From the NCBI GenBank assembly GCA_037179385.1, contig CM074187.1, positions 48,890,879 through 48,954,878 on the forward strand: a DNA stretch of 64,000 nucleotides, read 5' to 3'. Made by a program: the position numbers and the translations under genes. The notes beneath the pieces are model-generated. The model did no database searches. It worked only from the letters and a program-made list of their open reading frames with translations, and was not told where the DNA came from. Positions 1 to 64,000 of this stretch are shown here, piece after piece; positions within the stretch are counted from its first letter, which is position 1, and each line of letters starts with the position of its first letter. This stretch comes from Holothuria scabra (taxonomy: Eukaryota; Echinodermata; Holothuroidea; Aspidochirotida; Holothuriidae).

Positions 1-1237
1 TCTTTGGCAGAAATAAAATCATTTTTTTGAAAGTTCTAAGCTATGTTCCCCTGTTAGTCATTTATAAGCTTAATCATGAAGAAATGGCACAATAAATTGC
101 ACACAAGGACTGTTTGGAAAGTGTTTTGTTTGCTTGTGTAGTATGGGAATGGTGTATGGGGACATTTGCTCTTCCACTGTGGACTCCCACCCCCTCCCCA
201 ATCTGCCCTATGCATGAGTTAATCATAATCTGGATCAGGCTTTCTCAAATAGTGGGGGTTTGGAGTGGCGCCAAAAATTACAGGAAGAAAATTGAAAAAT
301 AATACTTTTTTGAAAAGTTTTACAGTAACGGTGAACCGACAAAGCACTGACTCTAATGAATAACTTTTTTTGACAAGAATTGTCTTGTCACAAAATAGGT
401 ACTGTAAATAAATCTATATATTTTCCACAGACTACGTCGATCACATACCGACAAGGATTTAATAACGTCCTATTTGTTCTCACAAGAAAATAAAATCACC
501 GTCACTGTTAACATTCATTAGAGTCAGAATTGTAAAGTTTGTGAAAAATTTTGGCAGGGAAAACTGAACAAATTTTGCACCATTTTACATCCAAGCCCTT
601 CTGAAACGAAAAAATTTTCAAAAGGGGGAAGGGGCACCCCTCCCCTTATACCCCTCCCCGAGGACGGCGATCAATGGCGCATTACAGTAGTAACATTAAG
701 CAATGTGGTGCTTCAGAAAATTTAATTGAGGAAGCCAGCTCTGGACAATGCATGCAAAATTTGGGGAAGATTTAGTGTTGGAAGTCCCTGATAGGTGGAT
801 CATGGGTAGAGTATAGCTACGAATTGTGCCATGAGGAAGGGTAAAGGGGCATACAAACATTTTACCCTTCAATCAATCCTGGCCACACATCCTGTCCCCC
901 GTTTGCGCCTATGCATCAGCACACGGAGTTTGTACTGATCTTTTGCTCGGGCGTTGCATGTGGACATTTTCCTTTCAATCAGGAACCCCCTCCCCTGTTG
1001 GCTACTGTGCAAAGGCAAAGTGTATTATGGTGAGTGCTCCCACTATTTTGGTTACAGAAGTTTCTGAGAGGTTGATACATGAATTTAATATCCTTCCCTC
1101 CACTTAGCACCATCATTGGTAGCCATTCGGATTGCATATGAGTTGGGCGTGGTTGTTGTCTACATTCCAAATGAAATTTTAACCGAAACATGAAAGCCTT
1201 CTCAGCAGTACATGTAAAAATTAGAAGTTCGCAATAG
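1..1237. other. Non-coding stretch, no gene seen
   Basis: AT-rich sequence with only short chance ORFs. The stretch around 600-660 has the G/C-run and 'ccccctcccc' style seen at the ends of hAT-like elements elsewhere in this window, but I could not find paired ends or a target-site duplication here. Confidence 0.5.
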
Positions 1238-1480
1238 GCAGACTGCATGGTCAAGTGGTTAGAGCATCTAACTTGCAGTCGGGAGGTTGGTAGTTCAAAT
1301 CCTGGCCTAGTCATACCGATAACTTAAGTATGGAACCAACTGCCATTGTGTTTGGCGTTCAATACATAAAGCAATAGAGTAGAGAAAACGAGCCGAAGAG
1401 CCACAATTGGAAAAGGGGCCGTGGCCTGCTCAACGAATTGGTTAGAAACTGGTTCGTTTGGCCCCGTCTGACTAACTAAC
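1238..1480 (+). repeat. SINE-A copy 1 (tRNA-derived SINE)
   Basis: The head carries a tRNA-like A box (tggtcaagtggttagagc) and B box (ggtagttcaaatcc). It is followed by a family-specific body (cataccga, then gtgagccaca-type and ggctcgac-type words in better copies) and a tail ending ctgactaactaac. The cloverleaf is degenerate, so this is a SINE and not a functional tRNA gene. Other copies are at 5079-5336, 5659-5912 (minus), 9701-9930 (minus), 10626-10730 (3' part) and 38162-38408 (minus). A tail scrap lies at about 26721-26752. Confidence 0.8.
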
Positions 1481-2437
1481 ATTCCAAATTGCAATCAAAT
1501 ATAGCAGAAACATAAAAAGCATGCCCAGCAGTCCAGTCCATAAACAAATTAAAAGTCGGTAGATAGGCACACTTCATTTTGTGTTTTTTTACTTCACAGT
1601 CTTATCAAACGCGATCGGCACCACCGACCATAATTTATTGTTAACCAAGCTCTCGCACTACGGTAGTAGAGGGCTCTCACTCAAATAGTTTAAAAGATAT
1701 TTGACTTGGCATTGCAAGGATCACTATGCTCATTTTAAAATGCGGACTCTGATTTGGCTACTGTGCGTTCGGAGGTTCAATCCTTGGTCCGCTCCCCTTA
1801 ATTATTTTAATGATAGAACTTCTGTTTCTGTTTTGTTCTTTTTGCTGGTGATACAAGTAACTTATTTTCTGATAATGACTCTTATCGCTTGGGAAACACT
1901 ATCTGCTTTGAACTAAGGAATTATTTTAACTTGTTTTGCACAGGTTAGTCTGTGAAGTAAATATAAGTTATTTTTTTCGTTTAATTACTGACTGTGTGTT
2001 GAGAATAATCGGTCAGTGTCTGACCAGTCAGAATGCTCGATTTTCAACAACCAGAGCTGTTAGAATAAAAATTAATTGGATTTATACCATGTTACTAGTT
2101 TCATGTGTTATAATAATTTTGTTAACACCAGGGATGTAAATCTTATTACCAAGCACTTACACAACCGAATGGACGGCAAATGATGATAAATATTGATCAA
2201 CAGATGTCAACCAGAGCCGTATGCCTCTGATGTCAACCAGCTATACACAATTTGTCAGTCAAAGGTGAAATTTTACTTTACTTGTTTAATTACATGTGGG
2301 AATGTTTAACCTGGAATTTACATACACATTCTAAAACGGACTGTGGGCTACAAGCAGGTTAAATGATTCACAAAGAAGTTCTAAAAGCTTCTGCTCTGCA
2401 TCAATAAATATTACACTGCACCAGGAAAGACTACACC
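1481..2437. other. Non-coding stretch, no gene seen
   Basis: The first 90 bases repeat the sequence just upstream of SINE-A copy 1 (about 1163-1238), so the SINE sits between two diverged direct repeats. The rest holds only short chance ORFs. Confidence 0.5.
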
Positions 2438-2441
2438 TTAA

Positions 2442-2738
2442 AGGCAGTCATTCGTCACCCTAAACTACAGTTTCAGTATGCATACATCAAAACTCTCAAT
2501 TGGTACAACCCTTTGATTGGCATCACATTCAAACAATGCATCATAGCTAAATTACACAACATGGGCACTGAGAGTGTCTTGATTACACATTATGGACTTG
2601 TATGGCTACTGGGACAAGCAATCAAGCAATAAACTAGGATTGTGTCTGGATAAAGATGAGTTCTAGATAAATGTGGGAGGGGCTAGAAGTAAGCAGGTTG
2701 GGAGAATTGGAACTGTTTGGGATGATGAAAATATGCTT
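2442..2738. mobile_element. TTAA-flanked MITE, copy P1
   Basis: A roughly 297-bp element flanked by TTAA on both sides (2438-2441 and 2739-2742). It starts AGGCAG and has imperfect terminal inverted repeats built around cacccta/caccccaaac. Recognisable internal blocks are 'tcaattggtacaac', 'ttgattgacagc'-like and 'gtgggaggggct'. TTAA duplication with AGG ends suggests piggyBac-type mobilisation; there is no coding capacity. Relatives are at 10019-10306, 10462-10874, 18503-18806, 48477-48767, 58411-58587 and, partly, 46110-46196. Confidence 0.7.
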
Positions 2739-5078
2739 TTAAATGTCACCTTATTTTATACAACTTGATATTTTAGTTTACCATGAACAGTAATCAAGTT
2801 CTGCTTTAAAATTTTGCTACGTTAACCACCGAGGCTGAGCTAGTTGTTGTTCACTGAGGCTGTGGTATTTTTTGTTGGTCTAGTGTACAAACCATACAGC
2901 CCCTGAAAACATACTATTTCAGTGTAAATTGCAGCTCCAACCACCAGTTTTCCCGGCGGTTTCAGCAAGTCTAAAAAGGAGTCATGCATGGCTGACTCCA
3001 TCTTGTGGAGATGAATAAAGGTCAAGGGTCAGCTGTAAGGGGTCTCGTTAGATTTTTAAGAGGAGATGGGGAGGGCAAAGTTTCGTCGAAGGACGGTACA
3101 CCAGAATGCAAGTGTTGTGTTGCTCTTTTTCATAGTTGGGGTCTGTGGGCCACTTTAGGCCCGTTTTGTGGTCCAAAGGCAACGTTCCAGTGAGGGTACG
3201 CGGGGTTAAAAAGTCCCGAGAAGCTGTGTATACTGTATTAAAAGAATTGTGTCCGTTAGAATGAATCACTTCACAATCTTAAAAATGTCATGTGACAAAA
3301 GAGCATTTGACAGGTTACGAAAACTAGAAATTACAATTTTATTAATTTGTTACCTTTTTGTCGCATTCATTTACGATTTAATTTTGGGTGAAAGGATGCA
3401 TGAGAACGGACTAAGATCTGAATAAGGTGCGCGCTGGACTTTACCACCGCTGTCTAATAGGAAGTGGCTTTTACGGGGGATCAAAAACGCAACTTTTACA
3501 GTTTTCGAATATAAAATATGACTAACCAAAATCGATGTAGGAATTTCATGGAAAAGGAAAACGTCTGCAAGGCCGCAATTGCCCCATTCTGCCATTGCTG
3601 TTGAAACAATGGGCTTTTAGAAGTAACTTTTATTATTATATCTTTCAAAACGTAAGTCATTTGTGTAGTTAAACAAATAGATTTGCTCGAATCTCCCAAA
3701 GAATTGTAGTTTTGAGAACATTTTGTGCAATTTTAGCCAATTTTAGCCATTTTATTTTGTTCAAGGAATTAAAGACGGAAATAAGAATTCAGAAAAGCCA
3801 CATCACGGGATGATAATGCTGAAATAAAGAAAGTCATTTTTTAGCTTAAGACAACATGTTAAGATTTAACTGTTCAAGTTAAATTCGATTGTTTGGGATG
3901 TTTCGTAATGTCAGTCGTGGGTGACGAGATTCGCAATGACGCCACCTGCTTTTCAGTGAATGGGAAGGAATAAGCAAAATATTGGGTGGTGCTGTTTAGG
4001 TTTGCATTGTTCCTGTAAACCATATATCTTTCCACAGGAGAAGGAGGACCTCATGCCCCGCCCAATCCCGATGACACCATTCGGAGATGTCACCCTGTGT
4101 TCGACTACGAGGATAACGTTTGAAAATACAAAAAGGTAAAAGTATGAAATACCCTTTGTTGACAAGGTTCCCAATGTTTAAAGGGACTCAGATGCAGTCT
4201 CCCAAATACGGATTAATGCACTCTATATCCTGTTTCATGAATGGTTCTTGCAGAGCCATAAAACCAGCGTTACTTGGACGAAGAGGGCGTTAGAATTTGA
4301 TATTTTTGTGAGATTCCTGGATCGTTCCAAAGCAAGTAAGGGGAGACTCCCATAGCCCTTTACATGAGACAATCAACGAGGGATTTGAAGCATGTCGACT
4401 TCCTCGTGGAATATTCTGTAACTCGAAGATTGATTTCCCAGCGTCTTACCAAACACAACCTTTTTGCAATCTAGGCAACAGTAATGATACGTTTAATTTC
4501 GCTAAAGTCTGCCACTTTTTCGAATATAGATAAAGCCTATTATGCTGACTACAACTTTTTTGAAAGTTGTGTGGCTGATAAGACTTGCTTCAGACTACCG
4601 ATAATCACAATTATTCTTGCAATAACTGGGCTGATTTTCTATACGGTATTAGAAATCAGCAGGGCAGCTAGATTAAACAAAGAATCCCTTAATCAGCTTA
4701 CGAGTTCTAAATTCGAAGTTTTTAGCTTGTTACGAAACATGTAATTCATCACAAGAAAGACGGAGATATCCTTATTTAGATTTGGCGTCATTTGGCATCA
4801 CTTGCTAATATTTTTAGACATGGCAATCTTGTTACCTACATGTTCCTAACTGCTTAGTAATATAGAGTAGCCCACTGTTAGCAATGTTACAGAAACTTAA
4901 GTGGTCAAGATATTTTAAGCAAGGGGCACTGGGTAGCACAATTTCTGAATTTGGCCCGGGCCCCACTCTATAGGATAAATATGCATTCAAAGATTTTACA
5001 TAAGGAAGCATGGGGCAAGCCTTGTGGGGTGGGGGAATGACGCTTAGGCCTACAAAACCTTCCACGTAACTGCGTAGG
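2739..5078. other. Mostly featureless; one weak exon-like block
   Basis: No recognisable gene. The only candidate is 4038-4135, a GC-richer 98-bp block bounded by a pyrimidine-rich acceptor (tatatctttccacag) and a GTAAAAG donor; it is discussed as a finding. A chance-length ORF at 4484-4744 has one hydrophobic segment but no supporting context. Confidence 0.4.
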
Positions 5079-5336
5079 ACCGAGTGCATGGTCAAGTGGT
5101 TAGAGCATCAGACTTGTAGTCGGGAGGTCGGGAGTTCGAGTCCTGGCCGGGTCATACCGAAGACTTGAAAAACGGAACCTACTGCCGTTGTGCTTGGTGC
5201 TGGGCAGCATAAGCAAAGAAGTAAGGAAAACAAGACAGTGAGCCACAGCTGAAAAAAAGGCCGTAAAAAATGCCGTGGTCGGCTCGACTGGAACCAATCG
5301 TCTGGAAACTGGGCCTTAAAACTCGGTCTAACCTCA
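5079..5336 (+). repeat. SINE-A copy 2, the best preserved
   Basis: tRNA-like head (gtcaagtggttagagcat, then gggagttcgagtcctggcc), then the family body with 'actgccgttgtgcttggtgc', 'gtgagccacagctg' and 'ggctcgactggaacc', and a tail at about 5330. The anticodon arm can still be folded with a seven-base loop cttgtag (UGU). Together with the minus-strand copy at 5659-5912 it forms a head-to-head pair about 320 bp apart. Confidence 0.85.
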
Positions 5337-5658
5337 CCGTAGATACGTAGGTCACTGGTTGCAAGTTGGTCATCGTTATTTTTCTTTGCTGGAATTTTGA
5401 AGGGAATTCTGGCCGAGTATTCGGCATAGTTGTTACGTAATAGTATTTTGTTATCTGATTTGTGTTGAAGTGCGGTAGACTGGTAGATGGAGACAGAAGC
5501 TCTGATTGCTTTTGTTCGTTTGCGGAATTGATGTTCTGTTATTGTTACAAACTTAAAGATATTCAAGATTGTCTTGCTTTCATTATCACAATGCCGGGGT
5601 AACATTTGCTTTTCGCACTTGAACATTTCATATAGCCCTTGTAACACTGCTGGGTAAG

Positions 5659-5912
5659 TTAGTTATATGATATTTTACGGCTCAGTTTTTAACGAATTAA
5701 TTTAACTTGAATTAAACTTAAAACGGCAGTCACGGCCTCTTCTAGTACATCAGGCTTACTGGCTTTTACTTACTCCACTGCTTACGCTGAGCCACAAGCA
5801 AAATGGCAGTATGACCAGTATAACTCTAATCACACCTCCCTGGTATGGCGGTCGGCACGGTCCCATTTTTAAAGTTTTCGATATGACCCGACCAGTAGTC
5901 GAACTCCACAGA
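5659..5912 (-). repeat. SINE-A copy 3, eroded
   Basis: Reverse-orientation copy. The tail side reads 'gttagttatatgatattttacggc' (shown here in overlapping words) and the head side reads 'tatgacccgaccagtagtcg'. The middle is more diverged than in other copies. Confidence 0.65.
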
Positions 5913-7214
5913 AGTTACCTAGGTTGAAGTGTGCGTATTCACTTCGGGACATAGTCTACTTCACAGGGTGGGAGCTGAACTCGTTATGGGTTACGTTTGG
6001 TTGTCGCTCTGATGCGTCTTTCTGCAAAGTAGTCAAGGATACTTTGGAAGGAAAATGAATATTTGGTGTCTAAGCGGCGTTTTATGAAATGCTGCCTTGT
6101 GGATTGGGAACCTCCCAGTTGGAAGAGTGTCGTTCCCCATTCCCCCCGGAGGAAAATTAATCTTATGTCATGTCAATGTCTGCCTTGGATCATGGAGCTC
6201 TTGCAGCTCTCCGCCTGGATATAAATGCGTCTCTACTGTGTTACATATGTAATGCTAGGCCTATGCCAGTATGCCAGTGTCGTGGTTGTTAGGAGTCATC
6301 ATTGAAGTATGCAAATCCTAAAATCCTCGTTTTACATGATGTCGGTTCCATCTTGCCCTTCTCGTGCTTCCACCTGCCTGTCCACACATGCTTGAATGGG
6401 CCAATGCAGGAGTCAACCACTATCGAAAAATAACTTCATGAGAGAGCTGGTGAGTGGGTTTATTTTGTTTCCGTAAGTTGTAATTAAGAGCCCAAAAGTG
6501 AAAATTTTTATACCAAGATTTAGAATGTAGCCTAAAAATGTGAAACTGTTCTCGGCTGTATGTTAGAATCACTGTCCGTACGTCAATCATTAGTGATGAA
6601 AGTTAGGGTTAGTTTTTTGTGAGAGAAAACCAATTTTGGGTTTTGAAAAGACATTAGGGATCTTACCTATAGATCATAAGAGTCAAAATTTGGGTGAGAT
6701 TATCCCGAGCTTATGTTTGTGTGATAAGGCTTAATTACATTACTTCATGCATTCGTTCTAAATCAATAGTACTCGTGCTGCATTGTCTTTGTCAAATTAC
6801 TGCCAATGTCGTTCCGAGAAGACATCTGTAAGATGATTCAAATGCAAAATGATCCACTTTCTTTGCTGTGCCTTCCTCCGGTGTCCAGTTTTGAGACTGA
6901 TGTCTAAGACCCTTGGAGAAATCTCTGCCTTTGTCCTAAAGTTCCTCTACGTGAATACAAAAATTTTTAGTGACAAGTTTTGGCCATGACCCAGTCATTT
7001 TCTTTCTGTTCCCGTCTCATTCATTGAAACAAACATGAACATTGGACAATATATACAAATGTAGATAAACTAGTTATACATTGTAAGGCACACCTTCTGA
7101 CCCCACTCAGTAGTGAGTCAAATGTGCGTCAAGTTTTGGCGCAGGGGTGTGTCAAAGTTTTCTACATGTTGCGTCAAAACATAGTAAAAGGTGTGACAAA
7201 TAGGTGCGTCATAT
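5913..7214. other. Non-coding stretch, no gene seen
   Basis: Only short ORFs without context. No matching copy elsewhere in the window was noticed, so this lies outside the duplicated unit. Confidence 0.5.
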
Positions 7215-7535
7215 TCTACAGAAAACGGTATGAACTTGAAAATGGTATGGGGAGATTTTGCAAAAGTCGAACGCCAAGTAATAGTGAAGTGTTTGTGTGA
7301 CGTTGTCACTAATGTATCACGGGCTAATATTGCGCTCTTTCCTAGAGGGTTTCGTAGGCTATTTCACAACATTAGTGATAACTTAGTACACTGTTATAGT
7401 CAATGGCGTCAATCTGCATTGTTTTTGGATGGGGAGGGGCGGCGGCAAAAGATTTTCAACAGCCGGTCGAACCCTGGATTGTGGCCCGGACCTAATTGTT
7501 TACATAGGCTTACGCAATCCACCCATATGAACGGG

Positions 7536-7577
7536 AGAACACACACATACACACACTCACACATACACACACTCTCG
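7536..7577. repeat. AC-rich microsatellite
   Basis: Interrupted (CA)n/(ACAC-AT) run. The corresponding part of unit 2 (34240-34310) is also CA/TA-rich but has not expanded in the same way. Confidence 0.8.
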
Positions 7578-7920
7578 TATTAACACGCAAAACACTCGAA
7601 TTGACGTTCTCGTTTGTATCCCAAAATGAGATATTTTGTTTATTCTGGATTTTGTTTTTTGATCTGCCTTAATTATTGGGGAAAAAATATATGTTCACTC
7701 CTAATATTTTCATTGTGATGGCAAATGTCTCCCTGCCTTAGGATCGACCCCACTGCGTTTAAATTTTTGCGACTGTTTGGCGTAGCTTTGTCACTCCTGT
7801 CTTCGCGTGAGTCATACTCACTTCGAATGTCTATTTTGTAGATGTTGCATTTTTTAAAATGTAATAGTAGCAAAAATAAACTTCCGAATTTTCCTTCGTG
7901 AGTTATTAAAGCCTATATAA

Positions 7921-8120
7921 GATTTAACGACACATCAGCAAGGATGTGTTATGTAATATCAACCAGATAGAAAGGTAAAGTTAAAGTAAATTTTCAAAAA
8001 GGTTCACGTTCAACATTGGTTTCAGATACAATTCATATACGGTGCAGATCCTTCCCTGTAGTCACCTCTTACAGCAAGCGGGATATACCGTGGAAATATT
8101 CTACCACTCCAGCCCACAGG
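7921..8120 (-). repeat. SINE-C-like repeat, copy 1
   Basis: Read on the minus strand, this about 200-bp repeat has a core with gtcgtaaaaggcgactgaag-like sequence in better copies and ends in gtgtcgttaaatc. The core resembles the short conserved blocks of several invertebrate SINE superfamilies, but I cannot see a clear tRNA head. Five copies share one orientation: here, 12512-12686, 27163-27370, 34625-34832 and 51892-52075. This copy and 34625-34832 are the same insertion, duplicated with the unit. Confidence 0.6.
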
Positions 8121-8707
8121 AGATATTGGCTTATATGAAGGCTATTACATGCACGAAGATAAGATATTAATAATAAGGGGGGGGGGGGGAGAAAACTCCC
8201 ATACACGAAATCCCTTTGGAATGGTTTCCCAAATGCTATTGATACGGTACCGGGTGGCCGACTGTGACCTCTCAAAATGAAACAGATCGTTCCGGCCGTA
8301 TTAGTAAGAACGTACAATATCTGTGTTATTGTCATAGAAGGGAATGGTGCGTGCGAACATGGGTGCCAACCCTGCAGGACAGTGGGACACGTCCCCGCCA
8401 TTTTGGAAATACATTCATCTTTTCATTGACTTTAAATTTTTACACAGTAAATGTTTGACGATAGTGGCCATGTCCCCTTACATTATAGTAAAGATCGAGG
8501 GTATACTGCGTGGGTGGTGAGTAGTCTTCGGGAACATCATCCGGGAGTAGGTTGTAGGCTCACTCTTGCAAATAGAGATATTGGAGTATACGTCATCCAG
8601 CCAATGATGCAAAATCGTCTTGGTTATTTGCATGTGCAATATGGAATATGAGAACTTTCGGTTACACCAATAAAATGACTAATAAGACTTTACTTACTTT
8701 GACGTCA

Positions 8708-10997
8708 CTAGCATGATGACCATTGGATACTACAAGATCGCCTATCACCGTCACAGGTACATATTTCACATCCTGCTATCATCTCCCCTTCATTCAGATT
8801 CATCCTTGAAGGCGAACATGCTGACTCTGCATAGGCAAGATAAACAAAAACTCATGTTCTGTGTGAGTTAATCTCATGTGGATATAACTGCACAGTGTAT
8901 TCTACATCCCCCTGTTACCGTATTTTCTCCTTCAATAAGCCTAGTTCTACTTTCATGACAATCGTGACTCTCTAAAAATTTTGAGAAAAGTTTTGACCAA
9001 ACTGGATTAACCATATGTCCGGCCCAAATTGGTTAAAACGTACCCATCAGTTGGTCACTAAGAAGCACTCTAACTAACTGACCAACTGCACAGTTTCAAC
9101 AACGGTTGTAGTTGCTTTTATTTAATGACCAAGTGATGGCATATTTTACCTAGTTTGTGTAGGACACATAGGTATCACAAAGTTTACCCAAATATTTTAG
9201 AGTATACGTTTAACTGATTTCTTTCAGTTTCTTATTTAATACATTAAGGCTATGGTTAATTTATCTTTCAAGGAAGTAGAAAGTTGCTAGGAGCCAGTGG
9301 CGTAGCCATGGGGTGGTTCGAGGGTTAACCCCACCCCCATGACCCAACCTTGAACGGATAATAATGGCAAAAGACACCTAAAATTTGCCGTTTTTCTCTC
9401 CCCCTCAGACTTTCCCCTCATGTCGTGCTCCAACCCCTCCCCCATGACCCAATTCTGGCTTCGCTAATGCTGGGAGCCTTCTCCTAGGTATAAGTTTGGG
9501 GAAGTTTCATTGCCTCCTCAACTTACTGAGCAGCAGCTACCGTATATATTACCGTGTTCCGGCGCTGAGGCAGTTGTAAGATTAAAACAGCGATTACAGA
9601 AGAAGGTGTCGTGATACATTATTTTATTCTCAATCGTTCAATTCAGTTAAATTTACCGGGATCGGCTGTCAAGAAAGACGGCGAGACTTGTGACGTCACG
9701 TAGAAGGAATTTTACGGTTCAGTTTCTACCCGAAGTTGATTTAAGTCGGAATGACCAAGGACATTCTTTCCACTCGTGACTCACTTGCTTGTTTCCCCTA
9801 GTCTTTTGCTTATGCTGAGTACCAAGCACATTGGCAGTAGGTTCCATTTTTTAAAGACCTCGGTATGACCCGGCCTGGAGTCGAACTCACAACCTCCCGG
9901 TTGCGAGTTGGATATTGTAACCACTGACGTCAGTGAAAGTACCATATAAGCTATACTTACCGGGTTACCTCTTTAAAAAAGAGGTATACAATTATTCCTC
10001 TTAAGCATTAAGCCTTAAAGGCAGACAGTTCTTACTCCAAGTTACAATTTTTGTAGTAAGCTACAGAAATTCTCGATTGGCACAGCTCTTTAATTGACAG
10101 CACTTTAAAAAAAATTGCCGAGTACTGTAGCTCCTATATACGCAGCGTGCACTGGGCTGAAAGTGTTCTGATTACACATTTAATTTTGATCTTGTATACT
10201 CACCCTAAAACAATAAACTGAGATTGTGTCTTGATGCGAGGAAACTTTAGACAGTTGTTGGAGCTGCTAGGAAAATTGGAACTGTCTGTGGTGAGAAAAT
10301 TAACCTTTAAGCCAAGGACTTTAAAAATGGAAATTGCAGTTTTGCGTGATAAGAAATGGAGAAGTAAAAACAATCCAGTACCGAATACAGGGAGGAATGC
10401 CGAGGGCGTCGCTTTTAAGTAATATGATATAAGTAAAGCCATAAAACCATGTCTACTTTAAAGGCCCAATTCTCTCACCCCAAACAGTACCAACTCTCCT
10501 AACCTTCTTACTTAAGCCCCTCCCACAATTGTCTGAAATTCACCCTCATCCAGACACAATCTGAGTTTATGTTGCTTCAGGGTGAGTATAGAAAAGCTCA
10601 ATGTGTATAATCAAAACACTCCCAGCCAGTGAGCCACAACTGGAAAAAAGACCGTTGCCGGCTCGACTTGAACCAATAGGTTGGGAACTGGGCCGTAAAA
10701 CTCCATCTAGCTAACTCCATCTAGCTAACTCAGTACAGTTGATGCTGTGTAATATAAGCTTTGGTAGGCCTACTCTACATTGTTTGAATTAGCAGTCAAT
10801 CAAAAATCTGAGCCAATTGAGAGTGTCTGTTATCCCATACAGGAAGTGTAGTTTGGGATGAGGGGGTTGACCCTTTACGCCTTTAGATGAAATAAAGAGG
10901 TCGTTAAAAAAGAAAACTATGCAATTTTTATACCTGATATGTAGACAAAGGCGTCTAACAACACCAACACGAGAACGAGGACTTGAACGGATGTCAT
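8708..10997 (-). CDS. Gene 1: secreted six-cysteine peptide, type A (spliced, 60 aa)
   Basis: Predicted CDS joins 10997-10934 and 8826-8708. Exon 1 (10934-11005) follows a cccatcatgcag acceptor. ATG lies 8 nt into the exon and encodes a 21-residue hydrophobic signal segment (MTSVQVLVLVLVLL...). The exon ends in phase 1 at a GTATAA donor. Exon 2 (8698-8826) follows a ttgcctatgcag acceptor and encodes 38 residues with Cys 25, 41, 44, 46, 53 and 60. Conserved words are NEGEM, GCEIC and SIQWS. The stop TAG is 10 nt before a GTAAGT donor, implying a 3' UTR exon that I could not locate. Exon 2, splice sites and frame are shared with three other loci, which is the main support. I do not recognise the family. 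Cysteine spacing recalls VWC N-halves and pacifastin modules. Secretion is inferred from the signal segment; function is unknown. Confidence 0.75.
9295..9469. mobile_element. 175-bp hAT-like MITE with empty site in unit 2
   Basis: Starts CAGTGGCGTAGCC and ends ttcgctaatg. It is flanked by ctaggagc (9287-9294) and ctgggagc (9470-9477), an 8-bp duplication with one mismatch. The paralogous site near 36012 has a single ctaggagc and no insert, which shows that the element jumped in after the duplication or was never in unit 2. No coding capacity. Confidence 0.8.
9701..9930 (-). repeat. SINE-A copy 4
   Basis: Tail 'gaattttacggttcag' at the left, tRNA-like head at the right (tatgacccggcctggagtcg, then cctcccggttgcgag). 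It lies in intron 1 of gene 1. Confidence 0.8.
10019..10306. mobile_element. TTAA-flanked MITE, copy P2
   Basis: 288 bp flanked by TTAA at 10015-10018 and 10307-10310. It begins AGGCAGACAG and ends ...ttaacct. Same family as P1. It lies in intron 1 of gene 1, and the duplicated block b (pairing with 47215) begins just after it. Confidence 0.75.
10462..10874. mobile_element. TTAA-type MITE, copy P3, interrupted by a SINE-A fragment
   Basis: Left end TTAA|AGGCCC at 10458-10462; right end ...gaccct|TTAC at 10874-10878 (TTAA with one change). The inner sequence matches copy P5 at 48477-48767, except that about 105 bp of SINE-A (10626-10730) interrupts it after 'aaaacactcccag'. Fixed order: MITE first, SINE second. 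Confidence 0.75.
10626..10730 (+). repeat. SINE-A 3' fragment (copy 5)
   Basis: Only the 3' half of the SINE is present (gtgagccacaactgg, ggctcgacttgaacc, then a doubled ctccatctagctaa tail). This is the usual 5' truncation of a reverse-transcribed insertion. Confidence 0.75.
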
Positions 10998-11400
10998 AAT
11001 GAATGCTGCATGATGGGAAAATTATTTTAAAAAGAACTGTTTTGTTAAATGTCATAGAAACCATTACCTGTACAGACTAATTCAATTTAGACGTTGCTGG
11101 AGATAATTGGTTCTCACACGCTTTACTATTCTAACGAAAAACGACACACCTAGTCTTCACAAATTAGACTGTGAAGAAAATATGAATACCAGGCCCGTAA
11201 CCACGAGGCAGAGAGCACTTGTGCAATAAAACGTTTTGGACTAAAGGATAAAACAGATATTCGTCAACAAATCATCCCAATTAATCTTTTTATATTAATC
11301 CTGCCAAAGTCGAACATCTCGCACGATTTTGCACCACGGCTTAAAAAGGCAATAAAAATTATTATACAGAGAGAGTGGGACACTCCTCCTCCTTAGTCAA

Positions 11401-12199
11401 TGTCGGCGCAAGATTGTCAAAATTGAGGGAGAGGGGGAAAACTAAGGACAAAAGATAATGTGTGGCACAAACATTTTCGGGAGAAGCGCGAAACTGAGCA
11501 CAAAGCGCCTGTTCCTGGGGGTGGTAGTCCAGGAGTGAAGTCACCGGAAGCTCTGAGTTTTATAATATCTCTGGGTGAAAGTTTAAGCCTCTGGAGAGGT
11601 ATATTATTAATTTTTTCAGTTAACCCAACTCCTATTCCTAACTGACCTAAGTTGAGGGAGCAAGTGGGGGACAAGGCCAAAATATGAGGGGCAAATTCCC
11701 CTCTTACCCCCTCCCCGTACCGCCGTCACTTTCCTCAGTACCCTTCCCAGATCGACGAGACCGCCACGCTGTTGTCCCTGGCAAAAAGGAAATAAGTCTG
11801 GCTGCGGGCCTGCTTAGTACTTACATTAGCATAAACAAGTATCCTAAGTAAAATTTCATTAAATGGCAAAAATGGCACTGTTTTTCGTGAAGATGTAACT
11901 TTAAAGTCCTGAAGTTATTAAGGAAGATAAGGGATACTTAAAAGAGAGAAAAGAAGTGATTTGTGTGCTTTGACTGTAGCTTCAAAAACGCTTGGGACTA
12001 CTTTTTATGCATTTTGACAAAATTCCACAAATTTGGGTTCCCTTCACTTCGCCCATTTTAAGAAACCTATTAGACAGCACTGCCAGAGAAGTATAGTTAT
12101 ACTACAACCTGGTGTAGGGCCCCGATGGGTAAATCGGCGCCCTGATTGTTATTATACTGTAAGTTGAAAATGAATCAAAAATTATTCAAAATCACTCAC
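11401..12199. other. Intron 0 of gene 1, no further feature
   Basis: Lies between the 5' UTR exon and the signal exon of gene 1. It has only short ORFs and a G/C-run patch at 11690-11720. The corresponding stretch of unit 2 (48466-51748) has different content: P5 and a 2-kb hAT-like element. Confidence 0.4.
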
Positions 12200-12270
12200 C
12201 TTATATCAGAAATCTCGACTACTTACGAAAAGTGTTTGCGAACTTGTCGTTGAAGAATCTGGTCGGCAAA
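12200..12270 (-). other. Gene 1: putative 5' UTR exon
   Basis: On the minus strand this ends at a ..ATATAAG|GTGAGTG donor (exon base 12200). It aligns with the putative 5' exon of gene 2 (27668-27738), sharing caacgacaagtt and cgtcgaga-type words. The spacing from the donor to an upstream GATAAAAC box is 95 bp in both. The start at about 12270 is inferred as about 25-30 nt downstream of that box. The next exon (11005) has a good acceptor and its ATG is 8 nt in, so this exon would be untranslated. Confidence 0.5.
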
Positions 12271-12294
12271 TAACTTTCAAGGCACACCCCAATG

Positions 12295-12302
12295 GTTTTA
12301 TC
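12295..12302 (-). promoter_or_regulatory. TATA-like box of gene 1
   Basis: GATAAAAC on the minus strand, 95 bp upstream of the 5'-exon donor. The same octamer at the same distance precedes gene 2. Upstream, 12310-12480, are GGGCGTGTCCAAT-like, TGACGTA and CCCCGCCCC words on the minus strand. The CGTGTCCAA part is also kept in unit 2 near 51850. Function is inferred only. Confidence 0.4.
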
Positions 12303-12511
12303 TTCTAGATTTGTTGATAGTTGATTAAGATGGGCAATGTTCGGATTGGACACGCCCCTTCGATTCTACGTCACAATTGGTGAACCACGCCCACTGCTGG
12401 GCAAAAATTAACAGTGTTTCAATGCAACAGTTACACGTGAGTCGTTAGCTACTTTCTCAGGGGCGGGGCTTTTGACGTAAGTGAAAGAACTCTAGATATA
12501 GTAAGTCAATC

Positions 12512-12686
12512 AGATATACTTAACGACACACCGACTGGAATGTTTTATATAGTGCCAGTTAGATGAAAAAAAAGTTCCAAGTACGAATTTAATAATTTAT
12601 AAATACAGCCTAAGTCCTCCTAGTTATCGCCTCTTACGACAGACGCCTCATGAAGGACATTTTTTATTCCCCCAACCCTCGGGTGC
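12512..12686 (-). repeat. SINE-C-like repeat, copy 2
   Basis: Same family as 7921-8120 (taacgacacaccgac tail, cgcctcttacgacag core). It is the duplicate partner of 51892-52075. Confidence 0.55.
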
Positions 12687-13316
12687 TTATAAGAAGTTTG
12701 TAATGGACTATGAGTCTTGTAAGATTTAAAAACGCGATCAAGGCTAACTATTCACTTTCGTGTAGTTTTATGTCTGATGTTTGACAGAATGCGGGTGCAT
12801 ATGTAATATATTATCAAAGATTATCAAATGTATAGACTTTGTTGTCTAATAAATTTTGATAGACGACGTCACGTGATCAGGTGACTATTAATAATTGATT
12901 TATAAACGATCATATTTGGAGTATCTCTTTAAAAAATATCATAGCCAGTATGTATGAGCTCGCTACCAGCACCAATGCCTCAACTGTGCTTTTAGCTCGA
13001 GAGAGGATTATATATACTGTACCCATTCTAATATGAAATTCAGAAGTTCAGTCAAGTCAATGACGGATGAAAGTTCAATTGACAAGTGTGCCCTCAGTTC
13101 ATTAGTATTTGTGGAGTAAGAATTTGCTAAACTGATTTGCCAAGCCAAAAATTGTGAAATTTTTAATGAAATGAAATAGAGTAAATTACCAGGGTTGTAA
13201 CCTGCTGGGGGAGGGAGGCAGGGGGAAACTGAGATTTCCAAATCGTAACTGCACCACGTGCTAAGAGATAGTGGTTCTTTACGTAGGCAGTATTTGTACT
13301 CCCCGACCCCCATGGT

Positions 13317-13339
13317 TTTTTTTTTTTTTTTTTTTTTTT
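13317..13339. repeat. Poly-T tract
   Basis: About 23-25 T in a row. The paralogous position near 52630 has only a short T run, so the homopolymer expanded in unit 1 after duplication. Confidence 0.85.
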
Positions 13340-13891
13340 GCCCAAGGTACGGTCCTGGATACACTCTAAAACCTCTGATAAAGTTAAAAGAATGAATTTA
13401 CTCCATTAATGTCAATTCACTCCAAAAAGAGTAAAATTTACTCAAGGAAGAGTGAAATTCCCTCCAAAATCTCGATGTTTCTTTCTTACATAGAGAGTGG
13501 TTAAGTTCACCCTTTCATGGACGAATTTTATAGTGGACTATGCCACGACCCATTTTGTAACAGCTGAGCGAAATTCAGCAATTTTCTCCCCGATGTAACA
13601 ACCATTGAAGTTGGTATTTTTAAAGTGCCGTGACTTAAGCAGGTCATACTGGGAATTCCATTCAACTTCTAATGACATACTCCACCCCTGAAATACATAT
13701 TTTAGGGTGTCTTCTGTGTAGCCATGAAAATCAAAATGGTCGCCATGACATCGGTAAGGAATTAAACTTTCTCCGTTGAATTCAGCGTTCGACTCTAGAA
13801 TTCGACTTCCAGCCCGATCTGGCTTTGTTTGACCAAGTTACGAGAGGTAAAGTTATTTTGTCGGCAATTTTGGGTTTTATGACGTCAGCCG

Positions 13892-15101
13892 CATGGGCGG
13901 CGATATGTGTTTGAAAGTGGGGAAATTTTAGTCGGTGTTACTTATCAGAGCCGTATCTAAATATATTTCTCTGTTACTTATCTAAGCCGAGCGCCACCCC
14001 CAGTTGGCGCGGAGCGTTCAAAGACAATTTCGGCCTATTGTAATAGTATAGGAAAAATAAATGTTGTCTGATTGCCTTACAAAGGGGATTAGGGGATAAA
14101 GGTTCTGAACTGAATTGATTGAAAAGAAAATTATTAATTGAACATCATTGATAATTTTATATTTGTATATGCCTGTCTTCCATTTCCATATAAATGTTAG
14201 TTATTTCAAGTCGATTCGATGCATATCAGAGTCTTTTAAGTTTTTTGACACTGCTAGGGGTCTTTACAATTGTATAATGAAGCAATTTATATTTTTGTGT
14301 TCACTGCTTACAATCACGTCTCTTTTAGTATTCTTAATGAAAGCCAAAGTATTAAGTAATTGTTCATAATCATCAGTCATTTTCTACATTAAAGTATTCT
14401 TAATGATGGCCTAAATGTTAATTAATTTTTTATAATCATCAGTTATTTTTGAATTAAATAATTGTAATACTTTTTTTCAAATGAGACAGAGAGAGTCGAT
14501 AAAACAGAACCGAAAAGAACAACAATAACGGCAATGATTTTCAAATTAAAAATCACCTCAAGAACCATGTGGAGCTTACACTGCGGTATAGTTAAACTCA
14601 TCTGGAAAAGCAGAATCCCAACTTGTATCGGAATAAAAATATTATGTACAAAATCTTTTGCAATGTTGATGACATTTAAATACTATATATGCTTTCCCTG
14701 CATGTAAAGGTCACTCTATTAGGATATATATGTGTATATGTAATAAATGGAAATTCCCCTTCTGTTTCAAACACACAAATACGCTTATCGGGGATTAAGG
14801 GTACCAGTGCATTTGTGAAATATGTTCATGTTTTAGTTACTCCGTTGGATGGTGTACAGAACTGTCAAGCTACATTCACACGTTCTCTTCTATTTTTAAA
14901 GAAACGGTTTTTTGTTATATTTTAAAGCGTGGATTTTTGTAGTCTTTTAGTTTTTCGTTCTATTAAGAACTTTTCATAAAAGCATACTCATTTTTTTTAC
15001 AAAATTTCCGAATCTGAAGGTTTGTTTCCATGGGGGAATATAGTGTCTCTCCATCCAATTTCATGGGGATGTAGCCCATCCCCCAAGGATCGCCGCCCAT
15101 G
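13892..15101. mobile_element. 1.2-kb hAT-like element with empty site in unit 2
   Basis: Ends are CATGGGCGGCGAT at the left and ATCGCCGCCCATG at the right, a near-perfect 13-bp inverted repeat. Flanks are gtcagccg (13884-13891) and gtcacccg (15102-15109), 8 bp with one mismatch. The other unit has a single gtcacacg at 53722-53729 with no insert. It contains one copy of the GCGGAGCG-type hairpin (13986-14016). No transposase was seen, so it is non-autonomous. Confidence 0.85.
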
Positions 15102-15731
15102 GTCACCCGAATCACCCAAGTGAGCGGGAAATAAACCTCCTAGATGTTTTAGACCACGATGAGTTCAAAGTTCAAGCAAGTTTTAGCCCGGAATGACGCC
15201 ATATGACGTTATATGTTTCATGTGTGGAATATGTCATCAGATAATTGTGCAACTCCCAGTCTAATGCGATTTTGCTTGGTTACATTGTTACGTTTTGGGC
15301 AGAAAGTTATTACATTTTGGACTAAGTTGTTGCAAAATGGGTGCCAACAGACTTCTTATTGTGAGTCATGTGTCAATGGCCAGTGGTATTTGTTGAAGTC
15401 AAAGGTGGACTTCGGAAAGGGGGCCGAAGACGAGTAATGTTTGATAAAGTTCACAGTAGATCAGCTACAATGAGTTGTTTGCTTAAGGCTAGTGGTGGTT
15501 GATATATTCTATAATGGACCACTTCCGCTGGCCTTTGCTAAGGCGATATTTTGGTTGGTAATGTTCATAGGGAATTTTTCTCATAGGTGGTGTACCGAAG
15601 ACGTATTTAGGTAGCAATTACATCTAGGTCTGAGCCTTTTAAAGATATTGGCGACTTACCTTTCCGAAACAGAGAGCTAGGAAAGACAGGAAAGGAAATG
15701 AAACCATGGCTCCGTCCCCATGGTTACAACG

Positions 15732-15785
15732 ATGCTTCTCGGCCTTTTGGCTAATATCATATGTAGTATCTGTTCTTTTCATCCA
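15732..15785 (+). pseudogene. U2 snRNA 5'-end fragment
   Basis: About 50 nt closely match the 5' end of U2 snRNA: the conserved cttctcggccttttggct stem I, and tgtagtatctgttctt with the GUAGUA branch-point recognition sequence intact. Differences begin after 'gttctttt', and the Sm site and stems III/IV are missing, so this is a truncated pseudogene. It lies in a roughly 240-bp segment that is absent from the paralogous place in unit 2 (about 54350-54370). Confidence 0.85.
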
Positions 15786-16759
15786 GTCTAGAATGGAGCC
15801 TTACATGACGGACCAAAGATGCAAATGGTATGAGGGCCATGAGGTTGGTCACGTGTTGTCCTTCAGTGGACGTAATAACTTCTTCGGGAAGCACTGATTT
15901 TAAAGTTTGGTTTCTCCGAACGGCCTTTTTCGAGAGGGTCGGGAGGACTTTGGAAAAAGTATGACTACTCCAGATATTTTGAATTTGACGTCAATCATAT
16001 AGGTAGTACTAATAAGCCAGTTCGGTAAGTCATTTTGGTGGCTATGCACATGCACATATCCTCCAAATCGCCGGGATAAACAAACCAATCCCACACCTAC
16101 AACACGTACCGTATTCCATAATTTGAGTTTACACGAAAATTTGGTGAAACCATTCTTTCCTAATCCCCCCATAACACAATGAGGCATCTTAAGTGTGGTT
16201 TTGTGCAGTGGACTGTGTTCTTAATTCCCATTTTGTTGTAAAAATTAACATTTTTATCTGCCGTATAAAGTAGCACTGAGACCCCTGTTTTAGGTTCGAC
16301 TTTGAGGCCCCTATTTTAGGTTCGACTTGGCTAGACATATAGACAGTGTTTTACGCACTGTCGAAAACAATGCAACGTTGCACGCTACGTGCTGAGCTCG
16401 GTTTGTATATTCCACGCTGTGCCCCACACTCCCATACAGCAACACTGATTGAGAGTTTGTACCCCTTTTTTAGCAAAAATGGTTTTGGAATGACAGGTTG
16501 TTTAGAATACGGTTGCACAATCTTAATCGGGGGCTGATAGATTTACGTTCAAAATTGTTACAAGTTTGCCCCAATATAGTACGTCTTTTGAAAGGAAAGT
16601 AGGAAATATTCTAATTGGACTGAATGTGAAGGAGACCGTCTGATGGAATGTGAGTAAACTCATACTTGATTTGAATAAAGCTCAGACAATCCAACATATA
16701 CCCAAGCCAATTCAATGTATTCTTATTCCCAATCATAGCTTCTTCTTCTACACTATCTA

Positions 16760-16863
16760 TTAGAAATGCACATGCAACCTTTATTTAAATAACATGCATC
16801 GTGTTCCTAGAATTAACGGGCTGTCATTTTGAAGTCCAAACGTCCATCGTCAAAGATTTGAAG
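16760..16863 (-). other. Gene 2: putative 3' terminal exon with AATAAA
   Basis: On the minus strand an acceptor (ttctttaatgtttcag) precedes a block that is highly similar in unit 2 (57200-57250). An AATAAA (16780-16785) follows 78 nt later. Because exon 2 of gene 2 contains the stop just before a donor, this would be 3' UTR. The first 51 nt also form a short frame (LQIFDDG... ending TAA) that stays open in unit 2. It cannot be read from exon 2 because of the upstream stop. The joining to gene 2 is inferred. Confidence 0.4.
16780..16785 (-). terminator. Polyadenylation signal AATAAA
   Basis: Canonical hexamer on the minus strand downstream of the putative 3' exon of gene 2. The matching position in unit 2 reads aattaa and not a canonical signal. 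Confidence 0.35.
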
Positions 16864-17119
16864 CTGAAACATTAAAGAATGAGAAAATAAAATTGTTAGA
16901 ACTACATAAGATAGGCATTTAACAACATCGGTTCATATCGGTTCTTATTGATGAAGATCAAACGTGTAGCCAAGGGGAAGGGGTGACACCATGACTGAAG
17001 GTTGGAAAAAATGCTTATGACATTGGCAAGGAAAAAGTGATCACTACAAACTTTTACCATATTGCACCTGGAGACCTGAAAATCTGAAAATTTGTTTTCT
17101 CCTAAAGGTGTGGAGAAGC

Positions 17120-18460
17120 AAAATAAGGGTAGGTGGTGTCATCATCTGACGTCACTTGTCAGCCGTCGAACCGCACATTTTTTAGGAAGAGCCCGAGTCA
17201 TACGTGTGACTCATGCGAAAGAAAACTTAGGCTTTATGATTTGGCCGGGGGTTTTAAGACATTAATGTTCCACGATAGCTCTTTGGCTGGTGGATGCAAA
17301 GGCGCTTTTAATAAGCGGGGTATGAAATTAGTTTCAAATTGATTCTTATGATCAAGCTAGACCGGTTTCTGGTCTCATACGTTATAATAGCGGAGCTTCA
17401 TCAGTAGCAAACCTTTAACTCTGTGTGGGTTTGGGATATTCAAAATATTTATATATTTTCTTTCTCGATTGCTTTAAGTTGAGCATCGAGTAAAGTATCA
17501 TCTGAAGCTATTCCCTCTAAGATTGAGTCGTTCTCAAACTAAGATCTCAATATTTCAGAGACTTTCATGATTTTTAGCCTATTTATTGTAGGCAGTTTAT
17601 CCGGTCATCCGGGAAAAGCTTCGCGAATTGCTTATGTTAGAGAGTTGTGTGCGAGCGCTTATCATAAGCATTTTTATGCACTGTTCCAACATGTGAGGTA
17701 ATATGCCGTTCTGTAGAACCGGGGTGGCTACGTAAATTTTCTTTGTGGTTAATAGAGTGTCTTTCTCTTTGAAAGTCGAGGTGACTATTTAATCACGATC
17801 TTGGTATTAGGTATTCTCTGTGGAATTAGAGAAGACTTTTGTAGTCTAGGATACCACAGAAGCGTTGCCCTTACTATATTCAAAATCTACAGCTCCATAA
17901 TTCGTCAGCAAGTTCTAAGGTCCGGTTTGGTTGACGGCGCGCCATCTATTAGAGTGGCCAGGTCGAAAATAGCGGAACCAGGTGAAAAGCCTACTGCTTT
18001 TAATATTAGCATAAGGAGACGTATTCCCGATTTTCCTTATTCGTTGCTTAGGATCAGAAGAATACTGACTCGGAGAGGCTTCTCTGTTCAATTTTTGGAG
18101 ACCATACCTCAGCCGCAATTAACTCTCCTGTTGACATTTGTTTGCCTGAGAGGTTGTAGACGTACTTGGGTGGTTCTTTCGCCTTTTAGGTTGTGGGCGT
18201 GAAAGCAACTTAAAGCAAGTCTAAAATTTCCTTTGGGGATATGAGACCATTCATAGTTTCGAGTAGCTTCGAGTGCGTTTTATCGCAGGGTTTCTGTCAC
18301 GTTTGTACATAGGGTTTTCCACAAATAACTGTAGCAGGACGGATGGAATAGGATGTTCAGTGTTGGACGGGTTTAGTAAGTTACGGAGTCTAGAGGTTGT
18401 AGTAACTATATGTGTAGTTGGTTGAACTTTTGGCCTTTCAGTGGCAGAGTTACCAAATTA
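17120..18460. other. Unit-1-specific segment of unknown nature
   Basis: Flanking sequence aligns to unit 2 (about 57600 and 58400), but this stretch does not. It contains a 133-codon plus-strand ORF (17801-18202), rich in Arg and without any motif I recognise, plus a shorter minus-strand ORF. It may be a transposon remnant; I found no terminal repeats. Confidence 0.4.
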
Positions 18461-18502
18461 CACTTTCCTGTGAGATTTTTCGTCGAAAGTCTTTGGCAGA
18501 TA

Positions 18503-18806
18503 TACCTTACTTTCACGCCAAACAGTTTCATCCTCCTAACCTACTTATTTAAGCCCCTCCCACAACTGTTTTAAATTTATCCTCATCCACACACATGAAT
18601 CTCAATTTGCGGCTCAAGGGTGAGTATACAAGATCCTAATGTGTAACAAAACACTCTCAATACAGTACATGTTGCATATAGGATGAGTTTCGATATTCTG
18701 CATTTTTTGACCTTGCTGTCAATCAAAGAGCTGTGCCAAGTGAGCATTTCTGTGGACTATGTACCACAAAAATTGTAGTTTGGGGTGAAAGGGTAAATCC
18801 AAAGAA
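18503..18806. mobile_element. TTAA-type MITE, copy P4
   Basis: Same family as P3 and P5 (caagccc-type block 'aagcccctcccacaactg', 'tgtcaatcaaagagctg', 'aattgtagtttggggtgaaa'). The TTAA ends are eroded. It is orthologous by position to P6 (58411-58587), so the insertion predates the duplication. Confidence 0.65.
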
Positions 18807-19051
18807 ACGCAAACGATTTGTCATGCATATGGATATTTCTGGCTTATGAACAAGTGACATGCAGTTCTGGCCGCCGTCTGTACCTTATATATTTAACCTA
18901 ATCATTTCGTGACATAATTTTAACACCAGTCTGATAAAATTCATACATTCATTTAATAGTTTACGAAATACGATCAGTACTGGTAAAGCTTTCATACGGT
19001 TCGCCAAGACTTCCTTCCAGAGTTTTAGTTCCACATACCTCCCCCTTTGAG

Positions 19052-19164
19052 TAGCCCGCGGGACGGACGAATTTTTTCGTCCAGCTCGTCATCGCTACGA
19101 AAAAATCAATCTGAGGGGCGGCAGCCTAAAGGGGGCTGCAGCCACAGAGGCGCTACGCAGGCTA
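19052..19164. mobile_element. 113-bp miniature element with 9-bp TSD
   Basis: Flanked by identical ccctttgag (19043-19051 and 19165-19173). Ends are TAGCCCGCG and, inverted, TAGCCTGCG. Inside are two strong hairpins: ggacgaa/ttcgtcc around a T run, and gcagcc/ggctgc. A 9-bp duplication fits Mutator-like elements; an 8-bp duplication plus a chance base would fit hAT. Confidence 0.7.
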
Positions 19165-19239
19165 CCCTTTGAGTTACTTGAATAGTGTGTTCGCGAGCTT
19201 AAGTAACGTTCGTCGACGCACTATTGCATGCTAAGTTGC

Positions 19240-19392
19240 ACTGGCGTAGCCACGGGGGGGGGGCTAGAACCCCAATGACCCAACCTTGCAATGCAATAAA
19301 CACCTAAAGTATCTTCTTTCTCTCTATTCTTAGACCCCCCCCCCCAGACATCAACCCCCCCCCCGGTGACACAATCCTGGCTACGCTCCTGC
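19240..19392. mobile_element. hAT-like MITE
   Basis: Begins actggcgtagcc and ends ggctacgctcctg, with G-runs and C-runs just inside. Flanks are ctaagttgc and ctaaattgc (one mismatch). It belongs to the same family as 9295-9469: shared 'atgacccaaccttg' and 'aacacctaaa'. Confidence 0.65.
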
Positions 19393-20836
19393 TAAATTGC
19401 CAATAAATAACAACACAACCACAGTCACAGGAAGTAATTATTTACATTTCCCTTGGGATTCATTCCACCTCCATTACCAGGATTTTATATTCAATTTTAT
19501 GCGTTTGGCAATACATGCCGTTGTAGGCCTCAAAAGTTAAAATGCAAAATGTTTCTTTGAAAGTTCCAGAAGAATGAAAGAATGAAACATCGTAAATGGC
19601 AATTCTGGGCATGCTGGTACAAGGTGCTAAGAGTGCCATTTTCAGCAATCGTCCCGATGCATTTTGAATACAAAATCTATTCAGAGTGACTCTCCGCGTG
19701 AACCTATATGGTCGCGCTCCACGTCAGTTGTCTCCCAGTGTGTCTCACTCTTGGAAGAAAGGCCCGTTCTCGATGTAAAATTTAGGACACAACCTCACCT
19801 ACAATCTTATTTTCAAATTATTAGCTTACTTTACCTTACCATTTCATCCAATGATAGCGCCTAATTTTTTTGATCACTTTGAAATTCTCCCAATCTTAAT
19901 TTATTTTATTGCAAACGAAAGCTTGGGTCGATTCTTCAAAATCTTCAGTTCGTTCCGAGCCAACCGTTGGAGGCCCTCCGCTAACATAGTCTTTTGGACA
20001 ACCGCCTCTTTTCTTGCCTGCGTAGCAGACTGTAGGGCATATTCCTTGTTCAGTCACATCCCCACCGTGACCATGTCTGCCAAAGTGAACACCTAACAGA
20101 TCCTTTGGATATTCATAGAAATATGTGGCCTCGAGACTAGATGAATGTTAGTGAATATTCACAAGAAGGCAACATCTGGTTCTGTTTAAATCATGCAGTA
20201 GCCCATGCCACCTACTAAGTTGATATGTAAAGAGCACACTTCCCAGTAGTACCAACTGGACAGGTGGTTATGCAGCATAGTAGTGATCCGATCAGGTGTC
20301 AATCTAGTCCTTCAGTTTACAACAACAAGAATACACACACTCGCTCAAAACAGCGTAAAAATGAGGTAGGACATGAATAAGTCATATTATGGTAATGAAG
20401 TTTGCATCTAAAATTGGACGCAGGCCTCTTCGTTTTGGCGGACGGTGGTTTGTGAAGCCGCGGGGTACCTCTTTTCATGCCCTGCCCTTACCCCCCCCCC
20501 TTCCCGCCCAAATGCTACTAATTAAACGATCAATGTGCCAAACGTATATGTCTGAAGTAGTTACGTGAAGTCGGGAACAATTGTTGACCAGCTTTTCTCT
20601 CATCACGGAGCTACGGTGACGTTAGACCGCCCAGCTCCAAAGCTTAAGCAAACAATTTCTTCACTTGCAAAAAATCGTCAATTTTTTCTAAACAATTTTC
20701 GTGAAGCAGGACATTTCTAAATTGACCAAGATGCAAAGTAATCTGCATTATTTCCAAATTCGATAGGGAATGATATTTCTGAGAGAACTTTCTGTCACAA
20801 TTAGAATAAAATAATCCGTCTTTACTTACTTTGACA

Positions 20837-22276
20837 TCACGAGCATGGTGACCATTGAATGTAACAGCTGCCTTCGCAGGGGCAGATTTCACATCCAACT
20901 ATCATCTCACCCTCACGAAGAGGCATCTTTGAAGGACAGGCCTCTGCATGAACAAAACACCGGTTACATAAATCAATGATTTACTTGCAATGAGTGCCAA
21001 AATGAGTGCAGCATGCATGGGTACAGCACAATCTAAGGGACCATTTACTACTAAGAAATTTTTTGGCCTGACAGTTGCTATACTGATATTGACAAATTTT
21101 GTGCCAGTTTCTAAAACCCTCGCTCAAATTCGGAAGCTGTCCGCAAAAGGACGAGTGGGTGCACGTCAAGTTGTTTTACTTTTCATACTCCATATCTACT
21201 AGGGAGATACTTTTCTGCGAAACGTAGTGATCAACTTGTCGTATATTGATGACCCACGCCCGTACTCAAGGAAAACCAGTGGCAAAGTCCCCCAATCCCT
21301 TCGTCAAAAAAATTTCAATTGGTTTTGAATCATGTGCTCCTCCTTGAATCCCCTTTCACATAGCTTTACCAATCAATTCAAATACCCCCTTCCCCAAAAT
21401 TATGATACCATTGAGATTTTCCATCTTTGTAAACCATTAACTTAAAACTACTATCTAAAAGACTATCGAGATGACGTGTGTGGTTCGGCAAAAACATAGC
21501 CAGGGGAGATTGAGGAAGTCCCCAAAGAAAAATGAGGAGACAGAGAAAGAAGAAAAACGAGGAAAGGGTAGGAAGAAGGGGGAAGAGAGAAGGTCGACAG
21601 GTAGCGTAACTATAAGCCAATTCGCTTATTTGTTTTGGTGGCTATGCACATGCGCACATCCTCCAAATCGTCGGAATAAACAAACTAATCCCGCACCTAC
21701 AACACGTATTCCAAACTTTGAGTTTACACGAAAATTTGGTGAAATTATTCTTTCCTAATCCATCCATAACGTAAGGGGGGATCTCAAGTGTGGCTTTGTT
21801 CAGTGGATTGTGTCTAAATTGCCCTTTTGCTGTAAAAAAGTGCATTTTAACCTGCCGTATTAGGTAGCACTGAGACCCCTATTTTCGTTCGACTTGGCTC
21901 GACACTTGCATGGTGCTGTGTGCACGTACTGACGAAAAGAAGGGAACACTGTACGATACGTGCTGAGTTCCGTTTGTATATGCCCCTCTATGCCCCACAA
22001 TTCCATGCGGTAACTAATAACGCTTAGTCCTCACATGTAACACTGTTTTGCATTAATCCCAACCTTTGTAAGCCAACATTTTCTTAAGGGGGAAAAGGAC
22101 ACCCGTCCCCTTCGACCCATCCCCAGGACCGCGGTGAGTCATTATTTCATCCAAGGTGAAACCTTGTTACACCGTGGCCCTTGCGATTCGTTGAAAAAGA
22201 TTTTTTCCTTACCTGAGATGTAGGCAAAGGCGGCGAACAACACCAGCACGAGAATTACAACATGAACGGTTTTCAT
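20837..22276 (-). CDS. Gene 2: secreted six-cysteine peptide, type B (spliced, 56 aa)
   Basis: Predicted CDS joins 22276-22214 (plus phase-1 base 22213) and 20943-20837. Exon 1 (22213-22284) follows a ttttctcgccag acceptor, encodes a Lys-led hydrophobic signal segment (MKTVHVVILVLVLFAAFAY) and ends at GTAAGG. Exon 2 (20830-20943) follows ttgttcatgcag and encodes Cys 24, 39, 42, 44, 48 and 55, with conserved REGEM, GCEIC and YIQWS. The reading ends Ser-TGA because the usual stop codon TAG is TCG here, adding one residue; a donor GTAAGT follows 7 nt on. A 5' exon near 27668 and a 3' exon near 16863 are inferred. Gene 4 encodes nearly the same peptide. Secreted by inference; likely mature chain about 33 residues from the first Cys. 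Function unknown. Confidence 0.8.
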
Positions 22277-23732
22277 ACTGAAGGCTGGCGAGAAAATAGT
22301 TTTAAAGAGTTGTGGTATGAAAATGACTAAGTTGATGTAAAACGATTTTAAACCCAGGAAATAACCTCATTTTCCATCAAAATTCAGTAAAAATCGATCA
22401 GTTTACGGGGTAGTTCCTGATTTACACTTAGTCAAGCATAATCAAGAGCTAATTTGGGCCGATAGGCAATGTTGAAAAGAAATTTACCAATTGGTTAATT
22501 ATAGTCCTAATTCTTAAACTAATCCTACCCCTGACAAAGAATACAATCGATGCAATACAATTACAACACGAGGTAAAGAAATTACTTGATAAACTGCTAA
22601 ACATGCAAATTTTGTGATGTCCAGAGAGGGAGGGACCATACATGGCTAATGTTGTCCCTTGTTGTTGAAACCTTCATTTTAATGACCCTTTAAATATTAT
22701 CATGTCTTGGGGGTTTATTTTGAAAGTTATAATTACGTCCTTGAAAACCATCAGTATCACTTATCAAACGGTAAACTATGTAATTAGTTAGAGTAATTAA
22801 TTAAGAGAAAATTAAAAAAGGGGTGAGAAAAGAAATGTCAACACTGTGCAACGCCCCTCCTCATTATTTTTTGCATGTGCAACACACTGTTCTAGAAACA
22901 TTCAACTTTTCAAGAGGTATACCTTGCAAATGCATAAGAAGAATATTAACACAATTCTAATAACTATTTCCTGGGAAATCTTCCTCTTTTACTGGCAAGT
23001 TAAGTCTGGACTTTGCCAGCAATGTCATGTCAGGTTTACTTCGCAATTAAATATATTTATACAGCTGAAGATGACTAAAATAAATTATGACGTTTTAAAT
23101 GCGTATATTTATATATACATTTTCTTACAGTTTGTACATTTCTTAAAGAACCACCATCAGGTACGTGACCAGGATTGTGTCATTGGGAGGGTGTTTGCAG
23201 TTTGACTTCGGCAGGGGTAAAGCGTTTTGGGAGGAAAAGTGGTTTTTGTGCCTCCCGAAATGGTGCAATATTTGTGCCCCAAGCCCCCAAACTAATTGAG
23301 TTCAGAGCATTCTCTTTTTGCCATTTTTGTGATTTTTCCAAGCTTCATAAAATGGATTCATACTTTTCAGACCAAAAGTTCAGCGTGTGTAATTAACACG
23401 GTAATGGTTATTTTTCCAATTACATAATTATATTAAGTTAAATAAAGGTGTTAGATGGGGATGTGCTCCCAGTCCTTACCGGTGTTAATTTAAATTGAAA
23501 CCATGGCGCCGAAAATTAATTCCAATAACATTTTAAAGTTCATTACATTTAAAAAAAGAGAGTTAAGATAATGCAATGCGCAGATGATACAAAAATTTAC
23601 TTAGATGATAACCCAAGTCTCTTCAGGAGATTCTTAGGATTCCGAAAGATTTTGGGAGTGCTTCTGGACTAAAATGTTTTTTGATTCCTTGCCGACTGAA
23701 GGCAGGCAAGGAATCTATGAGATGGTGATGTC

Positions 23733-23738
23733 GTGTGT

Positions 23739-23773
<35 letters not shown>
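23733..23773. repeat. GT microsatellite
   Basis: (GT)n of about 18 units directly before the tandem array at 23780. It lies in intron 0 of gene 2. Confidence 0.95.
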
Positions 23774-23779
23774 TGTGAC

Positions 23780-24830
23780 GCTTTGGATTGTAAACACGAT
23801 ATCTCAAGTAGGATAAGTGTGACTAATCTCATATTTGGTGTGTGGGTTGGCCATGTTGAGTTTATGTTCCCTACTGTTTTTGGTGGAGGTCAAAGGTCAT
23901 TTGGGTCACGAGAGGTCAAAAGGTCAAAACTTTGTTAACACGATATCTCAAGAACGATACATGTGACTATGTTCATATTTGGTGTGTGGGTTTGCCATAT
24001 TAAGCAAATGATCCCGATTGGATTTTCGTGGAGGTCAAAGGTCATTTGGGGTCACGAGAAGTCATATGGTAAATTCCTTAGAAATTGCTTGTAAACACGG
24101 TATCTCCAGAAGGGTAAGTGTGACTAATCTCATATATGGTGTGTGGGTTGGCCATATTAAGTAGATGATCCCTATTGTTTTGGTGGAGGTTAAAGGTCAT
24201 CTGGGGTCATGAGTGATCAAAAGGTCAAAACTTTGTAAACACGATATCTCAAGAACGGTACATGTGACTATGCTCGCGTTTAGTGCGTAAGTTGGCCATG
24301 TTAAGTAGATGATCCTTATTGATTTTCGTGGAGATCAAAGGTCATTTGGGGTCACGAGAGTTCAAATGGTCAATTATTTAAAAATTGCTTGTAAACATGG
24401 TATCTCCAGAAGGGTAAGTGTGACTAAGCTCATGTTGTGTATGTGGGTTGGTCATATTGAGTGGATGATCCCTATTGTTTTTATGGAGGTAAAAGGTCAT
24501 TTTAGATCACCAGAGGTCAAAAGGTCAAAACCTTTTAAACACGTTATCTAGTCAAGAATGTTACACGTGACTATGCTCATCTTTCGGGTGTTGGTTGGTC
24601 TCAATGAGTAGACAAACCCCCAAAATTTTGTGGAGGTCGAAAGTCATTTGGGGTCACGAGGGGTCAAAAGGTCTAAACCTTGTAAACACGATATCTCAAG
24701 AACGGTGCATATGACTAAGCTTATATTTGATGTGTATGTTGGTTGTATTGAGAAGATGATCCCATTTGATTTTCGTGAAGGTCAAAGGTCATTTGGAGTC
24801 ATCAGGGTTAAAGCCTGACCAGAGTGCTTG
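23780..24830 (+). repeat. Tandem array, about seven units of 144-157 bp, rich in AGGTCA half-sites
   Basis: Units start at about 23790, 23934, 24091, 24236, 24392, 24536 and 24681 with 'taaacacgatatctcaag' or its variant 'taaacacggtatctccag'. The variants partly alternate, giving a dimer of about 301 bp. Each unit has 'gtgtgggttggccat', 'gatgatccctattg' and a cluster of AGGTCA motifs. Perfect DR1 direct repeats (AGGTCA-A-AGGTCA) occur at 23887-23899, 24032-24044 and 24779-24791. Perfect DR2 repeats occur at 23913-23926 and 24513-24526. The unit keeps open frames across the array; I regard these as by-products of repeat sequence. Confidence 0.9.
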
Positions 24831-25069
24831 CACAGTTGTACAAGAAAGGTAACTTGTAGGGTCCCTGATACTTGTCATGTAGATGGTGCATAGTGAATAA
24901 ATGGAACCAATAGTTTTTGGTGGAGGTCAAATATCAAATGTGGGTTCACAAGGGGCAAGGTGGATCTCAATGTAGGAAGCTTGTATGCCTTGCATGTGTA
25001 CTTTGTGGGTACATTACAGAGTCCTGTCAATTGAAAAACATTACAGAGCACTGTCAATGTAAAAAAAAA

Positions 25070-26727
25070 AGCCTTTACATTTCATCGGCAAGGAATCATA
25101 AGGCTGTTGGCGTTCTGGTTAATAAATCCATTCTGTTTGCTCTTGGCCCCTTTACTCCGTCGAAGCCGTATTTCTCCAATATCCTTCCTATCACGTTGTC
25201 AAAGGGCCCTCTTACTTTGTTTGGAATTATATTCACTTCTAAAAGAGAACACCTCTACCAATAAAACTTCTCCCCAAACTTGTCTCGCCTTAAACGATCT
25301 CTATAAATCTACGGACTCACAGAGATATTACTCCAATTGCTAAGAACATTTTACTCAAAACATTTGCAATTGCACAACTTGTTCTCCTTTTCCAGGTTCT
25401 ACCAAATCCACCGAGTTATTTTATTTTTCAATTGAACTCAGTTTTATACAAGTTTTATGGAAAGATAAACCCGACACAAGTGAAACGTCATACAATCATT
25501 AGTCCAATTCATTTAGTCGGTTTAAAAATAATTCACGTGGGGAGTTTTTATTCATTGTCAAAACATCACATGGATTAAAAGGAAATTAAGCTAAGCTAGG
25601 TAATGGGGCTGGAAGATTCTTTTGGATTATTATCTGAAAGATTTTGGAAAGGAATTCTTCTTTAGCTTTAGTAAACATGACATTTCTGAGATGAATAATC
25701 TGTTTGTAACTGATATTTGAAAAGCTTGGTCTTTGCTAAGATTTAAGGAATCGACAAGAAAGATTGAAAACAAAATAATTTGGGATAATTCACCAAAGTC
25801 GATAATAACATTGTGGTTTACCAGTTTCTGCACTCTAAGGGAAATGATTTTGTTTACAATTTTTTAATTATGATAAAATGCCCTTGAAATATGATGACGT
25901 TGTGGAAGTTTATAAGCTAAATAATTTTCCCTTTATCACATGTAATTCTAACTTTGTTGAAACAAAACTTGAATAATACAGATAATTTTTACAATCATAG
26001 TGAGGCTTTAATTTATAGGTTGCTTGGTCTTCTCAATGGGCGTTTGGAAATATAATCAATGAAATTACCACTCTACCAACAGCCTTATAGAATTATCACT
26101 TTAACAAGGATCCAAGTTCTTATCTTTTTTTTCCTAATGCGTGGTTCTCTTTAAGAAATGTTTAGTTACATTGCTTTCATTTCTGTTTTTGCATGGAAAT
26201 TGGTGGACTAAAGGCGAGGTCACACTGCAATTAATTCGGATCGCATTCCGATACGACTTTTTCGGGTTTTTGTTAAAATTTTGTCTACTTCTGGTGGGAA
26301 AGAGCCAAAAAATTTCAACCAGTGTAAGTATATGATTTGCATCTAATGCCAATGAGAATAAAATGCCAATTGATTTTTTCGTGACTTCACACCGACATAC
26401 ATTTTTATGGGACAAAATCTGTTTATCGATGTGACGTCACGAAATGAGTTAGCATAGATTTAATTTTCACAGTCCTGCGGTGCCACCCATATATGAACAC
26501 AGCTGGGCAATTTTTGTGGCCCTTTCCGACCATAGATGGATAAGATTTTTGCAAATACTCACAAAAATTGGATCGGATTCCGAAAGATGAAAGCAGATGT
26601 CTTGTTTGGTTTTAATAATATACTTAAGCATTCTTTCAACCTCTTAATTTATCATTCGAAATTTTATATTTTTCAGTATTGCCAAGAAAATAAAATACCA
26701 AATACCTTTGAGTTTGCTCTACCGTAA
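25070..26727 (+). mobile_element. Tx1/L1-like non-LTR retrotransposon 3' fragment (unit 1)
   Basis: Broken frames show the late RT/C-terminal region of L1-clade elements: LTLFGIIFTSKRE, then a SPNLSRLKRSLNLW-type stretch, FIFQLNSVLYKF and GLKIIHVGSF. After an interrupting MITE comes LFGFNNILKHSFNLLIYHSK. Several stops and frameshifts are present. It is collinear with 62030-64000. The element lies in intron 0 of gene 2. Confidence 0.7.
26214..26585. mobile_element. MITE inserted in the Tx1/L1-like fragment
   Basis: Left end around gtcacactgcaattaattcg, right end around ggatcggattccg. The same insertion is at 62982-63345 in unit 2, where the right side still shows the inverted counterpart (gatccgatatcgctgtagtgtg). 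It contains CGTGACGTCAC-type words and predates the duplication. Confidence 0.6.
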
Positions 26728-27162
26728 AACTCTATCTAGCTTAACCTGCTAACCTAACAGTAAAGTTTGAGAAAAAATTTTAAATTTGCTTTGAAGGTCG
26801 AAAAGGAAATCTGTGTGAGTGAAGTTAGTTAAACTATTTCACTTATAAAGAATTGAATAATACTTTCAAAATAGTCATTTGTAATTTATATCATTGCTTT
26901 TTGCCTAAAAATTCAAACAATGGTCAGAGAGACATTGATATCTTATTTGCTATTTTCATGATGATTTATGACTTGTATTGATGATTCATTTGCACAAGTG
27001 AAGAAAAATATAGTAAATTGTGGTTGGAAAAAATCAAGCTCGGGTCATGCATGGGGGACCGGATTTTTGGATTAATTTTTTTGTTTAGATTTTTTAACTG
27101 AACTTCAAATATACGATTTAAAGGTGTCATATCTACGCTATGTTGTCACTTAGTTAATTTGA

Positions 27163-27370
27163 TGAGATTTAACGACACACCAACACGAATGTGTTATAAA
27201 GCGTCAACTAGATAAAAACGTCAAAGTTAAAATACATTTTTAAGCATGGTTCAACATCAAGTTTGGTTTCAAAGAAAGCTCAAATACGGTACAAGTCCTT
27301 CCCTTCAGTCGCCTTTTACGACAGGCCGGAAATACCGTGGGCATATTCTAGAACCTCCAGCCCACGGGAA
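27163..27370 (-). repeat. SINE-C-like repeat, copy 3, best preserved
   Basis: Minus-strand copy with the cccgtgggctgg side at the right and gtgtcgttaaatctc at the left; the cctgtcgtaaaaggcgact core is intact. Confidence 0.6.
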
Positions 27371-27667
27371 GGGGGGTATGTTGTCAGAGTCGTGTATGAG
27401 GCCTTAAAACAACTCCAAGAACTTCAAGTTTGAAAAATCATTTGCCTATGTCTAAAAATATCTTAGAAAAGAGTCAATGTCTGGAATTGAATGGTACAGT
27501 CCCCAAATTCTTAGAAGCATTTCCAAAGGCACCGGCAGAGTGACTATAATTGATTATACCATTTTGGTAGAGGAAACTCGATGGGTCAAGTTGCGTTCTG
27601 ATCTTTACACTCTTAACTGTAAGTTAAAAATAAACTTTCCTTTTCTAAATTGATGAACAAAACTTAC

Positions 27668-27738
27668 CGTATTTCGAGTATCTCGACGACGAACGAAGAA
27701 TTTTTGTAAACTTGTCGTTGTGGAATCTGATCTCCAAA
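27668..27738 (-). other. Gene 2: putative 5' UTR exon
   Basis: Minus-strand donor ..AATACG|GTAAGTT (exon base 27668). It shares cagattc, caacgacaagtt and cgtcgagat words with 12200-12270. The distance to the GATAAAAC box (27763-27770) is 95 bp, as in gene 1. The next exon would be 22213-22284, giving a 5.4-kb first intron that contains the AGGTCA-rich array and the Tx1/L1-like fragment. Confidence 0.5.
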
Positions 27739-27762
27739 TAGCTCTAGGAGGACACTAACACT

Positions 27763-27770
27763 GTTTTATC
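27763..27770 (-). promoter_or_regulatory. TATA-like box of gene 2
   Basis: GATAAAAC on the minus strand; a second TATAAG word is 25 bp further upstream (27795-27800). Supported only by the match in sequence and spacing with gene 1. Confidence 0.4.
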
Positions 27771-28379
27771 ATGAGGCGGACAAGTACTTTGGAGCTTATA
27801 AACCGTGATTAATCTAAAATGGTCCCCTGTAATTCCCTGCTTTCTCCCATCAGCAAGCACAAATTGTTTGCCTCAACGAGCAGGACAATTGATTTCAATA
27901 TCTTTGCTTATGCTTAGGTGACTTTCAACTGTACATCGTAATTGATACCAATCCAGGGTCCCGTCCAAATGCATGATTCGCCGGGTATATGGTTAAAACA
28001 ATTCTGAAGCAACTGTCGTCGTCATAATGTCTTCTTCTGGCGTTTACAGCTGAATGCCACGGACAATGTACGGGTCCGGAAAACTGCAGTTTTATGATGA
28101 AAATTAAAATGTCGAGGCTTTTGAAATTTATGTAATGGATTGTGAGTCTGGTAAGTTTCAAAACAATACCACATTTTTAAAGTAACCTTTTGAATCTGCA
28201 CCTACTTTTTCAAGGCTTTAGCCCAGAATTCTACGTGCCATAAAATGTTTATGGCAGATTGCGGGCACAAATATGTAATAAATCCTTGCGTGTGAAGACT
28301 GATTGTCGATAGATTTTAAGAATGACTTGGCATGACCATTGGTGTATAATTTATCAACAAGTATTAACATCGCAGTACT

Positions 28380-31028
28380 CCTGGCGGCGGAAGCGGGGGG
28401 GGGGGGACGGGGGGACACGTCCCCCTAAAATTCTTAGCGAGGGGACGTCCCCCCCTAAAATTCTTAGCGAGGGGACTTCCCCAAAAAAATCAGAGAAGAA
28501 GTAAAAGAAACTTGGGAGCCTTGAACCAATTCAAAGTTTAGACTATAGTTGACCCACCACCGAACAGAGTAGCCGAAATTGACTTAGCCTATGTTCTACC
28601 ATTGTTTGGCTGATTCTTGTCACGGTCCCCTGCGACCATGCTCTATGCCTGTGGCCTAGTTTTTGGCTACAAATCATTACAAGAATCTGGTAACCTCGCC
28701 CGGTCCGCAAACCAGGTGTATGTAGTATATCACTTGTCCAGTGAAACCGAACCTTTACTGTACTAGTATTTTCCCTCCGCGAGAAGTGAAGCATTGCCAT
28801 TGCCATCACGCGAACAAACAGTTGACCATTATTCACTCATCCATAGGCGTACGCGGCTGTGGGGGGGGGGGCAGGGGGAAGACTGCCCCCCCCCCCAAAT
28901 TTTCTCCAGACCTAAAATTCGGGCAGGGATCTGGAAAAATTCGGGCAGCCGTTTGAGTCTTAAAACCTGGTTTGCGTCTACTTACACAAAAAACTCCTAG
29001 GCGTGCCCGAATTCCTTCAAACACTTGGCCGAAAAAATAATAAAAAAGCATCATAGTCACGGTACAATTTTCATGAAAACTCCAAAAGATACCAAAATTT
29101 GCGACACATTCGGACAGCTTATGAAAAAAACAATTTTTCGTCAGCCTCACTTCATATTCTTGTGTAAACCTTTGCCCGAAATTACACAATATTCGGGCAA
29201 AAGTTGCAAAAAAGTTCTGGGATATTTTTTATTGCCAGATTACAAGGGGAGAGAGGATGTATACAGTCCCCAAAACTTTGCCCGAACAAATCAATCAAAA
29301 GCTATCTTGTGACGCACCATATTACTAAATGACAATCACCAATAGTCACCAGAAGGATGAAACGTACTTGATCGAGAGGTATTTGGGCAGCATATGAATG
29401 AGATGACGATTTTGCACTTTTCAAAATGATCCTCTTAAAATTGTGCGAAACTTTTTAACCTGCAGTGCTGTGGAACCGAAATTCGGGCAATGTTGAACAA
29501 ATCAGCGTAGCTTGTTTGCTCACTCATACGAATTAAACCTTTACCGTTGTTTGGGTCCTTTTGGACCCATGCGGAGAGCTCGGCTGTCACCCATCTTTAC
29601 TGTTTCACGCGGAGCTCGAAACTGCGAGTAGCTACCCGAAAATTCGGCCACAACAACGAGAGAGACAATAGTTTAAGGTCACGGGGTCAATGGCTTACGG
29701 AAGCTGATGCGGGGCGTGTTACGTCCGCTTTTCCGCCCACTCCCGAGGCGCGCAAATATGCCTCGATCGGAGCACAACGGTAAAGGGTTAAGTGTGAACA
29801 AATCTGCAAGTAAGTCTGCCCACAAATTCATGTAAAAATATCTAGCAACTTGACAAGCCGGGTTTTCTCAAACGGCGTTACTAGAAAAATCATTTATATA
29901 TAGTGGGGAGTTCGGGTCGAGTCATATAGACAGTTGTATCAATTCAGTGGAACTGGAATTCGGGCAAGAGTCGCAACAGAGTCACAGACATACGGTACTC
30001 ATGTTTTTAATTCCGTTCTACAGTTTTCCACGGAAATTAGATACAAGACCAGGTAATGTTTTATACATTCCCAGGTGCGGTTTATCATTATATTATGAAG
30101 CCTTGGGGTTTTCGAGGGTTTCTGGAGTTTTTCAATTTTCAAAATTATATTGATGATAATCTCATGCTGCATGACGTAAAATAGTTTGTAGAACGCGCAA
30201 ACAAACTCATTTTCCAATGATTATAGCTTAATGTAGTCATCCAACGGTTAGTGGTACATTTCATCTGAAAGTTTTCTGATCTTTTTGTAGATTTGCTCTT
30301 TTTTGGTGAAAATTTTATTGCAAACCAAAGTTCAAAATATCGACGGCTTTGATTCTGCTTATAAGCCTGGGAAAGGCCATTTCCGGCTGTCTGAGGGGTT
30401 GCGATTTTTCAAAATTTTCTGTACGCTCCGCGCCAACTGATGGTGGCGCTCCACTTAGTAGTCTTTCGGGCAGAATTACATTTTTCGGGCAGAGAATCCT
30501 CTGCCCCCCCCCCCCCAAATCTGATATGCTTCCGTACGCCTATGCACTCATCATAGGTGAGTCATTCACTTACAGTACGCTATTTCCACTACATTTTTTC
30601 ATCAAATGTAATGTTGCGTAATTGATGACACATGCTTAGGCTTATGTCGTTGCGTTATCACTCGTTCTGTGACAATCAGGTTAGGCTAGGTGAACTCGGA
30701 CTTTATTTGGCCTAGCCTATACGTAGGCCTACGTTTAAATCTGCGTCGGTCAGGAAATAGCCTATAGGCTATCTGTGAACGCAAATATTTCGCACATTTT
30801 TGTCAGTGAATTTACCGTAAAATGTTCCAAAAACGGCTTAGATTGCACGAGAGAGCTTGTAGAATCTCAGAGCTTGGACCCAATGGACCCACGCCATTGG
30901 GACTTCGCGCTTCGCGCTCGTGATGTGCGCCACGCGCACATAGGGTTCGTTTCACGAGTCCAACCATTCCATCTTGTTCACTGATTGTCCCCCCCCCCCC
31001 TAAATTTTTATGCTTCCGCCGTCACTGC
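28380..31028. mobile_element. hAT-like element, interrupted by a nested element
   Basis: Flanked by gcagtact at 28372-28379 and 31029-31036 (the match extends to cgcagtact). The ends share ggcggaagc after CCTGGC (left) and CAGTGAC (right, inverted), followed by long G- or C-runs. After removing the nested insertion at 28842-30544, about 0.94 kb remains. The left arm has a 31-bp tandem pair with 'cctaaaattcttagcgagg' (28414-28475). No transposase was seen. Confidence 0.65.
28842..30544. mobile_element. 1.7-kb hAT-like element nested in 28380-31028
   Basis: Perfect 8-bp duplication cactcatc (28834-28841 and 30545-30552). Terminal inverted repeat CATAGGCGTACG, then G-run/C-run. The interior has many TCGGGCA motifs in both orientations and one GCTCCGCGCC hairpin (30424-30453). 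The ORFs inside show no transposase motifs, so it is non-autonomous. Confidence 0.85.
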
Positions 31029-32291
31029 GCAGTACTAGAACAGAAGTATTACTTTCAAAGGAGCATGGGTCAAATCAAAGGACAAATTAGACTGGGTCTC
31101 TTAAAGAAAAGGTTTAATATGGTTTGGTTTGTTGGACGCAGTAGTTTTTCGCAATGTCTAACATTCTGTCGTAACCTAGCTACAATACTGTGGACCTCGA
31201 AGAAGACTTGGCCCGCTACGTAGTTTTGTTCGACTACTTACCGTTACGATGCAGCACTGCTATCCAGTTATATGATTTCTCCAGATTTCGACATTGTGGG
31301 CACTGAAAAGAACACTGGTGCTAGCACAATTTGGTTGACAAGTGTCCTTGTTTTTTCAAATGAGTGGGGAAGTAAAATATTTTTAAATGAACGTCTTGTT
31401 TAATATACACAGACTCCCGACAATTCTGCTAACAAAAGAACATTGTTTCACGTATCATTCATTCCTGAAAAATAATTTAAACCCGTATACTAGTTTACCG
31501 GCAAAGGTCATCAAATTTGAGGATCATAATGAGTAGCATAGAGCCACAGGGTCCTTCAGAATCTGACTGCACATACATTACCATGTGTCAATGATCATAT
31601 GACATATACTATCTACACTGACCTAGGGAGGGCTTTTGCTTTTTGGACTAAATGTAGGGTCTGATCGACTATCTTTGACCAAATGGCAATCTTCTGCACA
31701 ATTTGAACACAATTTGAGGTCAATTAGAGTACCTTTTAAGTAAGAGTGGGAAAAAGCGTGCATCTTTTCTAAGCAGAGCGCTATCATAAGTAGACCCTGA
31801 GCATCGCAGGGTTTTTTGCTCGAGAACACCACCTAGATCAACGGAAGTGGTGAATTGTATGTTTTTATGTTTATTTTCACTTTACCCACCCCTAAACATT
31901 ATAATAGCCTCAAAGTCCCAACTAACTCCCTCTTTAATATAAATATCACTTGAATGAGTTCAAGTAAATTTATATTTCCATCAAGATATAATTGTAGGCA
32001 CGTGCCCCCATGCCCATCCCAGCCCGTTGCGGACCACTGCACAGAACAGGGTATAGTACACATGTCTTCTCGGTGAAAAAGCGACTCGGTCAAGCAGTAC
32101 AGGCTATTCCCGAAGGAGCAGGTAGTTAGTGTATAGCCAGTAGTTTCGACTCGATGGTCTACAATGCTCTTGAATTGAAAATGTAATTCCTCTCCTTCCT
32201 CTCACTCGTCCTCCTCTCATTTAGTCTAACTTCGTTTAACTCTTTATGCTATTTTAGGTATGGTTCGAAATATTGAAACATTTACAACATT
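31029..32291. other. Non-coding stretch, no gene seen
   Basis: Only short ORFs and no partner elsewhere in the window. Confidence 0.5.
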
Positions 32292-32710
32292 TGTGGAGTT
32301 GGTTCGGTGGTTTGAGCGTACTGCCTTCCTTGCATGCTGAAGGTCCCCGGATCAAATCCCGGTGGAACCACTTGGAAATTTTCCGCGGTCTATAAATTAG
32401 CTTGTTCAGCATACTTGATGCTGAGGGGGTTTAAAATTTGGTGAATTACAAAATTGGGTATTTGTTTGTCCGTTTCAGGAAGTTGTCCGACTCAGGAAGT
32501 TGTCCGCTTGCTCAGTTCAGCTATTGAGCAGTGGTACAGAGCACGTAACCTTCATCCCCATCCAGCCTTTGGGAAAGTGGCTAAAGAATGGGATACGCTC
32601 ACGTCCGTCGGATGGGGATTTTAAATGGCGGTCCCGGGAGCAGGATTGGGACCGATTAGTACACGCCTGCCTCGTTACGTCTGAGCACTAGTCGAACAGA
32701 GAAGGCGAAG
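32292..32710 (+). repeat. SINE-B (second tRNA-derived family)
   Basis: The head 'ggttcggtggtttgagcgt' and 'ggatcaaatcccggtgg' are A- and B-box-like and the ends pair as in an acceptor stem (gtggagtt/aaccac). It is followed by an unrelated body with 'gatggggattttaaatggcg' and 'ctgagcactagtcgaac'. Not related to SINE-A. Single copy in the window. Confidence 0.7.
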
Positions 32711-32844
32711 TTCGCCGGTGTTCATCCACGCTCACTCTGGCATAGGGTCCTAGATGAGCCAAATGGCTTCCTGACCCTCAAAACGTTAAATTGTAAAAAA
32801 AAAATTAGCCCCATTTTGCATCTGGGCCCCTTTTCTCAGACACC

Positions 32845-33568
32845 CTGTGGCGTAGCTACATGGGGCAGGTGGCTCTTAAAAATGAAGATTCGGAAATTTG
32901 CTGTTTGTAAAACCAGTCTACTGTGTGGGTTTGACCGCTCATGAAATTCCGAATCTCCCTATGAAAAGCTCCACATTCTTCATTTGTCCCAAGGGAGCAA
33001 AATTTTCTCCGCGCTTTGGGCGCCAAAATTACGATTCCTACCAGAAGTACTCTCTCATACCTTGAGTAAAATTTTCCGAGCCCTGGACTGTGTAAGTGAA
33101 AAAGGGAAATTTGCTATATGTGAAACCAGATCATCAAGTGACATCAGTAACTACAGTGCTATTTTCATGAATTTTCTTTCATAAAATTCAAAATTTTCTA
33201 CAATAGGCTATAAGCTCTTGACTCAAAAAATTTCCTCACAGAGCCTCATTTCGTAGGGGTTGGATAACATTATGTAGCAACAACGATCTTTGATCGCCCT
33301 TCAGTCTCAGATTTGCCAATAGGAAATGCAAATTCTTCAGTAATTCCCCCACTTTTCAAATTATTTTCTTACAGGAAACCCAGAATCAAAAATTTTCTGC
33401 AATACAAGCTCCATATTTTCAAATATTTGAAAAATGGCAAAAATTTCAGCGCGCCTTGCGCGTCTCAAATTACGGCCCTAGTACGGTAGTGTTCATACTC
33501 AAAAAATCGCAAAATGTGAATGCTTCCCACCAGCCCCCTTCCCGAAAAAATTTCTAGCAACGCCGCTG
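32845..33568. mobile_element. Possible hAT-like element
   Basis: Left end ctgtggcgtagctac, right end inverted cagcggcgttgctag. Internal words such as gcgccaaaattacg are repeated. The flanks give no clean 8-bp duplication, so the limits are uncertain. Confidence 0.4.
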
Positions 33569-34624
33569 TTACACACCTTACCAGGACAGGAGAAAAAATT
33601 AAGGCCAGATCCCCCCCCCCCCCCACTTTGGAGACCAAGTCGTCCCTGCTTTTGAATATGTCATGAAGAATGCAAACAAGAGGGTGAACATTACTTTGTA
33701 AATCCTGTTCAATTTGTTTCTCGACTTATTTTAATACACCTGTCTATTCGAAGCAATACAGTACATAGCACACACATTTTGATGTTATGTGAAGTGCAAT
33801 GTTAAGTTTTTTAAGCTATAGGCCTATTATTCCACGAAAACTTCTACTTGCATATTATTTTGTGATTTACTATGGCAAATTCGCCAAATATTAGTTAAAC
33901 AGTCAGACAGTAGTAGCAACGTCTTCTGAGTTCACGGGAATAACAAAAAAATGCAAACAGTTTTGAATATGTTCAAAATTTTCTTCGGCGATTTGCAAAA
34001 GTCGAAATAACATCAGTGTTCGTAAACCGTTGTCAATATAATATAGCACAAATTTAGAACCCCTGGGGTTTTCGTATTTCGTGGGCTGTTTCACAACATA
34101 AGTGATAATTTGGTACACAGGTAGTCAAGGGCGTCGACCTGGTTTGTTGATAGGGAGTGGGGGCTTTCCAACAGCCGGTGGAACCCTGAATGGTGGCCCG
34201 GACCGGAATCCTCTTTAGGCTAGCCACCCATATGTGAGAGTACACGAATACACAGACAAACAAACATACATACGTTACATATAAACAGGCATTGACATGC
34301 ACATACACTCTTTTCTGCAGGCCTACACCAAATCGGGCGTTTTGCTTATTCTGCCTGTTTTTATCTGTTTGAATTATTGGACGCAGAAAGATATGCTTTC
34401 CCCCAATATTTTCATTGGGTGGCAATTTCCCCCTGTCGCCAGGATCGACGCCACTGCAGTCAGTTAATATTTTGCTTAACTGTTTGGCGTAGGTTTTTCA
34501 CACCGGTCTTCATGTGAGACATACTGACTTAATTCGAATGTTTATTTTTTTTCAAAGTTTGCATCTTTGAAAATTTAATAACAGTAAACATGACCTTGCG
34601 GATTTGTCTTCGTAAGCTAGTTAG

Positions 34625-34832
34625 ATGAGATTTAACGACACGCCAACACGAACGTGTTATGAAGTGTCAATAAGATATTAAGGTATCGTTAAAGTAAATT
34701 TTCCAATACGATTCAAGTGCAAGTTCAGTTTCAAATACGATACGAATACGGTGCAAGTCCTTTCCTTAAGCCACCTCTTACAGCAGGCGAAAAATACTGC
34801 GGGCATATTCTACCACCCCAACATACACAGGA
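34625..34832 (-). repeat. SINE-C-like repeat, copy 4
   Basis: Partner of 7921-8120 within the duplication. Confidence 0.6.
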
Positions 34833-35419
34833 GATGATCCTGGCTTTAATTCATTGCATGCATGAAGAAACGATAAACATGAGGGGGAGATGAAACACAC
34901 TTACTTAATATCCATAAATGTTTTCTCAAATGTCATTCATACCGACAGTAACGAGTCGCAATCTGGGACCCCTAAAATTCAAGCAGATCGTTCCGAATGG
35001 ATTATTAGGAATGTGCATTTTTCTGTATATTGGTCATGAAAGGGAATGGTGCGTGCGGACATGGGCGTCAATTTTTTGTCACTTTTTTTTTGGGGAGGGG
35101 GGGGAATCCCTCGTCATTTTGGAAATACATCTGTTCATTGACTTATATTTTTTTACACAGTAAATTTTCGACGGCGGTGGACACATATTTAAGAAAACAT
35201 TGGCGCTACTGCGTGCAGGGTGGGTAATCTTCAGGGACATCATCTACGTGTGAGGTCACCCTTGCAAACCGAGACATCGGAGTATATGTCATCCAGCTAT
35301 GGAGCTATGTAATGACACAAAATCTTCTCGATGATCTGTATATGGAATGAGAATCGTTCCTGAGAGAACTTTCGGTTACACGAATATCTTATAGGGCTTT
35401 ACTTACTTTGACGTCTTAC

Positions 35420-35549
35420 TTTGACGTCTCTAGCATGGGGACCATTGAATACTACAAGATCGCCTATCACCGTCGGAGGTGCAGATTTCACATCCTGCTA
35501 CCATCTCCCCCTTCATAAAGATTCATCCTTGAAGGCGTACATGTTGATT
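35420..35549 (-). pseudogene. Pseudogene 3 (type A): decayed mature-peptide exon
   Basis: Aligns throughout with exon 2 of gene 1 (8698-8826) including acceptor and donor. Defects: one extra base in a G run on the minus strand (35508-35512 region) breaks the frame between the first and second cysteine, and the fourth cysteine codon is TCC (Ser). The donor area is partly duplicated (two copies of 'ttactttgacgtct', 35403-35430). Its signal exon would be 12.5 kb away at 47999-48074 and is also broken, so the locus is judged non-functional. Confidence 0.8.
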
Positions 35550-36129
35550 CTGAATGGAAAAAATACCAAAAAGTAATAGCCTATGAGTAAATCCATCCAT
35601 GTGAGTAAATCCATAGTGTGGCTGTAACACATTGTGTTATACCCCTCGCTTTTGATCTTATATTTTTTGGAATTTGTTATACTTTCATTACAGTCGTTAC
35701 CCCCTACAACTTTTGAGCGCATATTCGACTAATACTGGATAGTTATGTGTCCGACCAAACTTGGGTAAAACTTACCCATTAGTTGGACACTGAAAAAGCA
35801 CCGTGACCCACTGATAGGCACGTTTTCACCAAAAGTTGATTGCCATTGCCTTTAACTGGCACATTTTACCCAATTTGTTTCGAACAAATAGTTACCACGT
35901 CTTGGTCGAAATATTTGCCCAACTATTATTAAGTGTACGTCAAACAGATCCCTCACTGCTTCGTATTAAGGCCGTGGTAATTTTTATCTTTCTAGAAAGT
36001 AGAAAGTTCCTAGGAGCCTCCACTTAGGTAAAAGTCTGGAGGAAGTATCATGTTATCACCTCCTCAACTTACTGAGCAGCAGTATATACGTTACCATGAT
36101 AAAATGGTTCATTGATTTGGTTCATGGAA

Positions 36130-37850
36130 TTATATATATATATATAGATTAGACTTAATATAGCGCACGATGTGACATAGTCATTCACGTGCACTTTACA
36201 AGTAATAAATGAGAGATAATACTATAGGTTGAAAAGGTAAGTCTTTAGTCCAGCTTTAAATTTTGAGGTATTCGAGACACTTCTGAGAGAGAAAGGAAGG
36301 GAATTCCAGAGTCTAGGACCTGCAACCATAAAGGCACGGTCACCATACGACTTGGAAGTGGTGCGTGGAACTACCAATCGTAATGTGTCAGTGTTAGATC
36401 TGAGATTGTGAGTGGCATTAAAATCTTTTATCAGCATGTCATTGAGATATTTTGGCCCTTGATTATTTAGGCATTTGTAGACTATTAACATCAATTTAAA
36501 CTTTATTCTTTTATCAACTGTGAGCCAGTGCTCGGATGAAATGTAGGAGGAAACAGGATCATATTTTTTAAGGTTATGCAAGCAACGAACTGCCATGTTT
36601 TGCACTATCTGTAATTTACTTATGTGTATCTTGGGAACACCAATTAAAAGACTGTTTCCATAGTCAAGACATGATGTCACAAAAGCATGCAATACACTCC
36701 GAGTGGCTTCTATAGAAAGATACTTCCTAATAGAACGAATGGCTTGCAGATGCATCTTAGCTTTTTGACATTGCTTGGTAATATGTAGCTGCATGTCAAG
36801 GTGCTCATCAAACCACACCCCTAAATTCCTCACATACGGGACTTTTTGCACCACACACTCTCCTACTCGGATTGAATTCACTTGTACTTTGGCTAAACTG
36901 GATTTGGAGCCAATCAGCATAAATTCAGTCTTTGAATCATTTATTTTTAGTTTATTTGACAACATCCAAGCTCTCAAATCCCTCACACAGTTTTCAATAT
37001 CAGCAACTGCTTTCCATTGGTTTGTGTCTTGACTGGGGTTAAAAGCTAAGTAAAGTTGGGTGTCATCAGCATACACATGAACTTGGGGTAAATGCTTCTG
37101 CACAACAGCAAATAATTGGCTGGCATACAACAAAAAAGCCACGGGACCGTAGCAGCTTCCCTGGGGCACACCATAATGGAGTGGTCGCGATTCAGACATA
37201 ACACCTGACTGAAGTTGCACACGCTGAGTACGATTCCTAAGATAAGAACTCACCCCGGCAAGTACATCACCAGTGATGCCATAATCTTTTTCCAGTACCA
37301 CCTCCAGTATTGAATGATCTATGGTATCAAAGGCAGCGCTTAAATCTAGGAGAACTAGAAGTGTGACTTGCTTTTTGTCCATAGACATCAGGATGTCTGA
37401 GGTAACTTTGAGCAACGCAGTCTCCGTCGAATGATACGGCCGATACGCTGACTGGAGATCTGGAAAAAACATCCATTTGGTGAATGTGCTCAAGTTGTTG
37501 GGCAAGAGCAGCTTTCTCAATCACTTTGCTCAAAAATGGGATATTACTAACGGGGCGATAGTTGCTGAAAACTGGATCTAAACCGGTCTTTTTTAGCATA
37601 GGTTTCACTAGTGCTTCTTTCCAAATTTTTGGAAAAGTGTGGTGTAAAAGTGAAGCATTGACAATACTGGTAATAGGTGACACTAGTACGTCCAAGCATT
37701 CCTTCACCAATCTGGTTGGAATAGGGTCAGAGTGACAAGTAGCGTTAGTAAAATCAACAAATTTTTCCAAACCTGTAAAGTTTTCTTCAAATACCAATGA
37801 CAAATGGTCAAACTTAGACAATCCCCATATCCTACATACAAATTATTGCT
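36130..37850 (-). mobile_element. CR1/L2-like non-LTR retrotransposon, 5'-truncated
   Basis: Minus-strand RT in two overlapping frames. At 37821-37327 are the FSNYRPVSNIPFLSKVIEK fingers. At 37520-36222 are QSAYRPYHSTETALL, LLVLLDLSAAFDTIDHSIL, GVPQGSCYGP and the catalytic YADDTQLY, then DYGNSLLIGVP and a C-terminal RLWNSLP stretch. These are typical of the CR1/L2 group within the jockey superfamily. A single extra T in a run of six (near 37465) shifts the frame. The endonuclease domain is missing. A TA-rich tail (36131-36147) marks the 3' end. It lies in the large insert splitting pseudogene 3. Confidence 0.9.
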
Positions 37851-38161
37851 TAATGAGTCCGTACTTAACGGTTCAGTTTGGTTTTCAAAAATCCGTGACC
37901 AGACACTTTTTCAAATTATGCACAAAACCGTGACAATTCAAGAGATCACAAAATTCAAAATTTTAACTTTTTCTGTTTAATATTGGATGTGAAACTTGAC
38001 TAACTATGCTAATTATAAGCATTGTCATTGTCTAATTAAGTTATCGTTATCAACTCAACGGGCCCCTTTGAGGCAGGTTCTAAGATTGGACAAGCGATAA
38101 AAAGAACCAGCGCGAATGGGACGGTTCTCACAATTCTAGTGATATGAAAAGGGTTATTTAC
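37851..38161. other. Non-coding stretch, no gene seen
   Basis: Short spacer between the retrotransposon and SINE-A copy 6; nothing recognised. Confidence 0.4.
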
Positions 38162-38408
38162 TTAGTTAGATGGAGTTTTACGGCCTCAGTTTCCAACCTA
38201 TTGGTTTCAACTCGAGTCGGCCATTTTTCCAGTTGTGGCTCCCTGGCTTGTTTTCCCTACTCCATCGTTCATTGCTCTTGCGGAGCACCACACACAACGG
38301 CAGTAGGTTCCATTTTTAAAGTCTTTGGTATGACCCTAGCTGGGAATAGGTCCCCGGCCTTCCGCATGAGAGACAGATGCTCTTACCGTTAGACCAAACA
38401 CGCGGTCG
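38162..38408 (-). repeat. SINE-A copy 6
   Basis: Full-length minus-strand copy: tail ttagttagatggagttttac at the left, 'ttggtatgaccctagctgg' and the tRNA-like head (gctcttaccgttagacca) at the right. Confidence 0.8.
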
Positions 38409-39014
38409 ATATGAACAGGGGGTTGTTAAATTTGCTATTTAGCAACTCCCTGATACGAATAACAGGCAGATTAGCACATGGTGAATTTACTATGATGGAA
38501 TTTTTTTCATTTCAGAAAATTATATCAGTGTTCAAAATTTATAGATGGGAGGTGAGGGAAACAGAAATATTATCCTACAAGCTCGAGTTTTACAGAAGAG
38601 ATCAGTGACACTATGAATATTGACGTAAAAATTGACTTGATCAAAACAGGGGGTGGGTGGTATCACCTACTAGACTTAGAAGAAACGGACGTGTTTAGAT
38701 TACAAAAGAAATTTTGCACATGATTCATTTTTTAGTAGCCAACTTGAACCGCAAGAATTTCACGCCTTGAATTGGAAGTTGAAAATATCAAAAATTTCCT
38801 GACGGAAAGAGCGTTTCAGATTTTCGAACTTCCCTAGTTTTCTCAGTATTGTTTCGATGGTAGTGTATATTCCGGTTTAGTAGTTCAACCAGATCTCTTA
38901 TTGTATCACATGATCACCAACAAAGCAACTATAAGCTTCCAGAGCAGAAGAGATCATCGAGTGCAAGCTATCATTTTGGTTAATGTGGTTTGAGGGTAGG
39001 GAGACAACTACGCA

Positions 39015-39871
39015 CACTCTAAAAATGATTACTCAACATGGGCATAAAATTACCCAACCGTTGGTTCCGTATGCCTCCTGACCGGAATTGGGTAAAAAAA
39101 CTGCCCAACTCAATTGGTTAAGTGTTTTACTTATTAGTTGGACAAAAGAAATTACCCAACCATTTCACCCAACAAATTTTGCCCAACAAATGGTTGAAAT
39201 TTGTACCAAAACGTTTGACCAACAGTTGTGACGTTGGATGCTTGTTTTGATTTAAATAATTTTCATTTAAATTTTTGAATGTAGCCTGCAACTGATATAT
39301 AGTTATATGATTTGGGCAAGAACGAGATTTAACAAAGTACCCCAAAGCTTACACCGTTTGCCCTCCAGGAGTGGTTGGGGGACCAGCAACGATGCACTTG
39401 GTTAATAAACAGATATGAAGCGTGAAGTTTAAAGTAGCAAACTCAATCGTGAACTTTGTGTTTCTTTTCCCATTGATTACGTAGTAGTGAAAACCCTTTT
39501 TTTTAAACGACCATTGCTCTTTAAGTAACTTCGTCCAGATTTTACTGCTATTCTACCGCTAGCTTTTTATTTACCGAATCCAATCGTATTTAACCATTAG
39601 ATCTCAATTAATCATTTTTATTAAAATAATTATCTGTAAAACTTAACTATGAACTTTCGATAATCATCTGATTGGTCAGTTACATTTTGCCCAAATGTTG
39701 GGTGCTTTAAATCTTGCCCCAAACCTTTTACCAACACTTGAATTTTACCCAACCTTAATTTACCCAACAAGTATGGGTGTAGATTGTTTACCAATTTGTG
39801 GGGCAATAAATTGCCCATGTTGAGCACTTAGGATTTTGCCCAACGCTTTTTACACAACAGTTTTTAGAGTG
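39015..39871. mobile_element. 857-bp inverted-repeat element with ACCCAAC-type subterminal repeats
   Basis: Ends CACTCTAAAAA and TTTTTAGAGTG. Both arms contain many copies of cccaac/gttggg in both orientations (for example 39055-39220 and 39690-39845) and matching 'ctcaacatgggc' words. No ORF with transposase motifs. The target-site duplication is not obvious, so the superfamily is undetermined. Confidence 0.65.
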
Positions 39872-42800
39872 CGGTCTTGTATTTCACGATTCTTTCATCA
39901 AAGATCTCTCCTCCCATTCCTTCTATAAGTTTCATGTAAATATACATTCTCAAATTTCTCACACCTCCTCCACTTTTGGTTGTGTTAGTGCGCAGCTAGT
40001 ATTCCCTTACAGTACGGTTGCTCAAAGGATCTATTTGAAGAAGTTTGTCTTATAAGATTGTTCAGTCAGATATGTGCCGCACAGTAACGAGTGAGTTATT
40101 TAGATGCGGTAAGTAAAGCCATGCATACATAGTTGAATTTTCCACTAAAAGTTCCAATCTGCCACCGCGAAGCATCAAAATCACGAAATGTTCTTTTTAA
40201 ACGGTAACACTTTATATTTTTTACTGTATTACTCAATATGTTGTTTGGATCATGTGAACACCGTCTCATCGTTAAAGCAAGTGCCTATTGGCAATGGCGA
40301 TTTACGTTTCAGTTGAAACTTCTAGGCCGGAAAATAACTACGCAGTGCATACTGCTCAATTTTCACATCCGGGAGACTTCATTATCTTATCCGTTCTCGG
40401 TTCCTCACTCCCCGAACGATCTTCAATTCTGAAATAAATTAAACATAAATTTAGTTTTTTCCTTCTTGTTCAAATTATAAGTAGCTCGATTATTAGAGAA
40501 ACCACCCATACAATGACAACAAAAACCGCTAAACTGTCACGTACGTTTGCTCGGACGTTTCAAACAATAAGAAAAGAAGGGTAGCGACCATGTCATGAAG
40601 AACGGCGATTGAAAAAAATGATAGAAAAGGCTTTCAAGAACGCCATACAGTTGCTTCAAGAATCGTGTTAGTCAACTATCTCTCAAGGAAAATGACTCAA
40701 TGTGTAATAAAGCTAAAGACATCCTTTAATAAAACATTTGTATTTATGGCGAACGTCTTTCAGTCTACAAACACTTACGGACTACAAAAATCAACAAGGC
40801 ACGAAATAAAAACACTGGAGCAAGTCCATAAACTGGATACCAAACTTCGCCTCGTAAAAATACATAGACATGATATAAAAATCGCATACCGCTATTGCTA
40901 CTTTCTCAGGCGTCATTGTCTTTTTCTTCCTAGAAAGGTACTGCTCTTCTCCCGTTTCTGTGGATACCGAAAGTATGTTAAGGAAAGGTGGCGCTCTAAA
41001 TTTATTGAAAAAACAACAAAAGATTGAAGCCAAGCGTTCAAGGTCTCTGGCCGGCTATGTGTCCTGTCAACTACAACAGAGAACCAACTCAGGCGCCTCT
41101 CTAGTACCCTTCTGCATACAGTGACGCTCAGCGTGCTTTTGTATACGACTACAACCTTCCCTCGGGACTCCCCTCAAGGACCGGCGATACATTGGGGAGG
41201 AACACTACTCGCCTCCCAGTGCAATCAGAGTAGGACCATGTGTGAACACTACCGTCCGGTTTGGCGTCAACGTGCCGCGTAAGTTATGACAGAGGATGCA
41301 CTATATAGCCTAAACATCTATATGTTTCACAAGTTACAGTAGAATTTTTAAACTAAAGAATACAGCCAAATGTAAAAGTTGCTGAGAAGATCCTATCCAT
41401 CAAACATTTGTAGATAAAATTTGGAATCTGTTTTGTAAGTACTTACTAAGATTGCTCCCTACAAACTGATGTTTTTTTTAATAATTATCGTTTTCGCTCA
41501 AAATAGAGGCTGAGGTCACGGCAGCGTCACTGGTATGATAGAGTATGTCACTGAAACGTCACATGACAATATTGTGAGTCGTACTCAGTTACGCCTTATC
41601 GTTGCTCTCCTTCTGGACAGAGTAATGCGAGATAGTGTTCATTTGAAGGAGTCAAATATAGGCGTTTAAGCCGGGACAAGGGATGGGAGATGGGGAAATT
41701 GAGGGCGAAGTGCCCCACAAGTCGAAATTTCTGGGGCAGCGTAGTTGGAGATGACAATTTTCGAACAGAGCGGAAATATCTGTTGCAAACGAAAACTCAA
41801 AATACAACTGTTTATATATTTAGAATGTAGCCGGACCTTCCGACCTTAGTAAGGCCTTGTGGCCATACTAAGGCAATCACAAGTGTGAATACCATTATTT
41901 GCAACTTTCTAAGGCGTTTGAATTTTTATAATTTTCTATTCGCGCTCAGCGCGGCCAACAAATAGTCGCGGGGAGCGTTGACAGTCCTTGTTGGAGGTTT
42001 ACATATGACGCAGTAGAGTATCACCCCCTCCCAAGCTGACAGGAAAGTTTAGTCCATGAGCAGGATAAGGTTTAGTCTAAATATAAGTATCCTTCCATCC
42101 CATATATCTCGTTTTGTTCCATCATGTATGCATGCCATCTTTTGCGGACATTTGGGCAAGTGTTATCATTTTGGGGCAGATTGGCTCTCTCTAAGCGTAG
42201 GGGAGCCAAACCGCCTGAATTCACATTAACCCACACTGTATTTTTTGTTTAAACAGGTTTAAGATTTTGTTTACAATCGGTATAGGCATAATTTTGTGTG
42301 GGCTTCGAAAGCTTCCATTCTTGGTTTCCAACAAACGCTTTCCATTTAACCTCATACTTCTTAAGAATGCAGCTGTAGGATTAATTTGTTTGACTTATTG
42401 CTCTCAATATATACGTGAATATTCATGATTCTTGTTCATTGTTCAGGCTGGTCTATTCATATACCATGTTTTTCACCAAGTCTTGTCTGTAATCCCTTAG
42501 CTCACCGTTTTTGCCCGTACTGAGCTTTTGTCTATAAATGTTCAACTTTTAGGATAATGCATGAACAAAGCATTCTTCAGCTCAGTTAACCGATTGAAAG
42601 AAAGAATAGGCATTGAAAAAGATTCGCCCGGTGAATAGTTTGAAGTGAATAGGATCATTATCTTACTAAATTAATCATTTATCTGCTCTCACTGGGGATG
42701 CCGTTCACTATAAAACACAAGTTTTGTACCATCATGCATTACCGTGCAAGGGTCTTCGTGGTTTTATCCAATTTTGTCAGTTCCAGTCAATCTCAATCAG

Positions 42801-44391
42801 TCTACCAGTGGTATACAGTATCCAGTTTTTCCCAAGACTGGGGAAGGGCGAAAACAACAGAAGCGAATCCAGTTGAGAGTCGCTTCCGGTTGACTGATGT
42901 GTTAGAAAAACCAAAAAAGCCCCGAACGTTTCAGACCCATCATGCGTGATGAAGTCCCCCCTCCCTCAGCCACTATCAAAAAAAATCATAGAATATTATT
43001 CCAATGCCAATTTAGCCCACGTATGGCGTGCTGCTATCACGGGCTGCCATCACGGGGGTGACGAGGGACATTTCTCCCCCAATATTTTTTGAGGGGTACA
43101 TCATATCAAATGTCCTCTCCAATTATTGAGGCAGGAAGAAAAATATGTGTAGGCAATCTACTTTTTTGCTATAACCAGTAGGTATTTTATGATTGTGACA
43201 TAGCCTATGGTCATAATTCCTGGAGTATTTTTTCTTAAATTACAAATATTTTTGCCCACTGCACACGCTTTTCTCCACAGTTACACTTGGTTTAAATAGA
43301 TCAACGCAACTTGAAGTTTCAGACATGTTGACTGAATTCAAGCAGCCTGTTAGCCTGTAGACGAATCCGATTAGCGCTTGTTTTTAGTGACTGTATGCCG
43401 CCATTAGTGGGGTCCATCAGCCTAAAACCGTCTTTATTTATTGTTTACATGAATTCCAAACCCCTCATATTTAATGAACTTGGAGAATTTAAGATACAAA
43501 TTAGTGTAAAACCATCCATGACAGAGGTAAGCAAGGAAATCGAAAGATTTAAAGGTAATGGACCCCACTTATGGCCGACTGAAATCAGACCATCACTTGC
43601 TGTTCGGATTCGTGTATAGGTAGTTCGTGCAAGCGTTATTCTACCAAACCAGCATAAATTTATAAAAGTTCTCTATTTGCAGATGTTTATTATATTGAGT
43701 AGAAAATATTATTAAGTGAATTAATGATAAGTGCAATGGTAGAGGGAAGGTGTTTTATCACCCGAAGCCCGGTGCCTTGGTTTATCACCGCAAATATGGT
43801 TTTAGGAGAAGCAACTTTTTTATTTCTGAATCATTTTTCATTATCATCAAAGGCAAAAGGTGCAGCGTGAGGATAGCTGACATTTTTAGCAAGCACAGAG
43901 AGTTCGCTTATTACGTATTACGGACGTACATGCCCATCAGGATAATTTTGGGAACCCTGTAATAGGGTTCTAAACTGCATAACGAAGAGCTCAAGCCAGT
44001 TTTTTTTTTGGGGGGGGGGGGGCGGAGGTGGGCAAGGAATAAGTTCGTTGGAAAATTGGAATTGTTTGGTTGAAAACTGCAAATTCCTTCCATTTCATTA
44101 TCAGGAGCCAAATATTTCCAGTATTTCTTGCGCAAAATTTTCTTTTTTTTTTTTTTGCTAACGAGGCTTGAGGGTAGGGAGATATGGAACGAAAAAAGGG
44201 TCAAGATAGTACGACCTCTATCTAGATAAATTACCGTGTGTCCATGTATTTTGGCACCTTTAAAGATGTTTTTGTTAGTAACACTTCATCTTACGAACGT
44301 ATTTCACTTTCCTAAATCCCGTTGTTGTCGTTTTTTGTGATGTATCGGAAGGCGTCAAAATACTTTCGAAGTATTACCTTATCTTAATTCA
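39872..44391. other. Non-coding stretch, repeat debris
   Basis: No gene recognised. A segment at 40740-40810 is similar to 44685-44750, showing a dispersed repeat. A degenerate copy of the GCGGAGCG-type hairpin lies at 41941-41977. The 120-codon ORF at 40665-41027 overlaps that repeat and has no motif, so I do not call it. Confidence 0.4.
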
Positions 44392-44675
44392 TCATGACAG
44401 GACCCACAGAAATGGAGGAGGCGTGGCAATGTATTTACATAATATGTTGACATTTACTATTTACGATCAGACTCGGGATTGTAATACCTCTAAGTCAATG
44501 TTTATTCACCTTGGTATCTTCGGAGGTGAATCTGTAAATATTGGAGTCATTTGTCGACCACCGCATCCTAATATCCCTCAATTTATTACACTGATTTAAA
44601 TGATATGTTGAGTTCGGGTGGCTATTGTTCTAAAAAGTGCAACATTTTAGGCGATTTTAATATTAAAATTATCTG
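44392..44675 (+). mobile_element. Non-LTR retrotransposon endonuclease fragment
   Basis: Translation shows RNGGGVAMYLHN, VNIGVICRPP and, after one frame change, NILGDFNIK. These are characteristic of the apurinic-type endonuclease domain of jockey/CR1-like elements. The frame has a stop near 44600, and the fragment is cut off where it meets unrelated repeat sequence at about 44676. Confidence 0.75.
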
Positions 44676-46109
44676 TATTCACGTATGGCTAACGTCTTTT
44701 AATCTACAAACACTAACGGATTAAAAAAACAACCAGGCACGAAAAAAAGCACTGTACCATGTTGCAACGGGCGCAGCAGTAATTGTAGCGCAAATAGCCC
44801 TCTTGTTGTCGGGGATAATTGTCAACATAGACAATAAAAAGACGTTTTTCAAAATCATTTGAAGAGAACATTCAGGTTAAAATAAAATAGAACTGTTATC
44901 ATAGTGGTAATGATTTAAGAGTTGTAATGAGTAGTTTTCATTTTGCTTTCCTTCAAGTGACCATTATAAATGGCTATTTCTGATACTGCACGATAATTCT
45001 ATGAAAATGCTTATTTCTGTACTTCCGTGGTCTAAAATGCCAGAACATTGCATCAAAAAAGCTTAAGTTAAGACTACTTTTATTTATTATGAATTCGGTA
45101 TCTAGAAAGCCTAGCAGACCTCTTGTCTTGGCTATTTCTTTTAATGTACTTAATTAATGGCTATTTCAGAGTGGTCGCATGACGTAAATTACCTCATTTA
45201 ATGTTTCCTCGTGTACTTATCTTGATTTCCAGGTGCCAAAAATGTACACCTAACGGTGATTACTTTCCATAACTTTTTCCCTCTGTACGATTGCTTGCTA
45301 TTTAGCTCTAGCAGGTTTAATCTTTACCTTCAAAACGTAGCCCATTATTACATTAAAATCTTAAATCGAGACCTGACAAAAACACACAGAATATAATAAC
45401 TGCCTTCATACTAGAATGTGGAAGAGAAGGATAGAAACATGCGCGTCCGCAGGTAGGGGCAAGGGGGAACTTTCCCTCCCCTGGAATATAAATAAGAAAA
45501 CTGAAAAAACGAAGAAAACATAAAGAAAAAGACGAAAAAAAAAATAACATCAATATTTCTTAAAAGTTCATTCAGTGTTTCCCTATTTATATGCGGTAAA
45601 TAGGCTTTAAAAATGTCATTTCCAGCGATCTGAGCGGCATTTGGGGCCAAAATTTTCTTGCGCTCCGCGCCAACTCATGGTGGCGCGGAGCTTTCCCCCA
45701 GAAGACTTTAGTCCCCCTCCCCCCGAATTTTCTTCAGCGGAGGCTCATGGAGAGAAATTTTAACATGTTTTAATCGAAAAACTTGCTGAGGAGAAATGTT
45801 AAAGTAGTCTTCTACCAGGTGAAAATCAAAATAATGGAAAATATGAAAAGCCGTGGCTTCGATCGTGCGGAGGCTCAGGGTATTTACTTCTTCGAAGCGC
45901 CCCTGCAGAATATTTTCGCCCCCCTCTGACCGAAACCCCTAGCTCCGCCACTGCCGCGGAGCGAATTTTGAAGTGCGGGGGCTAATCATCGAAGAGGCCC
46001 AATATGCCCAATAAAATAAATGCAGTTTAAGGCGGTCCAAAATGCCCACAGCAAAAAAGTGCGGGGCTAAAGCCCTCTAGCCCCCTCGGTCCCTGATCAA
46101 GTCTCAGAG
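44676..46109. other. Non-coding stretch, transposon debris
   Basis: Contains a GCTCCGCGCC hairpin (45660-45691) and a hAT-type right end (ctagctccgccactg, about 45940-45955) without a partner end that I could identify. No gene. Confidence 0.4.
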
Positions 46110-46196
46110 ACAGTTAATTATCAGCCCAAACTATAATTTCCGTAGTCAACAGACACTTCTCAATTGACACAGCGCTTTGAAGTTGACAGCAAATTA
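46110..46196. mobile_element. TTAA-type MITE fragment, P7
   Basis: Partial match to one end of the P family (caaactataatttccgtag, then 'tctcaattgacacagcg'). It is cut by the next element. Confidence 0.5.
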
Positions 46197-46205
46197 ATAT
46201 GTAAC

Positions 46206-46596
46206 CACGGACTTCCTACACATGGACAGAGCATATTGCACGGTACATTGTCGCTACCGTAGTGTGAGAAAAAGCGCACCAAGATGGCCATCTGCTATGG
46301 TTTTGTGTGAGAGTTTGAACTTGCTCAAGTCAATCCCCAGATTTTACAAGAAAATTGAAATATTTTTGAAATAAGGCAAGGTAAGGTCAAAATCACTTCA
46401 CGTATTGCAGGAATATGATATTGTGTCCCATTTTAGTTGAAATTTTGTTTAAAATATTACAGAGTCGTCATCAAATCACACAAATTGTAGCTTTACGGCG
46501 GTCATCTTTGTGCGCCTTTTTTTGTCCCAGTCGGTGGCGACGACATACGGATAGTACGTACACGTTGCATGCTGTGTCCATGTATATTCGTCCGTG
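46206..46596. mobile_element. 391-bp hAT-like MITE
   Basis: Perfect 8-bp duplication tatgtaac (46198-46205 and 46597-46604). Ends CACGGACTTCC and, inverted, CACGGACG, with tccatgtata nearby. A second copy is at 63406-63775. Both contain gcgcaccaagatggcc-like sequence. Confidence 0.85.
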
Positions 46597-47214
46597 TATG
46601 TAACGCATTGTGGCAAGAGGAGCAATAGACTTTCAGAAACCGTGGGGGGGGGGGGGGCTTGAGTTAGTAGGTTGTTTGCGTTTCAACTACTACGTTCAAA
46701 TATCAAAAATCTTACTTTCGCTACTATAAATAATACTATGAGTCTTTCAACGGCTTCACTGTTTAACAGCCCACGTTTCCAACTTAATTACATGGCATAC
46801 CTACGGAATACAATAGCCTGCCGAATTTCTAGCGAATCTCATTTACGACCACCAAATATGACGTCACGACAAAAATTAAAATACTAAATTATATCTCGCG
46901 TAATAGGTAATATTTATGCATCGAACGTATGGCCTGGTACACATTTTCCACCTGCAAAAGCTAATAGGTTGTTCGACGTTCGTTGTATCAGTTACATGTA
47001 CCAAAATACACTATTCATACTTGTTTCATGCACCACGTGACCATCTCATGTTTACTAATTCGTCCCTCAAAATGCGGGATTCCTGTAAATGGAAACTGGA
47101 CGAAGGTTTGCAGACTGTATATTATACTGTTTAGAGAGGTGTATTATGATTTTGAGAGAGCGCCATCTTTCGCCTACTACATTGTCTGCTCCGCAGGCTA
47201 GGGGTTAGAAGATT

Positions 47215-48465
47215 TGGTCTAAAGACTTTAAAATTGGAACATACTGCAGTTGTGCGTGATAAGCAATGGAGGAGGAAAATGAATCGTGTGCCGAATTGAA
47301 AGAGATAAAGGCCGTGGGCGTCTGTATATTAAACCAGAAGTGTTTTGAATTGAGGCATGAACCCTGTATAACTTACGCTTTTAGATGAGATATAGCGGTG
47401 TTTAAAGTGTGCCTCAAGTGAAAAAAAATCAAAAATTTATATTAAAGAGCATGAGAAGTGAATTCTAACAGTCCAACTCCTATCTTCATAGGACATTCCT
47501 GAGCTGAGATATAAAATGTTTAAGTTTATCCACTTCAAATAATTTTGCCTATTGCGTAATAACTTGTGACTTTCTTGATGTACAACTCACACAACCTGCT
47601 TTGTTTCCTTTTAAAATTAAAAACGTTTTTATGACCTTCAAAACTTTCTGTTTGCTTGCATAGCTATCGCATGTTGCACAGAGAGGGCTTAACTAATTAC
47701 ATCACCCCACAAGAGTAAGAGTGCTATCACATTTTCGCACAAGGTGAAGTAACTTTCAGAAAAACAAAGAAATACAAAGACTGTAATTTGAGTAGTACAA
47801 CAATGACATCACAAATTATTGCTCAATGTACCATTTTAATACAAGTGAATAAACTTCAACATTTTATATCTCAGCTCAGGAATGTCCTATGAGGATGGCA
47901 GTTAAACCGTAAGAATCCATTTTGCATGCTCTTTAATATATATTTTTGAATGCTTTTACTTGAGGTACACCTTAAAGAAAACTGTGCAATTTTCATACTT
48001 GAGATGTTTTTAAAGGCGGCGAACAACACCCGCCAATACAAGAACGAGGACTTAAACGGATTTCATAATGAATGCTGCATGACGGTAAAATTATTTTATG
48101 AAGAACTGTTTTAAAGGTCACAGAAATCGCTATTTTACAAGCTAATTCAATTTATACGTTGTTGGAGATGATTAGCTCTCACATCCCTTAAGATTTTATC
48201 GGAAAACGACACTCGTAGTATACACAAGTCAGGCTATAAAGAAATATGGGCCTAAGTCCGTGGCCACGGGCTAGAGAGCACATCTCCAAAATCCGATAAA
48301 ACGTCTTGAAATTGAGGATAAAAATGAATGTTCCCACCAATAAACCATCACGATTAAACCTTTAAGATTAATCCTCTCAAAGTCAAATATATCGCACCAT
48401 TTTGGGCCAAGGATGCTTGGAAAGGAAAAAATTCCCCTAGAGAGAGGGAGCCGCTCCTCCTCTTA
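47215..48465. repeat. Duplication unit 2, block b (pairs with 10307-11400)
   Basis: Collinear with 10307-11400 and carries the decayed signal exon. Also contains diverged inverted copies of 'ttaaagagcatgagaag' (47442) and 'gcatgctctttaatata' (47924), which bracket a probable small insertion of about 0.5 kb. Confidence 0.75.
47999..48074 (-). pseudogene. Pseudogene 3 (type A): decayed signal-peptide exon
   Basis: Aligned with exon 1 of gene 1 including the catgcag acceptor and ATG (48066-48064). The fifth codon is TAA, a 3-nt insertion lies in the hydrophobic stretch, and the last exon base before the donor GTATGA is changed. It would pair with 35420-35549 across more than 12 kb of inserted DNA. 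Confidence 0.8.
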
Positions 48466-48476
48466 GGCTCCTCTCC

Positions 48477-48767
48477 TCCCCTCTCACCCCAAACAGTGCC
48501 AATTCTCCTAACCTTCTTACTGAAGCCCCTCCCACAATTGTCGGAAATTCATCCTCATCCAGATACAATCTCAGTTTATTGCTACAAGGTGAGTTTAGAA
48601 AAACCCAATTTATATAATCAAAACACTCTCAGTATCGTTGATGTTGTGTAATATAAGCTTTGGTACTCTGCATTGTTTGAATTAGCTGTCAATCAAAGAG
48701 CTGAACCAATTGAGAATTTCGGCACCCCCGTTCCAAAATTGTAGTTTGGGATGAGAGGTTTGGCCGT
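48477..48767. mobile_element. TTAA-type MITE, copy P5
   Basis: Uninterrupted relative of P3 (aagcccctcccacaattg, ataagctttggtactctgc, tgtcaatcaaagagctg), ending ...ggccg followed by tTTAA. It marks the intact site that SINE-A interrupts in P3. Confidence 0.7.
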
Positions 48768-49107
48768 TTAAGCATAAAGAAGTAGTCAAAGTAGAATTCG
48801 AATGTCACTGTTTTTTCTTCAACATGTAATATATTAGTCCTGAAGTCATAAGTAACATAAGAGATATTTAAAGGAGAAAAAAGAGTATTCGATTTGTGAT
48901 CTTTAGCTGTATTTTTCAAAAAACGTTTGGAACCACTGTTAATGTTTTACAAAAATCCCCCACAAATCGGACTCACTCACTTTATTTTGGTCCACCTCCA
49001 AACAGACAAGAGTTACAGTTATTATGATGTAAGTGAATGTGGATCAATTCAATGCATGGAATATGTTTTGAGTTTAGGTTGAGTCCTTTTTGGTTTTCAA
49101 GTGACCC

Positions 49108-51189
49108 CAGGGATTGCGTCAGCGCCGGCCGAGGGGGACATGGCCCCCCGTCAGGGAAGGCTGGCCCTCAGCGGTGAGAAGATCAAATTTCGTCGGCGAG
49201 CCTTCATCCATGCTATCTAAGACGTAAGTCTGATAAACTTCACTCTCTACACCCCATCCCCGACATACTTATTGATTTTGCTGCTGCGAGAAGACCACAT
49301 GCCCTCCGAAAACTCCCGAATTTCCCAAATTTTACTACAAGAAAATCCAAATTTTTCTCAGTATCATCTCTGGAATAACGAGCATTCTGAAAAGTAAGTA
49401 AAAAAAAACACCATTTTTACCTAACGGCAAAATATGAAACCTCAACCAACTTGAGCCTTTATTTTGCCTGTATGACATTGGTCAGGTTGATCTTAAATAA
49501 CTGAATAAAGGCTTCTAATTCTCCTCTACAAATAAAGCATTTTTCAAATTTAGCGTAGATGTAGGAGGCGGGGTTGCGGGCTTGGCATTTTTTCAAAAAC
49601 GTTAGAAGAAAAATCTTTTATAGACAGGCGTTCGGAAAGCCACATGCTGCAGACAACTTCATCGATTCAGTTGATCTTGAATTTAGCCAAGAGTTGCAAT
49701 GGAGTAAAACACGTTAGCATGTTTTCAATTCCGTTGTATCATTTTCCTCGAAAAGGTCCAAATCATTCCATGCAGTGGTAGTGGTACATTTTATCTGACA
49801 ATTTTCTGATCATTTAGCAGTAACTGATTTTTTTAAAAATTTTTGTGCAAACAAAAGTTCGAAATAATGCTGCGTTCCTAGTTACCAGTCTGGGAAAAGC
49901 CATTTCCGGCTATCTGAAGGGTCAAATTTTTAAAATTTTCTGCACGCTCCGCGCCAACCAAAAGTGGCGTTCCGCTTAGTAATGTTTCAATAGAACAGTT
50001 AACTGAACAGAACATAGTAGGCTTGCACATACAAGGAATTATTTCTGATCGCTTTGCTAATTTATTTCGAGTGAAAACACTTTATTGCAAACGAAAGCTA
50101 AGAATAGGGACTGCTTGGATCATACTTACAAGCATTGGAAATGCCATTTCCGGCTATCTGAGGGGTAGCGATTTTTCAAAATTTGCTGCACACTCCGCGC
50201 AAACCAAAGGTGCCGCTCTACTCAGGTACTCTTTCGGACAGGACTAAATTATTCGTGCAAACACTCTATTGACCCCCACAGACTGACATGCGTCCCGGTA
50301 CGCCTATGTTTTTTTTGCCGTAAATCTCCTGTAATATTAGATTTTCAAATATATATTAAAAGGAAGCCAAACATTTCTAACAATTTATCAGTAACGTATA
50401 CGAGGCGAGGATGAGAGGATATTTACCTGCATGATGATAATTAGTAACCCCACTAAACTACAAGTTACCGGGCGCCCTACTTGAGCTTGCTGATAAGAGG
50501 GTCAGATTCTCCAATAAAACAAACATCTAGAATAAAATTGCAATCATTTCTCCACTACAAGCTTCAGGTTTTCAAATATTTGTTCAAAAATGGTTAAAGT
50601 GTTTTTGGCGAATTTCCCAATTTCGGTGGATACTCCTTACAATGAAAAACCCGAGGCAGCGTCAATCAACCCTTCATTTTACTAAATTCTGCTCTTGGAA
50701 GGCAGACCACTTAATAAAACCCAAACTTTTCATTTACCTAACCATAAAGCCACATTTTTTATTAATATTTTCTTCAATGTAAGCTCTTAATAATCAAATT
50801 TTTCTAGGTAAGAAGGCAAATTGAAGTTCCAGTTTCGTTATAGAGCATAGTATGAGGCATACAATAAAATGCGTAACCCGACACAAATTTCAGTGATCCA
50901 TACAACTTTGTAGAGTTTGATTATATGAAGCGCAGAGTCTTCAAAACAGCTCGATTATTTAAATGGTCTTTACAAAAAGCTAAATTTCTTCCAAAAATTT
51001 CAAATTCTCCTTAAAACAAGCACATTTTTAAATTTTTGTTAAAAAAGAAATCCCCCAATTTCGGCGCTCTTAAATTCTGCCAGACATGTCCCATCAGAAG
51101 CTCATCACCTTTGTCGAGTCTACGAAATGCTGGCCCCCTGTCGGGGAGCTTGCCTGCCCCCCGTCGGTCAAATCCCGGCGCCACCTCTG
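49108..51189. mobile_element. 2.1-kb hAT-like element
   Basis: Perfect 8-bp duplication agtgaccc (49100-49107 and 51190-51197). Ends CAGGGATTGCGTCAGCGCCGG and, inverted, CAGAGGTGGCGCCGG (shared gcgccgg, with a small gap), followed by C/G runs. Two tandem copies of the shared hairpin-bearing module lie at about 49850-49980 and 50085-50221. No transposase. Confidence 0.8.
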
Positions 51190-51748
51190 AGTGACCCCTT
51201 CACAAAAAATCTTTTAACAAAGTGAATACTGTCGCCTTTTCGCAATGGTGTAATAACAGAAAACGGGGAAGGGGCAAGTAACCTACGTAATTCACTCATC
51301 CACCTTATTTGGTTAAAGGCAACCCCATCCTTGCAATAAAAAACGGGAGATTTATTTTAACTTAGCTCGTACTTCAAAAAGTAACAATGTTTTATTAAAG
51401 CAATGGCCTTCGGAACCACGTGAAACTAGACTACAAGCCCCCAAATTCCAGTTTAAATGTATTTTGTTTTGCAATGTTCAAAAATATCCTTGAAAAAGAC
51501 AAAACGTCTGAAACTAAATAGCATTGCACCTAGTGTAAGAAACTATCCGACCGCCTTGTCAGAGAAGTACAGGTATAGGCGAATCCGGAGGGCAAGTCAT
51601 GGTCTGATTTTAGTCGGTCATGACTGGGGCCTATCTTCTTTAATCTTTCGATTTCCTTGCTTTAAATGGTTGTTCACTGGAACGCTTCTTCATTTTCTCA
51701 ATTTCACTGAATATGAGGGTTTGAAATTCATATGGACAAAAAATTTGT

Positions 51749-51815
51749 GAAGAATCTGATCGACAAATAACTTTCAAGGCACACTCGCATGGTTTTTTCT
51801 CCTAGAGCTGTTGAT
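51749..51815 (-). pseudogene. Pseudogene 3: relic of 5' UTR exon and promoter
   Basis: Homology to 12240-12310 starts abruptly at 51749, so the donor half of the exon is missing. The TATA-like box is changed (GAAAAAAC instead of GATAAAAC). The GGGCGTGTCCAA-type upstream word is still there (about 51848-51860). Confidence 0.6.
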
Positions 51816-53730
51816 AGTTTTTTTTTCAAATGGGCAATGCTCGTATTGGACACGCCCTCGGTTCCATAATGCGCATGTTATTTAGTTAATCAGATGGAAC
51901 TTAACACGGTCTTTTCAGGCCTGTATAGTGTCAGTTGGATAAAAAAGTTCAAATGAGGTTCAAGTTCGCTTTCAAATAGACCTTCTATATTAATACAGAT
52001 CAGGCCTTACCTCGTTAGTAGCTTCTTACTGCAAGTGCCCCGTGAGCATGTTTTCCAAACCCCTCGTCTTTATGGGACTTATAAAAAGTTTAAAGTGCAC
52101 TGTGACCACGACTAGCTACTATTGAATCACTTTTGTGTGGTTTTACGTCTCAGGTTTGAAAAAATGCCGATGCACGTATGTAATATAATATCAAAGTTTA
52201 TCAATTGTATGGACTTTCTTGTCTAGTAAATTTTCATAAACGATTTCACGCGATCACGTGACTATTGGTAGATGATTTACTGACAACCATTCTAGGGTAT
52301 TTCTTTCAAAATGTTCCAAATCCAGTGTGTATCATTTAACTCCCAGCACAACTGCCTCAGTCATGTCAATGACGGATGGAATTTCAATTGACAAACGCGC
52401 CCACAGTTTATTAGAATTTTTGAAGTAAGAATTCGCTTAATTGATTTTCCAAACCAAAATTAGTGAAATTTTATATGAAATGAAATGAAGCACTACACCA
52501 GGACCGTAACCTGATAGGGGAGGGGGTCTGTCAGGGGGTAACTGAGATTTCCAAATCGTAAATGCACCCCTTGTAAAGGGATGGTGGCGTTTTAAGTAGA
52601 TAGTGTTTGTATTTTCCCTCCTACCCCCTTTTGGTTTTTACCCATGGTGCGGTCCTGGATATAAGTTCCTGTATATGTTGTTCTATGGTGAAAACAGAAT
52701 TAATCAAACAGTACAATTTACTACTGGAGATCTGCTAGCGACTAATCATGAGTGAAGTATAAAGCCGAGAGGAAAAGTGAAATTTGCTTAGATCTAAGCG
52801 GAAACTAGTCAAATATTTGAACCAGTTTCGGATGAGTGCCTAATGGATTACTTTTCTGTTCATTTCGAAACGAAAGCGTTTTGATTGCCGTAGTACGCCA
52901 TTATCAAAATGGTCCTGTATAGTGATGGTTGGTTAAATTAATAAAGGACCAGTCTCATTGGCCATGAGCCAAAGTGGTGGCTGATGAATTAGTTTATAGT
53001 GGGTCCGTATGTCGTGAAACGAAAGCGTGTGATTATTGATTAAGTTATCGATGAACCGCTCTCAGGGGGATTTGTGTCGAAGGCTAGTGGCTGTTTATTA
53101 AGTTAGCTAATCGACCGACGACGAATGATGGTTTACAAAGTTGCTTTGGATCACTTGCAGTGGGCCATGTGCCACAGCTCGAAGATAAGTGATGGTTGAT
53201 GGATGCATTAGTGGACTTCTCCCATGGAACGAGAGGTAGTTAGTGAAGTTTGTAGTGGACCCCTCCTATGGATCATGTGGAGGAGACGAGTGATGTGATG
53301 GAGTGATAAATTTATCATTGGACAACTCCCACAAAGCATGTGCATAAAGCAATGGTTGATAAATTTGAAAGTGGACCTCGCTACGACCCATTTTGTAACA
53401 ACTTGCGGAAGTTGTTGGTCCAAAATGTAAAAATTTTCTGCCCAGAATGTAACAACAATGGGGGTTGGTATTTTTAGAGTGCCATAATTAACCAGGTTGG
53501 ACTGAGAATTCAACTTCTAATGATACTCACGATTCCTGAAATAAATATTTTGGGGTGTCTTCTATGTAGTCATGAAAATCAAAATGGCCGCCATGACATC
53601 CGACTTTTTCCGTTGAACTCATGCACTGGACTCTAGAATTCAACTCCCATCGAGGGCCCTTTTTGTCTGGCCAAGTTACGATAAGTGAAGTTATTTTGTC
53701 GGCAATTTTGGATTTTATGACGTCACACGA
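51749..53730. repeat. Duplication unit 2, block c (pairs with 12240-13890)
   Basis: Collinear with 12240-13890, including SINE-C copy 5 (51892-52075). A stretch at about 52670-53390 has no good partner in unit 1. Confidence 0.8.
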
Positions 53731-53981
53731 ATCAAACAAGACTAAGTGAGCGGAAAACAGACCTAGATGTTTAAGACCACCATGAGTTAAAAAAAGCAGG
53801 TTTTCAACTTGAGTCTAAACTCACCTCATGACGTCATAGATATTTCATGTGTCGAATTAAAGTTGTTGGGCACAGAGTTGTTCCATTTCGGATCAACTTT
53901 CAAGTTGTTGCATTCCGGGCAGAAAGTTATTATATTTTTCACCAAGTTGTTACATTTGTTCAGTTGTTATAGAACGGGTCG
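53394..53981. mobile_element. Inverted-repeat element flanked by TA
   Basis: Starts CGACCCATTTTGTAACAACTT and ends with the diverged inverse (gttgttatagaacgggtcg), with TA on each side. Inside, the words gttgttacat and cagaaagttattac recur. The same element is in unit 1 between about 13545 and 15350, there interrupted by the hAT-like element 13892-15101. TA duplication fits Tc1/mariner-type or similar, tentatively. Confidence 0.6.
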
Positions 53982-54565
53982 TAACAGACCTCTCCACTGC
54001 AGTGAGTCATGTGTCTAAGGCAAGTGGTATTTGTATAAGTTAAAAGTGGACCTCTTAAAGAGGGCAGAAGACGAGTAATGTTTGTTTAAGTTAACGGTGG
54101 AACGCCTACAATGAGTCATTTGCGTAAGGCTAGTGGTGGTTGATATATTCTAAAGTGGATCACTTTCACGTGCCATTGGCATAAGAGGATGTTTTAGTTG
54201 GTAATGTTTATATGGAATTATTCTCAAAGGTAGTGTGCCGAAGGCGCAATTATGTAGCATTGACATCTGGGTCTGAGATATTGGCGACTAATGTTTCGGA
54301 CACAGCTAGGAAAGGCATAAAAGGAAATAAAACCATGACCTGCCCCTCCATGACTACAACAGTGCCGTTGCTACTCTGCATCTTTTGAAATTGACGTCAA
54401 TCATACAGGAAGTACTAATAAGGTAGTTCGGTAATTCATTTTGGTGGCTATGCACATGCGCACGTCCTCCAAATTGTCGAGATGAACAAACCAATCCCAC
54501 ATTTACAACACGTAGGCCTATTCGAAAATTTGAGTTTCGACCAAAATTTGGTGAAATCATTCTTT

Positions 54566-56564
54566 CAGTGGCGTAGCTAGGATTTTTTCCAGGGGGGGGG
54601 CAAAGGTATGAAATTTCCCCAAAACTTTTCCCGGTCAACGTGTATGTATTTCATATAAAATATGCAAACTTACAAGTATAACAACATTACCATGTCATTT
54701 TGTAATATTACCTGCATTTTAATCTTAAAGTATAACATAGAGCAATCGGAAATAACAAAGTATATTATTTTGGTAAACAATGTCTGGTTTATTTGTATGT
54801 ACTAACGCAGTGGCGTACGCAGGATTTCTCTGAAGGGGGAGGGGCATGCATTATGGTCTAAGGGGAGGGGTGTCCGGAAATTTTTTGACGTTTTCAAGGA
54901 GCCTACATGCAAAATGGTGCAAGATATTCGACTTTGACAGGAACAGTGTTAAAAGTTGAATCGTGGTGGTTCATGAGGATAAAAGTGAAACTTTTGTGTC
55001 TTGACATGCATTTATTTATGCCATTTATGCTACCTTACGAAGAAAAACTTGTCATTAAATTTGCACACTATTAGGAGTCAAAATAAAAGAGCATTGATCG
55101 GTATTTGTGGTTTTTCTTGGCCACAAAATGTTATTTTGTCATAAAGATTATCTAAGCGGAGCGCCACCATTGGTTGGCGCGGAGCGTAGAGAAAATTTGG
55201 AAAAATCAGACCCCTTAGATGGCCGGAAATAGCATTTTCCAGGCTAATACGAAGAATCTAGCAAGTCGCTTTCTTCTTTTGTCGTTTGCAATAAAATGCT
55301 CACTTCAAAATATGTTCGCAAACTGCAAAGTGATCAGAGAGTTAAGAGCTAATTTTACCCCAAATATGTAATTTTGCCCAAAAGACCGAGCGAAGCGCCA
55401 CCATTGGTTGGCGCGGAGCGTAAAAAAAATTCGAAAAATCAGACCCCTCAGATGGTCAAAATAGCGTATTTATGCTTGTAAAGAGAATCTTAACATGTAG
55501 TCTTTTTTATCGATGCCACCAGTGGGAAACAGAGTCTACCTTTTTAAGTAAAAATTGGAATTTGACAGAATCTGCCTAGGTCTATTTGTAGGAATTATAA
55601 AAAAATTGGCATCACTGAAAGACCTTGCAGGGACAATCCTTCCCCCTTTGAAAATTTTTGAAAAATTGGGTGTCCTTGTAAGCAATCTGGTGCCACATAT
55701 GCTATCTTTTGAAGTAAAATCTGTGTTAATAAAGTTACACTACGTATTTTTAAGAACAAAGGAAAATGGCATCTGTGAGCTGGGGCATGGCCCAATGGTT
55801 TCCCCTTCGCACGCCATTAAGGAGGCCTAATAGTGGCTCGATCACACAGGATATCCTGTGAGAAAAGCAGTCTGTTAAGTGTAGAAGGCTACAAGGTACT
55901 CATTGCCCATTTATTGTTACACTCAAAGTGAGCAGAAAGCTATTTTCCCGAACTAGCTTGTAAGATTCCAAGGATTAGGCGAAGTAACAAAATCTAAGTG
56001 TGCCAACGGATCCCGTTAATTCTAATTTCTAGATTAACTTTAAGTTTATCGTTGGCCATGGATGTTTCAGCCCCATCCATCGTTATGTACACAGAGTAAA
56101 ATCGTACAGCTACTGCTAGCTTGTAGAAGAACATAACAACCTCGGGGGTCTACGGTAGTGACTTGTCAGTTTTCACATCCTTTTACTGAATTTCCAAAGT
56201 ATCACCTGAATAACAGCTTCCTGTGCACTGAAATGCACTGATCATAACCCCCGTGCGTATACAAGCACAAAAGAACACTCAATCTGCTACGCGACGAGGA
56301 TATTTTTGTGGAACGCGAATTGGGCCGGTTCATGCAACACTGACGAAATCTGAGTTAATTTGTTGCATGAAAATACGAATTATGTATTAGAAATGTCTCA
56401 CGATTTCTTATTCTAACAAAAATTTTTAAGAAATTTCTTGTGAAATTTATGTAATAATAAGGAGATTCATCAAATTTCCCCATTTTCATCAAATTTCCCC
56501 CAAAATTTTTCCAGGGGGGGCAACTTGCCCCCCTGCCCCCCCCCCCCCAGTAGCTACGCCACTG
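54566..56564. mobile_element. 2.0-kb hAT-like element with empty site in unit 1
   Basis: Perfect 8-bp duplication cattcttt (54558-54565 and 56565-56572). Ends CAGTGGCGTAGCTA on both sides in inverse orientation, with G/C runs inside. The paralogous site in unit 1 (about 16151) reads accattctttcctaatcc with no insert. It contains another element end (cagtggcgtacgcagg at 54808) and two inverted copies of the hairpin module (55156-55186 and 55386-55419). No transposase motifs. Confidence 0.9.
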
Positions 56565-57199
56565 CATTCTTTCCTAATCCATCTATAACGTAAAGAGGGA
56601 TCTCAAGTGTGGTTTTGTGCAGTGGAGGGCGTCTTCATTGCCTTTTTGGTGTAAAAATTTGCATTTTTATCTGCCGTAAAGAAACACTGAAACCCCTATT
56701 TTCGTTCATCTTGGCAAGACACTCAGAGTTGTTTGCACGTATTGACGAAAACAAGGGAACGCTATACGCTACATGCAGTGAGCTCGATTTGTAAATCCCG
56801 CGCTATGTCCCACAATTTCATGCGCCAACGAATTACCGAATTCGTTTACTGAGAACTTGTGTCCCTAGCAACACGATTGCAATTGATAGAACACGGTTGC
56901 AAATCTTAATTGGGGGCTGATAGATTTACATTAAAAAATTGTCACAGGTTTTTCCCTAAATGTATGTCTTTTGCACAAAAATAGGAAATATTCTTCTAGG
57001 GCAGAATGTGAAGGAGACGGTGTCTGGGTTGCACGCCCTGTCATGCACAGTTATACTTGATTTGAATAAAACTTAAACAACCGAACATATACCCAAGCCA
57101 ATTCAAATTATTATTCTATTTATAATTCCCAATCATAGCTTCCTACAACCTATCTATCAAAACATGCAATCTTAATTAAATAACATGCGTCTTGTTCCT

Positions 57200-57250
57200 A
57201 GAGCGGGCTGTCATCTTGAAGTCCAAATATCCATCGTCAAAGATTTGAAG
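57200..57250 (-). other. Gene 4: putative 3' exon
   Basis: Matches 16813-16863 with the acceptor (caatatttcag) kept. Over the first 48 nt there are 4 differences and no indels. The following AATAAA of unit 1 reads aattaa here, so the 3' end may be elsewhere. The link to gene 4 is inferred from order and strand. Confidence 0.35.
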
Positions 57251-58410
57251 CTGAAATATTGAAGGATGAAAAAATAAAAATTGTTGAAAAATTATATAAG
57301 GTATCCATTTGAGGACAGCGGTTTGAATCGGTTCTTACAGATGAATATTAGGCGCCTAGTCAAGTGGAGGGCGTGGAACCATATGACCCAATTTTAAAAA
57401 AAAACATACTGATGACAGTGCATTGCAAAGGAAAAGGTCATCACTGTAAATTTTTACATTCGAAGGAAAACATTTTGCATCATGTTGCATCTGAAGACCT
57501 ACAAGAACGTTTTTTTTCTCCCACGGTCAAGAGAAGTTTCTTCACTCCTAATACCCCTTGTAGTCTTTTAGAAGTCACACTGGAAAACCTCCTCTGGTGA
57601 TAAATCTGCAGATCAGCGCACATGGTGACGACATGGCGGGAAACTCATCTTGATGACAAGCAAACACGATGTCACCTTGTGCCCTGACTTACGAATAAAA
57701 TTGTTCATACTACTTCATGTTGAAAACACCCCCTCCCTTATGCACCCCAACCCACACAGTGACACACACCAAGAATATAAAAAGTAGGTAAAAAACTAGT
57801 CAGATCTTGATCCGAACGTGAGAAAAGTGTGGGGCGCTCTGGAGGACCCCTTAGGCATTGAGACCTTCTGGCATCCGTGGTAGCCAGAGGACCGAACTGT
57901 AATGCGCCTTTGAGCTTCCTGGACAAATTAACTTGCCTCACCTCAAGGTTCTCATGGATATTGTGTTAGACCGTGAGAAAATTTACGAAGATGTAAAAAA
58001 AATTAATGGGGAGGAAAAATGACCCAAACAAAAAGGACCACAGCGTTTTAGGCAACCTACATGGCTGCCTCGACCGCAGGAACAGTAATGTAAATGTAGC
58101 ATAATTTTCATGAGATGCAGTGCAAACCCATAACGAATGCACGCTAAGCGAACTAAAAATTTGCATTCCTATATTTTCGTGATAAATCTTGCATTCGCAC
58201 TCTACATGAAACCGGTCAATTTGTCAATCAGAGGGCGTGCTTTCACTCTAAAAAAAATCTGGTCTTATTTGCATAGAATCTAATCAATTGGGGCGCTTAC
58301 CGGAATCTTGTCAAATCTATGACTAGATTTGACTCATAAATGAAACGAATGGTTCCATTTTATGAACCATTTCTAATCACTTTTGAAACGAATCTTTTCA
58401 AATATTTGGC

Positions 58411-58587
58411 AAGTATAAAAGACCCCAATGTGTAATCAAAACACTCTCAGTACAGTACATGATGTATAGGAAGAGCTTCTGCACTCTGCATTTCTTGCAC
58501 TTGCTGTCAATCAAAGAGCTGTGCCAAGTGGGCATTTGTCTGGATTATACTACAAAAATTGTAGTTTGGGGTGAGAGGGTTAGCCCT
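58411..58587. mobile_element. TTAA-type MITE, partial, P6
   Basis: Right part of the family (tgtcaatcaaagagctg, aattgtagtttggggtgag) ending ...gccct|TTAA (58588-58591). The left third is missing. Same insertion as P4. Confidence 0.65.
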
Positions 58588-59059
58588 TTAAAACGGAAAC
58601 GATTTGTCACACAGATGTGGATTTCTGGCCTATGAGAAAGTGACAGTTCTGGCCGCTGCCTGTACCGGATATATTAAACCTAGTCATTTCTTGACTTAAT
58701 TTCAACACCAGTGTGATAAAATTCATATATTCATTTAATATATTTAATATATGGTAGCGGTAGCGCAATTTGTCCTTTTTTTTTTGTTAAAATTTTATTG
58801 CAAACGAAAGCTCAAAGTAACGACTGCTTCAATTCTGTTTTTAATCCCGGAAATGCCACTTCCAACTGTCTTGTCTGTCTTTTCTGTACGTCCCACGCCA
58901 ACCGAGGGAGGTCCTCCGCTAAATGGTCTTTTGGACAACCACCTCTTCTTATGCCCTGCCCCCAAATAGTATTAATTGAACAGTCAATGTATCAAACGTA
59001 TTTGTCTTAAGTTGTTATGTGAAGGCAGGAACAATTATTGACTAATCTGTCCCTAATTA

Positions 59060-59245
59060 TCACATTTATGGAGTGCTTTCACAGTCGTCACAAGCCCCGC
59101 CCCTTTTAACGAGCACAATCTAGTGTAGTACGCATTTAGTGTGGCTAGCTGAGACGCAGCTGACGACCACGTGTAATAAAACACTGTTGATTTTGCCCGG
59201 CAGTGGCTTACAAATTGTGACGTCACCAAAAAAAGGTCTCAGTAA
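59060..59245. repeat. Unit-2-specific segment sharing inverted sequence with the gene 1 promoter region
   Basis: Contains agccccgcccctttt, accacgtgtaataaaacac, ttgcccggcagtgg and aattgtgacgtcacc. All recur in opposite orientation and the same relative order at 12370-12480, just upstream of gene 1. It is absent at the matching site of unit 1 (about 20590), so it is probably a mobile repeat. Confidence 0.55.
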
Positions 59246-59470
59246 CAGCCACCGTGACGGTAGACTGCCAAGCTCTATATCCAAAGGAAACAATTACATT
59301 AGCTGATTGCTAGAAATGGACAATTTTCTTAACAATTTTAATGAACAGGAATAATTTATATTAACCAAGGTTCTGCATTATTTTATATATTCGAGATGGA
59401 ATGATATCGCTGGGAGAACTTTCTGTCACAATTAGAATAACATAACCCGTCTTTACTTACTTTGACATCA

Positions 59471-61312
59471 CTAGCATGGTGACCATTGAATATAACAACT
59501 GCCGTCGCAGGGGCAGATTTCACATCCAACTACCGTCTCACCCTCACGAAGGGGCATCCTTGATGGACATGCCTCTGCATGAACAAAATAAAATGTCGAT
59601 TACGTAAATAATGATGTTCTGTCAAAGAGTTCCAAAAAGGGTGCAGTCGCGGTATAGCACAATAGTGAGCTTAAAATTTTGCGACGCGGCTGACAACTGC
59701 AACGCAATGACGTCACTCCGGCGTTGCCCATGACATTCCACAACTTGGTGTAGTCACGTTATTTCGCGTTGCGCTTCAAGCGGCATAAGCCAACATGACG
59801 TCAGTTCGCTGTAGATGAGGTCCGCGCCGTGAAATCTAAAGCTCCACTAAATCTCAAGAAAAAATGCTTTACTTAGTTAGTATCTCCGTAGGCAATTTGC
59901 TTTAGAGATTCAGTTTTCATCCCCTTAAAGAATATTTTTTTGCTTTTTTTGAAGGTAATGAATTTTGCCTCCAAAGATTCTTTTAACTCCCATATAATTC
60001 CCTCATTAATTTTCTGCCTCTTTCTTCCAAGTAATCTTTTAATACCTACAAATTATGGTCTTACCGTTCTTATATATGGACATACACAAATTTTGCCCGA
60101 ATTTCTAAAACTTTCTCACAAATTCGGAAGTTGTCCCAAATATGAGGGGGGTGCCCGTCAAATTTCCACTTCTCATACAGTAGTCTATGTCTACTGGAAA
60201 GACATTTTTAGGATAACGTAGTGGTCAACTTGTGGTTAACAGATGATCCAAGTGTGTGCTAAAGGAGAACCAGAGTCAAAGTCCCACAACCCCCTTAACA
60301 AAAAAAATTCAAGTGATTTTGAATCATATGCTCCTAACTAAATCCCCTTTCCTCTTTAAGCTATACAACTCGGTTCAAATACACCCTTCCCCTCAAGGTA
60401 TGATACCACTCTGGTCATTTATCTTGGATAACCGACTTAAAACTGCTGTCTTCCAGACTATTTAGATGAGATAAATAGTTCGTCAAAGACTTAATCAGGA
60501 GAGATCGGAAAGCACACTCCCCCAAGACAAAAGAGGTGGGACATAGGGAAAAGGAAAAAAAAGAGAGAAAGGGAAGGACGAAGAGGGAAGAGGGAAGGGC
60601 AGGCGGTAGCGGAACTATTAGTCAGTTCGGTTATTCGTTTTGATGGATATGCACATGCGCATATCGTCCAAATCGTTGGGATAAACCAACCAATCCCGCA
60701 CCAACTACACGTATTCCAAAATTTGAGTTAACATGAAAATTTGTTGAAATCATGCTTTTTTAATCCATCCATAACGTAAGGAGGGATTTCAAGTGTGACT
60801 TTGTTCAATGATTGTGTCTAAAGTGCCCTTTTGGTGTAAAATTGCATTTTAATCTGTCGTATCACGTAACACTGACATCCCTATCTTCATTCGACTTGGC
60901 TATACACTTGCATAGTGTTGTGTGCACGTACTGATGAAAACAAAGCACGCTGTATGCTCAGCTACGTGCTGAGCTCGGTTTGTACAGTTGTATTTGTATA
61001 TCCCACCTTGTGCCCTACAATTCCATGCGACAACGAATTATCGAACTCGCTTGTATTTCTCAAATGTAGCACCGTTTTGCATCTATCCCAACCTTAGAAA
61101 GCCAATATTTTCAAAAATGGAGGAGGACACCCGTCTCCTTAGAACCATCCCCAAGACGGCAGTGAGTCGTTTTTTCATCCGTACCCCAAGATGAAACCTG
61201 GCTACACCCTTGTGATTCGTTGAAAAAGAAAGTACAATTTTTCCTTACCTGAGATGTAGGCAAAGGCGGCGAACAACACCAGCACGAGAATTACAATATG
61301 AACGGTTTTCAT
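59471..61312 (-). CDS. Gene 4: secreted six-cysteine peptide, type B (spliced, 55 aa)
   Basis: Predicted CDS joins 61312-61250 (plus phase-1 base 61249) and 59574-59471. Exon 1 (61249-61320) follows ttttctcaccag, starts ATG 8 nt in, and differs from gene 2 exon 1 by one base (V6I) across the coding part. Exon 2 (59461-59574) follows ttgttcatgcag and has the same six cysteines at 24, 39, 42, 44, 48 and 55, stop TAG, then 10 nt to GTAAGT. Against gene 2 there are four replacements in the mature part (K/R, M/T, I/V, E/D) and several silent changes; every cysteine and GCEIC, IQWSPC are kept. A 5' UTR exon should lie beyond 64000 and a 3' exon is proposed near 57250. Appears intact; secreted by inference, function unknown. 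Confidence 0.8.
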
Positions 61313-62981
61313 ACTGAATGCTGGTGAGAAAATAGTTTCAAAGAGTATAAAAGTTTGGTGACATGAAAATGACAAAGTTGGTTATTTGATGCAAAACGCA
61401 TTGACAACCTAGAATACAGTCTCAATTGCAATCAAACTTTAGTAAAAATTGATCAGTTTACGGGGTAATTTCTGATTTGCACTTAGTCAAGCATGTAGCC
61501 AAGAGCTAAATATGGCCGATGCGCACTGTTAGAAAAGAAATTTATCAACTATAGCCCTAATGCCTAACCTAAACCCTACCCCTAACAAAGAATACAATTG
61601 ATACAATACAATTTCAACAGCCAATCAAGAAATTCCTTGTTAAACGGCTTAATATGCAATTTTTGCGATGTCCAGAAAGGGAGAGACCTTTGTTGTTGAA
61701 ACCTTCATTTTAATGACAGTTTAAATATTAACATGTCTTTAGGGTTCATTTTGGAAGTTATAATTACGTCCTTGAATACCATCAGTATCAATTACCGTAA
61801 ACTAAGTGATGAGTTAGAGTAATTAAGAGAGAATTAATACAGGGTGAGAAAAGAAATGTCGGCACCGTGCAACACTCCCCATCACTATTTTTGCATGGCC
61901 AACACACGTACTGTTCCAGAAACATTTAACCTTTCAAGAGGTATACCTTGCAAATGAATAAGAAAGGTATTGGCATAATTCTAATGACAATTTCCTGGAA
62001 ACCTTACTCTTTTACTAACTCAGACAGATATTACTCTAATTGGCAGAAGCATTTTACTGAAAACATTTGCAATCTCACAACTTGTTCTCCTTTATTAAAA
62101 TCTACGAAATCATCCGAGTAATTTTATTTTTAAATTGAACTCAGTTTTATACAATTTTATATTATAGGCCTATGGTAAGATAATCCTGACAAAGAAAAAG
62201 GTCAAACAATCATTAGTCCAATTTATTTAGTCGGTTTAAAGATAATTCACGTGGGGAGTTTTTATTCATAGTCTTAACACCACATGGATTAAAAGAAACT
62301 TAAGGCATGGTAATGGGGATTGGAAGATTCTTTTAGATTATTATCTGAAAGATTTTGGAAAGGAATTTGCCTTTGAATGTAACTTTAGTAAAGATGACAT
62401 TCCTAAGATTAATGATCTGTTTGTAACTGAAGCTTGGTCTTTGCTAAGTTTTAAGGTAAAGCTTGGTCTTTGCTAAGTTTTAAGGAACCGACAAAAAAGA
62501 CTGGAAACGGGATATTTGCCTATAAAAGATAATTATAACATAACGTTGTGTTTTACGAGTTTCTGCACTCTAAGGGAATTGATTATGTTTACAATTCTTT
62601 CAATAATGATGTAATGCCCGTGACGTATGATGAGTTTGTCGAAGTTTATAAGCTAAATAATTTTCCCTTTATCACATATAATGGATTAATTTCTGCTATT
62701 TCAACTTTGTGGAAACAAAACTTCAATAACACAGATCATTCTTACAATCCTAATGAGGCTTTAGTTAATAGGTGGCTTGGCTTTTCAATGAGCGTATGGA
62801 AATATAACCTATGAAATCATCACCCAACCAACAGCCTTACCGAAATGGAATTATCACTTAAAGAAGGATCCATGGTCAAGTTCTTATCTTTTCTAATGCG
62901 TGGTTCTCATTAAGAGATGTTAAGTTACATTACTTTCAATTCCGTCTTTGCATGGAAATTGGGGAGCTAATGTCAGGGTCA

Positions 62982-63345
62982 CACTGCCATTAATTTGGAT
63001 CATCGACTTCAGATCCAATTTTGTCAGGTTTTTGTTAAGACCTTCTCCATCTCTGGTCGGAAAGAGCCAAAACAATTGTCAACCAGTGTAAATATATGAT
63101 TTGCATCCAACGCCTATGAGAATAAAATGCCACTTGACTTTTCGTGACGTCACACCGACATACATTTTTATAATGTGATGTCACGAAATTGGTGAGCATA
63201 AATTTAATTTTCACAGTCCCATATATGTACACAGCTTGGTAAATTTTCGGCCCTTTCCGACCAGAGATGGAGAAGGGTTTTAGCAAATACTCAAATAATC
63301 GGATCGGATTCCGATCCGATATCGCTGTAGTGTGTCATACGCTTT
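62982..63345. mobile_element. MITE inserted in the unit 2 Tx1/L1-like fragment
   Basis: Same insertion as 26214-26585. The right end is better preserved here (ggatcggattccgatccg), showing the inverted-repeat relation to the left end. Confidence 0.6.
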
Positions 63346-63405
63346 AAATAAACCATTACATTTTATGAAACTGAGAGACAGCTCGTAATGTTCGTTCTGC
63401 GAAAC

Positions 63406-63775
63406 CACGGACTTCCTATACATGGACAGAGCATACTGCACGGTAGATTGTTGCTACCGTACATGTGAGAAAAGCGCACCAAAATGGCTGTCTGCTATGG
63501 TTTTGTTTGGACTTGCTCAACTAAACCAACAGATTTTGCAAGACAGTTGAAACATTTCCGGAATAATATAAGGTAAGGTCAAAATCTTTACGCGTATTAC
63601 AGGAAGATGGTATTGTTAGTCATTCAAGTTAAACTTTTAACAGAGTCGTCAAATCATACAAATTAAAACTTTATGGGGGCCATCTTGGTGCGCCTTTTTG
63701 TCCCAGACGGTGGCGACAATCTACGGAGAGCATGTACGTATTACTTGCTCTGTCCATGTATATAGGAAGTCCGTA
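63406..63775. mobile_element. 370-bp hAT-like MITE
   Basis: Perfect 8-bp duplication tgcgaaac (63398-63405 and 63776-63783). Ends CACGGACTTCCTATA and, inverted, TACGGACTTCCTATA. Second copy of the 46206-46596 family; absent from unit 1. Confidence 0.9.
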
Positions 63776-64000
63776 TGCGAAACATATGAACAGATTTTGA
63801 ATATTTATTCTGAAACTGTCGTTTCCTCTTTTTAAGTGAATGTTAATATTTTTTGTGGAAGATGTTTTGTATATTTGAAGAAGGATGTCTTCTTTGGTTT
63901 ATAATAAGTTTATTAAGCATTCTTCCAACTTTTTAATTTTTCAACTTTTCAATTTTACATTTATCAATGTAAGCAAAGAGCAAGAAAATAAAATTGCCAA

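Follow-up and report, generated by a model that had tools for sequence, protein, structure and literature searches.

The 64,000 nucleotide stretch of Holothuria scabra DNA analysed here (the window) raised the question whether several very short coding exons on one strand make up a family of secreted peptide genes, and what such peptides might do. The first-pass annotation had proposed four clustered loci encoding small secreted peptides with six cysteines, each locus having a signal-peptide exon ending in a phase-1 donor and a mature exon with a set cysteine pattern, and had left their function open. We recovered the exons and the pattern by tblastn and by a six-frame scan, and the implied exon edges (8698, 20943, 22213 and 61320) fit GT/AG sites. 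The cluster is also borne out by the gene layout, by the constraint on the coding exons and by a diverged paralogue with the same cysteines and splice phase. Three loci (A, B and C) were found intact, and the fourth, at 35.4 kb (copy P), is dead.

The three intact genes of the window lie on the minus strand, and each consists of a signal exon and, after a phase-1 intron, a mature exon carrying the cysteine pattern C-x14/15-C-x2-C-x-C-x3/6-C-x6-C. By tblastn, the signal exons of A, B and C were placed at 10997, 22276 and 61312, and the mature exons at 8821-8711, 20944-20840 and 59575-59474, all in the minus strand. The coding exons were drawn as follows.

10934..10997, minus strand: gene A, signal-peptide coding exon, 21 codons plus 1 base, phase-1 donor
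8708..8826, minus strand: gene A, mature-peptide exon, coding part including the stop
22213..22276, minus strand: gene B, signal-peptide coding exon, phase-1 donor
20837..20943, minus strand: gene B, mature-peptide exon, coding part including the stop
61249..61312, minus strand: gene C, signal-peptide coding exon, phase-1 donor
59471..59574, minus strand: gene C, mature-peptide exon, coding part including the stop

The mature exons probably extend beyond the stop, to 8698 in A (donor GTAAGT at 8697), to 20830 in B (donor at 20829) and to 59461 in C (donor at 59460). With 64 coding nt in the signal exon and 104-119 nt, stop included, in the mature exon, the earlier remark that no ORF caller would see these genes is fair as to exon size, but an RNA-guided gene caller could find them.

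Splice-like signals were also found on the outer sides of the coding exons. An acceptor-like CAG stands 8 nt upstream of the ATG, and a donor-like GT within 40 nt after the stop, in all six copies of the family (A, B, C and P, and E and F described below), which suggests that both UTRs are interrupted by introns. In the intact genes of the window the 8 nt are located as follows.

10998..11005, minus strand: gene A, 8 nt between the acceptor-like CAG and the ATG
22277..22284, minus strand: gene B, 8 nt between the acceptor-like CAG and the ATG
61313..61320, minus strand: gene C, 8 nt between the acceptor-like CAG and the ATG

The segment holding A and B and the segment holding P and C are the two copies of an old tandem duplication. 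This duplication led us to pair the mature exon of P at 35.4 kb with the damaged signal exon at 48.0 kb, which probably belongs to it.

7350..26696, no strand assigned: duplication copy 1, holding A and B
34077..63994, no strand assigned: duplication copy 2, holding P and C
35430..35550, minus strand: copy P, mature exon with a frameshift and without the fourth cysteine
47990..48066, minus strand: copy P, probable signal exon with an in-frame stop, an indel and an altered donor

The second copy was enlarged by insertions, for example a retroelement at 36-38 kb. Used as a query, the retroelement protein gave at least 7,219 matches at an E-value of 0.001 or less among 8,000 scored candidates. 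The introns of the family genes are rich in repeats.

This duplication origin goes beyond the first-pass annotation, and so do two further members found outside the window. An intact, diverged paralogue (gene E) lies 41-44 kb beyond the window end, with its signal exon 3.0 kb upstream of the mature exon and the same splice phase; it keeps the frame and the six cysteines of A, B and C. Searching the 9114 stop-to-stop frames in 264 kb, an HMM built from these three genes recovered E with an E-value of 1.2e-4. The motifs GCEIC and IQWS, earlier called invariant, hold in A, B, C and P, but E carries ACRVC in place of GCEIC and has no IQWS, so neither is invariant in the family. Copy F, on contig C8, has an intact signal exon and a frameshifted mature exon. 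At the sensitivity used, the family comprises six loci genome-wide, of which two (P and F) are broken. A 27-nt pattern for the start of the signal exon, allowing up to 3 mismatches, matched four sites in the 31-contig, 1.19 Gb genome, all of them in the family (E, F, A and P), genes B and C being more than 3 mismatches away and thus outside this count; the reversed control gave no match genome-wide.

In each of the four intact genes (A, B, C and E) the coding sequence opens with an ATG of its own and a hydrophobic stretch, the mature chain contains six cysteines, and a stop comes no more than two residues after the last of them. The 12-residue Kyte-Doolittle maxima exceed 3.0 in the signals of A, B and E. 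Secreted cysteine-rich peptide genes, to which these genes would belong, generally encode a hydrophobic signal and then a short chain rich in cysteines. The stretch between signal and first cysteine is too short for a propeptide. The net charge of the mature peptides is -2 in A, B and C and +2 in E.

The cysteine pattern is rare and the coding exons are constrained. The six-frame scan showed the pattern at three sites in the window, all on the minus strand, and the stricter form occurred three times in the window against none over 60 windows simulated with an order-2 Markov model. A looser form, run over 264 kb, also matched cysteine-rich frames at about -57 kb and -73 kb on the window scale, which we took as chance. 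Mature-exon dN/dS was 0.18-0.26 in the five of six pairs for which it was computable (A-B 0.18, B-C 0.18, A-C 0.23). Between B and C, 161 of 172 coding positions were identical versus 1,279 of 1,621 non-coding positions in the compared pieces (Fisher p 5e-7), the coding pieces deviating by a few bases from the exon edges drawn above. The coding exons are therefore under purifying selection, which in the mature exon is not diversifying. Synonymous sites of the signal exon are unusually conserved: between A and E, synonymous change was 2.0/13.8 in the signal exon versus 21.2/27.3 in the mature exon (p 1.6e-4), with p 0.015 for B-E and p 0.10 for A-B, these being three of the six pairs and not independent of each other.

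Neither Pfam nor the PDB nor a large protein set yielded a convincing homologue. Pfam was queried with A, B, C, E and a consensus, in a search whose HMMER filters discard many weak matches, and the sole family matched was the RECK fibronectin type I module (PF25028). It matched residues 14-32 of the mature peptide of E, with an E-value of 0.059 and a score of 14.1 bits where the cut-off is 30; A, B and C had no match to it, and no VWC match was listed for any query at an E-value up to 10. The first sequence and profile search of the PDB found none. A designed repeat protein (E-value 0.05, no stretch passing alone) and two MHC-related chains (E-values 0.67 and 0.88) were judged chance matches. 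The A-B-C alignment gave 11 candidates in a 5.8-billion-protein set, none at an E-value of 10, and gene E gave no candidates, in a search that depends on exact words in common and has little power for spliced genes. In the literature, the peptide word GCEIC had no match, and six further family words matched only PMC10977697, where, in the portion of text concerned, the word sits inside an unrelated engineered scaffold peptide. Rfam and tRNA searches found none, and the ideas of a mobile element and of a non-coding conserved block were both rejected.

Likeness to known modules, described earlier as one of spacing, can be extended by three predicted strands, with no profile match above cut-off. 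The AlphaFold2 model of B, built with four sequences, has three beta strands at a mean pLDDT of 86.5. We compared the peptides with the VWC module, which we take to be Pfam PF00093. As described in an excerpt of PMC10326224, VWC has ten conserved cysteines in two subdomains. All four intact genes match a loose spacing pattern for the first six of these (C1-x14/15-C2-x2-C3-x-C4-x3/6-C5-x6/7-C6), which was written once the spacing was already known; likeness in spacing would be weak on its own. The family peptides differ in being stand-alone, in having six cysteines and not ten in all four intact genes, and in missing the second half. Pacifastin-family protease inhibitors (presumably Pfam PF05375) likewise have six cysteines, a C-x2-C-x-C core and about 35 residues, and gene E has the pacifastin-like C-T-P start and C5-T. 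The pacifastin signature is C-x9,12-C-N-x-C-x-C-x2,3-G-x3,6-C-T-x3-C. None of the four intact genes matches it, the C1-C2 gap being 14/15 and not 9-12, with no Asn after C2 and a C5-C6 gap of 6/7, and membership of this family was rejected. Antistasin-type domains have a cysteine-rich N-terminal part. They share G-C-x2-C-x-C with A, B and C, but the peptides lack that part, E misfits and no Pfam match was found; this assignment was rejected.

Overall, we consider it somewhat probable that the family encodes secreted mini-proteins whose build resembles that of the first VWC half and which would bind another protein. Each gene would run from a 5′UTR exon through an intron, the signal exon, the phase-1 intron, the mature exon with its stop and a further intron to a 3′UTR exon. 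The signal peptide would send the chain into the secretory pathway, with cleavage at or just before the first cysteine, leaving 32-39 residues from that cysteine. Its six cysteines, probably in three disulfides, would lock a predicted three-strand fold like VWC subdomain 1 (SD1) or a pacifastin module. It is possible, though we hold this only tentatively, that the peptide acts extracellularly through the C5-C6 loop (IQWS in A, B and C) and most plausibly inhibits a protease or another secreted protein by binding it. With more doubt, we might speculate that these are lineage-restricted, stand-alone SD1-only mini-proteins overlooked through their short exons, the signal exon constrained at synonymous sites and the mature exon diversifying around six fixed cysteines.

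Immune effectors typically come as families of small secreted peptides rich in cysteines, with tandem duplicates and some pseudogenes. These traits fit the present family, and the charge of E would suit host-defence peptides whose target is microbes and not a protein; such a role is nevertheless unlikely, the negative charge of A, B and C being unlike that of most membrane-active cationic peptides and selection on the mature exon being purifying. Less probable again is a role in signalling, or in modulating BMP/TGF-beta, for secreted peptides that would act in the manner of an isolated SD1. For this there is a precedent in CV-2, in which SD1 of VWC plus an N-terminal clip binds BMP2 according to an excerpt of PMC10326224, and the SD1-like spacing and predicted strands agree with it, but the missing VWC half and the lack of a VWC profile match argue against it. 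We regard venom-like or secretory-gland peptides, with a frozen signal exon and a diversifying mature exon, as improbable: mature dN/dS is below 1 in all five computable comparisons, a propeptide has no room and only six copies were found. In favour of such a role, the synonymous conservation of the signal exon resembles the situation in conotoxin families. That the exons are part of a larger gene or mobile element and yield no free peptide is very unlikely; the outer splice-like signals and repeat-rich introns would agree with it, but the start and stop arrangement of the four intact genes and the small number of loci would not. Chance open frames or a wholly dead family can hardly be credited, for despite the two broken copies the pattern was absent from the simulated windows, E keeps frames and cysteines, and selection is purifying.

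The family has no convincing database match and yet is clearly constrained, and secreted peptide genes split over short exons are readily overlooked in annotation. If expressed, the peptides would offer a compact, testable scaffold with three disulfides, and half a VWC module might prove able to stand alone. Many animals have cysteine-rich peptide families confined to their own lineage, so we consider the finding solid but not revolutionary.

Some genome-wide matches were left out of the family. One of four, at C1:41122403, had an E-value of 0.62 and lies in a frame of 301 aa that looks unrelated. For two of five, on C2 and C21, the frames listed included none with six cysteines, and the reversed control of that search likewise gave two matches. 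Of the two left out among twelve, C13:47421606 was not counted as family. The other, C9:44107967, had an E-value of 0.97 with 41% identity over 34 residues; its frame retains three plausibly placed cysteines and reads SLQY in place of the SIQW of A, and it may be a relative that has decayed or diverged.

Three sites in the window carry the six-cysteine pattern in a six-frame scan, all on the minus strand, and tblastn found three signal exons, matching one another, upstream of the six-cysteine exons; the first-pass annotation of six-cysteine peptide genes on one strand is thus borne out. The family members are listed below on the window scale, which runs on past the window end; C9 and C8 are contigs of the assembly, C9 carrying the window.

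Exons of the peptide family
Gene A: signal exon 10997-10934, mature exon 8826-8708, minus strand (tblastn and six-frame scan)
Gene B: signal exon 22276-22213, mature exon 20943-20837, minus strand (tblastn and six-frame scan)
Gene C: signal exon 61312-61249, mature exon 59574-59471, minus strand (tblastn and six-frame scan)
Gene E: signal exon 108289-108226, mature exon 105201-105071, intact, 41-44 kb beyond the window end
Dead copy P: mature exon at 35.4 kb, probable signal exon at 48.0 kb, a retroelement and other sequence between them
Copy F: intact signal exon starting at C8:3415469, mature exon 2.9 kb further on

The joined exons of A, B and C encode 60, 56 and 55 residues without a stop before the end, and the introns between them are 2107, 1269 and 1674 nt from the exon coordinates. 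The strict pattern occurred three times in the window and in none of 60 simulated windows. A looser pattern over 264 kb returned nine rows, namely A, B (two overlapping), C, E and four others; these four come from two unrelated cysteine-rich frames, both outside the window. Dispersed fragments that are 72-81% similar to a portion of the B and C intron lie at 16012-16443, 54418-54566, 56566-56836 and -36937 to -36547 (before the window start), and may be a repeat or leftovers of further gene copies.

Between B and C, 161 of 172 coding bases were identical against 1279 of 1621 in the compared non-coding pieces (p 5e-7; the coding pieces are a few bases off the final exon edges). We calculated dN/dS by NG86 with our own script on the mature and signal exons of the six pairs among A, B, C and E. 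Mature-exon values were 0.18 (B-C), 0.18 (A-B), 0.23 (A-C), 0.22 (B-E) and 0.26 (C-E), and the synonymous estimate of A-E was saturated. For the signal exon, none of the six pairs showed a significant difference between the synonymous and the nonsynonymous rate. Gene layout, reading frames and selection are established in the DNA, and the A, B, C and E loci are very probably real genes. Signal-exon synonymous sites look more conserved than mature-exon ones in A, B, C, E and F, with p values of 0.10 (A-B), 1.6e-4 (A-E) and 0.015 (B-E) in the three pairs tested, which are not independent. Any one of gene conversion, RNA constraint and an embedded regulatory signal could explain this.

The flank search covered 200 kb, 100 kb on each side of the window. 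A profile HMM of A, B and C recovered E with an E-value of 1.2e-4 among 9114 frames of the 264 kb, in which non-family frames scored 0.69 or worse. The E mature chain has six cysteines (C-x15-C-x2-C-x-C-x6-C-x7-C), and its mature exon is 37% identical to that of B. IQWS, previously described as invariant together with GCEIC, holds in A-C, but the intact gene E has neither motif. A tandem array of 3.06-kb units at 77641-102617 (seven full and two partial copies, counting pieces >800 nt) ends ~2.5 kb from the E mature exon; its copies are 99.66-100% identical and the array is very young. Pattern and HMM scans of the 264 kb found no family exon within it.

In the whole genome (1.19 Gb, 31 contigs; window at C9:48890879-48954878), single-protein queries gave 5, 4 and 12 matches, 0, 1 and 2 of which were not counted as family. 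A single signal exon on C8 is the one counted match outside the C9 cluster. Only the top candidates are scored in such queries, which means that diverged copies can escape them. A 27-nt signal-start pattern had four genome matches, all in the family (E, F, A and P), and controls had none. The mature exon of F keeps six cysteine codons, but a frameshift separates the second from the third. In total six loci were found, four of them intact. A weak match at C9:44107967-44108068, 4.8 Mb off on the same contig (E-value 0.97, three of six cysteines, SLQY where A has SIQW), is perhaps a decayed or diverged relative.

Self-comparison of the window revealed that 7.35-26.7 kb and 34.1-64.0 kb are largely colinear copies, the shift between them growing from 26.7 kb to 36.7-40.4 kb. 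The counterpart of A is P, and that of B is C. The two exons of P appear to belong together. P carries a frameshift and has lost the fourth cysteine, and its signal exon has a stop and an indel. Its mature exon is 89% identical to that of A (109/122), whereas the adjoining DNA is 69-73% identical (281/383 downstream, 296/428 upstream); this exon of P therefore probably stayed under constraint through most of its history after the duplication and was inactivated late. Within the first duplication copy, 22994-25314 is a 2.3-kb stretch containing a 301-nt tandem repeat, and flanks matching its own abut at 62016/62018 in the second.

Comparison of A, B, C, E, F and P shows a CAG 8 nt ahead of the ATG in all six, and the eight bases after the CAG are CMTTCAKT. 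In the four intact genes the stop comes no more than two residues past the last cysteine. TCAAA/GTAAGT follows the stop in A, B, C and P, whereas GTGAGT lies 6 nt past it in E and GTAATA 32 nt past it in F. Together, the CAG and the GT signals suggest introns in both UTRs; the outer (UTR) exons were not located. A stop-to-junction distance this short should not trigger nonsense-mediated decay.

As read from the DNA, splicing would join the two coding exons and the product would be secreted (a hydrophobic core is present in A, B and E), with cleavage next to the first cysteine and oxidation of the six cysteines to three disulfides. A fold like the first half of a VWC module is predicted with about even chances. 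The peptides would most likely act outside the cell by binding a protein, and the C5-C6 loop, which carries IQWS in A-C, is a candidate contact. We somewhat favour a tandemly duplicated family of secreted six-cysteine mini-proteins binding another protein. An inhibitor role is the leading guess, and a tentative one; further guesses are a defence peptide, a modulator of growth factors and a venom-like peptide. All these functions presuppose the same reading of the genes, and their odds therefore overlap with those of the favoured explanation. The net charge of the mature peptides is -2 in A, B and C, which speaks mildly against a membrane-active role, and +2 in E. The peptides make up a family that is new in sequence but familiar in kind.

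The window has ~40% G+C and contains repeats; its size and the introns point to a eukaryotic chromosome. A reverse transcriptase frame of 432 aa (36225-37520, RVT_1 match) lies within the span of P and seems to belong to a non-LTR element; its nearest protein is 90% identical and the others ≤53%, among the 120 matches listed. Inside the intron of gene A, a minus-strand stretch at ~9820-9960 resembles a tRNA-derived SINE and contains GTTCGACTCC, which we take to be B-box-like.
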